From Streptomyces sp. B21-105 (lineage in GTDB: Bacteria; Actinomycetota; Actinomycetes; Streptomycetales; Streptomycetaceae), in assembly GCF_036898465.1 (NCBI RefSeq), contig NZ_JARUMJ010000001.1:248001-312000 (forward strand): 64,000 bases of DNA, read 5' to 3'. The position numbers and the translations under genes are program-made. The notes under the pieces were generated by a model. The model saw only the letters and a program-made list of their open reading frames with translations, did not search any database and had not been told where the DNA came from. Every line of letters begins with the position of its first letter. The stretch's first letter is position 1. This document shows, in pieces, positions 1 through 64,000 of the stretch.

Positions 1-1610
1 CCGCCGTCGTGGTCGAGGAAGAGGGTGTAGGTCACCGAGCCGACGGACTTGGCCACCTTGCCGGTGCACAGGCGCTCCAGGAGGTCGGCGGCGCCGGGGC
101 CGCTCACCTCCAGGCGCTTGAGGGCCGTCATGTCGTACATCGCGACGGTCTCGCGGGTGGCCTGGGCCTCGGCGCCGACGATCGGCGACCAGAACCGTGC
201 GGCCCAGTCGCCCGGGGTGGGGATGGAACGGCCCTCGACGAGGCCGGCGTTGGCCTCGTACCACTGCGGGCGCTCCCAGCCGTTCGCCTCCAGGAAGAAG
301 GCGCCGTGATCCTGCTGGCGGGCGTGGAAGGGGCTGGTGCGGATCGGGCGCGGGTCCCCGGACGGCTGGAGGGGGTGGAGGATGTCGTAGACCTCGACGA
401 AGTTCTGGCAGTCGCGGGCCAGGACGTACTCCGGGGCGAGCTGGTGCGGCTCGAAGCGGTTGACGTCGCACTCGTGCAGGTCGAAGGAGGAGCAGTAGCC
501 GTCGACCAGCCATTCGGCCATGGCCCGGCCGACGCCGGCGGAATGGGTGACCCAGACCGCCTCGGCGACCCAGAAGCCCTTGACGTCCCGTGACTCGCCG
601 AGGAGGGGGAAGTTGTCGGTGGTGAAGGAGAACAGGCCGTTGATGCCCTCCTCGATCTTCGCCTCCTTGGTGGAGGGGAGCAGCGCCTGGGTCTCGGTCC
701 AGGCGTCCGCGAAGTCGTCTTCGGTGAACTTCAGGACCGACGGCATGTCGTCGGCCTCGTCCACGGAGAGGATCTCGTCGGCGGTGATGGGCATCGGGCG
801 GTGGCCGTAGTAGCCGATGCCGATGCCGTCGAAGCGGTCGCGGTAGTAGAGGTCGGCGTCCTGGTGGCGCAGGATCGGCCGGATCGCCTCCTCGGTCTGG
901 CCGGCGAGCGCCGGGATCGGGCCGGTCCAGGCGAGTTGGTGGGCGAGCGGGGTGAGTGGGAGGTTCATGCCGGCCATGCGGGCGATCTTCGGGCCCCAGA
1001 TGCCGGCGCAGCACACGACGATGTCCGCGGGGATCTCGCCCTGGTCGGTGAGGACGCCGGTGACCTCGCCGTCGGCCTTCAGGACGTCGAGGACCTCGTG
1101 GCGCGACAGGAAGGCCACGCCGCGCTCGGCGGCCCGGCGGATCTGCGCCTCGACGGCGAGGACCGCCTTGGCGAGGCCGTCGGTGGGGACCAGGAGGCCG
1201 CCGAGGACCTTGTCGGGGTTGACCAGGGGGTGCTGCTCGAGGCATTCGTCCGCGGTGAGCAGGCGGGCCTCGATGCCCCAGGCGGTGATCCAGCCGTGCC
1301 GGCGGCGCAGTTCGGTCAGGCGCTCGGGGGTGGTGGCCACTTCGAGGCCGCCGACCTGGAGGAAGCAGGGCTTGCCGTCGACGTCGAGGGAGCAGAACTT
1401 CTCGACGGTGTAGCGGGCCAGCTCGGTCATCGTCTTGGAGGAGTTCGTCTGGAAGACCAGTCCGGGGGCGTGCGAGCTGGAGCCTCCGGTGGCGGGGAGC
1501 GGTCCCTGGTCGACCACGGTCACCTCGGTCCAGCCTCGCGCGGAGATCTCGTCCGCGAGAGCCGCTCCCACGACTCCCGCTCCGATGATGACCACTCGGG
1601 GTCCCGCCAT
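1..1610 (-). CDS. FAD-dependent dimethylglycine/sarcosine dehydrogenase (GcvT-fused type), 3' end outside window
   Basis: Demethylates dimethylglycine or sarcosine, passing the one-carbon unit to tetrahydrofolate; last steps of glycine betaine breakdown in the cytosol. The visible 536 residues begin MAGPRVVIIGAGVVGAALAD, a Rossmann FAD-binding motif, followed by the DAO fold and then the FAD-oxidase C-terminal region leading into a GCV_T aminomethyltransferase domain (the segment reading TRETVAMYDMTALKRLEVSG is typical). Family members have about 810 residues, so roughly one third lies beyond position 1. ATG at 1610 follows an IclR-type operator and TTGACA promoter at 1650-1716. Dimethylglycine and sarcosine specificity cannot be told apart from this sequence; the pathway context fits either. 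Confidence 0.85.
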   Translation of the reverse strand, partial: MAGPRVVIIGAGVVGAALADEISARGWTEVTVVDQGPLPATGGSSSHAPGLVFQTNSSKTMTELARYTVEKFCSLDVDGKPCFLQVGGLEVATTPERLTELRRRHGWITAWGIEARLLTADECLEQHPLVNPDKVLGGLLVPTDGLAKAVLAVEAQIRRAAERGVAFLSRHEVLDVLKADGEVTGVLTDQGEIPADIVVCCAGIWGPKIARMAGMNLPLTPLAHQLAWTGPIPALAGQTEEAIRPILRHQDADLYYRDRFDGIGIGYYGHRPMPITADEILSVDEADDMPSVLKFTEDDFADAWTETQALLPSTKEAKIEEGINGLFSFTTDNFPLLGESRDVKGFWVAEAVWVTHSAGVGRAMAEWLVDGYCSSFDLHECDVNRFEPHQLAPEYVLARDCQNFVEVYDILHPLQPSGDPRPIRTSPFHARQQDHGAFFLEANGWERPQWYEANAGLVEGRSIPTPGDWAARFWSPIVGAEAQATRETVAMYDMTALKRLEVSGPGAADLLERLCTGKVAKSVGSVTYTLFLDHDG

Positions 1611-1649
1611 CGCCGCACCTCCGGTCTGTTGATCAGCCGAGCCGATCGA

Positions 1650-1716
1650 GTTGCTGTTTACGCAACGCGGTTCAGGTTGCGCAACTCAATGTGCCTTCCG
1701 CGCAGGTGGGTGTCAA
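1650..1716 (-). promoter_or_regulatory. Promoter plus 36-bp IclR-type operator of the dimethylglycine/sarcosine dehydrogenase gene
   Basis: Read on the minus strand: -35 TTGACA (1716-1711), 17-nt spacer, -10 CACATT (1693-1688), then a 36-bp site at 1650-1685 that begins GTTGC and ends GCAAC. The site would overlie the transcription start, as expected for a repressor. It is one of nine related sites in the island. Confidence 0.7.
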
Positions 1717-1768
1717 GGGGCCCGGGACCTCGGAAAACAGGGGGAGAAAAGGGCCCGGACACGGCGAT

Positions 1769-1811
1769 GCCCGGTGGGCGGCGCGCATCCCGCGCGCACC
1801 GCCCACCGGGC
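1769..1811 (-). terminator. Hairpin terminator after proX
   Basis: Perfect 13-bp arms (GCCCGGTGGGCGG at 1769-1781 and its complement at 1799-1811), 36 bases past the proX stop. No T-tract follows, which is common in Streptomyces. Confidence 0.65.
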
Positions 1812-1846
1812 AGGGTCCGACCGGCTGCCCACGCCGGTCCGTGCGG

Positions 1847-2824
1847 CTACTTGAGCCAGGCGTCCACCTTCGCGCGGTTGGCGTCGACCCACTTCTCGGC
1901 CGCGGCCTCGGGCGTCATCTTGTCCACGGCGATGTACTTGGCCACGATGTTCTGGTCGTCGTTCGTCCAGCTGAAGTTCTTCACCAGGTCATAGGCGGGG
2001 CTGCCCGAGTCGGCGAACTTCTTGCTGACGATCTTGTCCAGCTTGTAGACCGGGTAGTCGCAGGCGACCTTCTCGGCGTCGGCGTCGCAGCCCTCCTTGT
2101 AGTCGGGCAGCTTCACCTTCACCAGCGGCACCTCGGACATGAACCACTGGGGCTCGTAGAAGTAGCCGATCACCCATTCCTTGTTCTTCTCCGCCTTGCG
2201 GAAGGTCTGGATGAGGGCCGTCTCGCTGCCCGCGTACACGACCTTGTAGTCCAGCTTCAGGTTCTTGACCAGCGCCTCGTCGTTGGTGACGAACGACGGG
2301 TCGCCGTCGAGGAGCTGGCCCTTGCCACCGGACTCGGACGTCTTGAACTTCGCCGCGTACTTGTCGAGGTTCTCCCAGTTCGTGATGTCCGGGTGCTCCT
2401 TGGCCAGCCACGGCGGCACGTACCAGCCGATCAGGCCTTCGTTGCCGGTCGCACCGGCGTCCACGGCGGTCTTCTGGCCGGTGATGTACTTCTTCTTCAG
2501 GTCGTCGTGACCCCAGTTCTCGACGACCGCGTCGACCTCACCGGTCCCGAAGCCCTGCCAGGCGATCTCCTCCTTGAGGTCCTTCTTGGTGACCTTGCAG
2601 CCGAGGTCCTTCTGCGCGACGTGGGCGATGACCGCCGCGTTCGCCTCGTAACCGACCCACGGGTTGACCGCGAGGTTGAAGGTGCCGCACTTGGCGGAGC
2701 TGCCCGAGCCGCCCGCGTCCGAGGAGCTGTCGCCGACCTTCGCACCACCGCACGCGGTGAGGGTGAGGCCGAGAACCGCCATGCCGGCCGCGCCGACGCT
2801 CCATCGTCTTGCTTGCCTTGCCAT
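1847..2824 (-). CDS. proX: Glycine betaine/proline ABC transporter substrate-binding lipoprotein
   Basis: Extracytoplasmic binding protein of an osmolyte importer, anchored as a lipoprotein. 325 residues with a basic N-terminus, a hydrophobic segment and lipobox LTAC with the acylated Cys at residue 25, followed by an OpuAC-type periplasmic-binding domain. ATG at 2824 has a good ribosome site (AAGGAG) about 7 nt upstream. It is the last gene of an operon in the order aldehyde dehydrogenase, proV, proW, proX, with 13 nt between proW and proX. Placement with betaine catabolic genes suggests a role in carbon and nitrogen uptake rather than only osmoprotection. Confidence 0.92.
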   Translation of the reverse strand: MARQARRWSVGAAGMAVLGLTLTACGGAKVGDSSSDAGGSGSSAKCGTFNLAVNPWVGYEANAAVIAHVAQKDLGCKVTKKDLKEEIAWQGFGTGEVDAVVENWGHDDLKKKYITGQKTAVDAGATGNEGLIGWYVPPWLAKEHPDITNWENLDKYAAKFKTSESGGKGQLLDGDPSFVTNDEALVKNLKLDYKVVYAGSETALIQTFRKAEKNKEWVIGYFYEPQWFMSEVPLVKVKLPDYKEGCDADAEKVACDYPVYKLDKIVSKKFADSGSPAYDLVKNFSWTNDDQNIVAKYIAVDKMTPEAAAEKWVDANRAKVDAWLK

Positions 2825-2837
2825 GATCTGTTGCTCC

Positions 2838-4855
2838 TTATGCGCCGGTACGCCGCGCCGCGGCCTGGGTGATGCGGTCGAACATGACTCCGAGAAGGAC
2901 GATGGCGAGCCCTGCGGCGAGCCCCTTCCCGAACAGCTGTCCCTGCGAGAATCCGGCCACGACGTCGTAGCCGAGGGCGCCCGCCCCTACCAGGCCGCCC
3001 ACCACAACCATCGACAGCACGTAGATCAGGCCCTGGTTCGTGGCGAGAGTCAGGGCACCGCGCGCCATCGGCAGCTGGACCTTGGTGATGATCTGCCAGG
3101 TGTTGCACCCGGCTGAGGTGGCCGCCTCCACGGTGGCCGGGGGCACGTTCCGCACCCCGTCCGCGATGATCTTCATGGCGACGGGGGCCGCGTAGACGAT
3201 CGCGGCGACGATCGCCGTGAAACGGGTCGCGCCGAACAACGCGAGGAACGGCACCAGATAGACGAACGGCGGCATGACCTGTGCCGCGTCCAGGCTCGGC
3301 CGCAGCACGCGGTCCACCAGCCGGTTTCGGCCCATCCACACGCCGAAGCCGACGCCGAGCAGCATCACGAGAAGGGTGGCGACCACCGTCGAGGCCAGCG
3401 TCGTCATGCTGTCCGACCACATCCCGGTGGCGAGAAGCAGTCCCACGCACACCGCTGTGGTGATTCCGGCCCGACGTCCGCCGAGGACGACGCCGAGCGC
3501 GATCAGCACGGCGCCGACGAGCCACCACGGGGAGTCCGTGAGCAGCGACTGGAACGGGTTGAGCAGCCCGTTGGTGACGATGTCGCGGACGGTGTTGGTG
3601 ATACCCGACAGGTTGTCCTGCACCCAGGTCGTCGTGGTGTCCGCCGCGCTCGCGATGGAGCTGCCGATGCCGCCCTCGCCGGGGAACTCGGCCGCCCACA
3701 CATAGGTGTGCGACATGAAGACCAGGACGGCCGTGACGACCGCGCCCGCGCCGAGCAGCGGCCGCCGCCAGGCGAGGAACCGGTTCTTGGAACGTCGGGC
3801 CTCCTCCTCGCGTGCGCTCGCCGCGGTCGTGACCCGGTCGAGGACGATCGCCATGACGACGATGGACAGGCCCGCGTTGAAGGCGGTGCCCACGTCGAGC
3901 GACTGGAGCGCCTGGACGACGGTCTTGCCGAGGCCGGGAGCGTCGATGAGGGCCGCGATGGTCACCATGGCCAAGGCGGCCATGATGGTCTGGTTGACGC
4001 CCATCACCACGGTCCGCTTGGACATCGGCAGCAGGACCTTCAGCAGGGCCTGCCGGCGCGTCGCCCCAAGCGAGTCGGCCGCCTCCACCGTCGTCTTCGG
4101 CACGGTCCGGATGGCGTGCGCGGTGATCCGGATCGCGGGTGGCGCCGCGTAGATCACCGTGGCGATGGTGGCGGAGGCTCCGCCGATGAGGAAGAACAGG
4201 GTCAGCGGGGCGAGGTAGACGAAGGTCGGCATCGTCTGCATGAAGTCCAGCAGGGGCGTGATGATCCGGTTGACCCGGTCGGACAGTCCCGCCCACACGC
4301 CCAGCGGGATCCCGAACAGCAGCGCCACCAGGACCGCGGAGACGGTGAGCGCCAGGGTGTCCATGCTCTCCTGCCACAGGCCCTGCAGGCCGAGGAAGGT
4401 GAAGCCGGCCACCGCCAGCAGCGCGACCCGCCAGTTGCCGAAGGCCCAGGAGACATAGCCCGCGATGCCGACGACGCCGAGCCAGCCGATCTGCGGAAGG
4501 GGCCGGCCGACGGAGGGCTGGGAGATCAGCTCCTGCACGAAGGTGGCCACGGAATCGATGACCAGGCGGATCTCGTTGAAGAAGTACAGGAACAGCGGGT
4601 TGGAGTTGCGGTTCGCGCCGATCGAGTCGTTGACGTCGTTGAACCACCGGTGCAGATCGGTCAGGTCCGCCGCCCCGAGCGCGAGGGTCTGCTTGCCGCG
4701 CAGGACGGCGAACAGCACCAGCCAGACGGCCAGGATCGCGCCGAGGACCAGGGAGCGGCTGATCCTGCGGGGCTCCGCGGCCGGGGCCGGCTCCTCGGCG
4801 GGCCGGGTCTTCTCCGGTCGGCCCGGCGGCTCGGTCTTCTCCACGACGACGGTCA

Positions 4856-4856
<1 letters not shown>
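2838..4856 (-). CDS. proW: Glycine betaine/proline ABC transporter permease with two fused permease domains
   Basis: Membrane channel of the ProXWV importer. At 672 residues it is about twice the usual ProW length. It contains two BPD_transp_1 domains, each carrying the EAA-type loop: one near residues 255-275 (TTVEAADSLGATRRQALLKV) and one near 575-595 (ATVEAATSAGCNTWQIITKV). A tandem fusion of this kind would let one polypeptide form the whole channel. The proV stop and proW start overlap as TGATG at 4858-4854, so the two are translationally coupled. The N-terminal 40 residues are charged and proline-rich. Confidence 0.92.
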
Positions 4857-7431
<2,575 letters not shown>

Positions 7432-7455
7432 GCGCCGAGCCTTCCGACCGAATCC

Positions 7456-7520
7456 GTTGCGCATCGTGCACCCGATTGCTTGTGATGGAACACCCTGTCG
7501 GCTGGCCAGACAGACGTCAA
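7456..7520 (-). promoter_or_regulatory. Promoter plus 36-bp IclR-type operator of the betB-proVWX operon
   Basis: Minus strand: -35 TTGACG (7520-7515), 17-nt spacer, -10 CAGGGT (7497-7492), then the 36-bp site 7456-7491, whose forward-strand ends are GTTGC and GGAAC. It overlaps the alternative ATG of betB, which argues for the GTG start at 7431. Confidence 0.65.
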
Positions 7521-7569
7521 GACATTGGCGGATGACGATTTGGCCATGCGGTCACTTCCCCGCCCACTC

Positions 7570-7634
7570 TTGACCGCAGGCGGCGCCGAGCCGACCATGT
7601 TGCGTATCGCTCACCTTGTTGTGCAATACGCACC
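7570..7634 (+). promoter_or_regulatory. Promoter plus 36-bp IclR-type operator of purU
   Basis: -35 TTGACC (7570-7575), 17-nt spacer, -10 GACCAT (7593-7598), then a 36-bp site 7599-7634 beginning GTTGCGTAT and ending ATACGCACC, a clear imperfect inverted repeat. It lies divergently from the betB operator. Confidence 0.7.
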
Positions 7635-7647
7635 GACGGAGGCCGTC

Positions 7648-8529
7648 GTGTCCAAAAGGTTCCCCCGCCCGCAGCCTGGCCGTGAGTTCGTCCTCACCCT
7701 TTCCTGCCCCGACAGTGCCGGGCTGGTTCACGCCGTGAGCGGCTATCTCGTCAGGAACTCCGGCAACATCCTGGAAAGCCAGCAGTTCGACGACCGGCTC
7801 CAGGGCCGTTTCTTCATGCGGGTCCACTTCGACGTCTCCGACCCGAACGTCGATCTGGAGGGCCTGCGGTACCGCTTCGGCCCCGTCGCCCAGGCCTACG
7901 GCATCTCGTGGTCCCTCAGCGACGCCGCCACGCCGACCCGGACGCTGATCATGGTGTCCAAGTTCGGGCACTGCCTGAACGACCTGCTCTTCCGCCAGCG
8001 GGCGGGCGCGCTCAACATCGAGATCCCCGCGATCGTCTCCAACCACCAGGAGTTCGAGAAGCTCGCGGAGACGTACGGCATTCCGTTCCACCACGTCCCG
8101 GTGACCCGGGACACCAAGCCGGAGGCCGAGGCACGACTGCTCGAACTCGTCCGTGACCTGGACATCGACCTGGTGGTGCTGGCCCGCTACATGCAGATCC
8201 TCTCCGACGACCTGTGCAAGCAGCTCGAGGGCCGCGCCATCAACATCCACCACTCCTTCCTCCCCAGCTTCAAGGGCGCACGCCCCTACGACCAGGCCTA
8301 CGACCGCGGGGTGAAGCTCGTCGGCGCGACGGCGCACTATGTGACGTCGGACCTGGACGAGGGCCAGATCATCGAGCAGGGCGTCGTGCGGGTGGACCAC
8401 TCGCTGGACCCGGGCGAGCTGGTCACGGTCGGCCGGGACGTGGAGGCGCAGGTGCTCGCGCACGCCGTGAAGTGGCACAGCGAGAGCCGCGTGATGGTCG
8501 AGGGCAACCGCACGGTCGTCTTCCGCTGA
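7648..8529 (+). CDS. purU: Formyltetrahydrofolate deformylase
   Basis: Hydrolyses 10-formyl-THF to formate and THF, freeing folate in the cytosol. 293 residues: an N-terminal ACT domain (VLTLSCPDSAGLVHAVSGYL) and a formyltransferase domain with the motif INIHHSFLPSFKGARPYDQA. The GTG at 7648 is preferred because GGAGG lies 5 nt upstream, the length fits the family (about 280-290), and a complete promoter and operator occupy 7570-7634, inside a longer in-frame reading from 7525. Its place among betaine demethylation genes suggests it recycles THF loaded by the folate-linked dehydrogenase, giving formate for the nearby formate-dehydrogenase-like enzyme. Confidence 0.93.
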   Translation: MSKRFPRPQPGREFVLTLSCPDSAGLVHAVSGYLVRNSGNILESQQFDDRLQGRFFMRVHFDVSDPNVDLEGLRYRFGPVAQAYGISWSLSDAATPTRTLIMVSKFGHCLNDLLFRQRAGALNIEIPAIVSNHQEFEKLAETYGIPFHHVPVTRDTKPEAEARLLELVRDLDIDLVVLARYMQILSDDLCKQLEGRAINIHHSFLPSFKGARPYDQAYDRGVKLVGATAHYVTSDLDEGQIIEQGVVRVDHSLDPGELVTVGRDVEAQVLAHAVKWHSESRVMVEGNRTVVFR

Positions 8530-8550
8530 GCGGTACGACTTCCGCATACG

Positions 8551-8590
8551 AACGCCGGACGGGCGAAGAGCCCGTCCGGCGTTGCGTTTT
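8551..8590. terminator. Terminator between convergent purU and methylene-THF reductase genes
   Basis: Perfect 14-bp arms (AACGCCGGACGGGC at 8551-8564 and its complement at 8570-8583) with a GAAGA loop, followed on the plus strand by a run of T. It serves purU and may act on both strands. Confidence 0.85.
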
Positions 8591-8632
8591 TGGAGTCGTG
8601 TGGCGGCGGCAGGCGGCGCGGGAGCGGTGTGC

Positions 8633-9478
8633 TCAGCCCTCCAACCGGTCCAGCAGGGACCGCCGCCACCGCTCCGTCTCCGCGATCTGGTTGAAGGTGA
8701 ACAGGTGCAGCCCCGCAACCTTGGACGCCGGGTCTGTGAGGGCGTTCCGCGTGCGGGCGAGCAGCGTGTGAGGCGCGTAGCCGCCGGGCGCGGCGAGGCG
8801 CACGAACCACGACGGGTGCCGGGTCAGGAAACGGGCCGACTCCCCCACCCCGATCTTCGTCGCCATGGCCAGCAGCTTCGCCCGCTGCACGGGCCCCGCG
8901 ACGCCGACATGGACCGGCAGGGTCACGTCCCGGCGCCTGATACGCCCGAGCCACTCCCCCAGCACCCGCGGGTCGAAGCAGAGGTTGCTCACGAGGTACG
9001 TGGCGTGCTCGCGCTTGTCCCACATCGCCTGGACGGTGACGTCGTCGTGGATGAGCGGGTGGCTCTCGGGATAGCCGGTGACCCCGACGCGGGCGAACGG
9101 CCCGCCCAGCTCGCTCAGGCGGCGTAGCACCGGCAGCGACCCCTCGTAGGGTCCGGCCGGCGGGTCGGCGTCGCCCGCCGGGACGAACACGTCGTCCACG
9201 CCCGCCTCGCGCAGCCGGTCCACGACCTCCTTCAGGTGCAGGTCGTCCCGCAGGAGCCGGGCGGGGACGTGCGGGACCGTGCGGTACCCGTGCGCGGCCA
9301 GCCGGCCGGCGAGGTCGAGGGTCGGTTCCAGGCCCTTGACCGGTGACGCCGTCACGGTGACGACGACGTCCCGCGGGACATGGGCGAGGACCTTCTCCTC
9401 GGTGGTCCTCGCCGGCAGCACCTCGTAGCGGACCGTCCTCAGCAGCGCGCCGAGCCCGCCGAGTCCTGCGGCGGCCAA
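8633..9478 (-). CDS. Methylenetetrahydrofolate reductase family protein
   Basis: 281 residues with the TIM-barrel pattern of the methylene-THF reductase family, for example VTVTASPVKGLEPTLDLAGRL near the N-terminus and a region reading VGVTGYPESHPLIHDD. It likely interconverts methylene-THF and methyl-THF, or acts on the methylene-THF released by sarcosine or dimethylglycine demethylation. The start is a TTG at 9478, three bases after the betA stop, with GCGGAG inside the end of betA as ribosome site, so it is coupled to betA. It is shorter and more divergent than housekeeping MetF, so it may be a dedicated one-carbon enzyme of this catabolic pathway. Confidence 0.8.
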   Translation of the reverse strand: MAAAGLGGLGALLRTVRYEVLPARTTEEKVLAHVPRDVVVTVTASPVKGLEPTLDLAGRLAAHGYRTVPHVPARLLRDDLHLKEVVDRLREAGVDDVFVPAGDADPPAGPYEGSLPVLRRLSELGGPFARVGVTGYPESHPLIHDDVTVQAMWDKREHATYLVSNLCFDPRVLGEWLGRIRRRDVTLPVHVGVAGPVQRAKLLAMATKIGVGESARFLTRHPSWFVRLAAPGGYAPHTLLARTRNALTDPASKVAGLHLFTFNQIAETERWRRSLLDRLEG

Positions 9479-9481
9479 CGT

Positions 9482-11152
9482 CTACTCCGCCCGCAGCCGC
9501 GCGTCACCGTGGCGGTAGTACGCGGCGTTCGACGGCGCCAGGGGCTTCTTGCCGAGGATCAGGTCGGCGGCCTTCTCGGCGATCATCATCACCGGTGCGT
9601 AGATGTTGCCGTTGGTGACGTACGGCATGACGGAGGCGTCCACCACCCGCAGTCCGTCCACGCCGTGCACGCGCATGCTGGCGGGGTCGACGACGGACAT
9701 CTCGTCTGTGCCCATCTTGCAGGTGCAGGACGGGTGCAGGGCGGTCTCGCCGTCCTCGGCGACCCAGGCGAGGATCTCCTCGTCCGACTCGACGGACGGT
9801 CCGGGGGAGATCTCCCCGCCGTTGTAGGGGGCGAGCGCGGGCTGGTTGAGGAGCTTGCGGGCCACCCGGATCGCCTCGACCCACTCGCGGCGGTCCTGCT
9901 CGGTGGAGAGGTAGTTGAAGCGCAGGGCGGGGTGCTCCCCCGGGTCCCGGCTCTTGATCTTCACCGAGCCGATGGCGTCGGAGTACATGGGTCCGACGTG
10001 CACCTGATAGCCGTGTCCGCCGGCCGGCACGGAGCCGTCGTAGCGGACCGCGATCGGCAGGAAGTGGAACATCAGGTTGGGATAGTCCACGTCCTCGTTG
10101 CTGCGGGCGAACCCGCCGGCCTCGAAGTGGTTGGTGGCGGCCGGGCCCTTGCGGAACAGCCACTGGAGCCCGATGAAGGGCGCCCGCCACTTCGCCAGGT
10201 ACGGCTGCATGGAGACGGGCTGCTTGCAGGCGTACTGGATGTAGACCTCCAGGTGGTCCTGCATGTTCTCGCCGACGCCGGGGAGGTCGTGGACGACGTC
10301 GATGCCGAGCGCCCGCAGTTCCCCGGCGTTGCCGACGCCGGAGAGCTGGAGCAGCTGCGGCGAGTTGATCGCGCCGCCGCAGAGGATGACCTCCTTGGCG
10401 CGCACCTGCTTCGGGGCGCCCTTGCCGCGCCGGTACTCGACGCCGACCGCCTTCTTGCCCTCGAAGAGCACACGGGTGACGAGGGCGCGGGTGGTGACCG
10501 TGAGGTTGGGGCGTTTGCGGACGGGCTTCAGATACGCCTTCGAGGCGGAGAGCCGGCGACCGCGGTGGACGTTGCGGTCGAACTTGGCGAAGCCTTCCTG
10601 CCGGAAGCCGTTGACGTCGTCGGTGGGGGCGTGGCCCGCTTCCTCGGTGGCCTTGAGGAAGGCGCCGAAGAGAGGGTTCGTCGCCGGGCCGCGCTCCAGG
10701 ACGAGGGGGCCGCTGTGGCCGCGGAACTCGTCGTCGGGGTCGGCCGCGAGGCAGTTCTCCATGCGCCGGAAGTAGGGCAGGCAGTGCGCGTAGTCCCAGG
10801 ACTCCATGCCGGGATCGGCGGCCCAGCGCTCGTAGTCCATGGGGTTGCCACGCTGGAAGATCATGCCGTTGATGCTGCTGGACCCGCCCAGTACCTTGCC
10901 GCGCGCGTGGTAGACGCGCCGACCGCCCATGTGGGGCTCGGGCTCGGACTCGTACTTCCAGTCGTAGAAGCGGCTGCCGATCGGGTAGGTCAGCGCCGCG
11001 GGCATGTGGATGAAGACGTCCCACGGGAAGTCCGACCGGCCCGCTTCCAGGACCAGAACCCGGTTCGCCGGGTCGGCGGACAGCCTGTTTGCCAGTGCAC
11101 TGCCCGCGGAACCACCACCGACGATCACGAAGTCGTACTGCACAGGAGCCAT
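9482..11152 (-). CDS. betA: Choline dehydrogenase (GMC family FAD oxidoreductase)
   Basis: Oxidises choline to betaine aldehyde. 556 residues beginning [20 protein letters not shown], the GMC FAD-binding motif. GMC signature 1 is around [20 protein letters not shown], and the C-terminal active-site region contains [10 protein letters not shown] and the conserved [17 protein letters not shown]. The ATG at 11152 is chosen over an in-frame start at 11236 because the FAD motif should lie near the N-terminus, GAGG precedes it, and an operator sits at 11202-11237. It is followed by a coupled methylene-THF-reductase-family gene and is divergent from iclR. Confidence 0.88.
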
Positions 11153-11201
11153 GGTGCCTCGTCTCACTCGCGCCGTAGATATGCGTGGCATGCTAGACCC
11201 G

Positions 11202-11237
11202 GTCGCGCTATACGCACCAGGTTGCGAACGGCGCAAC
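11202..11237 (-). promoter_or_regulatory. 36-bp IclR-type operator of betA
   Basis: Ends GTCGC and GCAAC on the forward strand, with an internal dyad GTTGCG-N5-CGCAAC on the minus strand. It lies 50 bp upstream of the betA ATG. A convincing -35 is not seen here, unlike the sister sites. Confidence 0.6.
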
Positions 11238-11265
11238 TTATGGAAGTTCGCCGCGGGGTGCTTGC

Positions 11266-11311
11266 TTGCAATCGCGTTGTTTACTGCGCGTATAGTTGCA
11301 CGGTGAGCAAC
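11266..11311 (+). promoter_or_regulatory. Promoter and autoregulatory IclR-type operator of the iclR gene
   Basis: A TATAGT -10 at 11291-11296 lies 6 nt before the GTG start at 11303, suggesting a leaderless transcript; TTGCAA at 11266-11271 is a possible -35 with a long 19-nt spacer. A 36-bp site at 11276-11311 (ends GTTGT and GCAAC) covers the -10 and the start codon, as expected for autorepression. Confidence 0.6.
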
Positions 11312-12100
11312 TACAGCCTTGACTCAGAAACGTCGAACGCACCGGCGGGCGGGGTGCAGTCGGTCGACCGCGCCATCAGCGTCCTGGAGATCCTCGCGCA
11401 GCGTGGCGAAGCCGGTGTCAGCGAGGTGGCCGCCGAGATCGAGGTGCACAAGTCCACGGCCTTCCGTCTCCTCGGAGCCCTGGAAGCGCGCGGCCTGGTC
11501 GAGCAGGCCGGCGAGCGCGGCAAGTACCGGCTCGGCTTCGGCATCGTGCGCCTGGCCGGCGCGGTCACGGGCCGTATCGACATCACGCAGCAGGGCCGTC
11601 CGGTGTGCGAGCGGCTGGCCGAGGAGATCGGCGAGACCGTCAACATCGCCGTGATGCAGGAGCAGTACGCGATCAACCTGTACCAGGTGCGCGGACCGGG
11701 AGCGGTCACCGCGCACAACTGGGTGGGCCAGCTGACTCCGCTGCACGCCACGTCGAGCGGCAAGATCCTGCTGGCCCACCTGCCGGCGAAGGAGCGCGCC
11801 ACGCTGCTGACGGCCGCGGGCATGAAGAAGGTCACCCCGTACACCATCACCGCGAAGACGAAGCTGGAGAAGAACCTCGTCACCGCCCGGGAGCAGGGTT
11901 ACGCCTTCACCCTGGAGGAGCTGGAGATCGGTCTGCACGCCATGGCCGCCCCGGTGCGCAACCGGGACGGCGAGGTCATCGCCGCTCTCAGCGCCTCCGG
12001 ACCGTCGTACCGGTTCACCGAGGAACGGCTGCACGAACTGTCCCCGGTGCTGGTCAAGGGCGCCGACGAGATCAGTCACCGCATGGGCTTCCTGGGCTGA
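11303..12100 (+). CDS. IclR family transcriptional regulator of the choline/betaine island
   Basis: 265 residues. The N-terminal winged HTH is typical of IclR ([18 protein letters not shown], then [20 protein letters not shown]), and the C-terminal effector-binding domain contains [16 protein letters not shown]. The start is the GTG at 11303; the longer open frame upstream is antisense to betA. It sits divergently from betA and ends one base away from the convergent Rieske oxygenase gene. Nine 36-bp-class sites at the promoters around it, one overlapping its own start codon, make it the obvious candidate regulator. The effector may be choline, glycine betaine or a demethylation product; that part is inference. 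Confidence 0.93.
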
Positions 12101-12101
12101 T

Positions 12102-13232
12102 TCACCCCCGGGGAGCGCCGAGGCGCTCGTTCACCCAGTCATGGAAGGCACCGATGTGGTGTTCGCTGGGCACCAGCACACCGCCCTTGGCGTACAGCCG
12201 TGAGCTCATGCCGGGCTGGGTCCGCTCACAGGCCTCGAAGTCCTGCCGGTTGACCCGGTCGAAGAGTTCCACGGACCGGCTGACGTCCTTGCCGCTCTCG
12301 ACGACGTGCGGCAGATAAAGCCAGTCGCACTCGACGATCGTGCGGTCGGCCGCCACCGGGTACATCCGGTGGAAGATCACGTGGTCGGGGACGAGGTTGA
12401 TGAACACCTGCGGCCGCACGGTGATCGCGTAGTAACGCCGGTCCTGGTCCTCGGCGACCCCCGGAATGCGGTCCAGGCCCTCGGAGCCGTCCACCGTGAA
12501 CCCCTGGACCTCCTCACCGAACTCCGCGCCATGGCCCACGTAGTACTGGGCCGCGTACCCGTCCGCGAACTCCGGCAGCACCTCGGTCAGTTCGGGATGG
12601 ATCGTCGCGCAGTGGTAGCACTCCATGAAGTTCTCGATGACGAGCTTCCAGTTCGCCTTCACGTCATAGGTGATCCGACGCCCGACGGACAGGTTGTCGA
12701 TGTCGTACCGCTCGATCGACTCGACGTCGCCCAGGCGGGCCACGACCTCACCGATGACGTCCTCCTCGAAGGACGGCGGGTTCTCCGCGAGGCAGACCCA
12801 GACGTAGCCGAGCCATTCCCGCACGGCGACACTCACCAGGCCGTACTCGGTGCGGCCGACGTCGGGCATCTTGGTCAGGTTCGGCGCCGCGACCAGCTTG
12901 CCGTCCAGACCGTACGTCCAGGCGTGGTACGGGCACTGGAAGGCCCGCTTGACCTCGCCGGACTCCTCGGTGCACAGCTTGGCCCCGCGATGCCGGCAGA
13001 CGTTGAAGTAGGCGCGGATCGAGTTGTCCCTGGCCCGGGTGACCAGGATGCTCTCGCGGCCCACGTCGACGGTGCGGAAGGCCCCGGGCTTCGCCAGCTC
13101 GGACGCCCGGGCGACGCAGAACCACATGGTCTCGAATATGTGCTCCTGCTCCTGGGCGAAGACCGCCGGATCGGTGTAGGAGGAGCCGGGAAGAGTGGCG
13201 ATCAGGCTGTCGGGCAGGCCGGTCGAGGTCAC
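12102..13232 (-). CDS. Rieske non-heme iron oxygenase, glycine betaine monooxygenase type (GbcA-like)
   Basis: Terminal oxygenase likely removing a methyl group from glycine betaine as formaldehyde. 376 residues. The Rieske [2Fe-2S] ligands are Cys79-x-His81 and Cys100-x2-His103 (CRHRGAKLC and CPYHAW). The mononuclear iron motif ENFMECYHCATIHPE places His207 and His212. The GTG at 13232 has GAGGAG 7 nt upstream and is preferred over the ATG at 13316, which lies inside the operator. GbcA of Pseudomonas has this architecture; stachydrine or carnitine oxygenases are close relatives and remain possible, but betA, betB and dimethylglycine dehydrogenase nearby favour betaine. Confidence 0.85.
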   Translation of the reverse strand: MTSTGLPDSLIATLPGSSYTDPAVFAQEQEHIFETMWFCVARASELAKPGAFRTVDVGRESILVTRARDNSIRAYFNVCRHRGAKLCTEESGEVKRAFQCPYHAWTYGLDGKLVAAPNLTKMPDVGRTEYGLVSVAVREWLGYVWVCLAENPPSFEEDVIGEVVARLGDVESIERYDIDNLSVGRRITYDVKANWKLVIENFMECYHCATIHPELTEVLPEFADGYAAQYYVGHGAEFGEEVQGFTVDGSEGLDRIPGVAEDQDRRYYAITVRPQVFINLVPDHVIFHRMYPVAADRTIVECDWLYLPHVVESGKDVSRSVELFDRVNRQDFEACERTQPGMSSRLYAKGGVLVPSEHHIGAFHDWVNERLGAPRG

Positions 13233-13300
13233 GGGGCACTCCTCGGTGAACGTCGCGTAGGGGTCATTCGGACGCCGGGAGAGGAACGACTCCGGACGGC

Positions 13301-13368
13301 GTTGTGTGTGGAGCAACGCTGCGCGCTATGGGCAACCGCAGCATGGGGTGGCGCCGGGGTGCTGTCAA
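13301..13368 (-). promoter_or_regulatory. Promoter plus 36-bp IclR-type operator of the Rieske oxygenase gene
   Basis: Minus strand: -35 TTGACA (13368-13363), 17-nt spacer, -10 CATGCT (13345-13340), operator 13301-13336 (ends GTTGT and GCAAC). The -35 hexamer overlaps the stop codon of the upstream reductase gene. Confidence 0.7.
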
Positions 13369-14528
13369 GACGTTCCGGCGGCCAGTTGCTTGCGCGCCCG
13401 CATGAACAGCCGCGGCTGGTTCATGCCGAGCACGGCGACCGGCCGGCCGTCACGCCGGTAGACGGCGAGGACGTCGCGGTCGTCCGCCGAGCCCGCCTCG
13501 ACGGTGATGCTGTCGGCCTCGGCCGCGTGGCCGGCGAACTGGATGCGGACGCCGTACTGGTCCGACCAGAAGTACGGCGGCCGGGGCACACCCGGCTCGA
13601 CCGCACCCCCCGCCAGCAGGGTGGCGACGGCGGCCTCCGGGCGCTCGCGCGCGCCGGTCCAGTGCTCCACGCGGCGGTGACGGCCGACCCGGGGGTCGTA
13701 CCAGTTGGCGCAGTCGCCGACCGCGACCACACCGGCCAGGCTGGTACGGCCGTCCGCACCGCACTTCACGCCGTCGTCGAGGGCGATGCCGGAACCCTCC
13801 AGCCATGCGACGCACGGGCGGGCCCCGACTCCGACGACGACGATGTCGGCGGGGACGCTGCGGCCGTCCTCCAGCAGGACGGCGTCGACCCGGTGCTCCC
13901 CGCTCAGCCCCTTGACACCGACGCCGCACAACAGCCGCACACCGTGATCGGTGTGGAGACCGGAGACGACGGCCCCCATGGTGGCGCCGAGCGGCCCGGC
14001 GAGCGGGGTGGGGGCCGCTTCCACGACGGTCACGTCGAGACCGAGGGCGTACGCGGTGGAGGCGACCTCGGCGCCGATGAAACCGCCGCCTATCACCACC
14101 AGGCGTCCGCCGCCCGCCAGTTCGTCCCGCAGGGCACGGGCGTCGTCCAGGGTGCGCAGGGTGTGCACTCCGGCGAGGCCCGCGGAGCCCGGCAGGGCGC
14201 GCGCCACGGCACCGGTGGCGATGACGAAGCCGTCGGCACGCACCTCACGTCCGTCGGCGAGACGGACGGTGCGCGCGGGGTGGTCGAGGCCGGTGGCGCG
14301 GGTGCCGAGCAGCCACTCCGCCGCCAGGTCCTCGCCCTCCGCCTCCAGGGCGAGTTCGGCCTCGCCGAGGGTGCCGGACAGGAACTCCTTGGACAGCGGG
14401 GGCCTGTCGTAGGGGCGGTGCGGCTCGTCCCCGATGACGACCAGGCGTCCGTCGAAGCCCTGCTTGCGCAGCGAGCGCGCCGCCGACAGACCGGCGAGGG
14501 AGGCGCCGACCACGGCGACGGTCCTCAC
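13365..14528 (-). CDS. FAD-dependent ferredoxin reductase of the Rieske oxygenase system
   Basis: 387 residues of the pyridine nucleotide-disulfide/ferredoxin reductase family. It has an FAD motif (VVGASLAGLSAARSL) at the N-terminus and a second Rossmann motif for NAD(P)H (VVIGGGFIGAEVAS). The C-terminal reductase domain contains FWSDQYGVRIQFAGHA, typical of BphA4/CamA-like reductases. It would pass electrons from NAD(P)H to the ferredoxin encoded just upstream. The start is the GTG at 14528, which overlaps the ferredoxin stop by four bases (GTGA), so the two are translationally coupled. Confidence 0.88.
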   Translation of the reverse strand: MRTVAVVGASLAGLSAARSLRKQGFDGRLVVIGDEPHRPYDRPPLSKEFLSGTLGEAELALEAEGEDLAAEWLLGTRATGLDHPARTVRLADGREVRADGFVIATGAVARALPGSAGLAGVHTLRTLDDARALRDELAGGGRLVVIGGGFIGAEVASTAYALGLDVTVVEAAPTPLAGPLGATMGAVVSGLHTDHGVRLLCGVGVKGLSGEHRVDAVLLEDGRSVPADIVVVGVGARPCVAWLEGSGIALDDGVKCGADGRTSLAGVVAVGDCANWYDPRVGRHRRVEHWTGARERPEAAVATLLAGGAVEPGVPRPPYFWSDQYGVRIQFAGHAAEADSITVEAGSADDRDVLAVYRRDGRPVAVLGMNQPRLFMRARKQLAAGTS

Positions 14529-14887
14529 GCGGGACCCCCGGCGAGCCGGGCGGAGATGCAGGGCGGCAGGTTGGGCGCCTCCGTGGAGAGCCGGACGTGG
14601 ATCATGCCGTCCTCGACGACGACCTCGTGCGTCCGGACCGGCAGCTTCGCCGGCGGGGAGTCGACCGAGCCGGTGCGCAGGTCGAACTTGGAGGCATGCA
14701 GCGGGCATTCCACCTCGCAGCCCTCCAGCCAGCCGTCGGCGAGCGAGGCGTCCTGGTGGGTGCAGGTGTCGTCGATGGCGAAAACCTCGCCGTCGTCGGT
14801 GTGGAACACCGACACCGGCGGGTCGACGTCGAGCCTGAAGGCCTCACCTCGCGGGAGATCCGCGAGACGGCACGCGGGAATCATCAT
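14525..14887 (-). CDS. Rieske [2Fe-2S] ferredoxin of the oxygenase system
   Basis: 120 residues, a stand-alone Rieske ferredoxin that would carry electrons to the oxygenase. Ligands are Cys42-x-His44 (CTHQDASL) and Cys61-x2-His64 (CPLHASKFDLRTG). Two adjacent ATG codons (14887 and 14884) follow GAGG; either could be used. It forms an operon with the FAD reductase, preceded by its own IclR-type operator. Pseudomonas glycine betaine monooxygenase uses a single GbcB reductase instead, so this is a three-component layout. Confidence 0.88.
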   Translation of the reverse strand: MMIPACRLADLPRGEAFRLDVDPPVSVFHTDDGEVFAIDDTCTHQDASLADGWLEGCEVECPLHASKFDLRTGSVDSPPAKLPVRTHEVVVEDGMIHVRLSTEAPNLPPCISARLAGGPA

Positions 14888-14895
14888 GACACCTC

Positions 14896-14963
14896 GGTGC
14901 GTATAACGAAACGGTTTGCGGTAAGCGCAACATCAGTCTGGAGTCGCCCAGAACCCTTGTCAA
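14896..14963 (-). promoter_or_regulatory. Promoter plus 36-bp IclR-type operator of the ferredoxin-reductase operon
   Basis: Minus strand: -35 TTGACA (14963-14958), 17-nt spacer, -10 CAGACT (14940-14935), operator 14896-14931 (ends GGTGC and GCAAC on the forward strand). Confidence 0.7.
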
Positions 14964-15112
14964 GGCATCCAGAGGCCCCTTCGAGTCCCGCAAGGCGTTG
15001 CGGCATCCACAACTCACCTCACATAGAACAACTCAAGACGCCTACGTCGTCGCCCCGCGGCGACCGCGGGGCGAGGGCGGGCGCATGCTCCCGGAGGCGG
15101 ACGCGAAGACCC

Positions 15113-15153
15113 GGCGGGCCCGTGGCCGCGCAGAGCGGTGCCACGGGCCCGCC
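15113..15153 (-). terminator. Hairpin terminator after the BCCT transporter gene
   Basis: Perfect 14-bp arms (GGCGGGCCCGTGGC at 15113-15126, complement at 15140-15153), about 20 bases past the transporter stop on the minus strand. Confidence 0.65.
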
Positions 15154-15173
15154 GGTCGGCGGGTCCGGCGGTC

Positions 15174-16931
15174 TCAGACGGCGGACGAGACGGACGGCGA
15201 GGACTCCCCGGTCTGCGAGGGCCCCGCACTCTCCTCGCCGGCCGTGGACGTGGCGGGGCCGATGCGAAGCTCGAAGTCCCCGTCGTATTTCTCGTGGCCG
15301 GCGATGACGGCCGTCTCGACGGCCTCCTCGCCCATGCGTCCGCGGATGATGAGCGGATCGTGACGCAGGTCCCGGTTGAGCGCGACGCACAACCCGATCA
15401 TCACGAGGGTGAAGGGGGCCGCCGCGAGGATGGTGAGGTTCTGGAGCCCCGTGAGCGCGTCGCCCTTGCCTCCGCCGATGAGCAGCATGACGGCGGCGAC
15501 GGCCCCGGTCAGCACACCCCAGAACACCACGACACCCCGGGAGGGTTCCAGGGAGCCCCGCTGCGAGAGCGTCCCCATCACGATGGAGGCGGCGTCCGCG
15601 CCGGAGACGAAGAAGATGCCGACGAGCACCATCACGACGACGCTCGTCACCGTGGCCATGGGGTACTGCTGGAGGACGTCGAAGAGCTGACCCTGGGCGG
15701 TCGCGGCGTCGTTGAGGCGACCGGACTCCTGGAGACGCATCGCCGAGCCGCCGAAGACGGCGAACCAGAGCAGGCTGACACTGCTGGGCACCAGGATGAC
15801 GCCCCCGACGAACTGCCGGATGGTACGGCCGCGGCTGATGCGCGCGATGAACATGCCGACGAACGGCGTCCAGGAGATCCACCACGCCCAGTAGAAGACC
15901 GTCCAGCTCGCCAGCCAGTCGGCGACCCCCTTGCCGCTGGACGCCTCGGTACGGCCCGCCATCTGGGCGAGGTCGCCGAGGAAGGCGCCGACGGAGGTGG
16001 GCAGCAGGTCGAGGATGAAGACGGTCGGGCCGACGAGGAACACGAACAGCGCGAGGGCCACCGCCAGCACCATGTTGGTGTTGGAGAGCCACTGGATGCC
16101 CTTCTCGATCCCGGACACCGCCGAGGCGACGAAAGCCACGGTCAGCACGGCGATCACGAGGACCAGCAGTCCGGTGCCGACCGACCCCAGCCAGCCGAGT
16201 CCCGTGAAGCCGCTGCCGATCTGGAGGGCGCCCAGCCCGAGGGAGGCCGCCGAGCCGAAGAGGGTGGCGAAGATGGCGAGGACGTCGATGGCCCTGCCGG
16301 GCCAGCCGTTCACCCTCTTCTCACCGAGCAACGGGGTGAAGACCGCGCTGATCAGCTGGCGGCGTCCGCGCCGGAAGGTGCTGTAGGCGATGGCGAGACC
16401 CACGACCGCGTACATCGCCCACGGGTGGAGCGTCCAGTGGAAGAGGGTCGTGGCCATGGCGGTCTCCATGGCCTGGTTGGCGTCGGCCGGGTCGGTGCCC
16501 GGCGGCGGTGTGACGAAGTGCGAGAGCGGCTCGCTCACGCCGTAGAACATCAGGCCGATGCCCATGCCGGCGCTGAACATCATGGCGATCCACGAGACGG
16601 TGCGGAACTCGGGCTGCTCCCCCTCCTTTCCGAGGGTGATCCGCCCGTAACGGCTCATCGCCAGCCAGAGGGCGAAGACCACGAAGCCCGAGGCGGCGAG
16701 GACGAAGGCCCAGCCGCCGTTGCGGATCGTCCCGTCCAGCAGCTTCCCGGACACGCTCTCCAGCGCGTCGGTCGCGGTGGCTCCCCACACGACGAAGGCC
16801 AGGGTGAGGGCCGCGGAGACGCCGAACACGACGGGGTCGGTCCGGGGACGGCCGGCGGCCGCCCCGCCTCTGGGCGGTTCCTGTCCGACGGGACGACCTG
16901 CGCTCCCGTTCCGTTCGCGGGCTCTGCTCAT
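15174..16931 (-). CDS. BCCT family choline/betaine/carnitine transporter
   Basis: Secondary carrier for quaternary ammonium compounds, probably driven by sodium or protons. 585 residues with about 12 membrane segments. The BCCT signature regions GIGLMFYGVSEPLSHF and, near the middle, VFYWAWWISWTPFVGMFIAR are present, with the tryptophan-rich substrate-site segment intact. A hydrophilic C-terminal tail of about 60 acidic residues follows the last helix. The ATG at 16931 has AAGGA 8 nt upstream; an in-frame upstream extension to 17054 runs through the promoter region. Gene context points to choline or glycine betaine as substrate. Confidence 0.92.
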   Translation of the reverse strand: MSRARERNGSAGRPVGQEPPRGGAAAGRPRTDPVVFGVSAALTLAFVVWGATATDALESVSGKLLDGTIRNGGWAFVLAASGFVVFALWLAMSRYGRITLGKEGEQPEFRTVSWIAMMFSAGMGIGLMFYGVSEPLSHFVTPPPGTDPADANQAMETAMATTLFHWTLHPWAMYAVVGLAIAYSTFRRGRRQLISAVFTPLLGEKRVNGWPGRAIDVLAIFATLFGSAASLGLGALQIGSGFTGLGWLGSVGTGLLVLVIAVLTVAFVASAVSGIEKGIQWLSNTNMVLAVALALFVFLVGPTVFILDLLPTSVGAFLGDLAQMAGRTEASSGKGVADWLASWTVFYWAWWISWTPFVGMFIARISRGRTIRQFVGGVILVPSSVSLLWFAVFGGSAMRLQESGRLNDAATAQGQLFDVLQQYPMATVTSVVVMVLVGIFFVSGADAASIVMGTLSQRGSLEPSRGVVVFWGVLTGAVAAVMLLIGGGKGDALTGLQNLTILAAAPFTLVMIGLCVALNRDLRHDPLIIRGRMGEEAVETAVIAGHEKYDGDFELRIGPATSTAGEESAGPSQTGESSPSVSSAV

Positions 16932-17038
16932 CAGATCGTTCCTTCCACAGACAGCGGTGGATGCTCCGCCCGGGCGACGGTCGCGCCCGGGCAGGAAGGG
17001 AGTGGTATCGACAACGGGGCGACTGCCACCAAGATCAG

Positions 17039-17104
17039 GTTGCGAATAGTGCACCAGAATCCACTATGAGCAACAACGATCTGACGCCCGGGGGAGGCTG
17101 TCAA
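17039..17104 (-). promoter_or_regulatory. Promoter plus 36-bp IclR-type operator of the BCCT transporter gene
   Basis: Minus strand: -35 TTGACA (17104-17099), 17-nt spacer, -10 GATCGT (17081-17076), operator 17039-17074. This is the clearest palindrome of the set: GTTGCGAATAGTG and CACTATGAGCAAC match as inverted 13-mers at 11 of 13 positions, separated by 10 nt. Confidence 0.75.
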
Positions 17105-17169
17105 GGGATGCGTCAAGACGACGTGCGCGTGCTCCGGATCGGGCAGCGGAGCGTTCTCCTCGTCGGACC

Positions 17170-19485
17170 TCAGGTCCCCGTGGGCCGGCCGGCGGGGACC
17201 GGCTCCAGGCGGACGACGATCGACTTCGAGGTGGGGGTGTTGCTGACCGCCGCCGTGGAGTCCAGGGGGACCAGGACGTTGGTCTCGGGGAAGTAGGCCG
17301 CGCAGCAGTCGCGGGGCGTCGGGTAGGGCACCACGCGGAAGGCCGGCGCCCTGCGTTCCACACCGTCGTCGTACTCGCTGACGATGTCGACGAGGTCCCC
17401 GTCGGCCAGGCCCCGGTCGGCGAGGTCGTCGGGATGCACGAAGAGGACCCGGCGGCCCTGGTGGATGCCGCGATAGCGGTCGTCCAGGCCGTAGACGGTG
17501 GTGTTGTACTGGTCGTGGGAACGGAGGGTCTGGAGCAGCAGCCGGCCCGGCGGCACATGGGGCCGTTCCAGCGGGTTGGCGGTGAAGTGGGCCAGCCCCG
17601 TGGCGGTGGTGAACCGGCGTTCGTCGCGCGGCGGGTGGGGCAGCGCGAAGCCGCCGGGCTCTCGTACCCGGTGGTTGAAGTCCTGGAAGCCGGGGATCAC
17701 GCGCGCTATGCGGTCGCGAATACTGTCGTAGTCCTTCTCGAACTCCTCCCAGGGCACGTGCGAGCCCGCTTCCCCGAGCGCGGCACGCGCCATCCGGCAG
17801 ATGATCGCGGGCTCGCTCAGCAGATGATCGGAGGCGGGGGCGAGGCGCCCTCGGGAGAGGTGCACCATGCCCATGGAGTCCTCGACGGTGACCTGTTGGG
17901 GTCCGGCAGGCCGCAGGTCGGCCTCGGTGCGGCCGAGACACGGCAGGATGAGCGCCTGCTCGCCTGCGACGACGTGCGAGCGGTTGAGCTTGGTGGAGAT
18001 CTGCACGGTGAGGCGGCAGTTGCGCAGGGCCCGCTCGGTGAGGCCGGTGTCGGGGGCGGCGGCGGCGAAGTTGCCGCCGAGTGCGACGAAGACCCGTACG
18101 TCGCCGTCGCGCATGGCACGGACGCTCTCGACCGCGTCGTGGCCGTGGCGCCTCGGGGGCGTGAACGCGAACTCGGCGCCGAGCGCGTCCAGGAACGCGT
18201 CGTCCGGCTTCTCGTAGATGCCCATGGTGCGGTCGCCCTGCACGTTGGAGTGGCCGCGCACCGGGCAGAGGCCGGCGCCCGGGCGGCCGATGTTGCCGCG
18301 CAGCAGGAGGAAGTTCACGACGTCGCGGATGGTGGGGACGGAGTGCTTGTGCTGGGTGAGGCCCATGGCCCAGCAGACGACGATCTTCTCGGCGGCCGGC
18401 ACCTCGCGGAACGCGGCCCGGATCTCCTCCTCGGGCAGGCCGGTGGCCGTCAGGATCTCGTCCCACGACACCCTTCGGGCGTGCTCGGCGAACTCCTGGA
18501 AGCCGTGTGTGTACCGGTCGATGAAGGGCGTGTCCAGACAGCTGCCGGGAACCTGGTCCTCCGCCTCCAGCAGCATGCGGTTGAAGGCCTGGAACAGCGC
18601 CTGGTCCCCGCCCAGTCTGATCTGGAGGAACCGGTCGGCCAGGCGGGTGCCGCCGCCGAGGACACCGGACGGCCGCTGGGGGTTCTTGAACCGCAGCAGC
18701 CCCGCCTCGGGAAGCGGGTTGACCGCGATGATCCGGGCGCCCCGGCGCTTGGCGGTCTCCAGCGAGGAGAGCATCCGGGGGTGGTTGGTGCCGGGGTTCT
18801 GACCGACCACGAGGATGAGGTCGGCGTCGTGCAGATCCTCCAGGGTGACGCTTCCCTTGCCGATGCCTATCGTCTCCGTCAGCGCCGATCCGCTGGACTC
18901 GTGGCACATGTTGGAGCAGTCCGGCAGGTTGTTGGTGCCGAGCATCCGGACGAACAGCTGGTACAGGAAAGCGGCCTCGTTGCTCGCCCGGCCGGAGGTG
19001 TAGAAGGCGGCCTGGTCGGGGTGGTCGAGGGCGGCGAGTTCACGGGCGATCACGGCGAACGCGTCGTCCCAGGAGATCGGCCGGTAGCGGTCGTCGCCGG
19101 CCGCGCGGTACATGGGGTGGGTCAGCCGGCCCTGCCGGCCGAGCCAGTAGTCACTGGCGGGGAGCAGGTCCGCCAGGGTGTGCCCGGCGAAGAAGTCCGG
19201 GGTGACCCGGCGCACGGTGGCCTCCTCGGCCACCGCCTTGGCGCCGTTCTCGCAGAACTCCGCGGTGTGCCGGTGCTCCGGCTCGGGCCAGGCACAGCCG
19301 GGGCAGTCGAAGCCCTCCTTCTGGTTGACCCGGAGGAGGGTCAGCAGGCCCCGGCGGGCTCCCATCTGCTCGCCGGCATGCCGGAGCGAGGAGGTGACCG
19401 CGGGGAGGCCGGCAGCGTACTCCTTCGGGGGACCGACCCGCAGCCGGGCGTCTCCGGGGTCGTCGGCAGGTGCGTTGCGAGTCAT
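17170..19485 (-). CDS. FdhF/YdeP family molybdopterin oxidoreductase (formate dehydrogenase-like)
   Basis: Bis-MGD molybdoenzyme of 771 residues, the usual length of the YdeP/CbbBc family. The N-terminal iron-sulfur cysteines are in FDCPGCAWPEPE and AEFCENGAKA. The Mo-site region contains LPDCSNMCHESSGSAL, and the C-terminal molydopterin dinucleotide-binding domain contains LLLQTLRSHDQYNTTVYGLDDR. It would oxidise formate to CO2. The ATG at 19485 (MTRNAPADD) is chosen; a GTG four codons upstream has no room for a ribosome site. Co-regulation with purU through the shared operator class suggests it disposes of formate from betaine demethylation. The exact substrate of this family is not settled. 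Confidence 0.82.
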   Translation of the reverse strand: MTRNAPADDPGDARLRVGPPKEYAAGLPAVTSSLRHAGEQMGARRGLLTLLRVNQKEGFDCPGCAWPEPEHRHTAEFCENGAKAVAEEATVRRVTPDFFAGHTLADLLPASDYWLGRQGRLTHPMYRAAGDDRYRPISWDDAFAVIARELAALDHPDQAAFYTSGRASNEAAFLYQLFVRMLGTNNLPDCSNMCHESSGSALTETIGIGKGSVTLEDLHDADLILVVGQNPGTNHPRMLSSLETAKRRGARIIAVNPLPEAGLLRFKNPQRPSGVLGGGTRLADRFLQIRLGGDQALFQAFNRMLLEAEDQVPGSCLDTPFIDRYTHGFQEFAEHARRVSWDEILTATGLPEEEIRAAFREVPAAEKIVVCWAMGLTQHKHSVPTIRDVVNFLLLRGNIGRPGAGLCPVRGHSNVQGDRTMGIYEKPDDAFLDALGAEFAFTPPRRHGHDAVESVRAMRDGDVRVFVALGGNFAAAAPDTGLTERALRNCRLTVQISTKLNRSHVVAGEQALILPCLGRTEADLRPAGPQQVTVEDSMGMVHLSRGRLAPASDHLLSEPAIICRMARAALGEAGSHVPWEEFEKDYDSIRDRIARVIPGFQDFNHRVREPGGFALPHPPRDERRFTTATGLAHFTANPLERPHVPPGRLLLQTLRSHDQYNTTVYGLDDRYRGIHQGRRVLFVHPDDLADRGLADGDLVDIVSEYDDGVERRAPAFRVVPYPTPRDCCAAYFPETNVLVPLDSTAAVSNTPTSKSIVVRLEPVPAGRPTGT

Positions 19486-19602
19486 CTGAAGCGCCACTCC
19501 GGGGTGTAGGGGATCAGAGCCGTCCCGTCGCCGGGCGTCCCGGCCTCCCGCGCGGGCCGTGCGGCCGTGCGGGCCGTCGGCACAGACCCCGAGAGGTTAC
19601 GA

Positions 19603-19676
19603 GGTTGCGTACTACGGAACAGTGCCGCCATATGCAACGATGACACCAAGAAAGCGTGATCCCGACCCCCTGTCAA
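19603..19676 (-). promoter_or_regulatory. Promoter plus IclR-type operator of the formate dehydrogenase-like gene
   Basis: Minus strand: -35 TTGACA (19676-19671), 17-nt spacer, -10 TTTCTT (19653-19648), then a site at 19604-19638 with ends GTTGC and GCAAC. This site is 35 bp, one shorter than the others, and lies 9 nt rather than 0-3 nt from the -10. Confidence 0.6.
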
Positions 19677-19745
19677 GACCGCCGTGCCGCCCGACCGGCG
19701 AGGTCGACCCGGTTCGGGCCTGCGGGCGACGGATGACCTGCGCGG

Positions 19746-20290
19746 GTGAAGCGGATTCAGCGAGCCGCCGGAGCGGTCGTCGGCTCAGCGGTCGGTGACG
19801 CCCTGGGCGGACCCTTCGAGTTCGGCCCCCGAGGAGCTTTCTCCGCACGGTTCCCCGCGCCCGGCACCGGTGGCGAGATGTGCGGAGGCGGCGGCTGGGA
19901 CCCCGGCGAGGCCACCGACGACACACAGATGGCCGTTCTGGTCGCGGAGTCCCTGCTGGAACGCGGCGGACTGGATCTGCCGGACATCTTCACCCGCTTC
20001 CAGCGCCGGCCACCGAGTTCAACGGCGCCGTCTGGCCCTGCCTGGGCTCCGCCGTCTGGGCCCTGCGCACCACCACCGGCTTCGAAGACGCGATACGCGC
20101 GGCGGTCGACCTCGGCGGCGACACGGACACCGTCGCCGCGGTGACCGGAGGTCTCGCGGGGGCCCGCTACGGGCCGGCGGCGATTCCAGCCCACTGGACG
20201 CAACCGCTCCACGTCCCCCTCCCGGGTTTGGACGGACGCGTGCTGCGCCTGGCGGATCTGCTCCACCTCGCCCGCCGCCTCGCAGGCTGA
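19746..20290 (+). pseudogene. ADP-ribosylglycohydrolase remnant with internal deletion and frameshift
   Basis: The first 90 or so codons from the GTG at 19746 are a good ADP-ribosyl-glycohydrolase N-terminus (AAGAVVGSAVGDALGGPFEF, then the metal-site motif ATDDTQMAVL). Near 20010-20020 the reading jumps by one frame to the family C-terminus, which reads GGDTDTVAAVTGGLAGARYG with the second metal-binding motif and ends at 20290. The middle of the protein, roughly half of the usual 300 residues, is missing. The parts on either side of the junction are well preserved, so the deletion looks recent. It may still be transcribed but should not give an active hydrolase. Confidence 0.8.
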
Positions 20291-20337
20291 CCCGAACCGC
20301 GGCAGGACCCAGTTACTCTGCTCGAAGTGGTTCGAAC

Positions 20338-20347
20338 GTAGTACTAC
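20338..20347. promoter_or_regulatory. Palindrome upstream of the TetR gene
   Basis: A perfect 10-bp palindrome GTAGTACTAC lies 17 bp before the tetR-family ATG, next to TTCGAA at 20331-20336. It is a plausible autoregulatory operator, since TetR proteins bind palindromes near their own promoters. Confidence 0.35.
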
Positions 20348-20363
20348 ATTTGGAGTGACGTCG

Positions 20364-20942
20364 ATGGCGAGACGGAACGACCAGAGGCGCGCGGCCCTCG
20401 TCGACGCGGCGATCGAGGTGCTGGCCCGGGAGGGCGCACGTGGTCTGACGTTCCGGGCTGTGGATGCCGAGGCCGCCGTTCCGGCCGGCACGGCGTCCAA
20501 TTATTTCGCCAGCCGCGACGACCTTCTCACTCAGGCCGGGGCCCGGGTGTACGAGCGGCTCCAGCCCGACGAGGCCACGGTCGCCCGCCAGCAGGCGGCC
20601 GGCCGCGACCGGGAGACCTACGCGGAACTGATGCGCGAGCTCGTCGGCCGCGTCGCCGCGTTCCGCACCGGTTACCTCGCGCTGCTGGAACTTCGCCTCG
20701 AGGCCACCCGGCGCCCCGAACTGCGCAGGATTCTCACGGAGCGGGTCCGGGCCGACGTCGACGCCAACGTCGCCTATCACGAGGCCTCCGGCCTCCCCGG
20801 CGACGCCATGGCCGTCAAGCTCCTCATACTGACGCTGAACTGGCTGATCGTCGAGCAGCTCACGCTGCCGGACGTCTTCACGGAGGCGGAGCGCGAACGA
20901 CTGGTGACGGCGGCCGTGGAGCGCATCGTGGCGGCCACGTAG
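20364..20942 (+). CDS. TetR family transcriptional regulator
   Basis: 192 residues: an N-terminal TetR HTH (LTFRAVDAEAAVPAGTASNY then FASRDDLL) and an all-helical ligand domain of the TetR_C type. The ATG at 20364 has GGAG 8 nt upstream; a GTG at 20355 is in frame but lacks a site. It stands alone between a pseudogene and the kinase operon, so its target is not obvious; autoregulation through the palindrome just upstream is possible. Confidence 0.9.
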   Translation: MARRNDQRRAALVDAAIEVLAREGARGLTFRAVDAEAAVPAGTASNYFASRDDLLTQAGARVYERLQPDEATVARQQAAGRDRETYAELMRELVGRVAAFRTGYLALLELRLEATRRPELRRILTERVRADVDANVAYHEASGLPGDAMAVKLLILTLNWLIVEQLTLPDVFTEAERERLVTAAVERIVAAT

Positions 20943-21092
20943 CCGCTCCCCACCGCGTGCCCCAACGTCCGGCCGGGAGGGGGCCGAGGTCCCGCACCGC
21001 AACCGCAGCGGCCGAAACGGTGTCTCCTCACGCGTGGCTCGATGCTTGTCAAGGGTGAGAGTCGAGCCGCGCGGCCGCGGTGGGGGGATGGA

Positions 21093-22784
21093 ATGGACAC
21101 ATGGGCAGTGCCCGGATACACCGAGTCGCTGGAACTCGGGGCAGGGGCGAGCGGGCGGGTCGTTCTGGCCGTGCACGAGGAGACCGGCGTCCCGGTGGCG
21201 GTCAAGTATCTCAGCGAGTCGCTGCGTACGAAGCCTGGCTTCGTACAGGGGTTCAGGGCTGAGGCGCGGCTGCTCGGCGGGCTGGAGAGCCCTTACGTCG
21301 CCGACCTGTACGAGTACGTCGAGAGCCCGGACGGCGCCGCCATCGTGATGGAGCTGGTGGACGGCGTGTCGTTGCGCACCCTGCTGACCAGGGTGGCCCC
21401 GCTCGAGCCCGAGGCGGCCCTCGTGGTCCTCAAGGGATCGCTGCTCGGTCTGGCCGACGCGCATCGCGTCGGCGTCGTCCATCGCGACTACAAGCCGGAG
21501 AACGTCCTGGTCGTGCCGGACGGATCGTCCAGGCTCGTCGACTTCGGCATAGCGGTGGACGTCGGCGCCAGCGCCGGCGCAGCCGGGACCCCCTCCTACA
21601 TGGCCCCGGAGCAGTGGACCGGCGCCCCCGCCTCTCCCGCCGCCGACGTGTACGCGGCCACGGCCACCTTCTTCGAGTGCCTGACGAGCCACCGGCCCTA
21701 CACCGGTGACAATCTCGCCGCACTCGCCCTGCAGCATGTCGATGGGCCGATCCCGGCCGACGAGGCCCCCGAGGCGGTGCGGGAGCTGGTGCGACGCGGC
21801 CTCGCCAAGGACCCGGGGGAACGTCCCGCACACGCCGAGGCGTTCGTCGCGGAGCTGGAGGCGGCCGCCGGCGCCGCGTACGGGTCCGACTGGGAAGAGC
21901 GCGGGCGCGGCAGGCTCGCCGCGCTGGTGGCTCTGGTGCCGCTGCTCCTGCCGTCGGCCCGCAGCGCCCCGCCGAGCACCACGACGGACACCGCACGCAC
22001 GGTCCTGGGCCGCGAAGCGGCCCGCGGCGGGGCCTCCGGTAAGGCACCCGGCGGGGCCCGGTCGTGGTTGCCCGGCCGGGCGGGGCTGCTCGTCACGGCC
22101 GCGGCCGTCCTGCTGGGCGTCCTCCTGTCCTACGACCTGCGGCACGCCCCGGGGGCGGCGCCGCAACAGGCGGCGCAGGCCCTGGCCACCAGCAGTGCCC
22201 GAGCCGCGGTGGATCCGGAAGCGTCCGTCGCTCCGACCACGCCGGCCCCCTCGGCCGCACCCCCGTCGTCCACCGCGTCACCCGGCCCGTCGGACTCGGC
22301 CTCGGCGTCGGCGTCCTCGTCGGCGTCCGTCGGCACCGACGAGCCCTCGGCGTCCGCCTCCGCATCCCCGACCGAGGAAGCCACACCCGGCGAAGCGCCC
22401 GGCGGGCCGTCCACCGGGGCGACGCCGACGACGGCCTCCCCGACCCCGCCGCGTGCTCCCGCTGTCAAGGACATCACGGTGAGGGACTTCCGGCAGACGG
22501 GTTCGACGACCGCCACAGCGACCATCGCCGTCACGACGGACGGAACCGGCCCGCTCTCCCTCACCGTCTCTTGGTCCACGGGCAACGGCGGCCGAGGGCT
22601 CGGGGCTTCGGACGGCGCGCCTCAGGCCTTCGAACGAAGCGGGTCCACCCAGTACGTCCTCACCGTGGCCCACACCTTCCGGAACGCCGGCTGCTACTGG
22701 GCGGTACAGGCGACGACCGTCCCCGCCGCCGCCGACGGCGGCGGCTCGCAGCAGCTTCTGACCAGGCAGTGTGACATCCGATGA
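21093..22784 (+). CDS. Membrane Ser/Thr protein kinase
   Basis: 563 residues. The Hanks-type kinase domain spans about residues 8-270, with glycine loop GAGASGRVVL (16-25), Lys38, catalytic HRDYKPEN (130-137), DFG (150-152) and an APE motif (MAPEQW). A low-complexity linker rich in Ser, Ala and Pro follows, with a single membrane helix (LLVTAAAVLLGVLLSYDL) near residue 335 and an extracellular C-terminal domain of about 110 residues (ITVRDFRQTGSTTATATIAV) with two cysteines. The ATG at 21093 follows GGGGGATGGA. The stop overlaps the next start (ATGA at 22781), so it is coupled to a membrane protein whose outer domain looks related. Confidence 0.92.
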   Translation: MDTWAVPGYTESLELGAGASGRVVLAVHEETGVPVAVKYLSESLRTKPGFVQGFRAEARLLGGLESPYVADLYEYVESPDGAAIVMELVDGVSLRTLLTRVAPLEPEAALVVLKGSLLGLADAHRVGVVHRDYKPENVLVVPDGSSRLVDFGIAVDVGASAGAAGTPSYMAPEQWTGAPASPAADVYAATATFFECLTSHRPYTGDNLAALALQHVDGPIPADEAPEAVRELVRRGLAKDPGERPAHAEAFVAELEAAAGAAYGSDWEERGRGRLAALVALVPLLLPSARSAPPSTTTDTARTVLGREAARGGASGKAPGGARSWLPGRAGLLVTAAAVLLGVLLSYDLRHAPGAAPQQAAQALATSSARAAVDPEASVAPTTPAPSAAPPSSTASPGPSDSASASASSSASVGTDEPSASASASPTEEATPGEAPGGPSTGATPTTASPTPPRAPAVKDITVRDFRQTGSTTATATIAVTTDGTGPLSLTVSWSTGNGGRGLGASDGAPQAFERSGSTQYVLTVAHTFRNAGCYWAVQATTVPAAADGGGSQQLLTRQCDIR

Positions 22785-23614
22785 GCACGCACGACGACCG
22801 CACGCACGACGACCGCACGCAGGTCTTCGTGGAGGACGGCGAGCCCACCCAGGTGCTCGGCCGCACCGCCTCGTCCGCCACACCCGCCTCGTCCGCCACA
22901 CCCGCTTCGCCCGCCACACCCGCTTCGCCCGCCGCGCCCGCATCTGCCGCCTCGCGCGTCGAAGGCGGCCCCGACGACGCCGAGTACAGCGCCACCGTGC
23001 TGGCCAGTCACTGGATCCAGCGGCCGCCCGAGACGGACACGACCCTCGTCGCGCCTCCCTCCACGCGGACGCAGGACACGCCGACCCCGGTGCAGACGCC
23101 GACGCCCGCACCGGATCGCGTCGAAGGCACCGTGCTGCGCTTCGGCCCGGGCGTGACCGCCGCCGTCGCACAACGCACCCACCGGACCCTGCCCTCGATA
23201 CCGCCGCCTCCCGCGCCCTCACGTCGGCGTCCGCGCAGACATGCGCTGCCCGCGCTGGTGCTGATCGGCGTCATCGCACTCCTCGCCTGGCAGCGCCTCG
23301 GGCCGTCCCTCGCAACGGGCGCGGTACAGGTCGTGGCCCGGCCGGCGGCCGTGGGGTGCGACGGCACCGCGGACGTCGTCGGCGTCGTCGCCACCAACGG
23401 CCGACCGGGCACGCTCTCGTACCGCTGGACCCGAAGCGACGGCACGGCCTCGGGTGTGCTGCGGGAAGTGGTGGCCGAGGGCCGGCATCAGGCACGCCTG
23501 CACCTGCTGTGGACGTTCCAGGGCAGGGGCCACTACGCGGCCCGGGCCGAACTGCATCTCCTCTCCCCCGTCGACCGCACGGTCGTCGTCGACCTGACGT
23601 ACGACTGTCCCTGA
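22781..23614 (+). CDS. Single-pass membrane protein coupled to the Ser/Thr kinase
   Basis: 277 residues, not assigned to a known family. The cytoplasmic N-terminal half is repetitive and disordered (THDDR twice, then four ASxATP-like units) and carries several TQV sites (DDRTQVFVEDGEPTQVLG). One membrane helix (ALPALVLIGVIALLAW) precedes an outer domain of about 100 residues with two cysteines and a pattern like that of the kinase C-terminus (GTLSYRWTRSDGTASGVLRE; the kinase has PLSLTVSWSTGNGG). The ATGA overlap with the kinase implies matched expression. The Thr-rich, acidic N-terminus is a plausible kinase substrate; this is inference. Confidence 0.8.
   Translation: MSTHDDRTHDDRTQVFVEDGEPTQVLGRTASSATPASSATPASPATPASPAAPASAASRVEGGPDDAEYSATVLASHWIQRPPETDTTLVAPPSTRTQDTPTPVQTPTPAPDRVEGTVLRFGPGVTAAVAQRTHRTLPSIPPPPAPSRRRPRRHALPALVLIGVIALLAWQRLGPSLATGAVQVVARPAAVGCDGTADVVGVVATNGRPGTLSYRWTRSDGTASGVLREVVAEGRHQARLHLLWTFQGRGHYAARAELHLLSPVDRTVVVDLTYDCP
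22868..22939 (+). repeat. Four 18-bp tandem repeats in the kinase partner gene
   Basis: Four in-frame 18-bp units encode ASSATP, ASSATP, ASPATP and ASPAAP. Units 1 and 2 are identical at the DNA level, so length could vary by slippage without frameshift. Confidence 0.85.
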
Positions 23615-23753
23615 GCGACCGCGCACACCCGCCTGCCGGTGTCCTCGCCCTCGGCGCGTGGACTCCGGCGGGCGGGCGATCTGACGTGGCGTCGGGTCCG
23701 TCGGGTCCGGCAGTGGGCAACCGGTCGTCCGGCAGCGCGAATACGTTTGCGTC

Positions 23754-24290
23754 TCAGGAACGAGGTTCAAGCACTTCCAGGGCGCCCGTTTCGGTGTCGT
23801 AGCTGCGCAAGGTGGTGAGGCGGACCGACAGGGGCGGCGCCGGCAGCAGCTCGGAGATCCGTCGGTCGGCGAAGGCAGCGGCCCGTCGGGTCCGGCCGAG
23901 GGTGACGTGCGGGCTCCAGCGTCCGGGTTCGTGGAAGGGATTGAGGGCTTCGGGCCCGCCGTCCGACACGACCGCCTCCCACACCCGGCGGTGCAGACCG
24001 GCCAACGCACTGTCGAGGTCCAGCGCCCAGGCCAGCACCGATGTCGGCCGCTCGAAGCGGACCACACCGGTGAACCTCACCGCCAGCGGCAGCGCGGCCG
24101 CCACCTCGGCGAGCTCCCAGCGGATCGGGGCAGTCAGCTCCCCGCACGAGGCCAGCGTGAGATGCGGACTGTTGGTGGGAGAGCGGTGGCGCGCCTGACT
24201 GGGCAGCCCCGCGTCCGCGAGCCGCCGCCATGCCTCCCGCACGGCCACGTCCGCCGTCTCGTCCAGCAACATCTCGACCGTGCGCACCAC
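23754..24290 (-). CDS. 2'-5' RNA ligase/2H phosphoesterase family protein
   Basis: 178 residues with the two HxTx motifs that define the 2H superfamily: HLTL at residue 43 and HVTL at residue 128. These would hydrolyse or ligate 2',5' or cyclic phosphodiester bonds in RNA or nucleotides. The GTG at 24290 is used; no strong ribosome site is seen, so translation may be leaderless or start a codon later. It is monocistronic and convergent with the kinase operon. Confidence 0.82.
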   Translation of the reverse strand: MVRTVEMLLDETADVAVREAWRRLADAGLPSQARHRSPTNSPHLTLASCGELTAPIRWELAEVAAALPLAVRFTGVVRFERPTSVLAWALDLDSALAGLHRRVWEAVVSDGGPEALNPFHEPGRWSPHVTLGRTRRAAAFADRRISELLPAPPLSVRLTTLRSYDTETGALEVLEPRS

Positions 24291-24448
24291 CGCAGCCTAG
24301 CGGCGATCATCCGTGGTCCCGCCGAGGCGGCGCCCAGCCAGGGCCACGGACGACGGCACGCGAACAGGGCAGCGACCCGGGGCCGGGTTCGACGGGGACG
24401 GTGCCGGCGCGTCCGCGAGGTCGAGCAGACCAGCAGCCGGCACGGCGC

Positions 24449-24637
24449 CTACTCGTCCCCGGTGCTCTGCCGTGAGCGGGAATTCCGGCTCGTGCTGCGG
24501 GCCAGCTCGCCGCCGAGCAGTGTCGCCTTCGCCACGCCACGTGCCCAGCGAGGGGCATCGCCCCTGGCCTCCCAGAAGACGCAGACACAGCCGCCGATGA
24601 CGAGCAGCACGACGACCGCCAGTACGAGTACGAGCAC
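24449..24637 (-). CDS. Small single-pass membrane protein
   Basis: 62 residues: a GTG start at 24637 with GGGGGA just upstream, one strongly hydrophobic helix (LVLVLAVVVLLVIGGCVCVF) at the extreme N-terminus, then a basic, Ser/Arg-rich tail. No family is recognised. Size and layout resemble many small Streptomyces membrane proteins, but coding potential rests on the helix and the ribosome site alone. Confidence 0.5.
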   Translation of the reverse strand: MLVLVLAVVVLLVIGGCVCVFWEARGDAPRWARGVAKATLLGGELARSTSRNSRSRQSTGDE

Positions 24638-24833
24638 ACTCTCCCCCTATGTGTTCTGTTCGTTCGATGGTGGGGCCCATCCTCTCAGGCGGGCGACGGG
24701 CTCGGCACGCGTGGCCTTCACCACAATTTGCCCATTTATGGACATAGGCATGTCTAAGTAGTCTCAAGGCTGGTTGCGCTTCTTCGGTGATCAGCGCAGG
24801 GATGCAGAGACAGCGCCATAGGAGAAGTGTTTG

Positions 24834-26063
24834 ATGCTGAGGAAACGACGCACCGGACTGGTGGCTACGGCCGGCGTGCTCGGCGGCGTACTCACCGTCA
24901 CGGCCCTCGGCGGTACAAGCAACGCTGCCACCAGCACCGACGACGGCGGGCGCCACCCCACGTCGCAGACGGGCCCACAGCAGGCGGGCGCCCCGGAGGC
25001 CTCCGAGGCCCGCATAGTGATCACGCCCGGGGAAGGCGCCCACAACGTCGGCACCGACGACCCCGTCGGCGTCACCGTCCGCAACGGCAAGCTCACCAAG
25101 GTGACCATGACCGCCGTCGCGACCGGCGCCGAGGTGCCGGGAACCGTGTCCGCGGACGGCACCTCCTGGAAGCCGAACGGCGGGCTGAAGGGTGCGACCA
25201 GGTATCAGATCGCAGCTGAGGCCAAGGACGCCAAGGGTCGCCCCGCCTCCGGTAACGCCTCGATCACCACCGTCTCCCCCGCCAACGACTTCATCGGGCA
25301 CGTCTCCCCCGAGGACGGCTCGACCGTCGGCGTGGGCATGCCGGTGACGGTCGGTTTCGACAAGGCGGTCAGCGACAGGGCCGCCGTGCAGTCGGAGATC
25401 CAGGTCAGCTCCAGCAGCGGCCAGCAGGCCGTCGGCCACTGGTTCAACGACCGTCGCCTCGACTTCCGCCCCGAGCATTACTGGACGCCCGGTTCCACCG
25501 TCACCGTCACGCTCACCCGCGACGGCATCCAGAAGACCGTCACCTTCACGATCGGCCGCAGCCAGATCAGCACCGTGGACGTCAAGACGAAGCGGATGAC
25601 CGTCGTCCAGAACGGCAGGCCGATCAGGACCATCCCGATCTCGGCGGGCAGCCGCGAACACCCGACCTACAACGGTCAGATGGTGATCTCCGAGAAGTTC
25701 CGGCGCATCCACATGAACGGTGCGAGCGTCGGTCTCACGGAGAAGGACGGCAAGCCCTCGTACGACATCAAGGCCGTGCCGCACGCCATGCGCCTGACCG
25801 ACTCGGGCACGTTCATCCACGGCAACTACTGGGGTACGGACTCGGTCTTCGGCAAGGTCAACACCAGTCACGGCTGCATCGGTCTGAGGGATGCCCGGGG
25901 CGGCGGCAACGACAGGAAGCCCGCCGCGTGGTTCTTCGACCACTCGATGATCGGTGACATCGTGATCGTCAAGAACTCCGAGGACAAGACAGCGCTGGCC
26001 CCGGACAACGGCCTCAGCGACTGGAACATGCCGTGGAGCCAGTGGGTCGCGGCCAGCTGGTAG
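24834..26063 (+). CDS. Secreted L,D-transpeptidase with Ig-like domain
   Basis: Forms 3-3 crosslinks in peptidoglycan outside the membrane. 409 residues: a signal peptide ending near residue 31, two Ig-like domains (about 60-150 and 155-240), then a YkuD catalytic domain with His329 (FIHGNYWG) and the motif Ser345-His-Gly-Cys348 (TSHGCIGLRD). The C-terminal extension ends in WSQWVAASW, typical of actinobacterial enzymes. Unlike many Streptomyces paralogues it has no lipobox Cys, so it is probably released or held by other means. The ATG at 24834 has GGAGAAG upstream. It stands alone. Confidence 0.92.
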   Translation: MLRKRRTGLVATAGVLGGVLTVTALGGTSNAATSTDDGGRHPTSQTGPQQAGAPEASEARIVITPGEGAHNVGTDDPVGVTVRNGKLTKVTMTAVATGAEVPGTVSADGTSWKPNGGLKGATRYQIAAEAKDAKGRPASGNASITTVSPANDFIGHVSPEDGSTVGVGMPVTVGFDKAVSDRAAVQSEIQVSSSSGQQAVGHWFNDRRLDFRPEHYWTPGSTVTVTLTRDGIQKTVTFTIGRSQISTVDVKTKRMTVVQNGRPIRTIPISAGSREHPTYNGQMVISEKFRRIHMNGASVGLTEKDGKPSYDIKAVPHAMRLTDSGTFIHGNYWGTDSVFGKVNTSHGCIGLRDARGGGNDRKPAAWFFDHSMIGDIVIVKNSEDKTALAPDNGLSDWNMPWSQWVAASW

Positions 26064-26358
26064 AGGCGGGCGACCTCGTCCTGGGGGCGACGCCGACCGC
26101 CCGTGCCGCCGGGCACCGCTGCAGCACGGCGCGGGTGCGGCGATGACGCGTGACGGACCGATAAACCGCATTCAACTGATTGTCACCGCTTCGAGGTAAG
26201 CATCCCCTCTCTCCGGTGGATGTGGCGAGTTCGACGGCTAGCTTTCTGCAGGTGGACGGATGCCCGCGATCCTTCCCGCTCGTTGCCCACGCCCCCTGCC
26301 TCCCGTCCGGCGCACCCGTGTGCGCCGGACGGCCTGCCGTGCAAGGAGAGAACCCCCG
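26064..26358 (+). promoter_or_regulatory. Intergenic leader of the 2-MIB operon
   Basis: 295 bases between the L,D-transpeptidase and the encapsulin gene. An AT-richer patch at 26161-26190 (ATAAACCGCATTCAACTG) is the likeliest promoter area; no clear -35/-10 pair is asserted. AAGGAGAG before the ATG at 26359 is a strong ribosome site. Confidence 0.35.
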
Positions 26359-27774
26359 ATGTCCGTCGACAGCATCCCGGAGACTCAGGCCCCGCCCGCA
26401 GCGGCGCAGCAGTCCCTGAGCACGGCCGCCGCCCGCAACCTCGCCACCACCACCAAGTCAGCCCCGCAGATGCAGGAGATCACCTCCCGCTGGTTGCTGC
26501 GGATGCTGCCCTGGGTGGAGGCCGAGGGCGGCGCCTTCCGGGTCAACCGGCGGCTGCGCCATACCGTCGGCGACGGCCGCATCGAGTTCGTCCAGGAGGG
26601 CGCAACGGTCCGGGTGATCCCCCGGGAGCTCGGTGAACTGGCCGTTCTGCGCGGATTCGAGGACACGGAGGTTCTCACCGCCCTCGCCGACCGCTGCACG
26701 CAGCGCGACTTCACGGCGGGCGAGGTCCTCGTCGAACGCGGCAGCCCCGCGGACCGGATCCATCTGATCGCACACGGCCGGCTCATCCAGACCTCCGAGG
26801 GACAGTACGGCGGAGAGAACGCCCTCGCGGTGCTCGCGGACGGCGACCACTTCGGCGAGAACGCGCTGTCGGACTCCGACGCCCGCCACGACTGCACGGT
26901 CACCGCCGAGTCCTCCGGCACCCTCCTCACCCTCTCCCACGCCGACTTCGCCGCCGTCCAGGCGCGCGCACCCCACCTACGGGCCCACGTCGGCAGGTTC
27001 ACGTCCCGCGGGCGGCTGCGGCAGAACAAGCACGGCGAGGCCGAGATCGCCCTGTCCGCCGGTCACGTCGGCGAGGCCGAACTGCCGGGCACCTTCGTCG
27101 ACTACGAACCGAAACCGCGTGAGTACGAGCTCTCCGTCGCCCAGACCGTGCTGAGGATCCACACCAGGGTCGCCGACCTCTACAACGGTCCGATGAACCA
27201 GAGCGAGGAGCAACTCAGGCTCACGATCGAGGCGTTGCGGGAGCGTCAGGAGCACGAGCTGGTCAACAACCGCGAGTTCGGGTTGTTGCACAACGCCGAC
27301 TTCAAGCAGCGCATCCAGCCCCGCTCCGGACCGCCGACCCCGGACGACATGGACGATCTGCTCTGCCGTCGGCGCGGTACCAAGATGTTCCTCGCCCACC
27401 CCAGGACGATCGCCGCCATCGGACGTGGCTTCAACGCCTGCGGTCTCTACCCCGACCATGTCGACCTGGGCGGGCAATCGGTCCCCGCCTGGCGCGGGGT
27501 CCCCATCCTGCCCTGCAACAAGATCCCGATCAGCAAGGAGCAGACCAGCTCCATCATCGCGATGCGCACCGGAGAGAAGAACCAGGGCGTCATCGGCCTG
27601 CGGCAGACAGGACTGCTGGACGAGTACGAACCGGGGCTCTCCGTGCGGTTCATGGGCATCAACGAACAGGCGATCATCTCCTACCTCGTCAGCACCTACT
27701 ACTCCGCCGCGGTGCTCCTGCCCGACGCCCTCGGCGTGATGGAGAACGTGCAGATCGCCCCCAGGCCGCGCTGA
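26359..27774 (+). CDS. Family 2B encapsulin shell protein with cyclic-nucleotide-binding domain
   Basis: Self-assembling HK97-fold shell protein of a nanocompartment. 471 residues. After a disordered N-terminal arm, a cNMP-binding domain lies at about residues 95-205 with a phosphate-binding-cassette-like motif ([19 protein letters not shown]) that keeps the conserved Arg. The rest is the encapsulin fold ([20 protein letters not shown], then [19 protein letters not shown] and [20 protein letters not shown]). This gene was formerly annotated as a Crp-type regulator in 2-MIB clusters. It is the first gene of an operon with its presumed cargo, 2-MIB synthase, and the geranyl diphosphate methyltransferase. 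Confidence 0.92.
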
Positions 27775-27856
27775 TGCCCTGACCGGCTGCAGGCGACACA
27801 CCTGGCCCGCCCCGAGCACGACGGAGCGCTCACCCCACCGCAGCAAGGAGCCGACG

Positions 27857-29221
27857 ATGCCCGATTCCGGGCCCCTCGGACCATCCCCCGCCGAGCGGCG
27901 ACCGACGCCGCCCAGAGCCGTGCCGGACACCCCCGCGCGGGTGGTCCCGGACCTTCCGGCGACACCGGCCGCCGCGGGCTTTCTGGCGGCACTGCATCCT
28001 CCGGTCCCGATCCCGATCCCCGACCCGCCACCGGCCCCCACGCCCGCCTCCGCCGTACGACACACGCCCGGCACGCCCGCCTCCGCCGTACGACACACGC
28101 CCGGCACGCCGGCGGCCGGCACCGCCTTCCAGGGGATCATGCGCGGACCTACCGGACTGGGCACGACCTCCCTGACCCTGTCCGCCAGGGACGCACCCCC
28201 GCTCCCGGATCCGGAGGCCACGGCACCGGCTCCGTCCGCCGCTGGGCGAGCCGTTCCCGGTCTCTACCACCATCCCGTCCCGGAGCCCGACCCCGTGCGC
28301 GTCGAGGAGGTGAGCCGCCGGATCAAACACTGGGCCGAGGACGAGGTGCGGCTCTATCCCGAGGAGTGGGAGGGACAGTTCGACGGCTTCTCCGTCGGCC
28401 GCTACATGGTCGCCTGCCACCCCGACGCTCCGACGGTCGACCACCTGATGCTCGCCACCCGGCTCATGGTCGCGGAGAACGCGGTGGACGACTGCTACTG
28501 CGAGGACCACGGCGGGTCACCCGTCGGTCTCGGCGGGCGCCTCCTGCTCGCGCACACCGCGCTCGACCACGTCCACACCACCGCGGAGTACGCGTCGGCG
28601 TGGCAGGAATCCCTCACCTCGGACGCCCCGCGCCGGGCGTACCGCAGCGCGATGGACCACTTCGTCCGCGCGGCCACCCCCGCACAGGCCGACCGCTACC
28701 GGCACGACATGGCCCGGCTGCACATGGGCTACCTCGCCGAGGCCGCCTGGGCACAGACCGGCCACGTCCCCGAGGTGTGGGAGTACCTGGCGATGCGCCA
28801 GTTCAACAACTTCCGCCCCTGCCCCACCATCACCGACACCGTCGGCGACTACGAACTGCCCGCGGATCTCCACGCCCGGCCGGACATGCAGCGGGTGATC
28901 GCCCTCGCGGGCAACGCGACCACCATTGTGAACGACCTCTACTCGTACACCAAGGAACTCGACAGCCCCGGCCTCCACCTGAACCTGCCGGTGGTGATCG
29001 CGGAACGCGAGCAGCTCTCCGAGCGAGACGCCTATCTGAAGGCCGTCGAGGTTCACAACGACCTCCAGCACGCCTTCGAGGCCGCCGCGGCCGACCTGGC
29101 GAAGGCCTGCCCCCTGCCCCCGGTGCTGCGCTTCCTGCGGGGAGTGGCCGCCTGGGTCGACGGCAACCACGACTGGCACCGCACCAACACCTACCGATAC
29201 AGCCTGCCCGACTTCTGGTAA
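27857..29221 (+). CDS. 2-methylisoborneol synthase (class I terpene cyclase)
   Basis: Cyclises 2-methylgeranyl diphosphate to 2-methylisoborneol, the earthy odorant. 454 residues. Metal-binding motifs are DDCYCED (211-217) and the NSE-type NDLYSYTKE (359-367). The first 140 residues are proline-rich and disordered, the region known in this family to direct loading into the encapsulin. It holds an exact duplication (TPASAVRHTPG twice) and a conserved-looking patch, GTAFQGIMRGPTGLGTTSL. The ATG at 27857 has AAGGAG upstream. It lies 82 nt after the encapsulin gene. Confidence 0.95.
   Translation: MPDSGPLGPSPAERRPTPPRAVPDTPARVVPDLPATPAAAGFLAALHPPVPIPIPDPPPAPTPASAVRHTPGTPASAVRHTPGTPAAGTAFQGIMRGPTGLGTTSLTLSARDAPPLPDPEATAPAPSAAGRAVPGLYHHPVPEPDPVRVEEVSRRIKHWAEDEVRLYPEEWEGQFDGFSVGRYMVACHPDAPTVDHLMLATRLMVAENAVDDCYCEDHGGSPVGLGGRLLLAHTALDHVHTTAEYASAWQESLTSDAPRRAYRSAMDHFVRAATPAQADRYRHDMARLHMGYLAEAAWAQTGHVPEVWEYLAMRQFNNFRPCPTITDTVGDYELPADLHARPDMQRVIALAGNATTIVNDLYSYTKELDSPGLHLNLPVVIAEREQLSERDAYLKAVEVHNDLQHAFEAAAADLAKACPLPPVLRFLRGVAAWVDGNHDWHRTNTYRYSLPDFW
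28040..28105 (+). repeat. 33-bp perfect direct repeat in the cargo-loading region
   Basis: Two adjacent identical 33-bp copies (28040-28072 and 28073-28105) encode the 11-residue unit TPASAVRHTPG twice, inside the disordered N-terminus of 2-MIB synthase. Confidence 0.9.
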
Positions 29222-29236
29222 AGAACGGACATTTCT

Positions 29237-30112
29237 GTGACCACTGAGACGACCTCCACCGCCACCGCGAAGATCCCGGCCCCGGCCACCGCGTACCAGG
29301 AGGACATCGCCCGCTACTGGAACAACGAGGCCCGACCGGTCAATTTGCGCCTCGGTGACGTGGACGGGCTCTACCACCACCACTACGGCATCGGCGACGT
29401 GGACCAAGCCGCGCTCGGCGACCCGGCACACAGCGAGTACGAGAAGAAGCTCATCGCGGAACTGCACCGGCTGGAGTCGGCACAGGCGGAGTTCCTCATG
29501 GACCACCTCGGCGGCGTCGGTCCCGACGACACCCTCGTCGACGCCGGCTGCGGGCGCGGCGGGTCCATGGTCATGGCGCACCGCCGATTCGGTTGCCGGG
29601 TCGAGGGCGTCACCCTGTCCGCCGCCCAGGCCGACTTCGGCAACAGGCGCGCGCGGGAACTACGTATCGAGGACCATGTCCGCTCCCGTGTGTGCAACAT
29701 GCTCGACACGCCTTTCGACAAGGGCAGCATCGGGGCCTCGTGGAACAACGAGTCGAGCATGTACGTCGACCTCCACGACCTGTTCGCCGAGCACTCCCGT
29801 TTCCTGAAGGTGGGCGGCAGGTACGTGACGATCACCGGCTGCTGGAACCCCCGCTACGGCCAGCCGTCGAAGTGGGTCTCGCAGATCAACGCGCATTTCG
29901 AGTGCAACATCCACTCCCGCCGCGAATATCTGCGCGCCATGGCCGACAACCGGCTCGTGCCGCACACCATCGTCGACCTCACGCCGGACACCCTGCCCTA
30001 TTGGGAGTTGCGGGCCACGTCGTCGCTGGTCACCGGAATCGAGGAGGCGTTCATCGAGTCCTACCGGGACGGCTCCTTCCAGTACGTCCTGATCGCGGCA
30101 GACCGCGTGTGA
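29237..30112 (+). CDS. Geranyl diphosphate 2-C-methyltransferase
   Basis: SAM-dependent C-methylation of geranyl diphosphate to 2-methyl-GPP, the substrate of the upstream cyclase. 291 residues with SAM-binding motif I (LVDAGCGRGGSMVMAHRRFG) and the family segments WNNEARPVNLRLGDVDGLYH and NNESSMYVDLHDLFAEH. The start is the GTG at 29237, 15 nt after the synthase stop. Last gene of the 2-MIB operon. Confidence 0.95.
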   Translation: MTTETTSTATAKIPAPATAYQEDIARYWNNEARPVNLRLGDVDGLYHHHYGIGDVDQAALGDPAHSEYEKKLIAELHRLESAQAEFLMDHLGGVGPDDTLVDAGCGRGGSMVMAHRRFGCRVEGVTLSAAQADFGNRRARELRIEDHVRSRVCNMLDTPFDKGSIGASWNNESSMYVDLHDLFAEHSRFLKVGGRYVTITGCWNPRYGQPSKWVSQINAHFECNIHSRREYLRAMADNRLVPHTIVDLTPDTLPYWELRATSSLVTGIEEAFIESYRDGSFQYVLIAADRV

Positions 30113-30122
30113 GCCCGGCCTC

Positions 30123-30165
30123 GCGGGGCCGGGGCCGCGTCCTTCACGGGCGGCCCCGGCCCCGC
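30123..30165 (+). terminator. Terminator of the 2-MIB operon
   Basis: Perfect 16-bp arms (GCGGGGCCGGGGCCGC at 30123-30138, complement at 30150-30165) starting 10 bases after the methyltransferase stop. Confidence 0.75.
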
Positions 30166-30283
30166 GGGGCTCACTCCCTTCTCGCGACGGCAGTCCACTC
30201 CCGCGGCTGCTCGGCCGCCGACACGATCCGTGACGCCTGCTGTCGTCCGCTGTCGCACCGCCCCCGGGGCTACTGTCTGTCGG

Positions 30284-31090
30284 GTGAACGCAGACGACGC
30301 GAACCGGCGATGGACGCGGTCCATGCCCGAGGCCTACGAACGCCACCTCGTGCCGGTCCTCTTCCGCCCGTTCGCCACCGACCTGGCGGCCAGGGCTGCC
30401 GCGCTACGGCCCCGAAAGGTCCTGGAGCTCGCCGCGGGGACCGGTGCGTTGACCTCGGCCCTGCTCACCGCGGCGCCCACGGCCTCCGTGGTGGCCAGTG
30501 ACCTGAACGAGGCGATGGTCGCCGCCGGGTCGGCACGCGAGCCCCGCGCCGACTGGCAGCAGGCGGACGCCCAGGAACTGCCCTTCGAGGACGGCGGCTT
30601 CGACCTCGTCGTGTGCCAGTTCGGCGTGATGTTCTTTCCCGACAGGCCCGCCGCCTACGCGGAGGTGCGCAGGGTGCTGACCCCGCAGGGACGCTTCTTG
30701 TTCAACAGCTGGGGCCCGCTGTCCACGCACGGGTTCGGGGCGGCCTTCCAGGACGCCCTGGAACAGTCCATGCCCGGCAGAGCGCCCGCGTTCCTCGAGG
30801 ACGTGCCGCACGGTTACACGGATCCGGCCCTGGTCGCCTCGGACCTCGAGGCCGCCGGGCTCGCCCTGGACACCGCCGACGAGGTCACGCTCGACGCCGT
30901 CGCGGCGTCGGCCGCCTCCATCTCCACCGGGTTCCTCACCGGCACACCGGTCAGCGCCGCCCTGGAATCCCGCCGCGACGCCCGGACCATCAGGGCCTCG
31001 GTCACCCGGAGGATGACGGACCGGCTCGGCTCCGGTCCTGTGACGGCGGCGATGACCGCGACCGTCTACACCGCGCACCGCCCGGACTGA
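30284..31090 (+). CDS. Class I SAM-dependent methyltransferase
   Basis: 268 residues. SAM motif I is VLELAAGTGALTSALL; an acidic loop follows (VVASDLNEAMV), then DLVVCQFGVMFFPDRPAAYA, as in UbiE/Coq5-like small-molecule methyltransferases. The start is the GTG at 30284 (VNADDANRRW); the open frame upstream overlaps the previous terminator. The substrate is unknown. It is convergent with another methyltransferase of similar type, but the two are not close copies. Confidence 0.85.
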   Translation: MNADDANRRWTRSMPEAYERHLVPVLFRPFATDLAARAAALRPRKVLELAAGTGALTSALLTAAPTASVVASDLNEAMVAAGSAREPRADWQQADAQELPFEDGGFDLVVCQFGVMFFPDRPAAYAEVRRVLTPQGRFLFNSWGPLSTHGFGAAFQDALEQSMPGRAPAFLEDVPHGYTDPALVASDLEAAGLALDTADEVTLDAVAASAASISTGFLTGTPVSAALESRRDARTIRASVTRRMTDRLGSGPVTAAMTATVYTAHRPD

Positions 31091-31143
31091 CGCTTTCCGA
31101 CACCACACGGCCGACCCGGCCGCGTTCGTCGCAGGCGGCCTCC

Positions 31144-31977
31144 TCAGTCGGTGTTCCGCTCGGCCGTGACCAGCAGGTACTCCCATTCCATGGTCCCGTC
31201 CGCGAGGTGCCGGGCGGCCAGGTCCGTGAGCGCCGCGTCGAGGGCGGACACCTTGTCGGGGTCGTCGGCGATGGCCCGGTACACCGCGAGGGTCGGGCCG
31301 TAGCAGGACTTGAAGAACTCCCGGAACTCCTCGGCCCGGGCGAACCGGTCGACACGCAACCGCCGGCGACGGGCGTCGAAGGCACTCACGCGGTCGCCGA
31401 GCAGTGCACGCACGTGGTCCTCGTCGCCCCACAGCGGTGGCGGCTGCGCTCCGGGCGGAGGCGGGGGCGCGTACGGGCGCATGACGGCGAACATCTGGCC
31501 GACGAACCCTTCCGGTGTCCAGTTGGCCAAGCCGATCCTGCCGCCCGGCCGGCACACGCGGACCAGTTCGTCGGCCGCCCGCTGGTGGTGCGGGGTGAAC
31601 ATGACGCCTACGCAGGAGACCACGATGTCGAACGAGGCGTCTGCGAACGGCAGCGCCTCCGCGTCGCCCTCTCGCCAGTCCAGGTGGGCGCCGCGCTCGG
31701 CGGCGAGCCGCGCTCCGGCCGCCAGCAGTTCCGGCGTCAGGTCCACCGCGACCACGTCGGCTCCCGCGAGAGCGGCCGGGATGGCGGCGTTCCCCGAACC
31801 GGCCGCGACATCGAGCACCCGCGAACCCGGCTGCACGCCGCTTCCCCGTACGAGCTCCGGTCCGAGGTCAGGGATCACGTCCGTGGCCACCAGGGGGTAG
31901 TCGCCCAGCGCCCACATGGCCCGGTGCCTGGCCTTCAGTGCTTGGTCCGCGCGGGTCGCTTCACTCGCCTCGGTCAT
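31144..31977 (-). CDS. Class I SAM-dependent methyltransferase
   Basis: 277 residues. SAM motif I is VLDVAAGSGNAAIPAALAGA and the post-motif region is FDIVVSCVGVMFTPHHQRAA; it resembles methyltransferases acting on small molecules. The ATG at 31977 has GGAGG 8 nt upstream and is preferred over an in-frame start at 32088. It ends 53 bases from the end of the convergent methyltransferase gene. Substrate unknown. Confidence 0.85.
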   Translation of the reverse strand: MTEASEATRADQALKARHRAMWALGDYPLVATDVIPDLGPELVRGSGVQPGSRVLDVAAGSGNAAIPAALAGADVVAVDLTPELLAAGARLAAERGAHLDWREGDAEALPFADASFDIVVSCVGVMFTPHHQRAADELVRVCRPGGRIGLANWTPEGFVGQMFAVMRPYAPPPPPGAQPPPLWGDEDHVRALLGDRVSAFDARRRRLRVDRFARAEEFREFFKSCYGPTLAVYRAIADDPDKVSALDAALTDLAARHLADGTMEWEYLLVTAERNTD

Positions 31978-32213
31978 GACGGATCCCTCCGCTGCCGCGC
32001 CGTGTGCGTACGGTGCCGGGCGGTGGCCGCCGTCTCGGACCGGCACGCCCGCGTCTCGCCGCCTCGGCGCCTCCTCCGACTGTCTCACGGTTCGACCGTC
32101 GGCGCCGGGCCTGGCACGAGACGCCGGGCAGCCGACCCTCGGCCGGGGCGTCGGTCGATCACGTCGTCCCTCACACCCCGAGCGCCTGCCCCCTTGTCGG
32201 CGCCGGGGTCAGT

Positions 32214-32777
32214 TCACCGTACATAGGAGTCGCAGAGGGCAGCCGCTCCCGAGGGCGCGGGAGCCTGATGGGCCCAGCCGCACACGGTGCGCAGGTCGTA
32301 GGACGGCCTCGGCCGGGCAGTACGCGGCCGCGTCGGCCGGTGGCCGGGCCGCTTCGGGGCTGCGTCGCGGTGGCGGGTACGCGGCGCCTCGGGCCGGGGC
32401 GGCTCGGACCGCACGGCTCTGGGCTGCGGTCGCTGCCGCTGCGGTTGCTGTTGCTGTGGTTGCCGTTGCTGTGGTTGCGGCATGCGGCGGGTGCGCTCGC
32501 GGCCGGTGGCGCCCGAGGGGCGCCGCTGCCGCTGTGCGGGGCGGCGGTCCGCATGCCGCTTCGTCGTCTTCTCGACGGGGGTGGTGGCGAGGGGGGTGGT
32601 GGCGACGAGGGCGGTGCGCGCGGAGGGCTGGGCCGGCGACGGCGGCGGGGACGGCGTGCGTGCGGCGGCCGTGTCCACCCGTGGGACGGGCGGCGGGGCG
32701 CCGACGGGGACGGAGACACAACCTCCGGCAAGCAGGACGCAGGCCAGGACGAGAGCGAGGGAGAGCGGGCGGCGCAT
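32214..32777 (-). CDS. Gln/Arg/Pro-rich lipoprotein
   Basis: 187 residues. A signal peptide with lipobox LAGGC (Cys20) is followed by a long low-complexity stretch rich in Pro, Gln and Arg (about residues 35-145), and a short C-terminal module ending VCGWAHQ and LCDSYVR that recurs in Streptomyces lipoproteins. The function is unknown; the basic, flexible middle could bind wall polymers. The ATG at 32777 fits the signal peptide and has GGGGG upstream. Confidence 0.75.
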   Translation of the reverse strand: MRRPLSLALVLACVLLAGGCVSVPVGAPPPVPRVDTAAARTPSPPPSPAQPSARTALVATTPLATTPVEKTTKRHADRRPAQRQRRPSGATGRERTRRMPQPQQRQPQQQQPQRQRPQPRAVRSEPPRPEAPRTRHRDAAPKRPGHRPTRPRTARPRPSYDLRTVCGWAHQAPAPSGAAALCDSYVR

Positions 32778-33149
32778 GCCCCCAGGATGGTCGGCGGCGG
32801 ACACGGCTGGCGTGCCGTTCCGCTGATGATCACCGGCACGGGTGACGCGCCGCGGTCCGCGCACCGTCCGCACGTCCAGCCGTTCGCCACGACGTCGTTG
32901 GCGGCACTCCCCCGTGCGGTGGGGTTAGCCTGTTCGCCGACCTCCGGCGGTTCCCCCACCTCTTCGACTAGCACCTCCCTGACCTGCGCGAATACCGGTG
33001 TCCGAACCGTCGATACGTCCGTCCGAGCGAGGCGTGTGCCGATCTGTCACGTTGCGGAGGTGACGCAGCGTCGGTTTTCTCGGCAGTGCTACGCACGCAC
33101 TTCGGGTGCCGTGCAACAGACCAAACTGCTGCTTCGCTGGAGGGTTCTC
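32778..33149. other. Intergenic region without a recognised gene
   Basis: 372 bases between divergent lipoprotein and secreted-protein genes. It should hold both promoters; I see no clear -35/-10 pair, RNA gene or repeat. Confidence 0.4.
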
Positions 33150-33653
33150 GTGGGCAATGCACGTGTGGGCGTCGGCATCGGCATCGGCATGGGTTTGATG
33201 GCCGGGTTGCTGGCTCTTCAGGTTCCGGTCGCTGCTGCTGCCGGTGACTCAGGTCTCGACATCCGCGCGCGGCAGACCGCCCACGGGTTCACGGTCACGG
33301 TCAGCACCACCGCATGTGGTGCGGACGTGACCTACGGGAAGGGCGAGTCCGAGGCGGCAGGGGCGTTCCATCTCTTCGAAGGCGAGCGCAAGGGCGTCCT
33401 CACCGGCGAGTTCACGGTGCCGGAGGGTGCTTCCCCCGGCACCGACACCGTCACCGTCAAGTGCCCGCCGCGGATCAGGATCACGGACTCGTACCGGCTC
33501 CCGACCCGCCGGCCCGACGGTGCCGTGGAGGCCGGTTTCGGAGACACCGGACAGGCAGCCCCGCAGCTGGCTCTGGGCGCGGCGCTGGTCGCCGCAGCCG
33601 CCGCCGGGATGCTGGTGAGGAGGCGTCGCCGCGCCAACCCGGACGGCGACTGA
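33150..33653 (+). CDS. Secreted, C-terminally membrane-anchored protein beside the sortase gene
   Basis: 167 residues: a GTG start with GGAGG upstream, a signal peptide, a folded region of about 90 residues (LDIRARQTAHGFTVTVSTTA) with two cysteines, then a C-terminal hydrophobic helix (LALGAALVAAAAAGMLV) and a poly-Arg tail. Helix plus basic tail is the layout of a sorting signal, but no canonical LPxTG or LAxTG motif is present just before the helix; the nearest is LPTRRP about 20 residues earlier. It sits 131 nt before a class F sortase gene, so it may be its substrate or partner. Confidence 0.8.
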   Translation: MGNARVGVGIGIGMGLMAGLLALQVPVAAAAGDSGLDIRARQTAHGFTVTVSTTACGADVTYGKGESEAAGAFHLFEGERKGVLTGEFTVPEGASPGTDTVTVKCPPRIRITDSYRLPTRRPDGAVEAGFGDTGQAAPQLALGAALVAAAAAGMLVRRRRRANPDGD

Positions 33654-33784
33654 CCGCCCTCATCGACCCGGCCCACTCACCCCGGCGGCTCCCGGCGCGC
33701 TCCTCGTCCGGCAAGCCGCCGGGAGCCCGTTGCCTCCCTCGTCCTCGCCACTTCTCCCCCGCTGCGAGCAGAGACCCCACCGCG

Positions 33785-34495
33785 ATGGCTCCCAGGCGTA
33801 CCTCCGACTCTTCCGCTTTCTTGGGTTCCTCGGGTTCCTCGGGTTCCTCGGGTTCCTCGGGCATCGTTTCCGTCAGGCTTCTGGCCTGGACACTCGTCAC
33901 AGGAGTCCTGCTGGTGGCAGGCGCGGTGCACGACGAGCGGCCACGTCGGCCTTCAGCGGGTGAGGCGTTGTCACCCCGGCCCGGAGCCACTGTTCACCGC
34001 ACCGCCGCCCCGGCGGACCCCGCCGTCGCCCCGCTCCCGCCCGCGGAACCGCTCTGGCTCCGGATCCCCGCCATCCACGTGAACACCACCGTCGCCAAGC
34101 TGCACCTGGACTCATCGGGGGCGCTCGAACCCCCGCCCGCCGACCCTCCGCACCGTGCCGGCTGGTACAGCGAGGGCACGGCACCGGGATCCGCCGGCAC
34201 AGCCGTCACCGCGGGCCACGTGGACCTCCCGACCGGCGCCCCGGGCGTCTTCTACGAGCTCGGCGCCCTGACCGAGGGCGACATCATCGAGATCTACCGG
34301 GCGGACCGGCGGACAGTCGTGTTCACCGTCACCGCTCTCGAGGTCTACGACAAGAAGGCCTTCCCGAGCGAGAAGGTGTACGGCGGCTCCGAGCGGGCCG
34401 AACTACGGGTGATCACCTGCGGCGGCGGTTACTCCAGGCGGACCGGGTACCAGGGCAACATCGTGGTCTACGCGACTCTCACCGCGGTGAGGTGA
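33785..34495 (+). CDS. Class F sortase
   Basis: Cell-wall transpeptidase, membrane-bound with an outer catalytic domain. 236 residues: an N-terminal Ser/Gly repeat, one membrane helix (LLAWTLVTGVLLVAGAV), a proline-rich linker and the sortase domain with His145 (VTAGHVD), Cys212 (VITCGGGY) and the catalytic Arg in YSRRTGY. This matches class F sortases of actinobacteria. The ATG at 33785 lacks a strong ribosome site, so a start a few codons away is possible. It follows a small secreted protein gene on the same strand. Confidence 0.88.
   Translation: MAPRRTSDSSAFLGSSGSSGSSGSSGIVSVRLLAWTLVTGVLLVAGAVHDERPRRPSAGEALSPRPGATVHRTAAPADPAVAPLPPAEPLWLRIPAIHVNTTVAKLHLDSSGALEPPPADPPHRAGWYSEGTAPGSAGTAVTAGHVDLPTGAPGVFYELGALTEGDIIEIYRADRRTVVFTVTALEVYDKKAFPSEKVYGGSERAELRVITCGGGYSRRTGYQGNIVVYATLTAVR
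33823..33858 (+). repeat. Four 9-bp tandem repeats at the start of the sortase gene
   Basis: Four copies of GGGTTCCTC encode GSS repeated within the cytoplasmic N-terminus of the sortase. The unit is a multiple of three, so copy changes stay in frame. Confidence 0.85.
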
Positions 34496-34762
34496 GGGAG
34501 GTGCACGGCGCCGGAGGATCCGTTGTCGCTGCGGTCGGCGTGCTCGGGTGCGGTGGGCTTCGCGCCTGCGGGAATGGACGTGGTCCTCGGTCGGTTTGCC
34601 ATGACGGCAACCAGCGCTGACGCACCTCCGCCCAGGTCACGGAGGGCTTTCGCGTCGAGTCGCGCTGGACTGCCTGCGACAGCGTGGTGAGTCTGCGGGG
34701 CGAGCGCTCATAGGCTCGTCGCAGACTTCGACCGAAGCCTTGTTCACTCAGGAGGATGCTTC

Positions 34763-35599
34763 ATGACTGACCGGCCCTTGACGCTCATGGCCGTGCACGC
34801 CCACCCCGACGACGAGGCCACGGGAACCGGTGGTGTCCTGGCGCGGTACGCGGCGGAGGGGGTGCGCACGGTCCTCGTGACGTGTACCGACGGCGGTTGC
34901 GGCGACGGACCGGGAGGTGTCAAGCCGGGCGATCCGGGGCACGATCCGGCGGCCGTCGCCTTGATGCGGCGTGCCGAACTCGAGGCGAGCTGTGAGGTTT
35001 TGAAGATCAGTCATCTGGAGACGCTGGACTACGCCGACTCCGGGATGATGGGCTGGCCGACCAATGACGCCCCGGGCTCCTTCTGGCAGACGCCCGTGCA
35101 GGAGGGTGCCGCCCGGCTCGCGGAACTCCTGCAGCGCTACCAGCCCGATGTGGTCGTCACCTACGACGAGAACGGTTTCTACGGTCACCCCGACCACATC
35201 CAGGCCAACCGCATCACGATGGCGGCGCTGGAGCTGACCGAGCTGACACCGAAGGTGTACTGGACGACGGCGCCGCGCTCGATGATGGCGCGGTTCGGGG
35301 AGGTCATGCGCGAGTTCGGGGCGGTCGGCGAGCCGGAGCCGGATCCCGCCGAGACCGCCGCGATGGCCGAGATCGGGCTCCCCGACGAGGAGATCACCAC
35401 CTGGGTGGACACCTCCGCGTTCGGCGGCCAGAAGTTCGACGCGCTGGCCGCCCACGCCAGCCAGGGCGAGAACATCTTCTTCCTCAGGATGGGCAAGGAG
35501 AAGTTCACCGAGTTGATGGGCGTCGAGACCTTCGTCCGCGTCCAGGACACCACCGGCGCGGCCGCGCCCGAGAACGACCTCTTCGCCGGACTGCGCTGA
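34763..35599 (+). CDS. PIG-L family deacetylase (MshB/Mca-like)
   Basis: Zinc-dependent N-deacetylase or amidase of 278 residues. The metal-binding motif is AHPDDE (residues 13-18), and a second ligand region reads FYGHPDHIQANRITM. Relatives act on GlcNAc-inositol (mycothiol synthesis) or mycothiol conjugates. Which substrate this one uses cannot be told; it lacks obvious mycothiol neighbours. The ATG at 34763 has AGGAGG upstream. Monocistronic. Confidence 0.85.
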   Translation: MTDRPLTLMAVHAHPDDEATGTGGVLARYAAEGVRTVLVTCTDGGCGDGPGGVKPGDPGHDPAAVALMRRAELEASCEVLKISHLETLDYADSGMMGWPTNDAPGSFWQTPVQEGAARLAELLQRYQPDVVVTYDENGFYGHPDHIQANRITMAALELTELTPKVYWTTAPRSMMARFGEVMREFGAVGEPEPDPAETAAMAEIGLPDEEITTWVDTSAFGGQKFDALAAHASQGENIFFLRMGKEKFTELMGVETFVRVQDTTGAAAPENDLFAGLR

Positions 35600-36150
35600 T
35601 CCGACCGCACACCGGTCAGGTGCGGGCCGCGCCGGTCGGCCCGCACCTCGAGGCGGTCGGGGCCGCGAACAGCAGGGTGTGTTCCGCGGGTTGCGAGCGA
35701 CCCCCTTGTCGAACAAAACCCACCAGTAACCCAACTGCGCCGCCCTGGTGCAGTGTTGTGCGCTTCGACCGCTCGGCGGTCGCCCGGTCCGCGTAGGCAC
35801 TGCAGCTCACAGGGACAGGGAAGACCGCGTGAGCGACCGTCGGCCTGCGGGCGTCGCGCTCTCACCTGTCCGACTGGATCGGTCAAAAAGAAACATAATT
35901 CAACGCGCGCTTCTTGACAGGGCTTCAGGCAGCCGTTGTCATTGACCCGCCAGACGGCAGACGCATACGTCCTCCCGTCAGCCGGTCTCGGACCCGGCGC
36001 AGCCCTACCGGGCCTCAGCCGTACCAGGCCTCTCCCTGCCCAGGTAGCCCGTGCCCGGCTCCCCCTCCCCGCTTCGGCCACGCAAGCCGCACCGCGGTGC
36101 CGCGTCCGAACGGACACGAGTCCGGCACCTCGAAGAAGAGGTGAAGAAGC
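35600..36150 (+). other. Long intergenic region before the GH43 gene
   Basis: 551 bases with no recognised gene. A local AT-rich stretch at 35884-35900 and a candidate promoter (TTGACA at 35914-35919, 17-nt spacer, TGTCAT at 35937-35942) suggest a leader of about 200 nt for the GH43 gene. A 38-codon frame from the GTG at 35828 is not convincing. Confidence 0.4.
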
Positions 36151-37656
36151 ATGTCCCGAGGAACGTCTTCCGGCCACAGCCGTGGACGCAGGGCGCGACG
36201 CACCGCCGTCGCCCTCCTCCTGAGCCTGCTGGCGGCTGCCGCCGCACTCCTGATACCGGCCTCGGCCGCCCAGGCCGCCACCACCGTGACCTTCACGACC
36301 GGCGCGTCCCGGACGGACACCAGCGGCAACACCCTGCAGCTGCACGGCATGGGCATCATCAAGGTCGGTGACACGTGGTACGGCTTCGGTGAGAACAAGG
36401 CGGGCCAGACGTCGTCCAACACGTCCTTCCAGGCCATCTCGTGCTACAGCTCGACCGACCTGGCGAACTGGACGTACCGGGGCGACGCGCTGTCCCGGCA
36501 GGCCGCGGGTGACCTCGGCCCGTCCCGGGTGGTCGAGCGGCCGAAGGTGATCTACAACGCCACCACCCAGAAGTACGTGATGTACGTGCACATCGACAGC
36601 CTCACCTACTCCGAGGCCAAGGTCGGCGTCGCCACCAGCAGCACTCCCTGCGGCCCCTACGACTACCGGGGCAGCTCCCGCCCGCTCGGCCAACTGAGCC
36701 GTGACATCGGCCTGTTCCAGGACACCGACGGCACCGCCTACCTGATGTCGGAGGACCGCAACAACGGCCTGCGCATCGACCTGCTCTCCAGCGACTACCT
36801 CACCCCGGTGAGCACGGTCGCCGTCCTGGGCAGCGGCGGCGGCGCCAACAGCTTCGAGTCACCCGCCATGATCAAGGCCAACGGTGTCTACTACCTGCTG
36901 GCCTCGCACCTGACGGGGTGGAGCCTCAACGACAACGTCTACTCCACCGCCACCTCCATCGGCGGCGCATGGTCTGCGATGCGGAACTTCGCCGCCCCGG
37001 GCACCAAGACGTACGGCAGTCAGACCGCCAACATCATCACGGTGGCCGGCGCCTCCGGTACGACGTACATCTACGCCGGTGACCGCTGGAACGCCTCCGA
37101 CCTCGGCGCGTCGCAGCTCATCTGGCTGCCCCTGACCATCAGCGGTACGACGGTGAACCTCGGCCAGTACCCGACCTGGTCGCTGGACGTGCAGGCGGGC
37201 ACCTGGACGCCGGGCAGCGGCGTACCGACAGCGGCGGACCACACCCTGAAGAACTCGGGCAGCTCCCTGGTGCTCGACGTCACCGGCGCCTCCACCGCCT
37301 CCAACGCCAACGTCGTCCAGGCGACCGGCACCGGCGGGGCGAGTCAGCGGTGGACGGTCACCAAGGTCTCCGCGAACATCTACACGCTGAAGAACGTCAA
37401 CAGCGGGCTGTGCCTGGACGTCCCCAGCAAGTCGACCGCCGAGAATCGCCAGCTCATCCAGTGGACGTGCAACGGCGGCACCAACCAGCAGTTCTTCTTC
37501 GACCTGGTCGGCAGTTACACCGGCAGCGTCTACATGCTGGTGGCCGTGCACAGCGGACTGAACCTCGGGGTCCTGAACAACGCGACGACGACCGGGGCGG
37601 CGGTCGTCCAGCTGACGGGCACGGGTGCGGCGAGCCAGAAGTGGACCGTCGGCTGA
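36151..37656 (+). CDS. Secreted GH43 family glycosidase with ricin-type lectin domain
   Basis: 501 residues: a long basic signal peptide ending near AQAA (residue 43); a five-bladed GH43-type catalytic domain to about residue 350 with repeated strands (HGMGIIKVGDTWYGFGENKA and CYSSTDLANWTYRGDAL), the pattern of the exo-beta-1,3-galactanase branch; then a ricin B-like trefoil (about 365-500) with QxW motifs (SQRWTV, NQQFFF, SQKWTV). It probably trims plant arabinogalactan or related polymers outside the cell; the substrate is inferred from the subfamily resemblance. The ATG at 36151 follows GAGGTG. Confidence 0.85.
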   Translation: MSRGTSSGHSRGRRARRTAVALLLSLLAAAAALLIPASAAQAATTVTFTTGASRTDTSGNTLQLHGMGIIKVGDTWYGFGENKAGQTSSNTSFQAISCYSSTDLANWTYRGDALSRQAAGDLGPSRVVERPKVIYNATTQKYVMYVHIDSLTYSEAKVGVATSSTPCGPYDYRGSSRPLGQLSRDIGLFQDTDGTAYLMSEDRNNGLRIDLLSSDYLTPVSTVAVLGSGGGANSFESPAMIKANGVYYLLASHLTGWSLNDNVYSTATSIGGAWSAMRNFAAPGTKTYGSQTANIITVAGASGTTYIYAGDRWNASDLGASQLIWLPLTISGTTVNLGQYPTWSLDVQAGTWTPGSGVPTAADHTLKNSGSSLVLDVTGASTASNANVVQATGTGGASQRWTVTKVSANIYTLKNVNSGLCLDVPSKSTAENRQLIQWTCNGGTNQQFFFDLVGSYTGSVYMLVAVHSGLNLGVLNNATTTGAAVVQLTGTGAASQKWTVG

Positions 37657-37671
37657 CGCCCTCGCGGTGAG

Positions 37672-37716
37672 GGGGAACCGGACGGCAACCTCGCCGGCCG
37701 GTTCCCCACTGTTTTT
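37672..37716 (+). terminator. Rho-independent terminator after the GH43 gene
   Basis: Perfect 10-bp arms (GGGGAACCGG at 37672-37681, CCGGTTCCCC at 37698-37707) followed by ACTGTTTTT. It lies between convergent genes and may also stop the DUF5302 transcript. Confidence 0.85.
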
Positions 37717-37729
37717 CCACTGTCAGAAC

Positions 37730-37969
37730 TCAGCCGCTCTTGCGACGGAACGAGCGCTGACTGGCGGCCGGACCGTGCGTGCCGTGCACCTTCGACGTGT
37801 CGGTGTTCGCAGCGACATCGGCGGCGTCCGCCTGCATCCCTCGTTTGCGTGCCAGGGCTTCTCGGAACTTGCGCTTCAAGTCGTCCTGGCCGTCATGTTC
37901 GGGCGCGGGAGCACCCTCGTCGCCGTCGACCGGCTCCGCGCTTTCGGACGATGAAGACTCTCCAGCCAT
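37730..37969 (-). CDS. DUF5302 family protein
   Basis: 79 residues, a small actinobacterial protein of unknown function. The acidic N-terminus is followed by DLKRKFREALARKR, and the C-terminus reads KVHGTHGPAASQRSFRRKSG, the family hallmark. The ATG at 37969 has GGAGG 5 nt upstream. Convergent with the GH43 gene. Confidence 0.85.
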   Translation of the reverse strand: MAGESSSSESAEPVDGDEGAPAPEHDGQDDLKRKFREALARKRGMQADAADVAANTDTSKVHGTHGPAASQRSFRRKSG

Positions 37970-38251
37970 GGTGACCTCCTGGGACCGGGCAGTGGAGAGC
38001 ACAGCTTGTCATGCCGAGCGCGCCGCTCGGTGCCGCGCCCACGGCATCGTCCGTCACCGTCCTGGCTCGAAGCGAGTCAGACCACGGTGCGGGGCCGGCT
38101 CGTCGGTCGCGGCGAAAGCGGCGGCCTGCGCGCTGTCGCTCTGGGCCCGCGCCTCCTGCCACCGCTTCTCCCACTCCTGCGGGTCGCCTCCGCGGCTCTC
38201 GCGACCGGTACGACCGCCGCCACCGCGACCGGCGCCGGACGGTGGCCCCGC

Positions 38252-39190
38252 TCACCGGTCCGTCGCGCCGCGCTTCGCACGCCGCCGGACGACGTCCTCG
38301 CGCACCGTGCGCCAACGTGACCGCGTCTGCTCCAGGACGTCCTCCCACTGCCGGCGAACCTCGTGCTCCGAGGGGTGCCGACCCTGGCGGATGCGCGCGA
38401 GTTCCTCGCTCACCTCACGTCCCAGCACCGCCGAGGCGACGATGACGAACATGGCGGCGAACAGGGCCGAGAGCATGGCGAAGACGGCGCCGACCACGCC
38501 GTAGCGGCCGGTGTAGGAGTTGAACAGACGCGGCAGGTAGAGGGCCGCCGCCCAGGAATACACGCTGACCAGCACCGCCCCGGTGATCCCGAACGGGATC
38601 AGCTCGACGCCCCGGACCCGTTTCGCCGACAGGATCCAACCGCTCCACACCAGGAACACCGCGCTCACCGCCGCCTCGCACACGGCGGCCGGCAGGCCGC
38701 CCGCCCATCCGCCGAGCACCGCGGAGATCCATCCGGCGGCCAAGGCGTAGCCGCCGAGAGAGAAGATCCACCACAGGCCGTTGCGTGAATTGCGCACGCT
38801 GAGCGGCGAGAGCCCCCAGGTCTGCTCCACCAGCCGCTGCGCCGCGCGCGCGAAGCTCAGCACCGACACCATGAGGAACAGCACGCCGAGCACGCCGACA
38901 GCGGCGCTCGCCTCCTGCACGGGCGAGAACAGGTACGTCACGGCCTCCGCTCCGGCCCCGTCCAGGTCGTACCGCTGGATGATCCACTGCGCCGCGTCGA
39001 CGTGGACCATGCCGCCCAACACCGCCCCGGCCAGGACCGTGAGCGGGATCAGCGCGGTGAACGCGCTCGACGCCAGCGCCATCGAACGGTCGAACCCGAT
39101 GACTGCCTGGAACCGCCCGACGACGCGCAGCAGGAAGGCAGGCCGCAGAAAGAAGGTCAGCGTCCTCAACAGACGCTCACGACGGAGCAC
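38252..39190 (-). CDS. YihY/BrkB family inner membrane protein
   Basis: 312 residues with about six membrane helices and the family pattern FDRSMALASSAFTALIPLTV near the start and YSWAAALYLPRLFNSYTGRYG in the middle. The tail is basic and cytoplasmic. Once thought to be RNase BN, this family is now of unknown function, possibly transport. I use the GTG at 39190 (VLRRERLLRTL), with AAGGAGG about 11 nt upstream; the longer open frame beyond it has no supporting features. Confidence 0.82.
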   Translation of the reverse strand: MLRRERLLRTLTFFLRPAFLLRVVGRFQAVIGFDRSMALASSAFTALIPLTVLAGAVLGGMVHVDAAQWIIQRYDLDGAGAEAVTYLFSPVQEASAAVGVLGVLFLMVSVLSFARAAQRLVEQTWGLSPLSVRNSRNGLWWIFSLGGYALAAGWISAVLGGWAGGLPAAVCEAAVSAVFLVWSGWILSAKRVRGVELIPFGITGAVLVSVYSWAAALYLPRLFNSYTGRYGVVGAVFAMLSALFAAMFVIVASAVLGREVSEELARIRQGRHPSEHEVRRQWEDVLEQTRSRWRTVREDVVRRRAKRGATDR

Positions 39191-39336
39191 TGTCCTCGTG
39201 CCCTCCTTCCCGACGGCCCTTCCCACACCGCGTGAGCGTAACCGCCGGTGTCTCCTCGTCCGGGGACGCCGCACGGACCACTCGCCCAAGCGGTGGGACG
39301 CCCGGCCGCGGGTGGGCGAGAGCGCGTGCGTGGCCG

Positions 39337-40470
39337 CTACTTCAGGCCGATCGCGGCGCAGTCCGCCTTGTACTCGGCGGTGCAGATGTCGTTGACGGTG
39401 TAAACGCCGTCCCGGACGACGGTGTCCTCGATGTTGTCCTTCGTGACGGCGACCACCGGCACCAGGCTCGCCGGAATCCCCTCCTGGGTCGGGCTGTCGA
39501 CCTTTTCGCGGGTCAGCGCGTCGAACTCCAGTGAACGCCCCTGCACTTTGGCCACCGCCAACTTCGCGGCCTGCACCGCCTCCAGCAGGAACGGCTTGTA
39601 CACGGTCATGTACTGCTCGCCCGAGACGATCCGTTGTACGGCGGCCAGGTCCGCGTCCTGCCCGGTCACCGGCGGGAGACGGGTGGCGCCCGCGTCTTTC
39701 ATGGCGTCGATGACGGCCCCTGCCATGCCGTCGTTCGCCGAGTACACGGCGGCGATGCCGTTCAGTCCGACGGCTCGGATCGCCTTCTTCATGTTGGCCT
39801 TCGCCACGCTGGGCAGCCAACGGGAGGTGGAGTAGGTCTCCGCGATGACGACGTTGCCCTTGAGCTCGCTCATCGCGCCCTCCTCGAACAGGGCGGTGTT
39901 GGGGTCTTCCGGCGAGCCGTTCATCATGATGATCTTGCTGGTGGCGGCCTTCTCGCCGAGCGCCTCCCGGAGCGAGCGGCCCTGTACCTCGCCGACGAGT
40001 TCGTTGTCGTGCGAGACGTAGGCGTCGATCGGCCCCTGGGCGAGCCGGTCATAGGCGATGACGGGGATGCCGGCCTCCTTGGCCTTCTCGATGCCGCTCT
40101 TGATGCCCCGGGCGTCCACCGCGTCCACGAGGATCACGTCGACCTTGGCGGCGATCATGTCCTCGAGTTGCTTCATCTGTACGGCCGGGTCCGCCCCGGC
40201 GTTGGCGTACTTCACCTTGCCCTTGCCGTCGGTGAGGTCGGCGACGTCCCTCTTGATGAGCGGGTAGTCGAACTTCTCGAAGCGGCTGGTCTCGGTGTCG
40301 GGCAGGAGGAGACCGACCGTGATGTCGTTGTTCCTGGACGGGGTCTTCGCGTTGTCGCCGACGGAGTCGACGAGGCTGCAGGCGGCCAGGGAGAACGAGG
40401 AGACGCAGGCGACGACGGCTATGGCGAGGCGTCGTGCGGGAGCGGAGGTGCGGGTGGAGCGGGTGGTCAC
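39337..40470 (-). CDS. Sugar ABC transporter substrate-binding lipoprotein (XylF-like), orphan
   Basis: 377 residues: lipobox LAAC with Cys31, then a type I periplasmic-binding fold (ITVGLLLPDTETSRFEKFDY, AGIPVIAYDRLAQGPIDAYV and GIAAVYSANDGMAGAVIDAM). Closest in pattern to xylose/multiple-sugar-binding XylF/ChvE proteins. The GTG at 40470 has GGAAGG 8 nt upstream. No ATPase or permease gene flanks it, so it either serves a distant transporter or is a leftover of a broken operon. Confidence 0.88.
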   Translation of the reverse strand: MTTRSTRTSAPARRLAIAVVACVSSFSLAACSLVDSVGDNAKTPSRNNDITVGLLLPDTETSRFEKFDYPLIKRDVADLTDGKGKVKYANAGADPAVQMKQLEDMIAAKVDVILVDAVDARGIKSGIEKAKEAGIPVIAYDRLAQGPIDAYVSHDNELVGEVQGRSLREALGEKAATSKIIMMNGSPEDPNTALFEEGAMSELKGNVVIAETYSTSRWLPSVAKANMKKAIRAVGLNGIAAVYSANDGMAGAVIDAMKDAGATRLPPVTGQDADLAAVQRIVSGEQYMTVYKPFLLEAVQAAKLAVAKVQGRSLEFDALTREKVDSPTQEGIPASLVPVVAVTKDNIEDTVVRDGVYTVNDICTAEYKADCAAIGLK

Positions 40471-40836
40471 GGCGTGCGCCTTCCGGGGCGGTGGGGCGGG
40501 GAGCGGTCCCCGTGCGGGCACGCGCCGGCCAGGCCCGAAGAGGCGCACCGGCGTGTGGGGGTGGCCGGCGCTTTACGGACCTGGGGCGACGGTTCGGGAA
40601 CTCTAGCCGCCCGGCCGCCCAGCAGTGTGACGTTGAGGGCCTGCTCGACGGCCATGAACGTGACCTTCACCAACTGGTCACCGAACCCGAACACCGTCGC
40701 CGACATCACCACACACCCGGACGTCTTGAGACGTCGTGACGACGTCGGCGGAGGTCATGGTCGAGGTGCGTCGCGGACGACGCCGACGTCCCGCCGCGCC
40801 GGACCGGACCAGGGCGACGGACGTCGAACGTCCTGG
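40471..40836. other. Intergenic region without a recognised gene
   Basis: 366 bases between the sugar-binding protein gene and the VOC remnant. Presumably it carries the xylF-like promoter; nothing else is recognised. Confidence 0.35.
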
Positions 40837-41400
40837 CTAGTTCCCTGTCCCGGCGGCGTCGGACGGCGGGCGCGGTCCGCCGAAGCCGTGTTCCGAGAGG
40901 TCGAACCAGTTTCCCTCCGGGTCCGTGGCCCGCTACTCAGCGAAGGGACGGTCGCTGAAAGCGTTCGGCCGGCTTCGGAGTACCGGCCGCGACCAGGGCG
41001 TCCGAGGTGGACGAGGTGTCCTCGACCTGGAAACCGAAGTGGTTCATGTCGACCGGGGTCTCACCGTCCAGCCTGTGCTTGATCAGGGCGAGCGTCAGGT
41101 AGCCGCCGGAGACGAAGCAACTGCCGTCCGGGTCCCGGTGGAAGAGCTCCATCGCGAAGACGGAGGTGTAGAACCCGGCCAGTGCGCCCGGGTCGCGGGC
41201 CACGATGGCAAGGTGCCGGAGCTTCGGCCGGGCGGTGGGCCGGTCCACGGTGGAATCCGACACGGCGGGGGCACGGTCCGCAGGTCGGGGCGCGGGAACC
41301 ATGTTGTGAAACGCCCGGATCAGCCACCGGCCGTCCGCGGTGCGTTCCACGACGGCCAACGCGTGCGTGCTGGTGAGGGACTCGCCGTGGGAGTGGAACG
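40837..41400 (-). pseudogene. Decayed VOC (glyoxalase-fold) gene joined to a SnoaL-like fragment
   Basis: Minus strand: a fragment like the end of a SnoaL/SgcJ-type protein (LTSTHALAVVERTADGRWLI then AFHNM) runs into a VOC domain (LRHLAIVARDPGALAGFYTS). At about 40965 the frame shifts by one, and in the new frame the sequence reads RPFAE-stop-RATDPEGNWFDLSEHGF. That is the expected VOC C-terminus with a TAG where related proteins usually have a Tyr codon. The stop at 40837 ends the remnant. Two independent lesions make function unlikely. The fusion of two partial domains suggests an earlier deletion. Confidence 0.75.
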
Positions 41401-41577
41401 GCACCACATCCGTGGCGACAGCGGTGGGCCCTGCGGATCGACGCCCCGGCGGAACGGGCGCCCCCGGCGCGGCCGTGGGCGGTCCGCTGGGCTGTTTGCA
41501 GCAACAGGAATCGGCAACGGCTTCGACGGCCGGTGAGGCTTGAGCTGCCATGCCGTCGCCCACCGTCAGGAGCCTCG

Positions 41578-42777
41578 ATGTCACCACGCCCCGCACGGCT
41601 TGCCCGTACCGTCCGGCGATCACGTCCGGGGACCGTGATCGTCATCGCGGCCACCGTTCTCGCGGTGCTGGCGCCGGTCACCGCGGGCGCCGCCGCCGGC
41701 ACCGCCGGTCCGGTGAACGACCGCACGCTCCAGCGTCAGATCGAGCGGTTCGTGAGTGAGCCGGGCGGTCCTCCCGCAGTCATCGCGGTGCTGCGCGACG
41801 GCAAGCAGACCCGCGTGTTCCGGGCCGGCGTCGCCGACCTCGCGACGGGCCGCCCGCCGCGCGTCGACGACCACATGCGGATCGCGAGCACGGCCAAGGC
41901 CTTCAGTGGAGCGGTGGCACTGTCCCTCGTCGACCGTGGCGCACTGCGTCTGGACGACACCTTGCGGGGGCGCCTCCCGCAGCTCCCGGACGCCTGGGGC
42001 CGGGTGACGCTGCGGCAGCTGCTGCAGCACACCAGCGGTCTGCCGGACTACTCCCAGTCCCCCGGCTTCATGGCGGAGCTGGCGGCCGATCCGCGCCACC
42101 GCTTCGACTCCCGCCACCTGCTCGACTACGTGTCCGGCGAGCCCTTGCTGTTCGCCCCGGGCAGCCGGTACGCGTACTCCAACTCCGACAACATCGCCGT
42201 GGCCCTGATGGCGGAAGCGGTCACCGGCACCCCGTACGAAGAGCTGCTGCGGCGACTGGTCTACCGGCCGCTGAAGCTGCGCGAGACGAGTCTCCCGCAG
42301 GGCTATCGCATGCCCAAGCCGTACCTGCACGGGTACGACGTGAGCGACCCCGTTTCTCCGGAGGACGTCAGCGAGCTGGTCAGCGCCTCGGGTGCATGGG
42401 CGTCCGGGGGCATCGTCTCCACTCCGCTGGACATGACCCGGTTCATCCGCGGCTACGCCTCGGGCGCGCTCTACGGCAAACACGTCGTGCGAGAGCAGCG
42501 CCGCTGGATCACGGGTTCGTCCGTGCCTGCCGGACCGGGACGCAACGCCGCGGGTCTGGCCATCTTCCGATACACAACGCGGTGCGGCGTCGTGCTCGGC
42601 CACACCGGGAACTTCCCCGGCTACACACAACTGGTGGCCGCCACCCCTGACGGCCGGCGCTCCCTGACGTTCTCGCTCACCAGCCAGATCAACGCGGTCG
42701 CCGATCCCGTGCGGCTCGAGAGGCTGCGTGCCGTCCAGGAGAACTTTGTCTGCGCGCTGCTGCGCGACGGACGCTGA
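41578..42777 (+). CDS. Secreted serine hydrolase of the beta-lactamase class C/DD-peptidase fold
   Basis: 399 residues: a signal peptide to about residue 40, then a beta-lactamase-fold domain with the SxxK motif (Ser104-TAK), YSN at 200-202 and an HTG motif near residue 340 (GHTGNFPGYTQL) in place of KTG. This places it with D-alanyl-D-alanine carboxypeptidases and esterases of serine family S12. It could trim peptidoglycan peptides or hydrolyse esters. The ATG at 41578 has AGGAG 5 nt upstream; the sequence before it belongs to the neighbouring remnant in antisense. Confidence 0.87.
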   Translation: MSPRPARLARTVRRSRPGTVIVIAATVLAVLAPVTAGAAAGTAGPVNDRTLQRQIERFVSEPGGPPAVIAVLRDGKQTRVFRAGVADLATGRPPRVDDHMRIASTAKAFSGAVALSLVDRGALRLDDTLRGRLPQLPDAWGRVTLRQLLQHTSGLPDYSQSPGFMAELAADPRHRFDSRHLLDYVSGEPLLFAPGSRYAYSNSDNIAVALMAEAVTGTPYEELLRRLVYRPLKLRETSLPQGYRMPKPYLHGYDVSDPVSPEDVSELVSASGAWASGGIVSTPLDMTRFIRGYASGALYGKHVVREQRRWITGSSVPAGPGRNAAGLAIFRYTTRCGVVLGHTGNFPGYTQLVAATPDGRRSLTFSLTSQINAVADPVRLERLRAVQENFVCALLRDGR

Positions 42778-42958
42778 GCACGCTCGGGCCTTCCTCCGAG
42801 GACGCGACCACCGGACCCGGCCGGCGGCGTGGGGCGTGGGCACGTGGTCGCGGCGGCCTGGCCCGCCCGGCGCACTTACCCGGGAGGTCATCGACCGCGG
42901 CACGTCGCGGTGTCAGGATCGGCGGCACAAAGGACACCACGAGCCCGAAGGACCGCGC

Positions 42959-43306
42959 ATGTCTGCCTACGCGATCGCACACCTGCAAGAGGCTGCTCCC
43001 CATGCGGAGATCGCCGAGTACATCGAGCGCATCACGGACACCTTCGCACCGTACGGGGGCCGCTTCCTGGTGCACGGCGCACAGCACGAGGTGAAGGAGG
43101 GCAGCTGGCCCGGACACGTCGTGGTGATCGGCTTCCCCTCGCTCGCCCAGGCACAGGCGTGGTGGGGTTCCGCCGCGTATCAGGAGATCGCTCCGCTGCG
43201 TTCGCGGCACATCGAGGGCGACATCATCCTGGTCCCGGGCGTCGCCGACGGATACGACGCGACGACCACCGCGCGGGCGGTGCGGGAGACGCTGTCCGCT
43301 CGATAG
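42959..43306 (+). CDS. DUF1330 family protein
   Basis: 115 residues with a dimeric alpha+beta-barrel-like pattern (YIERITDTFAPYGGRFLVHG and HVVVIGFPSLAQAQAWWGSA). Family members are small cytosolic proteins of unknown function, some linked to stress or degradation pathways. The ATG at 42959 has AAGGA upstream. Monocistronic. Confidence 0.82.
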   Translation: MSAYAIAHLQEAAPHAEIAEYIERITDTFAPYGGRFLVHGAQHEVKEGSWPGHVVVIGFPSLAQAQAWWGSAAYQEIAPLRSRHIEGDIILVPGVADGYDATTTARAVRETLSAR

Positions 43307-43738
43307 CCCGCGTGCCGAGGGCCCGGTCCCGGTGAGGGTGTCGAGGGGTCTTCACGAGCGGGAGCCGTAGGCGCACCGGCCGGCAGCGGAACCTCGTCAT
43401 GAGGCGAGCGCGGCACCGGGCTTCTCTCGGTCGCGCGACAACGCTTCCCCAAGGCTTGACGTTGCAAGGGGGTGCACCTACGGTCCTCTACACCGCGACG
43501 CGATCGGTCGACAGCCCGAAACATTCGCCGGGAAGGGGGCACTTCCACACCCGTCGCGGCCCCGGCTCCGCCCGGGGTCCGGCCGACGCCGCAGGGGCTC
43601 CACTCGGACGGCCGGTGCTGATCATCATACGGACGGCGAAATTTTCGGCACCGTGCCACCGAAGTCGTGCCGAGAGGCGGAGCAACGTCATCGAAACGGG
43701 GACGAGAAGGCACTCAGCGCCGAGTCCAGGAGGAACCC
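43307..43738 (+). promoter_or_regulatory. Xylanase control region with CGAAA boxes
   Basis: 432 bases without a gene. A perfect CGAAA-N-TTTCG palindrome lies at 43637-43647, an imperfect one (CGAAACATTCG) at 43517-43527, and a single CGAAA near 43692. CGAAA boxes are reported upstream of Streptomyces xylanase genes. The ribosome site AGGAGG precedes the ATG at 43739. Confidence 0.55.
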
Positions 43739-45049
43739 ATGGCGTCACACCACCGCGCATCCGGCGGCACCGGGTCCGAATTACCCAGCCGCCGCGCCGT
43801 TCTGGCGACGATGAGCGCCCTGCCCGTCCTCGTGGCCGCGACGCCTGCTGCCGGGGCGTCCCGCACACCGTCCGCGGCGGCGGCCTCGGTGACCGTCGAC
43901 CCGTCGGCCACGCGGCAGACGATCCGGGGATTCGGCGGCATGAACCACCCGCTCTGGATCGGCGACCTGACATCGGCCCAGCGGGACACGGCCTTCGGCA
44001 ACGGCGAGGGCCAACTGGGGTTCTCCGTGCTGAGGATCCCCGTATCCGAGGACCGGGCGAACTGGAGCCGCGAAGTCGCAACGGCCAAGCGCGCCACCGA
44101 ACTCGGGGCGATCGTCTTCGCTTCGCCGTGGAATCCGCCCGCCCACATGGTCGAGACCTTCGTCCGGGGCCAGCAGACCGACGCGAAACGGCTCCGGTAC
44201 TCCATGTACGGCGCCTACGCCCAACACCTGAACGACTTCGTCGCGTTCATGAAGAGCAACGGGGTGAACCTGTACGCCATTTCCGTGCAGAACGAGCCCG
44301 ACTACGCCCATGACTGGACGTGGTGGACCCCGAGTGAGATGACCAGGTTCCTGCGGGAGAACGCCGGGTCCATCAGCACCAAGGTCATCGCCCCGGAGTC
44401 CTTCCAGTACGTGAAGGCGTTCTCCGACCCGATCCTCAACGACGCCGCGGCACTCGCCAACCTGGACATTCTCGGGGCGCACCTCTACGGCACGTCGTTC
44501 CAGAATTTCCCCTACCCCCTCTTCAAGCAGAAGGGCGGGGGCAAGGAACTCTGGATGACCGAGGTCTACTACCCCAACAGCAGCGATTCGGCCGATCTGT
44601 GGCCCCAGGCTCTCGACGTCGCAGAACACGTCCACCGCGCGATGGTGGACGCCGAGTTCCAGGCGTACGTGTGGTGGTACATCCGGCGCGGCTACGGGCC
44701 CATGCGGGAGGACGGGCGGATCAGCAAGCGCGGCGCCGGCATGGCGCACTTCTCCAAGTTCGTCCGCCCCGGGCACGTACGGATCGCCGTGACCCCCAGT
44801 CCCCAGTCGAACGTCTACGTCTCGGCGTACAAAGGCAGCGGCTCACGGGTGGTCCTCGTCGCCGTCAACAAGGGCACCTCGCAAGTGAGTCAGCAGTTCA
44901 CCCTGCGGAACAACACCTCGTCCGGCGTGTCGTCCTGGGTGACCGACGCGAGCAGGAACCTCGCGTCCCAGGGCGGAATCACCGTGGCGAACGGCGCCTT
45001 CACCGTCCGGCTCCCGGCTCAGAGCGTGACGACCTTGGTCACCGGCTAG
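43739..45049 (+). CDS. Secreted GH30 glucuronoxylanase (subfamily 8 type)
   Basis: Endo-beta-1,4-xylanase that cuts glucuronoxylan next to methylglucuronic acid branches, outside the cell. 436 residues. The signal peptide has a Tat-like SRRAVLA motif. The (beta/alpha)8 domain shows acid/base Glu186 (SVQNEPDYA) and nucleophile Glu275 (LWMTEVYYP); the subfamily-8 substrate-recognition segment YIRRGYGPM is present. A C-terminal beta-sandwich (SRVVLVAVNKGTSQVSQQFT) closes the protein. The ATG at 43739 has AGGAGG upstream. CGAAA boxes precede the gene. Confidence 0.9.
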   Translation: MASHHRASGGTGSELPSRRAVLATMSALPVLVAATPAAGASRTPSAAAASVTVDPSATRQTIRGFGGMNHPLWIGDLTSAQRDTAFGNGEGQLGFSVLRIPVSEDRANWSREVATAKRATELGAIVFASPWNPPAHMVETFVRGQQTDAKRLRYSMYGAYAQHLNDFVAFMKSNGVNLYAISVQNEPDYAHDWTWWTPSEMTRFLRENAGSISTKVIAPESFQYVKAFSDPILNDAAALANLDILGAHLYGTSFQNFPYPLFKQKGGGKELWMTEVYYPNSSDSADLWPQALDVAEHVHRAMVDAEFQAYVWWYIRRGYGPMREDGRISKRGAGMAHFSKFVRPGHVRIAVTPSPQSNVYVSAYKGSGSRVVLVAVNKGTSQVSQQFTLRNNTSSGVSSWVTDASRNLASQGGITVANGAFTVRLPAQSVTTLVTG

Positions 45050-45228
45050 CGCAGACCACGCGCCGTATCCGACGCGCGGGGGTGCGGGTGCCGGTGCGGG
45101 TGCCGGTACCCGCTCGCCGGGCCGGGCCGGGCCGGGTGCCGGCAGCGGCGAGGCGCATCCCGTGGCCCGGTAGCGGTGCAGCGAACCGGTCCGCCCGTGT
45201 TGTCAGTGGCGGGTGGCACCATCGGGGC

Positions 45229-47157
45229 ATGAGTGGTGAGTCTTTCGACTGGCACGACTTCCTTGGGCGTTGGCAGGAAGAGTGGGTCCCGGACGAGGAA
45301 GAGGACGACGCCGAGGACAGCGGGCCCGGCGTTTCCCTGGGCAGGCCCGGGGCGGACGAGGCGGCGATCGCCGCGGCCGAGGAGCGGCTGGGGCAGCGGC
45401 TGCCGCCCTCGTACCGGGCGTTCCTGACGGCGAGCGACGGGTGGCGCGTGGACCAGACGGCCGGTGTCTACGTGCTCGGCTGCGTCGCGGACATCGGCTG
45501 GTTCCAGGATCCGCACGGCCTGACCCCGCTGTACGAGCAGGAACTGGGCGACGACCCGCGCGAGGAGGAGGTTTTGCTGGCCGGGATGTGGCAACGGGCG
45601 CTGCGGCTGGAGACGGACTCGGACATGTCCAGCGCCCTGCTCGACCCGGGCGACAGCGACCAGGACGGAGAGTGGGCGCTCTACGTCCACAAAGGGTGGA
45701 GCGGTGAACTGCCCGAGCGCTACCCGTCGTTTCGTGCGTACATGGAGGCCATGTATCGCGGCTTCCACGGTAGCCGGGCGGGCAGGCCCGACTTCGTGAA
45801 CGCGACCACGCGCGCCCAGGACGCCCGCGTGGAGGAGGCCCGCCTGCTCGCCCTGCGCGGACGCTACGAAGAGGCCCTGCCCCTGCTCGAGGAGGCGCAG
45901 TCCTTCGGACGGCCGCACAGCCGCATCCTGCTGCAGCAGCTCCAGCACCTGATGACACCCGGCGTCGCGCCGGATTACGGGCTCCTCGCGGCCGACCCGC
46001 GTTGTCTTTCGGAGATCCTGCCGGTGGAGGCCATGGCGCCGGCACGCGGCGAGTGGCGCCTCGGCGGGGACGACCACTGGCTCGGGATGATGACCGCCCG
46101 CGGAGTGGACCGCAAGACCGCCGAGGCCGTGCTGAGCGCGATGCGGGACGGTGTCTACCGCTACGCGCCGCCCGGCCCGTGGGGGAGGGCGGTCGCCGAG
46201 GCTTGGGAGGAGGCCCGTTGGGGCGCGACCGACGCGGCGTGGCGGGTGCTGCGGGACGCGCTTGCGCTGTGGGAGGCGCCGGGGCCCGCGTTGATTGCCC
46301 CGATCGGGCTGCTCGCCGACCCGTTCCTCGGCCCGCTGATCACCCCCGAGCGTGGACGGGAAATCCTCGCCACACCACGGGCCGGGGAGGCGGGCCCCGC
46401 CCATGACACGCCGTCCGATCCGGTGCCCGACCTCGACCCGCCGGGCCTCACCTGGCTGAGGAAACCCGCGGTCCACGGGCAGCCGCTCGACGGATACCGC
46501 TGTGTCTGGGTCGAGGGCGCCGACCCCGCCGCGCTGCCCGCCCTGATCGGGCAGGAGGGCGCCGAACTGGACGTCCCCACCACTGCGCGCGAGTTGGCCT
46601 GGCGGGCGTTCAGGCCTCGCGAGCGGGACGGCGTGGAGCAGGCGGAAGCTTGGGAGGACCGTGCGGTGGTCGCCGCGGGGCGCACCGCGCAGGGGTGGGC
46701 TTTCGCTTTCGACGGCCATTCCGGTCGCCCTCTGAACGAACGGTTCACGTCGCCCGCTGCGGCCGCCTCCGCGTCGGGCCGGGCGGTGGTGGTGTGGCGC
46801 GAGCCGAGGGGCTCGTCTCCGGGGAATCGCCCGGCCGCGTTCCACCTCTCGGTCGCCGAGCGGGGCCAGGAGCTCTACGCGTTCACCGTGCGCGGTACGG
46901 AGATCCGGCGGTCCGGCGAGATACCCGAGCGCCTGGACCCCGCACGGCTGTTCCGCCCGGAGGTGAGTGAACCCGACAGCGAGCTGCGCGCGCTGGCGGC
47001 CCTGCACCTCGAACTCGGGCTGTCGCTGCCCCGCTTCGCGCTGACACGCGGCAGGCTCCGCACCTTCACCACCCGGTCCTGGACCCGCGCCCCTCGCGCG
47101 GGCGAGCGATACGTCCACCTCAGTTTCGTGCGGCACCGGCACCAGCACCGGCCCTGA
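45229..47157 (+). CDS. Large SMI1/KNR4 domain protein
   Basis: 642 residues. An SMI1/KNR4 (SUKH) domain lies at about residues 40-190 (AAIAAAEERLGQRLPPSYRA then FLTASDGWRV). The remainder is mostly helical, Trp- and Arg-rich, with no recognised domain. SUKH proteins are often immunity proteins to contact-dependent or secreted toxins, but no toxin gene is seen here. Stand-alone large versions with extra domains occur in Streptomyces. The ATG at 45229 lies a few bases after GGGG; a much longer open frame upstream runs through the xylanase gene in antisense-like composition. Confidence 0.78.
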   Translation: MSGESFDWHDFLGRWQEEWVPDEEEDDAEDSGPGVSLGRPGADEAAIAAAEERLGQRLPPSYRAFLTASDGWRVDQTAGVYVLGCVADIGWFQDPHGLTPLYEQELGDDPREEEVLLAGMWQRALRLETDSDMSSALLDPGDSDQDGEWALYVHKGWSGELPERYPSFRAYMEAMYRGFHGSRAGRPDFVNATTRAQDARVEEARLLALRGRYEEALPLLEEAQSFGRPHSRILLQQLQHLMTPGVAPDYGLLAADPRCLSEILPVEAMAPARGEWRLGGDDHWLGMMTARGVDRKTAEAVLSAMRDGVYRYAPPGPWGRAVAEAWEEARWGATDAAWRVLRDALALWEAPGPALIAPIGLLADPFLGPLITPERGREILATPRAGEAGPAHDTPSDPVPDLDPPGLTWLRKPAVHGQPLDGYRCVWVEGADPAALPALIGQEGAELDVPTTARELAWRAFRPRERDGVEQAEAWEDRAVVAAGRTAQGWAFAFDGHSGRPLNERFTSPAAAASASGRAVVVWREPRGSSPGNRPAAFHLSVAERGQELYAFTVRGTEIRRSGEIPERLDPARLFRPEVSEPDSELRALAALHLELGLSLPRFALTRGRLRTFTTRSWTRAPRAGERYVHLSFVRHRHQHRP

Positions 47158-47215
47158 GGTCGGGCGGGGCACACGCCTTCGGCGCAGGACACGGGGGGCC
47201 GGCGACCGCGCGGAG

Positions 47216-47257
47216 CGGCACGAGGAACGGCACGAGGAACGGCAAGAGGAACGGCAC
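47216..47257 (+). repeat. 12-bp tandem repeat upstream of snapalysin
   Basis: Three and a half copies of CGGCACGAGGAA (the third with one change) in the 267-base gap before the snapalysin gene. Noncoding. Confidence 0.8.
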
Positions 47258-47425
47258 GCAGAGCGAATTGTCGGCCGATACCTCGGAAGGAACCGCAGTC
47301 GCGGCAGATCACGGTGCTCGAGTGCGCCTCGCGTCGACGGATTCGTCCGGCCTCCGGCTGGGCAGTGGACTCGTGAATGTCATGAGCACGACTATCCTTC
47401 CCCTTCCCCCACGAGGAGGTCGATC

Positions 47426-47989
47426 ATGCACGTGCGTACGCTCACCGGCGGCCTGGCCGCTGCCTGCCTGACGTCTCTGGCCCTGGCAGGCGGTCACGCC
47501 TCGGCGGCACCCCACGTTGCGAGCACCCCGGCAGCCGCCGCCCGTGTACTGACCTACGACGCCGGCGGCTCCGCGGAGTTCCGCAGCGCCGTCGACCGCG
47601 GCGCGGCGATCTGGAACGAGAGCGTCCACGCCGTGGAGCTCCGGCCCGCTGCCGCCGGGCAACGGGCGAACATCCGCGTCCTCGCGGACAACGGCTGGCC
47701 GCGTGCCCTGCCCACCACCCTGGGCAGCGGCACGGTGTACATCGGGCGTCAGGCCGTGGACCAGGGCTACGACACGGTCCGCATCTCCGCGCACGAACTC
47801 GGGCACATCCTGGGTCTGCCGGATCGCAAGCCTGGTCCGTGCTCGAGTCTGATGTCCGGTTCCAGCGCGGGCACCTCGTGCACGAACCGGTACCCGAACT
47901 CCGCGGAGAAGGCCGAGGTCGAGGGGAACTTCGGGGGCGCTTTCATCGGCCGGGCTCCCGCGGCGAGCGGCGAGGTGATCGTGGACTGA
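47426..47989 (+). CDS. snpA: Snapalysin-type small neutral metalloprotease (M7)
   Basis: Secreted zinc protease of 187 residues. The signal peptide ends near residue 28 (ASA-AP). The catalytic motif HELGHILGLPD gives zinc ligands His123 and His127, catalytic Glu124 and the third ligand Asp133 of the HExxHxxGxxD signature. A likely disulfide joins Cys139 and Cys152. The ATG at 47426 has GAGGAGG upstream. Snapalysin genes usually lie divergently beside a LysR regulator; none is present here. Confidence 0.93.
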   Translation: MHVRTLTGGLAAACLTSLALAGGHASAAPHVASTPAAAARVLTYDAGGSAEFRSAVDRGAAIWNESVHAVELRPAAAGQRANIRVLADNGWPRALPTTLGSGTVYIGRQAVDQGYDTVRISAHELGHILGLPDRKPGPCSSLMSGSSAGTSCTNRYPNSAEKAEVEGNFGGAFIGRAPAASGEVIVD

Positions 47990-48135
47990 CGAACCTGACG
48001 TAACCTCACGTACCACGTCTCAGACGCCCGGCGGCGACTCGGGACAGGGTGAACGCCTACGATCCGCGCGGCGCCGATGCCTCGTGGACGACAGGCAGGG
48101 CCTGTCCCGGGCGAGCGGCGCCCGCAGAGGCGTTG

Positions 48136-48182
48136 CGACCGCCTGTCGCAGTCCCCGTGCTTCGGGCTGCGACAGGCGGTCG
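48136..48182 (-). terminator. Long hairpin terminator of the ABC permease operon
   Basis: Perfect 16-bp arms (CGACCGCCTGTCGCAG at 48136-48151 and its complement at 48167-48182), with a smaller hairpin-forming loop, 64 bases past the permease stop on the minus strand. Confidence 0.7.
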
Positions 48183-48245
48183 GCGCCGCCGCCGGGAGTG
48201 ACGTGGCCAAGGCGGTTCGGTCCGGGGCGGAGCGTCGGATCGGCG

Positions 48246-50261
48246 TCAGTCCGCCGTCTGCACCGGACCCTCCGTCACCTTCCGCAGCAGCGGCCTGCTG
48301 CCGGCGATCGCCGCGAGCATGACCAGCGCCCCGACGGCCAGACAGATCACCAGTTGCACGGCCCCGGAGACGTTCATCGTGGTGCCCGCCACCTTGTTGA
48401 CCTGCGTGGCGCCGAAGGCGCCCATCGCGGTGGTGCCGCCGGCCAGCACGACCAACGGGATGACGGTCTCGCGTATCCGGGCCCGTTCCAGCACCTTCAG
48501 CGGGGTGCCGGACAGCCGCAGCAGGCCGTACACCCTGCGTCGGTCCAGGACGTTCGCCGCGGCCGTCAGCCCCGCGGAGGCGGCGGCGACGAGGAAGCTC
48601 AGCACCAGGGTCGCGGTGCTGACGGTGGCGACGCGGGCGATGATGACGTCGTCCGTCGCAGAAACGTACTCCTGCGTGACCGGGTACCTGCCCGACCCGA
48701 GCGGTGTCAGCGCGGTGACGGCCGTGTCCACGCCCGCCCGGCCGCCGGAGACCTGGGCGATCACACCGTCCACACCGCCGAGGAGACTGTCGAAGGCGTC
48801 CTCGCCGGTCACGGTGACGGTCGCCGTGACGCCCGCCCTGTTCAGAAGCGTACGGGCCTCGGTGGCGGCGTGCCGGGCGTCGGCGGCGTTCGCGGTGATC
48901 ACCGCGACCTGCCCCTGGTAACTCGCGCCGTCGATGCTGAGCGTGCTGATCGAGAAGAACCCGGCCACGAACCCCGCGAGGACCAGGCCGCTGACGGTGC
49001 GCCAGGCCCCCCGCGGGTCGTCGCTGAGCCGACGCGCGGCGAGCAGCGTGGCCGGACGTCTGGCACGGCGGCCCACGACCCGGCCCAGCCGGTCCACGAC
49101 CCAGGGGCCGAACAACCAGAACGCGCCGTAGAAGAGCACCAGCAGGGCGATCAGCTGCCGGGTCCTGAGCTGGCCGCTGTCACCGGTGGTCATCCAGATG
49201 TAGGCGAGCACGGAGACGAACAGCACCAGGCGGATCGCGCGGGTGCGACGCGGATTCGCCTGCTGGGCGACGCCCAGAGGGGAGGTCGCCACCTGGCGGA
49301 GCGTCGTCAGCGCGCTCAAGGTGATCAGCGCGGTGACGGCCGACACCACCGCCGCCAGCCAGGGCGGCCCCACCCACAGCCGGCCGGTGTACCAGGCGCC
49401 GACGCCGTACGGCAGCTCGGCGAGCGCGGGCAGCAGTGCCGTGAAGGCGAGCGCTCCCGCCAGGGCGCCGGCCGCGCCGACGACCGCCGCCTCGACTGCG
49501 GTCATGGCGAGAATCTGCCGCGGGGTCGCCCCGGCCAGCCGCAGCGCGGCGAGCCGCAGTTCACGCCGGGCCGCGCCGAGCCGTCCGGCGGCCGAGGCCA
49601 GCACGACGACCGGCGTGATCAGCAGCACCACGCCCAGCAGGACGGTTCCCTGGTCGCCGCCGGTGAACAGGCTCGCCCGGGTGCCGGTGAAACCGGAGAT
49701 CAGCGCGCGTTCGGTCATTCCGTCGTCGTAGTAGTTCTGCTCGCCGGCGGTCGCGGCGACGGCCGGGTCGGTGGGCGCCCGTCCGACCACCGCGACCAGT
49801 TCGTCGGGCGCGGCGAGACCGGCGGCGCCGATCGTGCCGTAGGACCTCACCTTCGGGAAGCGGTCGGCGAGTCGGCCGGCGGGCAGCTCGTGCAGCAGTG
49901 CCGCCAGAGCGGGTGAGACATACACTTCGCCCGGCTTCGGGAAGGCGGTCAGGCCGGGGGGCGCGGGGGTCCGCCCACGGTCGGCCAGCTGAGCCAGGCT
50001 CACCACCGTGACGGGTTCGCGGCGGGCATACGTGACGGTCGTGACCTGCACGGCGGTCGCCCGCTGCGCCGGTACCGCGACGGGAGCGCGCCACGTGGTG
50101 TGGTCTGCGCGAGCACCGGCGCCGAGTGCGGCGGCGACCATCAGCAGCAGGAGGAACGAGCCGACGGCGGCGGCGCCGGCCGCGAGCAGCTGCGACTGGA
50201 GGCCGCGGCGGCCGGAGGATCTGGCGAGGTGCCAGGTCAGGGGCAGGACGGGGGAACGCAC
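48246..50261 (-). CDS. FtsX-like ABC transporter permease
   Basis: 671 residues with two FtsX-type blocks. There is an N-terminal helix (LLAAGAAAVGSFLLLLMVAA), a long outer domain, then helices around 210-330, a middle linker and a second outer domain (about 440-520) before the last three helices (LVLSFLVAAASAGLTAAANV). MacB-like permeases of this type export peptides or signal envelope stress. The GTG at 50261 has GGAG 8 nt upstream and is preferred over the GTG at 50270. It follows its ATPase gene by 20 nt. Confidence 0.87.
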   Translation of the reverse strand: MRSPVLPLTWHLARSSGRRGLQSQLLAAGAAAVGSFLLLLMVAAALGAGARADHTTWRAPVAVPAQRATAVQVTTVTYARREPVTVVSLAQLADRGRTPAPPGLTAFPKPGEVYVSPALAALLHELPAGRLADRFPKVRSYGTIGAAGLAAPDELVAVVGRAPTDPAVAATAGEQNYYDDGMTERALISGFTGTRASLFTGGDQGTVLLGVVLLITPVVVLASAAGRLGAARRELRLAALRLAGATPRQILAMTAVEAAVVGAAGALAGALAFTALLPALAELPYGVGAWYTGRLWVGPPWLAAVVSAVTALITLSALTTLRQVATSPLGVAQQANPRRTRAIRLVLFVSVLAYIWMTTGDSGQLRTRQLIALLVLFYGAFWLFGPWVVDRLGRVVGRRARRPATLLAARRLSDDPRGAWRTVSGLVLAGFVAGFFSISTLSIDGASYQGQVAVITANAADARHAATEARTLLNRAGVTATVTVTGEDAFDSLLGGVDGVIAQVSGGRAGVDTAVTALTPLGSGRYPVTQEYVSATDDVIIARVATVSTATLVLSFLVAAASAGLTAAANVLDRRRVYGLLRLSGTPLKVLERARIRETVIPLVVLAGGTTAMGAFGATQVNKVAGTTMNVSGAVQLVICLAVGALVMLAAIAGSRPLLRKVTEGPVQTAD

Positions 50262-50280
50262 GGGAGTCACTCCTGCGGAA

Positions 50281-51000
50281 TCAGGCGACGGTGTATTGGG
50301 TGTGGCCGCTGATACGGCCGTCGCGGACCTGGAGGATCCGCCCGCAGTGGGCGGCGACGTCCGCGTCGTGGGTGACCATGACCAGGGCGGCGCCCGTCTC
50401 CCGGGTCGCGAAGGTCAGCAGCTGGACCACCTCCGTGCTGGTGCGCTGGTCCAGGGCGCCGGTCGGCTCGTCGGCGAAGACCACGTCCGGCTCGACGGCC
50501 AGGGCGCGGGCGATGGCGACCCGCTGCGCCTGCCCTCCGGAGAGCTGACCGGGGCGGCGGTGCTCCAGCCCGTCGAGGCCCAGCGGAGTGAACCAGCGGC
50601 GGGCGCGGGCGACGGCCTCGCGGCGCGGCATGCCCTCCAGCATCAGCGGCAGGGCGACGTTCTCCTCGGCGGGCAGCTCGGGCAGCAGCTGGCCGGACTG
50701 GAAAACGAATCCGAAGCGCTTGCGGCGCAGCGCGCTGAGCCTGTTCTCGCCGAGGTCGTCGATGCGCCGCAGGCCTTGGGCCGGGGACCCGTCCGCGCTC
50801 CGCTCGTCGCGCAGCAGCACCTCCCCTTCGTCGGGGCGGATGATGCCGGCGAGGGTGTGGAGGAGCGTCGACTTGCCGGACCCGGACGGGCCCATGATCG
50901 CCAGTGAGTCGCGTTCGCGGATCTCGACGTCCACGCCGGCCAGGGCGGTGGTGGAGCCGTACTTCTTCACGAGGCCGTGTCCGGCCAATACCGTGCTCAT
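50281..51000 (-). CDS. ABC transporter ATP-binding protein (MacB/LolD type)
   Basis: 239 residues with Walker A (GPSGSGKST), signature LSGGQAQR, Walker B (DVVFADEPTGALD) and the H-loop (VMVTHDADVA). Partner of the FtsX-like permease. The ATG at 51000 has GGAGAG upstream. In Streptomyces such pairs usually sit next to a two-component system; here a DUF4333 protein gene precedes instead. Confidence 0.92.
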   Translation of the reverse strand: MSTVLAGHGLVKKYGSTTALAGVDVEIRERDSLAIMGPSGSGKSTLLHTLAGIIRPDEGEVLLRDERSADGSPAQGLRRIDDLGENRLSALRRKRFGFVFQSGQLLPELPAEENVALPLMLEGMPRREAVARARRWFTPLGLDGLEHRRPGQLSGGQAQRVAIARALAVEPDVVFADEPTGALDQRTSTEVVQLLTFATRETGAALVMVTHDADVAAHCGRILQVRDGRISGHTQYTVA

Positions 51001-51043
51001 GGTCTCTCCGTCTCTGCGTCTCTGCTTCTCTCCGTCTCTGCGC

Positions 51044-51415
51044 TCAGCGCTCGAACGCCCAGGTGACGCTCTTGGCGCCGGCCTTGGTCACCCGCACGGG
51101 GATCCGGACCGTCTTGCCGTCGCTCTTCTTGCCCGTGCAGGTGAGGGTGGCTCCGGCGACGGCCTTCAGCCCGGTCGGGCAGGTCACGCCGGAGACCTTG
51201 TCGCCGACCCAGGGCAGCGGGTGGTACTTGCTCTCGGTGCGGCCGGCGACGATGTTCGCCGCGAGGGCGCGGTGGCCGTCCACCGACACGGTGGTTCGGG
51301 CGTCCAGGCCCGTGGTCGACTCCGTGCCGGAGAGCAGATGCGTGCCGATTCCGCCGAGCGCGACGACGGCGGTCGCGCCCCCGACTGCGCCGACGAGGAA
51401 CTTGTTGCGCTGCAT
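51044..51415 (-). CDS. DUF4333-type membrane-anchored protein
   Basis: 123 residues: an N-terminal signal anchor (FLVGAVGGATAVVALGGIGT) and an outer domain with the DUF4333 pattern of two cysteines (VTCPTGLKAVAGATLTCTGK). The ATG at 51415 has AGGAG 6 nt upstream. It lies 43 nt before the ATPase gene on the same strand, so it probably belongs to the same operon and may be a sensor or accessory factor. Function unknown. Confidence 0.75.
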   Translation of the reverse strand: MQRNKFLVGAVGGATAVVALGGIGTHLLSGTESTTGLDARTTVSVDGHRALAANIVAGRTESKYHPLPWVGDKVSGVTCPTGLKAVAGATLTCTGKKSDGKTVRIPVRVTKAGAKSVTWAFER

Positions 51416-51871
51416 CGTGTACTCCTGATGTCCGTGGTGAGGATGCGGCTCCAGCCTCGCCCGGGCCGGCGGGCGCACGCCTCGGCCGAACGGCCGGGAT
51501 CGAGGTCCGGATGCACCGGTGCCCTCGACCGTTCGGCCGATCCCGCTGCGGGAGCTCCCGGTCGGCAATGCCTCGGGGGCGGCGCGGGCCGGCAGCAAGG
51601 TCGTGCGGAGGAAGCGCAGGATCGGTGGATCCGACCGGCGGTCGAGTCGTCCGGTCGCCCTACCCGTGACATCAGATCCTCGAACGACCGCCACCTGCAC
51701 CGATGTTGACACCCGCACGCGTCAACACCCCTTTGCCGTCGGCGACTTGTTGCGCAAACCAGGTGGATCTTGTGCGAATGCTGTGCGGTGAGGTGACAGG
51801 GCGTTCGAATGTGATGCCTTTGGTGTGCTGGGGGAGTCCGGGGGCCCGTGGGGTTCTCGGAGCCAGTGACC
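51416..51871. promoter_or_regulatory. Divergent control region with an inverted repeat
   Basis: 456 bases between the DUF4333-ABC operon and the large hydrolase gene. An inverted repeat TGTTGAC-N10-GTCAACA lies at 51704-51727; each arm holds a TTGAC that could be a -35 hexamer on either strand, or the whole could be an operator. Confidence 0.45.
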
Positions 51872-54682
51872 ATGAGAGGACAACAAGTGAACCGTGTCTC
51901 GCGCGTGATGGCCGCTGTGACAGCGGCCTTCGCGCTGGCGATGGCGTCGCCGGGGCCGGCGCAGGCCGCGCCGGAACCGGAGCCCGGGCGGTCGTCCGCC
52001 GCCGGGACTCCAGCGCTTCCCGAGGGCTGGCGGACCACCGGGTCCGGGGAGTCGCAGGAGCTGGTGTGGCGCTCGCCCCGGAAGGTGCCGGTGGGCGATG
52101 CCCAGGTGGAGTTCCGCAGCGGAGAACGCCTGTTGGGCACCCCGAGACCCGCCGCCGACGGGCGCACCTTCCGGCTTCCGCTCGACGGGGTGCGTCTCGG
52201 CAGGCCGGGCGACCTGCGGGTCGAGGCCGCGGGGCGCCCTCTGGACGCGGCCGGAGTGAACGCCGCCGTGCGTGAGCGGCGCGGACTCGACAGCTCGCCC
52301 GGGCCGTCGCGCCTGCCGCGGGCGGCGACCGTGAACCAGGTCGACCCCGGCGTGGCCGGCTCGTTCCGCACGACCAGCGGTGAGTACTCCCTGCCGTCGG
52401 TCCGGCTGCCCGGTTACGACACCGAGGCGGAGATGAAGGCCGTGGTGGTGGCGCCGGAGGGCGCCACGGGCAGCCGCCCGCTGGCGCTGTTCCTCCACGG
52501 TCGCCACGCCACCTGCTTCAAGGACTCCGACACGACCCTCGAGTGGCCGTGCCCGGTCGGCCACGAGCCGATACCGAGCTATCGCGGCTACCTGCACGAC
52601 CAGCAACTCCTCGCCTCCCAGGGCTATGTGACGGTCTCGGTCTCGGCCAACTCCGTCAACGCCCAGGACTGGCAGGCCGCCGACGCGGGCGCGCAGGCCC
52701 GCTCCTCGCTGATACGGCTGCACCTGGCTCACTGGGCGGACTGGGCCGCCGACCCGTCCACGGCCCCCGAGGTCGTACGACGGGCGCCCCGCGCCGATCT
52801 GGACCGTGTGCTGCTGGTGGGTCACTCCCGTGGCGGCGAAGGCGCCGACCGGGCCGCGATGGACAGCCTCACCCCGCCGCCCGCCGACCAGGACGGCTAC
52901 CACGGCCGAACCCGCTGGACGATACGCGGAACAGTCCTCATAGGCCCCACCATCTTCGGCCAGAACCCGCAGCCCGACGTGCCGTCCGTGACGATCCTGC
53001 CGGGCTGCGACGGAGACGTCGTCGACCTGCAGGGCGAGTACTACGTCGACGGCACCCGCGGGGTCAGCCGCGGCAAGGCCCTGCACAGCGCGGTCTACAT
53101 GACCGGCGCGAACCACAACTACTTCAACAGCGAGTGGACCCCCGGCCAGGCCGCGGCACCGGCCGAGGACGACTTCCTCTACGGCGGCGACGCGTACGAC
53201 CCCCTGTGCTCGCCGGACACCGCCACCCGCCTCACGGCCGAGCAGCAGCAGACGGCGGGCTCGACGTACATAGCCGCCGCGGCGCGGCTGTTCGTCGCCG
53301 GTGACGACCGGGTCCGCCCGCTGCTCGACGGGTCCCCGGCGCGTGCCGCCTCCGCCGGCCCCGCCCGTGTCCTCACCCACGCCGTCGGCGCCGCCCGCTC
53401 GGGGGCGTTCCTGCCCGTCTCCTCCGCCACGGTCGGCGGCGGCCGGCTGTGCGCCCAGGTGGACCCGGTCCCGGACGTCTCCTGCCTGGATCCCGACCTC
53501 AAGACCGCTTCCCCGCACTTCGCCCAGTGGCGGAGGGTGACCCCCGGCAAGGAGCCGGACCGGTACGCGCTCGCCATGAACTGGAGTCGCCCCGGCGCCC
53601 CCACCGAGCTCAGCCCCGCCCGCCCGGTCTCCCTGTCCGGCGCGAAAGCGCTGAGCCTGCGCGTGATCGTCCCGCCGAACAGCACCGGCACCGAGCTGGA
53701 CGTCGCCCTCACCGACGTCTCCGGCAAGCGGGCGGACCTCGGCCGGGTCGGCGTCGACGGCCTGCCGGGCACCTCCCGCACCTCCTCCTACTGGGCGCGT
53801 GAGGTCCGCGTCCCCCTGTCCGCCGCGACCCGGGAGGGCATCGACCTCGGCCAGGTCAGGACGCTGCACCTCACCCCGCGTACCGAATCCGGGACGGCAT
53901 GGCTGGTGGACGCCTACGGCTGGCGCCCCGGCACCCCCGCCGTCGAGCCCGCCGAGCTGGCGCGCGTCGACGTCGGACACCTGAGCGTCAAGGAGGGCGA
54001 CTCCGGCACACGCACCTACCAGGTGCCGGTCCGGGTGTCCGGATCGGGCAGCGGCGAGGTCCGGCTGTTCGTCGACGAGCCCGGCAGCGACTTCCCCGTC
54101 GCGCGCACGGTGCGGGTCCGGGCGGGCACCCAGGTCGACATCCCGGTGACCGTCGAGGGCAACACCCGCTTCGGCGCCGACGCGGACCACCGGGTGGCCG
54201 TCAAGACCGTACGCGGCACGGTGGTCGGCTCCTTCCTGGGCGGGGTCACCGCGCAGAACGACGACCCCCAGCCCACGGTGACCGTGACGCCGGTCGCCGA
54301 CCAGGTCGTCGAGGGGCAGCCGCTGGTCTGGCGGATCAGTCTCTCGGCGGCCGCCGACGTCGTCCAGTGGACGGACCTGCAGCTGCTGGCCGTCTCCCAC
54401 GGTGCCGAACTGTCCACCGTGGACGTCCCCGCGACGTGGCTCGCCGCAGCGTTCGAGGCCTCGCCGGATCCCGAGCGGCCACTGTCCGCACTGCCGGACG
54501 GCGCGCTGCTCATGTCGGAGGTGCCCGCGGGAAGCCTGAGCATCGACGTGTCCGTGCCCACCGTCGCCGATGAGGCGGGCGAGGGCACGGAGTCGCTACG
54601 GCTGCGTCTTTGGACCTACGACCCCGCGGGTGCGCCGGTCGAGGGCCCGGAGTTCACCGGCACGGTGCGTGACGCCTCCTAG
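51872..54682 (+). CDS. Very large secreted alpha/beta hydrolase
   Basis: 936 residues. A signal peptide ends near residue 33 (AQA-AP). The alpha/beta-hydrolase core spans about 185-500: oxyanion segment FLHGRH (208) and the nucleophile elbow GHSRGG with Ser319. A cap-like insert holds paired cysteines (Cys215/Cys227). After about residue 540 come beta-rich domains, including a Calx-beta-like tail (LSVKEGDSGTRTYQVPVRVS and a second copy near 820). It looks like a secreted esterase or lipase with adhesion-like modules; the substrate is unknown. The ATG at 51872 is used; a GTG at 51887 with AGAGGA 6 nt upstream is equally possible. Confidence 0.85.
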   Translation: MRGQQVNRVSRVMAAVTAAFALAMASPGPAQAAPEPEPGRSSAAGTPALPEGWRTTGSGESQELVWRSPRKVPVGDAQVEFRSGERLLGTPRPAADGRTFRLPLDGVRLGRPGDLRVEAAGRPLDAAGVNAAVRERRGLDSSPGPSRLPRAATVNQVDPGVAGSFRTTSGEYSLPSVRLPGYDTEAEMKAVVVAPEGATGSRPLALFLHGRHATCFKDSDTTLEWPCPVGHEPIPSYRGYLHDQQLLASQGYVTVSVSANSVNAQDWQAADAGAQARSSLIRLHLAHWADWAADPSTAPEVVRRAPRADLDRVLLVGHSRGGEGADRAAMDSLTPPPADQDGYHGRTRWTIRGTVLIGPTIFGQNPQPDVPSVTILPGCDGDVVDLQGEYYVDGTRGVSRGKALHSAVYMTGANHNYFNSEWTPGQAAAPAEDDFLYGGDAYDPLCSPDTATRLTAEQQQTAGSTYIAAAARLFVAGDDRVRPLLDGSPARAASAGPARVLTHAVGAARSGAFLPVSSATVGGGRLCAQVDPVPDVSCLDPDLKTASPHFAQWRRVTPGKEPDRYALAMNWSRPGAPTELSPARPVSLSGAKALSLRVIVPPNSTGTELDVALTDVSGKRADLGRVGVDGLPGTSRTSSYWAREVRVPLSAATREGIDLGQVRTLHLTPRTESGTAWLVDAYGWRPGTPAVEPAELARVDVGHLSVKEGDSGTRTYQVPVRVSGSGSGEVRLFVDEPGSDFPVARTVRVRAGTQVDIPVTVEGNTRFGADADHRVAVKTVRGTVVGSFLGGVTAQNDDPQPTVTVTPVADQVVEGQPLVWRISLSAAADVVQWTDLQLLAVSHGAELSTVDVPATWLAAAFEASPDPERPLSALPDGALLMSEVPAGSLSIDVSVPTVADEAGEGTESLRLRLWTYDPAGAPVEGPEFTGTVRDAS

Positions 54683-54711
54683 CCAGGCGCCCGTACCGCG
54701 ACGGGACTCCT

Positions 54712-54758
54712 GAGGTGCCGTCGGCCCTCCCGCTTCCGGCGGGGGCCGACGGCACCTC
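54712..54758 (+). terminator. Terminator after the large hydrolase gene
   Basis: Perfect 16-bp arms (GAGGTGCCGTCGGCCC at 54712-54727, complement at 54743-54758), 30 bases past the stop. Confidence 0.75.
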
Positions 54759-54906
54759 GTCAAGGGGGACAAGGTCGCGGTCACCGTCCCACGGGTGGAG
54801 ACCTCGGCATCGGCTGCGACCTGTCGTGCAGACCGGCGGGCTCCCGAACCGGTGCCGCCCACGGAGCCGAGTCGCAAGATCTCGTCGCGTCGCCCCTCCC
54901 CCGGCC

Positions 54907-54959
54907 GCCCAGCTGCAAGGTTGTCCTGCCCCCGTGGCGGGGCAACCTTGCAGCTGGGC
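54907..54959 (-). terminator. Terminator of the small secreted protein gene
   Basis: Perfect 17-bp outer arms (GCCCAGCTGCAAGGTTG at 54907-54923, complement at 54943-54959) with an inner GCCCC/GGGGC stem, 65 bases past the stop of the gene at 55024 on the minus strand. Confidence 0.7.
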
Positions 54960-55023
54960 GATACCCCCGAAGAGACCGGCGGCGCGTGCTGCGCGCCGAC
55001 GGACAGGGCGCGCTCACGGCCGG

Positions 55024-55512
55024 TCAGGGGCAGGACGCCGTTCCCTGGTCGAGGACGTGTGCATCGGCGTTGTCCCCGACCTTCACCCACAGCGCCGACG
55101 TACCCCGTCGGTCGTAGGTGCGGGTGAAGTCGGGCTGCCCGGTGCGGACGAACTTGACCTTGTAGCACCAGCCGGCGTCCACGCGGAACGCGTCCCAGTC
55201 CTCGTTGTACGGCGTGTGGCCGCCCCGGGCCGTGAGGTTCTGGCTCTTCTGGCGTGCCCCGTCGGGGGCGCATTTCGGTTCTGTGGCCGTCGAGTCGCCC
55301 GTGCTGTCGCCGCCTCGGCACCAGTTGAAGTAGGCGGTGACTCCGTAGGCGCTGTCGTTCACGGTCGTCGAGCACAAGCCGAGCGTGCAGCCCGTGCCGG
55401 CCTGGGCGTTCGGCGCCACGCCCATGACGGCGGTGCCGCCGAGCGCGGCGACGACGACGACCGAGCGGACCCGCCCGGTACCGAACCGCCTGGCGAGCCC
55501 TTTCATGTGCAT
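55024..55512 (-). CDS. Secreted protein of unknown function
   Basis: 162 residues: a signal peptide (VRSVVVVAALGGTAVMGVAP then NAQA-GT), then a mature domain of about 125 residues with five or six cysteines (TGCTLGLCSTTVNDSAYGVT, YFNWCRGGD, KCAPDG, WCYKVKF, ending SCP). The cysteine pattern suggests a disulfide-rich beta fold. The ATG at 55512 (or the ATG two codons later) has AAGGAGG 8 nt upstream. No family is recognised. Confidence 0.78.
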   Translation of the reverse strand: MHMKGLARRFGTGRVRSVVVVAALGGTAVMGVAPNAQAGTGCTLGLCSTTVNDSAYGVTAYFNWCRGGDSTGDSTATEPKCAPDGARQKSQNLTARGGHTPYNEDWDAFRVDAGWCYKVKFVRTGQPDFTRTYDRRGTSALWVKVGDNADAHVLDQGTASCP

Positions 55513-55866
55513 GTTCACACACCCTCCTTGTCCGGCGGCGACCACCCGGGGCCCGCGACCGTCCGTGTTCCGTGACGTCCACGCTGACCCATCGACCTTG
55601 CGAAAACCTTGCGGCACCGTCCGGACTCCGTCTCGGGCCGCCGGCGACAGCCGGCACGAAGGCGAGCGCACACCCGCGTCAGTGCGCCCCGGCGGGACGG
55701 CGCCGATCGCTCGGGGCGTCGCCTGCGAGGCGTTGCCGAAGATCTCACCGCACCCGGATCGCGTCCCACGCCATGACGCCCGCGCGGGCGTCACCGGAGT
55801 TCACTCGGGCCGGCCCGACGGCGTTTCAGTCGTCCTCGGTCCTGCCGGCCGTTCTAGGCTCGGCCC

Positions 55867-56709
55867 GTGGGGCAACCTGAGCAGCGCGCCGATGGCGCGG
55901 GACCGTTCACCACCCGGCTCACCTGGCGCCTGCCCGACGGTGGCACCGCCGTCTGGGAGTCCCGGCTCGCGCGGCGGCGTGGGGTGCTCGCCGTCCGTCC
56001 TCCCCACGCCGCAACCACTCGTCACATCCGAGCGGACGCTGTCTCCCGCACTCGTCTGCGTCGGCTGGGCGACATCGCCGCGATCGCGTTCGTCATCGGG
56101 GGCGCCCTCTTCACGGCCGGCGCGGCCGTCGCCCAGTTCGGCGCCGCCGACGCCACCGAGTGCGCCTCGGTCTATTTCACGGGCGGCCTCTTCTTCACCA
56201 CCGGCGGGTACGCATCGCTGCTCCAGGCGATCAACGCGCCCCGCCACGTCCCTGGCGGCGAAGGACAGTTGGTCACATGCCCCTGGCGATGGTGGAGCTA
56301 CGAGCCGACACGGGTGGACTGGCTGAGCACCTTCGTCCTCTTCGCGGGCACACTCGTCTTCGCCGTCGATCTGCTGGACTCCTTCCTCCAGGGACTGACC
56401 GCCCGGCAGGCCAACCGGCTGATCTGGGCGCCCGACGTGATCGGCTGCGTCCTCTTCCTGCTCTCCGGCCACCTGGCCTTCGCCGAAATCTGCCACGGGC
56501 GGTTCGGCGTCCGGCCGCACGACCTCGGCTGGTGGATCGTCGCCGTCAACCAGCTGGGGTCCGTCCTGTTCATGGTCTCGGCGCTCGCCGCCTACACCCG
56601 CCCGGCCACCGGCAGCCTCGTCAACGCCGACATCGCCAACTGGGGCACTCTCATCGGCGCCCTGTGCTTCTCCTTCGCGGGCGTCCTCCAACTCGGCGAA
56701 CACTCATAG
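55867..56709 (+). CDS. YrhK-like integral membrane protein
   Basis: 280 residues with about seven membrane helices; the segment YFTGGLFFTTGGYASLLQAI and similar later stretches follow the YrhK domain pattern. The N-terminal 70 residues are cytoplasmic and Arg-rich. The GTG at 55867 is the start. Function unknown. Convergent with the glutamate decarboxylase gene. Confidence 0.72.
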   Translation: MGQPEQRADGAGPFTTRLTWRLPDGGTAVWESRLARRRGVLAVRPPHAATTRHIRADAVSRTRLRRLGDIAAIAFVIGGALFTAGAAVAQFGAADATECASVYFTGGLFFTTGGYASLLQAINAPRHVPGGEGQLVTCPWRWWSYEPTRVDWLSTFVLFAGTLVFAVDLLDSFLQGLTARQANRLIWAPDVIGCVLFLLSGHLAFAEICHGRFGVRPHDLGWWIVAVNQLGSVLFMVSALAAYTRPATGSLVNADIANWGTLIGALCFSFAGVLQLGEHS

Positions 56710-56848
56710 TGCTCCCGCCGCGCCCGGCGTCCTCGGGAGATCCGTCGAACGGGGCCTTCGCCGAGACCGCGCCCGCTGCCGGCGGGTCGCCCCCCTCAGC
56801 GGCCGCTGGTCGAGGTCGGGCGGGGCGACACCGCTTCGCCGCGTGTCG

Positions 56849-58213
56849 TCAGTAGCCGGTGCCGCGCTTGACCTGGTTGCGCTCGATGCCGTGGGTCGCG
56901 CCCTTGTCGTCCAAGGTGCGGCACGCGTCGGCGATGTCCTGGCTCAGGCGGTCGACCTGCTCGCGGCTCAGCGTCTCCTTGACCAGGGCGCGCAGGATCT
57001 TCACCCGCTCCGCGCCGGGCGGAAGCGTGTACGCCGGCACCATCCATCCGCGTTCGGCCGAGAGCTGCCAGGCGATGTCGGACTCGTCGTAGGAGTGCCG
57101 GCCGACGAGACGGAAGGCGACGAGCGGCAGTTGCTCGAGGTCGCTCCCGATCACCTCGAATCGGCCGCTGCCGCGCAGGTTGTCCGCCAGCGCCCGGGCG
57201 TTGTCCTGCATCATCCGCATGACGTAGGTGTAGCCCTGGCGCCCCAGCCGCACGAAGTTGTAGTACTGCGCGAGCACCATCGAGGCGCCGGTCGAGAAGT
57301 TCAGTGTGAACGTCGCGTCGGTCTTGCCCAGGTAGTTCTCGTAGAACACCAGGTCCTCGGCAAGGTCGGACTCCTCGCGGAAGACGAGCCATCCGATGCC
57401 GGGGTAGACCAGGCCGTACTTGTGGCCGGACACGTTGATCGAACGGACCTGCTCGAGCCGGAAGTCCCATGCCGAGTCCGGGTAGAGGAAAGGCCACACG
57501 AACGCCCCGCTGGCGCCGTCGACATGGATCGGGATGTCGAGGTCGCGCTTGGCGCGGACGTCCCTCAGGAGTGTGTCGATCCCGACGACGTCGTCCTTGT
57601 GGCCGGTGAACGTGGTGCCGAGGACGGCGACGACGCCGATCGTGTTCTCGTCGATGCGGGGCTCCACGTCCTGCGGGCCGATCGTGTACTTGCCCTCGGC
57701 GAGCGGCACGATCCGCGGCTCGACGTCGAAATAGCGGCAGAACTTCTCCCACACGACGTGGACGTCGCCGCCGAAGACGAGATTGGGCCGGTCGGTCGAC
57801 AGACCGGCGGCCTGGCGGCGCCGACGCCACTTCCACTTCAGCGACAGCGCGCCGAGCATGATCGCCTCGGACGACCCTTGCGTCCGACAGCCCGTGGTCC
57901 TGCCCGGCGCGTGGAAGAGATCGGCGAGCATGCGCACGCAACGCCGCTCGATCTCGGCGGAGATGGGGTACTCCGCGTGGTCGATGAAGTTGCGGTGCAG
58001 GTTCTCGGCGATCAGCCGCTGCGCCTCCGGCTCCATCCACGTGGTGACGAACGTGGCGAGGTTGCGTTGCGGGTCGCCCTCCATGGCGAGATCCACGTCC
58101 ACGAGCCGCATCGCGTCGGTCGCCGCCATGCCCTTCTCGGGGAAGGTCTCCGAGGGGGCGGGAACCGTGAGGAACCGGTTACCGAAAAGAGTCGCGTCAT
58201 CACTGATGGTCAT
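56849..58213 (-). CDS. gad: Glutamate decarboxylase
   Basis: PLP enzyme converting glutamate to GABA and CO2, consuming a proton. 454 residues, close to the family length. The PLP Lys is K265 (NVSGHKYGLVYPG), the conserved Asp is in HVDGASGAFVWPF, and the C-terminus ends IERNQVKRGTGY. The ATG at 58213 (MTISDDATLFGNRF) is used; the ribosome site is weak. No antiporter gene lies next to it. The glutamate dehydrogenase gene sits about 4 kb away. Confidence 0.92.
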   Translation of the reverse strand: MTISDDATLFGNRFLTVPAPSETFPEKGMAATDAMRLVDVDLAMEGDPQRNLATFVTTWMEPEAQRLIAENLHRNFIDHAEYPISAEIERRCVRMLADLFHAPGRTTGCRTQGSSEAIMLGALSLKWKWRRRRQAAGLSTDRPNLVFGGDVHVVWEKFCRYFDVEPRIVPLAEGKYTIGPQDVEPRIDENTIGVVAVLGTTFTGHKDDVVGIDTLLRDVRAKRDLDIPIHVDGASGAFVWPFLYPDSAWDFRLEQVRSINVSGHKYGLVYPGIGWLVFREESDLAEDLVFYENYLGKTDATFTLNFSTGASMVLAQYYNFVRLGRQGYTYVMRMMQDNARALADNLRGSGRFEVIGSDLEQLPLVAFRLVGRHSYDESDIAWQLSAERGWMVPAYTLPPGAERVKILRALVKETLSREQVDRLSQDIADACRTLDDKGATHGIERNQVKRGTGY

Positions 58214-58359
58214 GGGGCGATTCAAACAGCGCAGGACCCCGCCGTGGGCGAGGGACACACGGAACACCGGCGGACGCCCGGCCAGGAGTCCGGCGTGGCG
58301 CGGTCCGAGCCGCTGCGAAACAGCTCGCGTCGCGCGGGTCCCGGGACCGGGACCCGGCT

Positions 58360-59079
58360 TCAGCGGTGCTCGGGGTTGTCGGCGTCCGCGCGGCAGTCCG
58401 CGTCCCATCGCGAACGCTGGTTGCCCTGGGCGGGGATACCCCCGGCGCGTTTGAGCAGGGCGGCCATGTGCATGAGGTTCCAGGTCATGAAGGAGGTGTT
58501 GCGGTTGGTGAAGTCGTTCTCGGGGCCGCCCGAGCCGGGGTCGAGGTACGACGGCCCGGGGCCGGCCGCACCGATCCAGCCGGCGTCCGCCTGGGGCGGG
58601 ATCGTGTACCCGAGGTGCTGCAGGCTGTAGAGGACGTTCATCGCGCAGTGCTTGACGCCGTCCTCGTTGCCGGTGATCAGACAGCCGCCGACCCGGCCGT
58701 AGTAGGCGTACTGGCCTTGGGAGTTGAGCATTGAGGAACAGGCGTAGAGGCGCTCGACGACCTTCTTGGTCACCGAGCTGTTGTCGCCCAGCCAGATCGG
58801 GCCGGCCACGACCAGGATGTCGGCGGCCATCACCCTCTCGTAGAGCGCCGGCCACTCGTCGGCGGCGAAGCCGTGCTCGGTCATGTCGGGGTACACGCCG
58901 GTGGCGATGTCGTGGTCGACGGCCCTGATCTCGTCCGTCGTCACTCCCTGTGCGTCCATGATCGCGCGGCTTCTGTCCACCAGGCCTTGTGTGTGACTGA
59001 GCTGGGGGGACGGTTTGAGGGTGCAGTTGACGTAGAGCGCGGTGAGGTCGTCGAACCGGTGCGGAGAAGGTGTGTCCAT
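58360..59079 (-). CDS. Flavodoxin-fold NAD(P)H-dependent oxidoreductase
   Basis: 239 residues of the NADPH-dependent FMN reductase/flavodoxin_2 group: LTALYVNCTLKPSPQLSHTQ at the start, the FMN loop region ADILVVAGPIWLGDNSSVTK, and KKVVERLYACSSMLNSQGQY. It would reduce quinones, azo or nitro compounds. The ATG at 59079 is used. It lies upstream of glutamate decarboxylase on the same strand with a 146-nt gap, so co-transcription is possible. Confidence 0.82.
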   Translation of the reverse strand: MDTPSPHRFDDLTALYVNCTLKPSPQLSHTQGLVDRSRAIMDAQGVTTDEIRAVDHDIATGVYPDMTEHGFAADEWPALYERVMAADILVVAGPIWLGDNSSVTKKVVERLYACSSMLNSQGQYAYYGRVGGCLITGNEDGVKHCAMNVLYSLQHLGYTIPPQADAGWIGAAGPGPSYLDPGSGGPENDFTNRNTSFMTWNLMHMAALLKRAGGIPAQGNQRSRWDADCRADADNPEHR

Positions 59080-59537
59080 GACGGGCAGCGTCTCGCGTGT
59101 ACAGAAATTTGTCCCGGTTCGACGCGCCCACGGCTCAGGGGAATTCTCGGAACCCGCCCGAATCCCGTCACACGGCCGGTGAGAAACAGAGCGATTCGGC
59201 GTCCGCGCGATACAGGTCGTCGGTTCGTCGTGGGCTCATCAATTCACCGGCAGAGCGGTCCCATACCACCGAAGTCGCCCGCCGTCCGCCCAGGAACCGG
59301 TGAACGGAACGGGCCGGAGGAAGGACGGGGGCAACGCCCTGCGGACCTCTCCTCCCGGCAAGACCCCTCCTCCCGCCGAACCGTTCGCCGCAACCCGGTC
59401 TCGGGGTCCGGCACATGGGTGTCGTGGGCACTGTGTGCCAGGTGAAGGCCCTTCCGGGGGAAGGGGGGTGGTCGGCAGGCTCGAGGGTGTCGACCACTGC
59501 GGGTCGCCTCCGTCGAGCCCCTCCGGGAGAGACCAGA
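59080..59537. other. Intergenic region without a recognised gene
   Basis: 458 bases between the flavin reductase gene and the LysR remnant. No RNA gene, repeat or convincing promoter is recognised. Confidence 0.35.
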
Positions 59538-59850
59538 ATGGACATCCGGCAACTCCGAACCTCTCACCGCCTGGCCGCGCCGGGGAGCACCACCCGGGCC
59601 GCGGCCGAACTGAACTGCGCGCAGTCCTCGGTGACCGCACAGATCCAGAGCCTTGAAGCGTCCCCGGGGGGCCGAGCGGTTCGGGGGCAAGGTGAAGCCG
59701 GCCCCGGCGGGGACGCGGCTGCTGCCCTACGCGGGGCAGACGCCGGCCCTGGCGGACGAGGCACGGGGCGCCGCGTCCCCGGACGCACAGCCCGAGGGCG
59801 TGCTGACCATCGGCGCCATGGAGAGCATCACCGCCGGCCGGAACGGCGGA
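59538..59850 (+). pseudogene. LysR family regulator remnant, frameshifted and truncated
   Basis: The ATG at 59538 opens a LysR HTH (MDIRQLRTSHRLAAPGSTTR, then AAAELNCAQSSVTAQIQSLE). Near 59668 the frame shifts, and in the next frame the usual continuation appears (ERFGGKVKPAPAGTRLLPYA and EGVLTIGAMESITAGR). Similarity ends near 59840, so the whole effector-binding domain, about 200 residues, is lost. It probably once controlled the adjacent EamA gene, as such pairs are common. Confidence 0.8.
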
Positions 59851-59863
59851 GTGCCTGGATTTC

Positions 59864-59887
59864 ATGAGCGGTCCGCATGCCGCTCAT
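59864..59887. promoter_or_regulatory. Small inverted repeat before the small ORF
   Basis: Perfect 8-bp arms ATGAGCGG and CCGCTCAT with an 8-nt loop, followed by AT-richer sequence. It could be a weak terminator of the LysR remnant or an operator. Confidence 0.35.
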
Positions 59888-60020
59888 AAACGTATCGGCT
59901 TTATCCGATCGACGAAACAGACAGGAGTCATCTGCGAAGCCGAACGAGATTTACGGACTTCTCTATCGGGCCGCCTGAAGAATGTTGCGCAGTCTCAGCA
60001 ATTCGGCAAAGAGAGTTCCT

Positions 60021-60128
60021 ATGTCACAGGTCCGCAACCTCGGGCCGGACACGAATCCGGATGTGCCGCGAGGGCTCAACGAACTGTTCACGCGAGGCGG
60101 ACTGCAGTACGCGGTCCCCCTCCAGTGA
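60021..60128 (+). CDS. Small ORF of 35 codons upstream of the EamA gene
   Basis: The ATG at 60021 follows GAGAG, and the frame stops at 60128. The peptide begins MSQVRNLGPDTNPDVPRG and ends GGLQYAVPLQ. It ends 36 nt before the start codon that the EamA gene had before IS insertion, so the two were probably co-transcribed. It is hydrophilic, with no signal peptide and no cysteines. No family is recognised. It could be a regulatory leader peptide, an exported or modified peptide, or chance; coding is supported only by the ribosome site, the codon composition and its position. Confidence 0.42.
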   Translation: MSQVRNLGPDTNPDVPRGLNELFTRGGLQYAVPLQ

Positions 60129-60301
60129 CCCCCACTCCCCTTCCCCTTGGAAAGGCATCTCACCATCAGGACCTAGCCAGGGGACGCCCCGCTTTAGCGG
60201 GGTGGGGAATGGCTTCTGAGCCCTGCTCTGACCTCAACTGGGTTCACGGATCCGCACTGTTCACCTGAGCCCACCTCTCTGCCGCACTAGACCTGCGGCG
60301 C

Positions 60302-60745
60302 GTGTATAGTAATCGTGTGGCCGTGACCAGGAAGGTTCGCCGATTCTCCAGCGGCGTGTACGACCTCGGGCTCCACGTGGTGTGGTGCCCGAAGTACCGC
60401 CGTCCGGTCCTCGACGGCCGGGTCGCGGAACGACTGGACGAACTGATCCGGCAGAAGGCAGACGAACGCGGGTGGGAGATCATCGCCCTTGAGGTGATGC
60501 CCGACCACGTGCACCTGTTCGTGAAGCACGATGCGAAGTCGTCGGCGTCGTACGTGGCGAACCAGTTCAAGGGCTTCACCTCCCGCGTGCTGCGCGAGGA
60601 GTTCGGGCACCTGAAGTCACGGATGCCCACGCTGTGGTCGTCGTCGTACTTCGCTGCCTCGGCCGGCGCCGTGTCGCCAGCCACGGTCGAGAAGTACATC
60701 AACACCCAGTGGGAACGACCGTGGAAGAAGGGGGACGGCTCGTGA
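60302..60745 (+). CDS. tnpA: IS200/IS605 transposase TnpA (Y1 HUH)
   Basis: Single-strand transposase of 147 residues, which makes a phosphotyrosine link to the element ends. The HUH motif is His69-Val-His71 (MPDHVHLFV) and the nucleophile is Tyr132 (VEKYINTQW). Both are intact, and the length is normal. The start may be the GTG at 60302 or the GTG at 60317. The stop overlaps the original tnpB start (GTGA at 60742). Confidence 0.93.
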   Translation: MYSNRVAVTRKVRRFSSGVYDLGLHVVWCPKYRRPVLDGRVAERLDELIRQKADERGWEIIALEVMPDHVHLFVKHDAKSSASYVANQFKGFTSRVLREEFGHLKSRMPTLWSSSYFAASAGAVSPATVEKYINTQWERPWKKGDGS

Positions 60746-61949
60746 TCCGCGCGTACAGTTCCTCCTGCGCCCCACGGCCCGTCAGACGGCAGCGCTCGGC
60801 GAGATGCTGCGGGATCACTGCTCCCTCTACAACGGCGCGCTGCAAGAGCGCCGGGACGCCTACCGGCACACCTCGAAGACCAGTGTCCGCTACGGCGACC
60901 AGTCCGCCCAGCTCAAGGAGATCCGCGCGTTCGATCCCGAGCGGCAGGGCCGCTGGTCCTTCTCCTCCCAGCAAGCCACCCTGCGCCGCCTGGACAAGGC
61001 GTTCCAGGCGTTCTTCCGCCGGGTCAAGGCCGGCCGGACGCCGGGCTGCCCGCGCTTCAAAGGCGTCGGACACTTCGACACCGTCACCTTCCCCAAGGAC
61101 GGCGACGGCTGCCGCTGGGACTCCACCCCCCACGACGCGCAGACCCGCGTCCGTCTGCAAGGTGTCGGGCATATCCGCGTGCACCGGCATCGGCCCGTGC
61201 ACGGCCGCGTCAAGACGGTCTCGGTGAAGCGTGAGGGGAACCGCTGGTACGTCGTCCTTGCCTGCGACGAGGTGCCCGCCGAGGAGCTGCCGCCTACCGG
61301 GGCGGTCGTCGGTATCGACATGGGCGTCGCCCACTTCCTGACCACCTCGGACGGCGAACACGTCGGCAACCCGCGCTTCCTTCAAGCGATGGCCGACGAG
61401 CTGGCCGAAGCGCAGCGGCACCTCGCGACGTTCCCCAAGCGGACCCGGCAGCGCACCAAGCGCCACCGCGCCGCCGCCCGGAAGGTCGCCAAGCTGCACG
61501 GCAAGATCAGGCGGCAGCGCGCCGACTTCCACCACAAGACCGCCCGCGCGCTCATCACCGGCCACGACGTGATCGCCCACGAGCGGCTCAGCACGGCGGG
61601 CATGACCAAAAGCCCCGCACCCAAGACCGACCCCGAACAGCCCGGCAGCTTCCTGCCGAACGGCGCTGCCGCGAAGGCCGGACTCAACCGCAGCATCCTC
61701 GACGCGGGTTGGGCGCAGTTCCTCGGAATCCTGGCGAACAAGGCCGAGAGTGCCGGTCGCCTCGTGGTCCCGGTGGACGCGCGCAACACCTCCCGCACAT
61801 GCCCCGAATGCGGGCATGTCGCGAAAGAGAACCGCGCCACCCAAGCGAAGTTCGCATGCACAGCGTGCGGGTTCGCGGCGAACGCGGACCACGTCGGCGC
61901 GACGAACGTCCTCAACAGGGCCGGGCTGGCCCTCTGCGCGGCGGCTTAG
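60742..61949 (+). pseudogene. tnpB: TnpB RNA-guided nuclease gene with a 5' frameshift
   Basis: From the GTG at 60742 the frame reads VIRAY and then leaves the TnpB frame: one base is missing near 60758. One base later the sequence reads FLLRPTARQTAALGEMLRDH, the expected N-terminus. The rest, from the ATG at 60804 to the stop at 61949 (381 residues), is intact, with RuvC acidic residues Asp172 (GIDMGV), Glu260 (AHERLS) and Asp362 (ADHVGATN), and a zinc finger CPECG/CTACG. Translation could restart at the ATG at 60804, losing about 22 residues of the wedge domain. This is either a real deletion or a sequencing error. Confidence 0.8.
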
Positions 61950-61994
61950 CCGCCGACGCAGGAAGCCCGCGCGTTTACGCGTGGGTGGAGTCAC
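61850..61994 (+). ncRNA. Predicted omega RNA (reRNA) of TnpB
   Basis: In this family the guide RNA spans the 3' end of tnpB and the right end, with the guide copied from the flank. Here the scaffold would end at the right-end hairpin and GTCAC, and the guide would begin with GAGTACTGACACTCGG from 61995. The 5' limit is arbitrary. This rests on family knowledge and position. Confidence 0.4.
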
Positions 61995-62340
61995 GAGTAC
62001 TGACACTCGGCCGACGGTCGAGCTGACCCTCGCCATGGTGCTCTCCGGCACCCTCGGCGTCTTCGTCATCGAGTCCCGCGCCTCGCCGTTCAACGTGGTC
62101 TTCTTCCGCTGCCTGTTCGGCACGGCGACGCTCGGCCTCTACTGCCTGGCGCGCGGCTTCTTCAAGAACCACGGCTTCGCCCCTAAGAAGCTGGGCCTGG
62201 CCGCCCTGGGCGGTGTCTTCATCGTCTTCAACTGGGCGTTCCTCTTCGAGTCGTACGAGGACACCTCCATCTCGGTGGCGACCGTCGTCTATCACACGCA
62301 GCCGTTCTACGTGATGCTGCTGAGCGCCGTAACGGTCGAG
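61995..62340 (+). pseudogene. EamA family transporter fragment, start codon split by the IS element
   Basis: From 61995 the reading is (AT)G-AGT-ACT-GAC, giving MSTDTRPTVELTLAMVLSG, then four membrane helices of an EamA/DMT transporter (VVFFRCLFGTATLGLYCLAR, GLAALGGVFIVFNWAFLFES, YHTQPFYVMLLSAVTVE). The A and T of the start codon lie at 60165-60166 on the other side of the IS, with GGAAAGG about 9 nt upstream of them. Similarity stops after VERE near 62337; the remaining 170 or so residues of a normal EamA protein are absent. It is therefore broken at both ends. Confidence 0.82.
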
Positions 62341-62385
62341 CGGGAGCCGCCTGGTTCCAGGGGCGTCCCCGCGGCGACATCGGCA

Positions 62386-62409
62386 GCCCGCCGTCCATGA
62401 ACGGCGGGC
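62386..62409 (-). terminator. Hairpin terminator after gdhA
   Basis: Perfect 9-bp arms GCCCGCCGT (62386-62394) and ACGGCGGGC (62401-62409), about 97 bases past the gdhA stop on the minus strand. Confidence 0.6.
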
Positions 62410-62505
62410 CCGCGAGGCGGGCGACGCGGGACGGGCGCGCCGCACTGCGGATCCCGTTCCCGCCCCGCCCGGCATCCGGTCGCGCCGCGTCCCCGACGAC
62501 CCGCG

Positions 62506-64000
<1,495 letters not shown>

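Follow-up and report, generated by a model that had tools for sequence, protein, structure and literature searches.

The choline and glycine betaine catabolic genes of Streptomyces sp. B21-105 are preceded by copies of a 36-bp element, which are very probably the tandem operators of an IclR-family repressor controlling a regulon for the catabolism of both compounds. The element was analysed in a stretch of 64,000 nucleotides (the window), in the whole genome and in related bacteria, in which the sites are kept by selection. All nine similar copies with ends resembling GTTGC/GCAAC that were listed in an earlier note are present in the window (Table 1); eight are 36 bp long and the ninth has 35 bp. 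They constitute one operator class for the choline/betaine island, and most copies lie over the predicted transcription start.

Table 1. Operators and genes of the choline/betaine island, in window coordinates
Feature	Position	Strand	Remarks
Operator 1	1650..1685	-	before the dimethylglycine/sarcosine dehydrogenase-like gene (dmgdh), then folD and soxB (leftward, outside the window)
Operator 2	7456..7491	-	before betaine aldehyde dehydrogenase (badh) and proVWX (leftward)
Operator 3	7599..7634	+	before purU (rightward)
Operator 4	11202..11237	-	before betA and the metF-like gene (leftward)
Operator 5	11276..11311	+	before iclR; covers the TATAGT -10 and the GTG start codon
Operator 6	13301..13336	-	before the GbcA-like Rieske oxygenase gene (leftward)
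Operator 7	14896..14931	-	before the ferredoxin (fdx) and ferredoxin reductase (fdr) genes (leftward)
Additional operator	14997..15032	-	101 bp upstream of operator 7; missing from the earlier list
Operator 8	17039..17074	-	before the BCCT transporter gene (leftward)
Operator 9	19604..19638	-	35 bp; before the FdhF/YdeP-type oxidoreductase gene (fdh; leftward)
Dimethylglycine/sarcosine dehydrogenase-like flavoprotein	3..1610	-	runs on left of the window; no NCBIfam cut-off reached
proX, proW, proV-like choline/betaine ABC transporter	1847..5941	-	
Betaine aldehyde dehydrogenase-like	5962..7431	-	588.6 bits against a cut-off of 668.6; GTG start at 7431, an alternative ATG at 7464 would fall within operator 2
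purU, formyltetrahydrofolate deformylase	7648..8529	+	
Methylenetetrahydrofolate reductase-like (metF-like)	8633..9478	-	after betA; below cut-off
Choline dehydrogenase betA	9482..11152	-	heads the unit 8633..11152
IclR-family regulator, 265 aa	11303..12100	+	recognition helix VHKSTAFRLL
Rieske oxygenase related to GbcA	12102..13232	-	below NCBIfam cut-off
Ferredoxin reductase and Rieske ferredoxin	13365..14887	-	
BCCT-family transporter	15174..16931	-	nearest to a betaine carrier
FdhF/YdeP-family molybdopterin oxidoreductase	17170..19485	-	possibly a formate dehydrogenase

In the eight 36-bp sites, the layout is 17+2+17, with two GTTGC-N7-GCAAC palindromes separated by 19 bp from centre to centre; operator 9 is one base shorter and its palindromes are 18 bp apart. 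The symmetric consensus of the first 17 bp is GTTGCgcatnncGCAac, a palindrome that begins with GTT and terminates in AAC. Tandem palindromes 18–22 nt apart have been described for 94 orthologous groups of the IclR family (Suvorova and Gelfand 2021, PMC8222616), including a GTT-11-AAC motif class, which shares with the present sites the 17-bp GTT...AAC palindrome, the tandem spacing and the association with the regulator's own gene and neighbouring operons. Most operator positions agree with the inner consensus YCRYW3RYGR, but position 4 is G rather than Y and position 14 is C rather than R. The earlier note knew of no described operator of this form for a Streptomyces IclR protein; because the tandem layout is established for the IclR family, the regulon is new and the operator type is already known. 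The proteins surveyed there mostly control their own gene and one or two operons next to it (PMC8222616), compared with the ~14 sites found here, and the words "betaine" and "choline" do not occur in the main text of that paper. Its Table 1 gives for TphR of Comamonas the motif TTTTTGCGCATAGCGCAAAAA, whose core TTGCGCATAGCGCAA almost equals the half-operator of the present sites; TphR serves terephthalate genes and is listed with a single palindrome, unlike the tandem arrangement here. Our search of the open-licence literature turned up no actinomycete IclR operator reported for choline/betaine genes.

The promoters possess good -35 hexamers (TTGAC) and poor -10 hexamers, mostly CANNNT or GANNNT. 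Assuming a 17-nt spacer, the operator begins 2, 0, 0, 3, 3, 1 and 9 nt after the -10 at seven promoters, in agreement with the 0–9 nt read earlier from the sequence. TTGACA ends 25 nt ahead of operator 1, and a similar placement is seen in orthologous promoters, in which the distance from the end of TTGAC to the site is 26–27 nt for dmgdh (42/42), 27–28 nt for fdx (72/72), and 24–25 nt for purU (43/48) and bcct (10/10). For gbcA the distance is 26–27 nt in 36 of 39 cases and 36 nt in two, and one has no TTGAC. Counting against the model, TTGAC is missing upstream of the chosen site in 79/80 iclR orthologues, and also in 62/66 betA and 42/60 badh orthologues, for which the chosen site often belonged to the divergent neighbour.

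These positions suggest a mechanism of repression in which an IclR tetramer, composed of two dimers, would lie side by side on each tandem operator, since two 17-bp palindromes 19 bp apart can accommodate the dimers adjacently. At most promoters the operator is predicted to start shortly after the -10 (about -6 to -3 when numbered from the TTGAC(A) -35) and to cover the transcription start, so that the bound protein would block initiation until a pathway compound releases it. Repression would span choline/betaine breakdown and its one-carbon branch. IclR would also repress its own gene through operator 5, the position of which makes a leaderless, autoregulated iclR transcript possible.

Alternatively, IclR may bind the same sites and either serve chiefly to activate or combine activation with repression; in the latter case, the additional copy upstream of operator 7, at about -106 to -71, would recruit polymerase in the presence of inducer, and the copy at the start site would repress. 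The poor -10 hexamers indicate that the promoters might need an activator. BhcR of Paracoccus denitrificans, the nearest named family, is an activator required for expression in vivo and has its putative site ahead of the -35 (PMC11323563); a second fdx site is kept at 101–103 bp in 47/72 orthologues. However, this copy is absent at the other 25/72 fdx promoters, and a site 0–9 nt after the -10 at seven of the nine promoters, or over the -10 as at iclR, is in a blocking position. We consider an activating or dual role unlikely. No loop is claimed between the two fdx sites, because 101–103 bp corresponds to 9.6–9.8 turns, which is not a whole number.

With a leave-one-out matrix, each 36-bp site scores above every other window position (8/8). 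Operator 9 reaches only 4.8 bits with the ungapped matrix; with the eight-site matrix shortened by one position it rises to 31.2 bits, and the next-best position has 10.5. The earlier statement that the window holds no other full-length match has to be amended for the additional operator, which with the nine-site matrix clearly ranks next at 15.9 bits (25.1 bits with a relatives-based matrix). When the 9.21-Mb genome was searched at E<=10, the 150 of 1472 first-look candidates that were scored with the nine-site model yielded the nine sites, C1:239012 and a weak match at C1:4804649. An exhaustive pattern scan with up to 3 mismatches, which misses sites 5, 9 and C1:239012, found nine places, eight in the island and one elsewhere; the control matched two. 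The relatives-based model R2 returned island sites, C1:413682 and C1:4804649 among the 150 of 1135 candidates scored, and these did not include site 9, the site at 14997 or C1:237411. The match at C1:4804649 is attributed to chance; it has 4.4 bits by the relatives' matrix and lies inside a reading frame that is GntR-like from the look of its sequence. The sites are rare in the genome. The regulon is larger than the nine sites listed earlier: five further sites, one in the window, three to its left and one ~150 kb away, bring the total to ~14. The distant site, C1:413682, precedes the gene of the formaldehyde-detoxifying S-(hydroxymethyl)mycothiol dehydrogenase (mscR).

Conservation was examined with the nine-site matrix at >=14 bits upstream of orthologous genes in 80 held-out loci (L001-L080) chosen for iclR; these counts share ancestry and are not independent. 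The site is upstream of dmgdh in 42/42, purU in 48/48, iclR in 80/80, fdx in 72/72 and bcct in 10/11. Two sites are present in 47/47 readable badh-purU regions and in 62/66 betA-iclR regions, the other four being set aside as odd. These two-site counts replace per-gene counts (badh 60/60, betA 66/66), which were not reliable, as the stretch searched extended to the divergent neighbour's site. The operon-internal genes lack a site at the same threshold (proX 0/60, proW 0/57, proV 0/62, fdr 0/73), metF has one in 2/53, and coding sequence gave 1 match in 703,268 positions. Of 557 sites in the related loci, 551 have the mapped start of an island gene or of mscR no more than 350 nt away. Conservation is weaker for gbcA (39/72) and for the fdh orthologues (2/9 at >=14 bits, 4/9 at >=10 bits); the 33/72 relatives without a gbcA site and the scarcity at fdh speak against the reading as IclR-repressor operators. 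Models with a single palindrome or a variable spacer were also tried for gbcA, with spacers of 0–5 nt, and rejected, as 39/39 strong sites use exactly 2.

Since orthologous promoters share ancestry, the resemblance might be due to chance or to common descent of conserved GC-rich promoters without function. This is hardly credible in view of the pattern of conservation. At six promoters, the 36-bp blocks have an identity of 0.79–0.94, against 0.31–0.48 in zones 36–140 nt upstream, and sites with many substituted bases still retain the ends and the spacing. Of 486 palindrome anchors, 246 have a partner at 19 bp and 16 at 18 bp, and no other distance from 10 to 60 occurs more than three times; a pair may have been counted from both ends. 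Reversed sequence reaches >=13 bits at 39 of 1,487,957 positions, and coding interiors at 0 of 703,268.

The sites are tied to IclR genes across 296 genomes, of which 31 have both, 12 the site only, 18 IclR only and the remaining 235 neither (Fisher p 8e-20). When the genus is left out, the four groups hold 20, 12, 15 and 221 genomes (p 5e-13). The 12 site-only genomes, of families f25 and f34, are 1.2–2.4 Mb in size, and their matches (14.4–16.5 bits) are all partial, with E-values relative to small genomes. Of the 49 IclR-bearing genomes, 18 have no site by the strict model; the matrix, applied to nine of these, located a site near IclR in seven and none in two. A site of >=14 bits lies within ~1.5 kb at 21 of the 30 loci with the best IclR matches. 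Actinomycetes of other families have the sites together with IclR relatives of ~46–71% identity. Down to ~46% identity, site-linked IclRs retain VHKST or IHKST in the recognition helix, with VHRST in two second copies; the IclRs of 33–38% identity that occur in these loci show LARST, LPKST or LAKST.

In proteobacteria, betaine and choline genes are regulated by GbdR of the AraC family and BetI of the TetR family, which share the metabolic role and not the IclR fold family of the regulator proposed here. The sites could accordingly be bound by another protein, such as the product of a TetR-family gene at 20364-20942 that is distantly BetI-like (43.7 bits against a cut-off of 201.3), with IclR as a bystander. 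We rejected this gene as the binder and consider such an explanation very improbable: it has no match above 50% identity in the 80 iclR-chosen loci, some of which end before the corresponding position, in other families the sites occur together with IclR genes, and tandem palindromes ~19 bp apart are an IclR pattern (PMC8222616). Co-occurrence, neighbourhood and the shared recognition helix thus favour IclR as the partner, as the earlier note proposed. A further IclR paralogue, encoded just outside the window, carries an identical recognition helix and probably uses the sites as well, so that the window IclR may not be the sole repressor.

The window protein has the N-terminal helix-turn-helix and C-terminal effector domain of the IclR family (1mkm, E 8.1e-31, residues 20-263), with detectable similarity to the solved chains 1tf1 and 2o99 of E. 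coli IclR and AllR. E. coli IclR is a tetrameric repressor (PMC11323563); the operator sequences of IclR and AllR differ from the present one (PMC8222616 Table 1), and some of their ligand-contact residues are not kept. The best NCBIfam match is BhcR at 197.6 bits, below the equivalog cut-off of 350; its locus likewise has a divergent gene pair with putative sites between (PMC11323563). Glyoxylate, considered as inducer by analogy with BhcR, is weakened as a candidate by altered contact residues: Gly160, Ile161 and Asp212 of BhcR are Ser, Ser and Thr in the window IclR, while Ser239 and Ser241 are kept, with contact positions from PMC11323563 Table 1 and numbering mapped by eye on an AllR alignment. 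We also note that Asn148-Trp149, of the putative pocket, is present in 80/80 close relatives.

As a tentative extension, which may be correct although we would not presume it, a choline/betaine regulon spanning several actinomycete families would in this genome be governed by the two IclR paralogues through one shared tandem operator; the paralogues would sense a methylated amine of the pathway or its formaldehyde product through a pocket unlike that of glyoxylate sensors (Asn148-Trp149), and couple betaine breakdown to formaldehyde/formate disposal; at some promoters the second operator at a fixed 101–103 bp may add a looped or activating layer. Choline and glycine betaine are common in plants and soil, and the analysis proposes a regulator, an operator and a set of genes, all open to testing, by which actinomycetes would turn on the breakdown of these compounds. 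The operator also points to functional partners, such as the formaldehyde dehydrogenase operon ~150 kb away, and can assist the annotation of such genes in other genomes.

All nine sequences that the earlier note placed at promoters of the choline/betaine island are found at their positions, eight as 36-mers and the ninth one base shorter. Each 36-mer is made of two 17-bp palindromes of the pattern GTTGC-N7-GCAAC, with two free bases between them. With a leave-one-out matrix, each of the eight 36-bp sites scores above all other positions of the window, and once the eight-site matrix is cut by one position, operator 9 reaches 31.2 bits, with the next place at 10.5. For the 486 palindromes that match 9 or more of the 10 fixed bases, a partner stands at 19 bp in 246 cases, at 18 bp in 16, and at any other distance of 10-60 bp in at most 3. 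This spacing agrees with the 18-22 nt rule of PMC8222616, according to which tandem palindromes so spaced are the predicted binding sites of many IclR proteins, consistent with tetramers.

Operators and related features (C1, contig NZ_JARUMJ010000001.1, on which the window spans 248001-312000; other positions are those of the window)
Feature	Position	Details
Operator 1	1650-1685	dmgdh
Operator 2	7456-7491	badh
Operator 3	7599-7634	purU
Operator 4	11202-11237	betA
Operator 5	11276-11311	iclR
Operator 6	13301-13336	gbcA
Operator 7	14896-14931	fdx
Operator 8	17039-17074	bcct
Operator 9	19604-19638	fdh
Tenth site	14997-15032	101 bp upstream of operator 7; 15.9 bits (nine-site matrix), 25.1 bits (relatives' matrix)
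Site left of window	C1:239012	37.0 bits (relatives' matrix)
Site left of window	C1:237328	28.4 bits (relatives' matrix)
Site left of window	C1:237411	23.9 bits (relatives' matrix)
Distant site	C1:413682-413717	Outside window, about 150 kb from island; also locus L142; 26.5 bits; E 0.92 in model search
Second IclR paralogue	C1:239243-240037	Outside window; 78% identical, same recognition helix
Reading frame right of island	19795-20358	GGDTDT motif seen by eye, presumably that of ADP-ribosylglycohydrolases

The 9.21-Mb genome was searched with a sequence-only model, 150 of 1472 first-look candidates being scored; the matches listed at E≤10 are the nine sites, a new one at C1:239012-239047 and a weak match at 4804649. 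Allowing up to 3 mismatches, an exhaustive pattern scan found 9 places, 8 of them in the island (C1:237411 included) and one outside (C1:8267293), against 2 matches in its control; operators 5 and 9 and C1:239012 were not recovered by it. Random matches at equal density across the genome, which by the earlier note would have refuted the operator class, were not seen in these searches.

A TTGAC(A/C/G) hexamer ends, in gene orientation, 23-26 nt before operators 1, 2, 3, 6, 7 and 8 and 32 nt before operator 9. It likewise ends 23 nt before the site of the second reductase (fdr2), 24 nt before that of the S-(hydroxymethyl)mycothiol dehydrogenase gene (mscR) and 32 nt before that of the second GbcA-like oxygenase (gbcA2). 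With a 17-nt spacer, the proposal that seven window operators begin 0-9 nt after the -10 holds, and these operators therefore cover the transcription start. This geometry is absent at betA. At iclR, the candidate promoter TTGCAA-N19-TATAGT puts the putative -10 inside the operator and would have transcription begin close to the GTG; this points to a transcript that lacks a leader and is repressed by its own product. An IclR tetramer would sit on each tandem operator and block transcription initiation, and a pathway compound would release it.

Conservation was followed in 80 loci, the best-matching ones of 231, whose IclR orthologues have 85-96% identity; the genomes are named ones and, with few exceptions, Streptomyces. 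The nine-site matrix was applied without retraining at ≥14 bits, and genes below 60% identity or with starts missing or off the locus were excluded. Upstream sites occur at dmgdh 42/42, purU 48/48, iclR 80/80, fdx 72/72 and bcct 10/11, with gbcA at 39/72 and fdh at 2/9. The operon-internal genes give 0/60 (proX), 0/57 (proW), 0/62 (proV), 0/73 (fdr) and 2/53 (metF), and coding positions 1 match in 703,268. Two sites lie in the divergent regions badh-purU (47/47) and betA-iclR (62/66, 4 set aside). Where gbcA has no site (33/72), the gap to the preceding gene is usually shorter (median 90 versus 135 nt), as if gbcA were co-transcribed with that gene. In site-aligned comparisons of six promoters, identity is 79-94% in the 36-bp block, 31-48% in zones 36-140 nt upstream, 45-76% in the -35 zone, 40-98% in the last 8 nt before the site and 42-72% in the 60 nt after it. 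A second site 101-103 bp from the operator 7 equivalent occurs in 47/72 relatives, and under a stricter test in 45/72, versus 9 of 14,184 values at other offsets; it is 60% identical with flanks at 34-51%, and is therefore less conserved than the start-site copies.

Within these loci, 551 of 557 sites are no more than 350 nt away from the mapped start of an island gene or of mscR. The other six (L003:123, L004:18666, L034:1430, L057:95, L059:7 and L073:7788) may be further targets, or their starts may have been lost at locus ends.

The sites identified in this genome number 14, with 10 inside the window, 3 on its left side and 1 at a distance. The island extends left with folD, soxB, folP (presumably, from the look of its sequence), the second IclR, the second GbcA-like oxygenase, the second reductase, glyA, sdaA and fdhD, and the second IclR adjoins that oxygenase and an operator. 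The distant site precedes mscR (692.4 bits, cut-off 512.9), which is followed by a small gene with no NCBIfam match at E≤1e-60. With loci of truncated or distant match set aside, the mscR start was located in 62 of the 80 relatives' loci, with an upstream site of at least 13 bits in 62/62, and in five of seven other loci. Since the gene lies inside the fetched island region in 62/80, it seems to have been separated, with its operator, from the island in this genome. Betaine demethylation releases formaldehyde, and the outlying site is therefore on-pathway.

Across 296 genomes of the class (IclR threshold E≤1e-60), the model matches in 43, IclR is present in 49 and both in 31 (Fisher p 8e-20); outside the genus, 20 have both, 12 the site only, 15 IclR only and 221 neither (p 5e-13). 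The 12 site-only genomes all come from two small-genome families, with weak, partial matches. Among the best 30 IclR loci, a site of ≥14 bits lies within about 1.5 kb in 21, and four of the remaining nine (L101-L104) have island sites farther away. The strict model found no site in 18 genomes with IclR; the matrix was applied to 9 of them and located a site nearby in 7. In a set of twenty regions, each at most 20 kb long and chosen for containing matches or IclR genes, 19 have 36-bp sites adjoining island-type genes, a figure that is not a rate. The twentieth, in genome G089, carries a 27-bit site (L141:9387) with no island homologues around it, 599 kb from the G089 IclR gene, whose own locus (L114) has two sites. 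Among IclRs linked to sites, the recognition helix is conserved even where identity has fallen to about 46%; its first residues are different in those IclRs from the same loci that are 33-38% identical.

In NCBIfam the window's IclR is nearest to BhcR, well below the BhcR cut-off. Compared with the glyoxylate-contact positions of BhcR-type sensors given in PMC11323563, Ser160, Ser161 and Thr212 are changed whereas Ser239 and Ser241 are kept. Asn148-Trp149 is present in 80/80 relatives' IclRs. The tryptophan could face a quaternary amine, a weak suggestion because IclRs of other loci, 33-38% identical, also have tryptophan there.

The earlier note knew of no described operator of this form for a Streptomyces IclR protein. 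The layout is already known in the IclR family, and the TphR half-site nearly equals that of these operators; for choline/betaine genes in actinomycetes, our search of open-licence papers found no IclR operator. The operators are real and well supported, and the assignment of regulon and regulator is new, on a layout already known.
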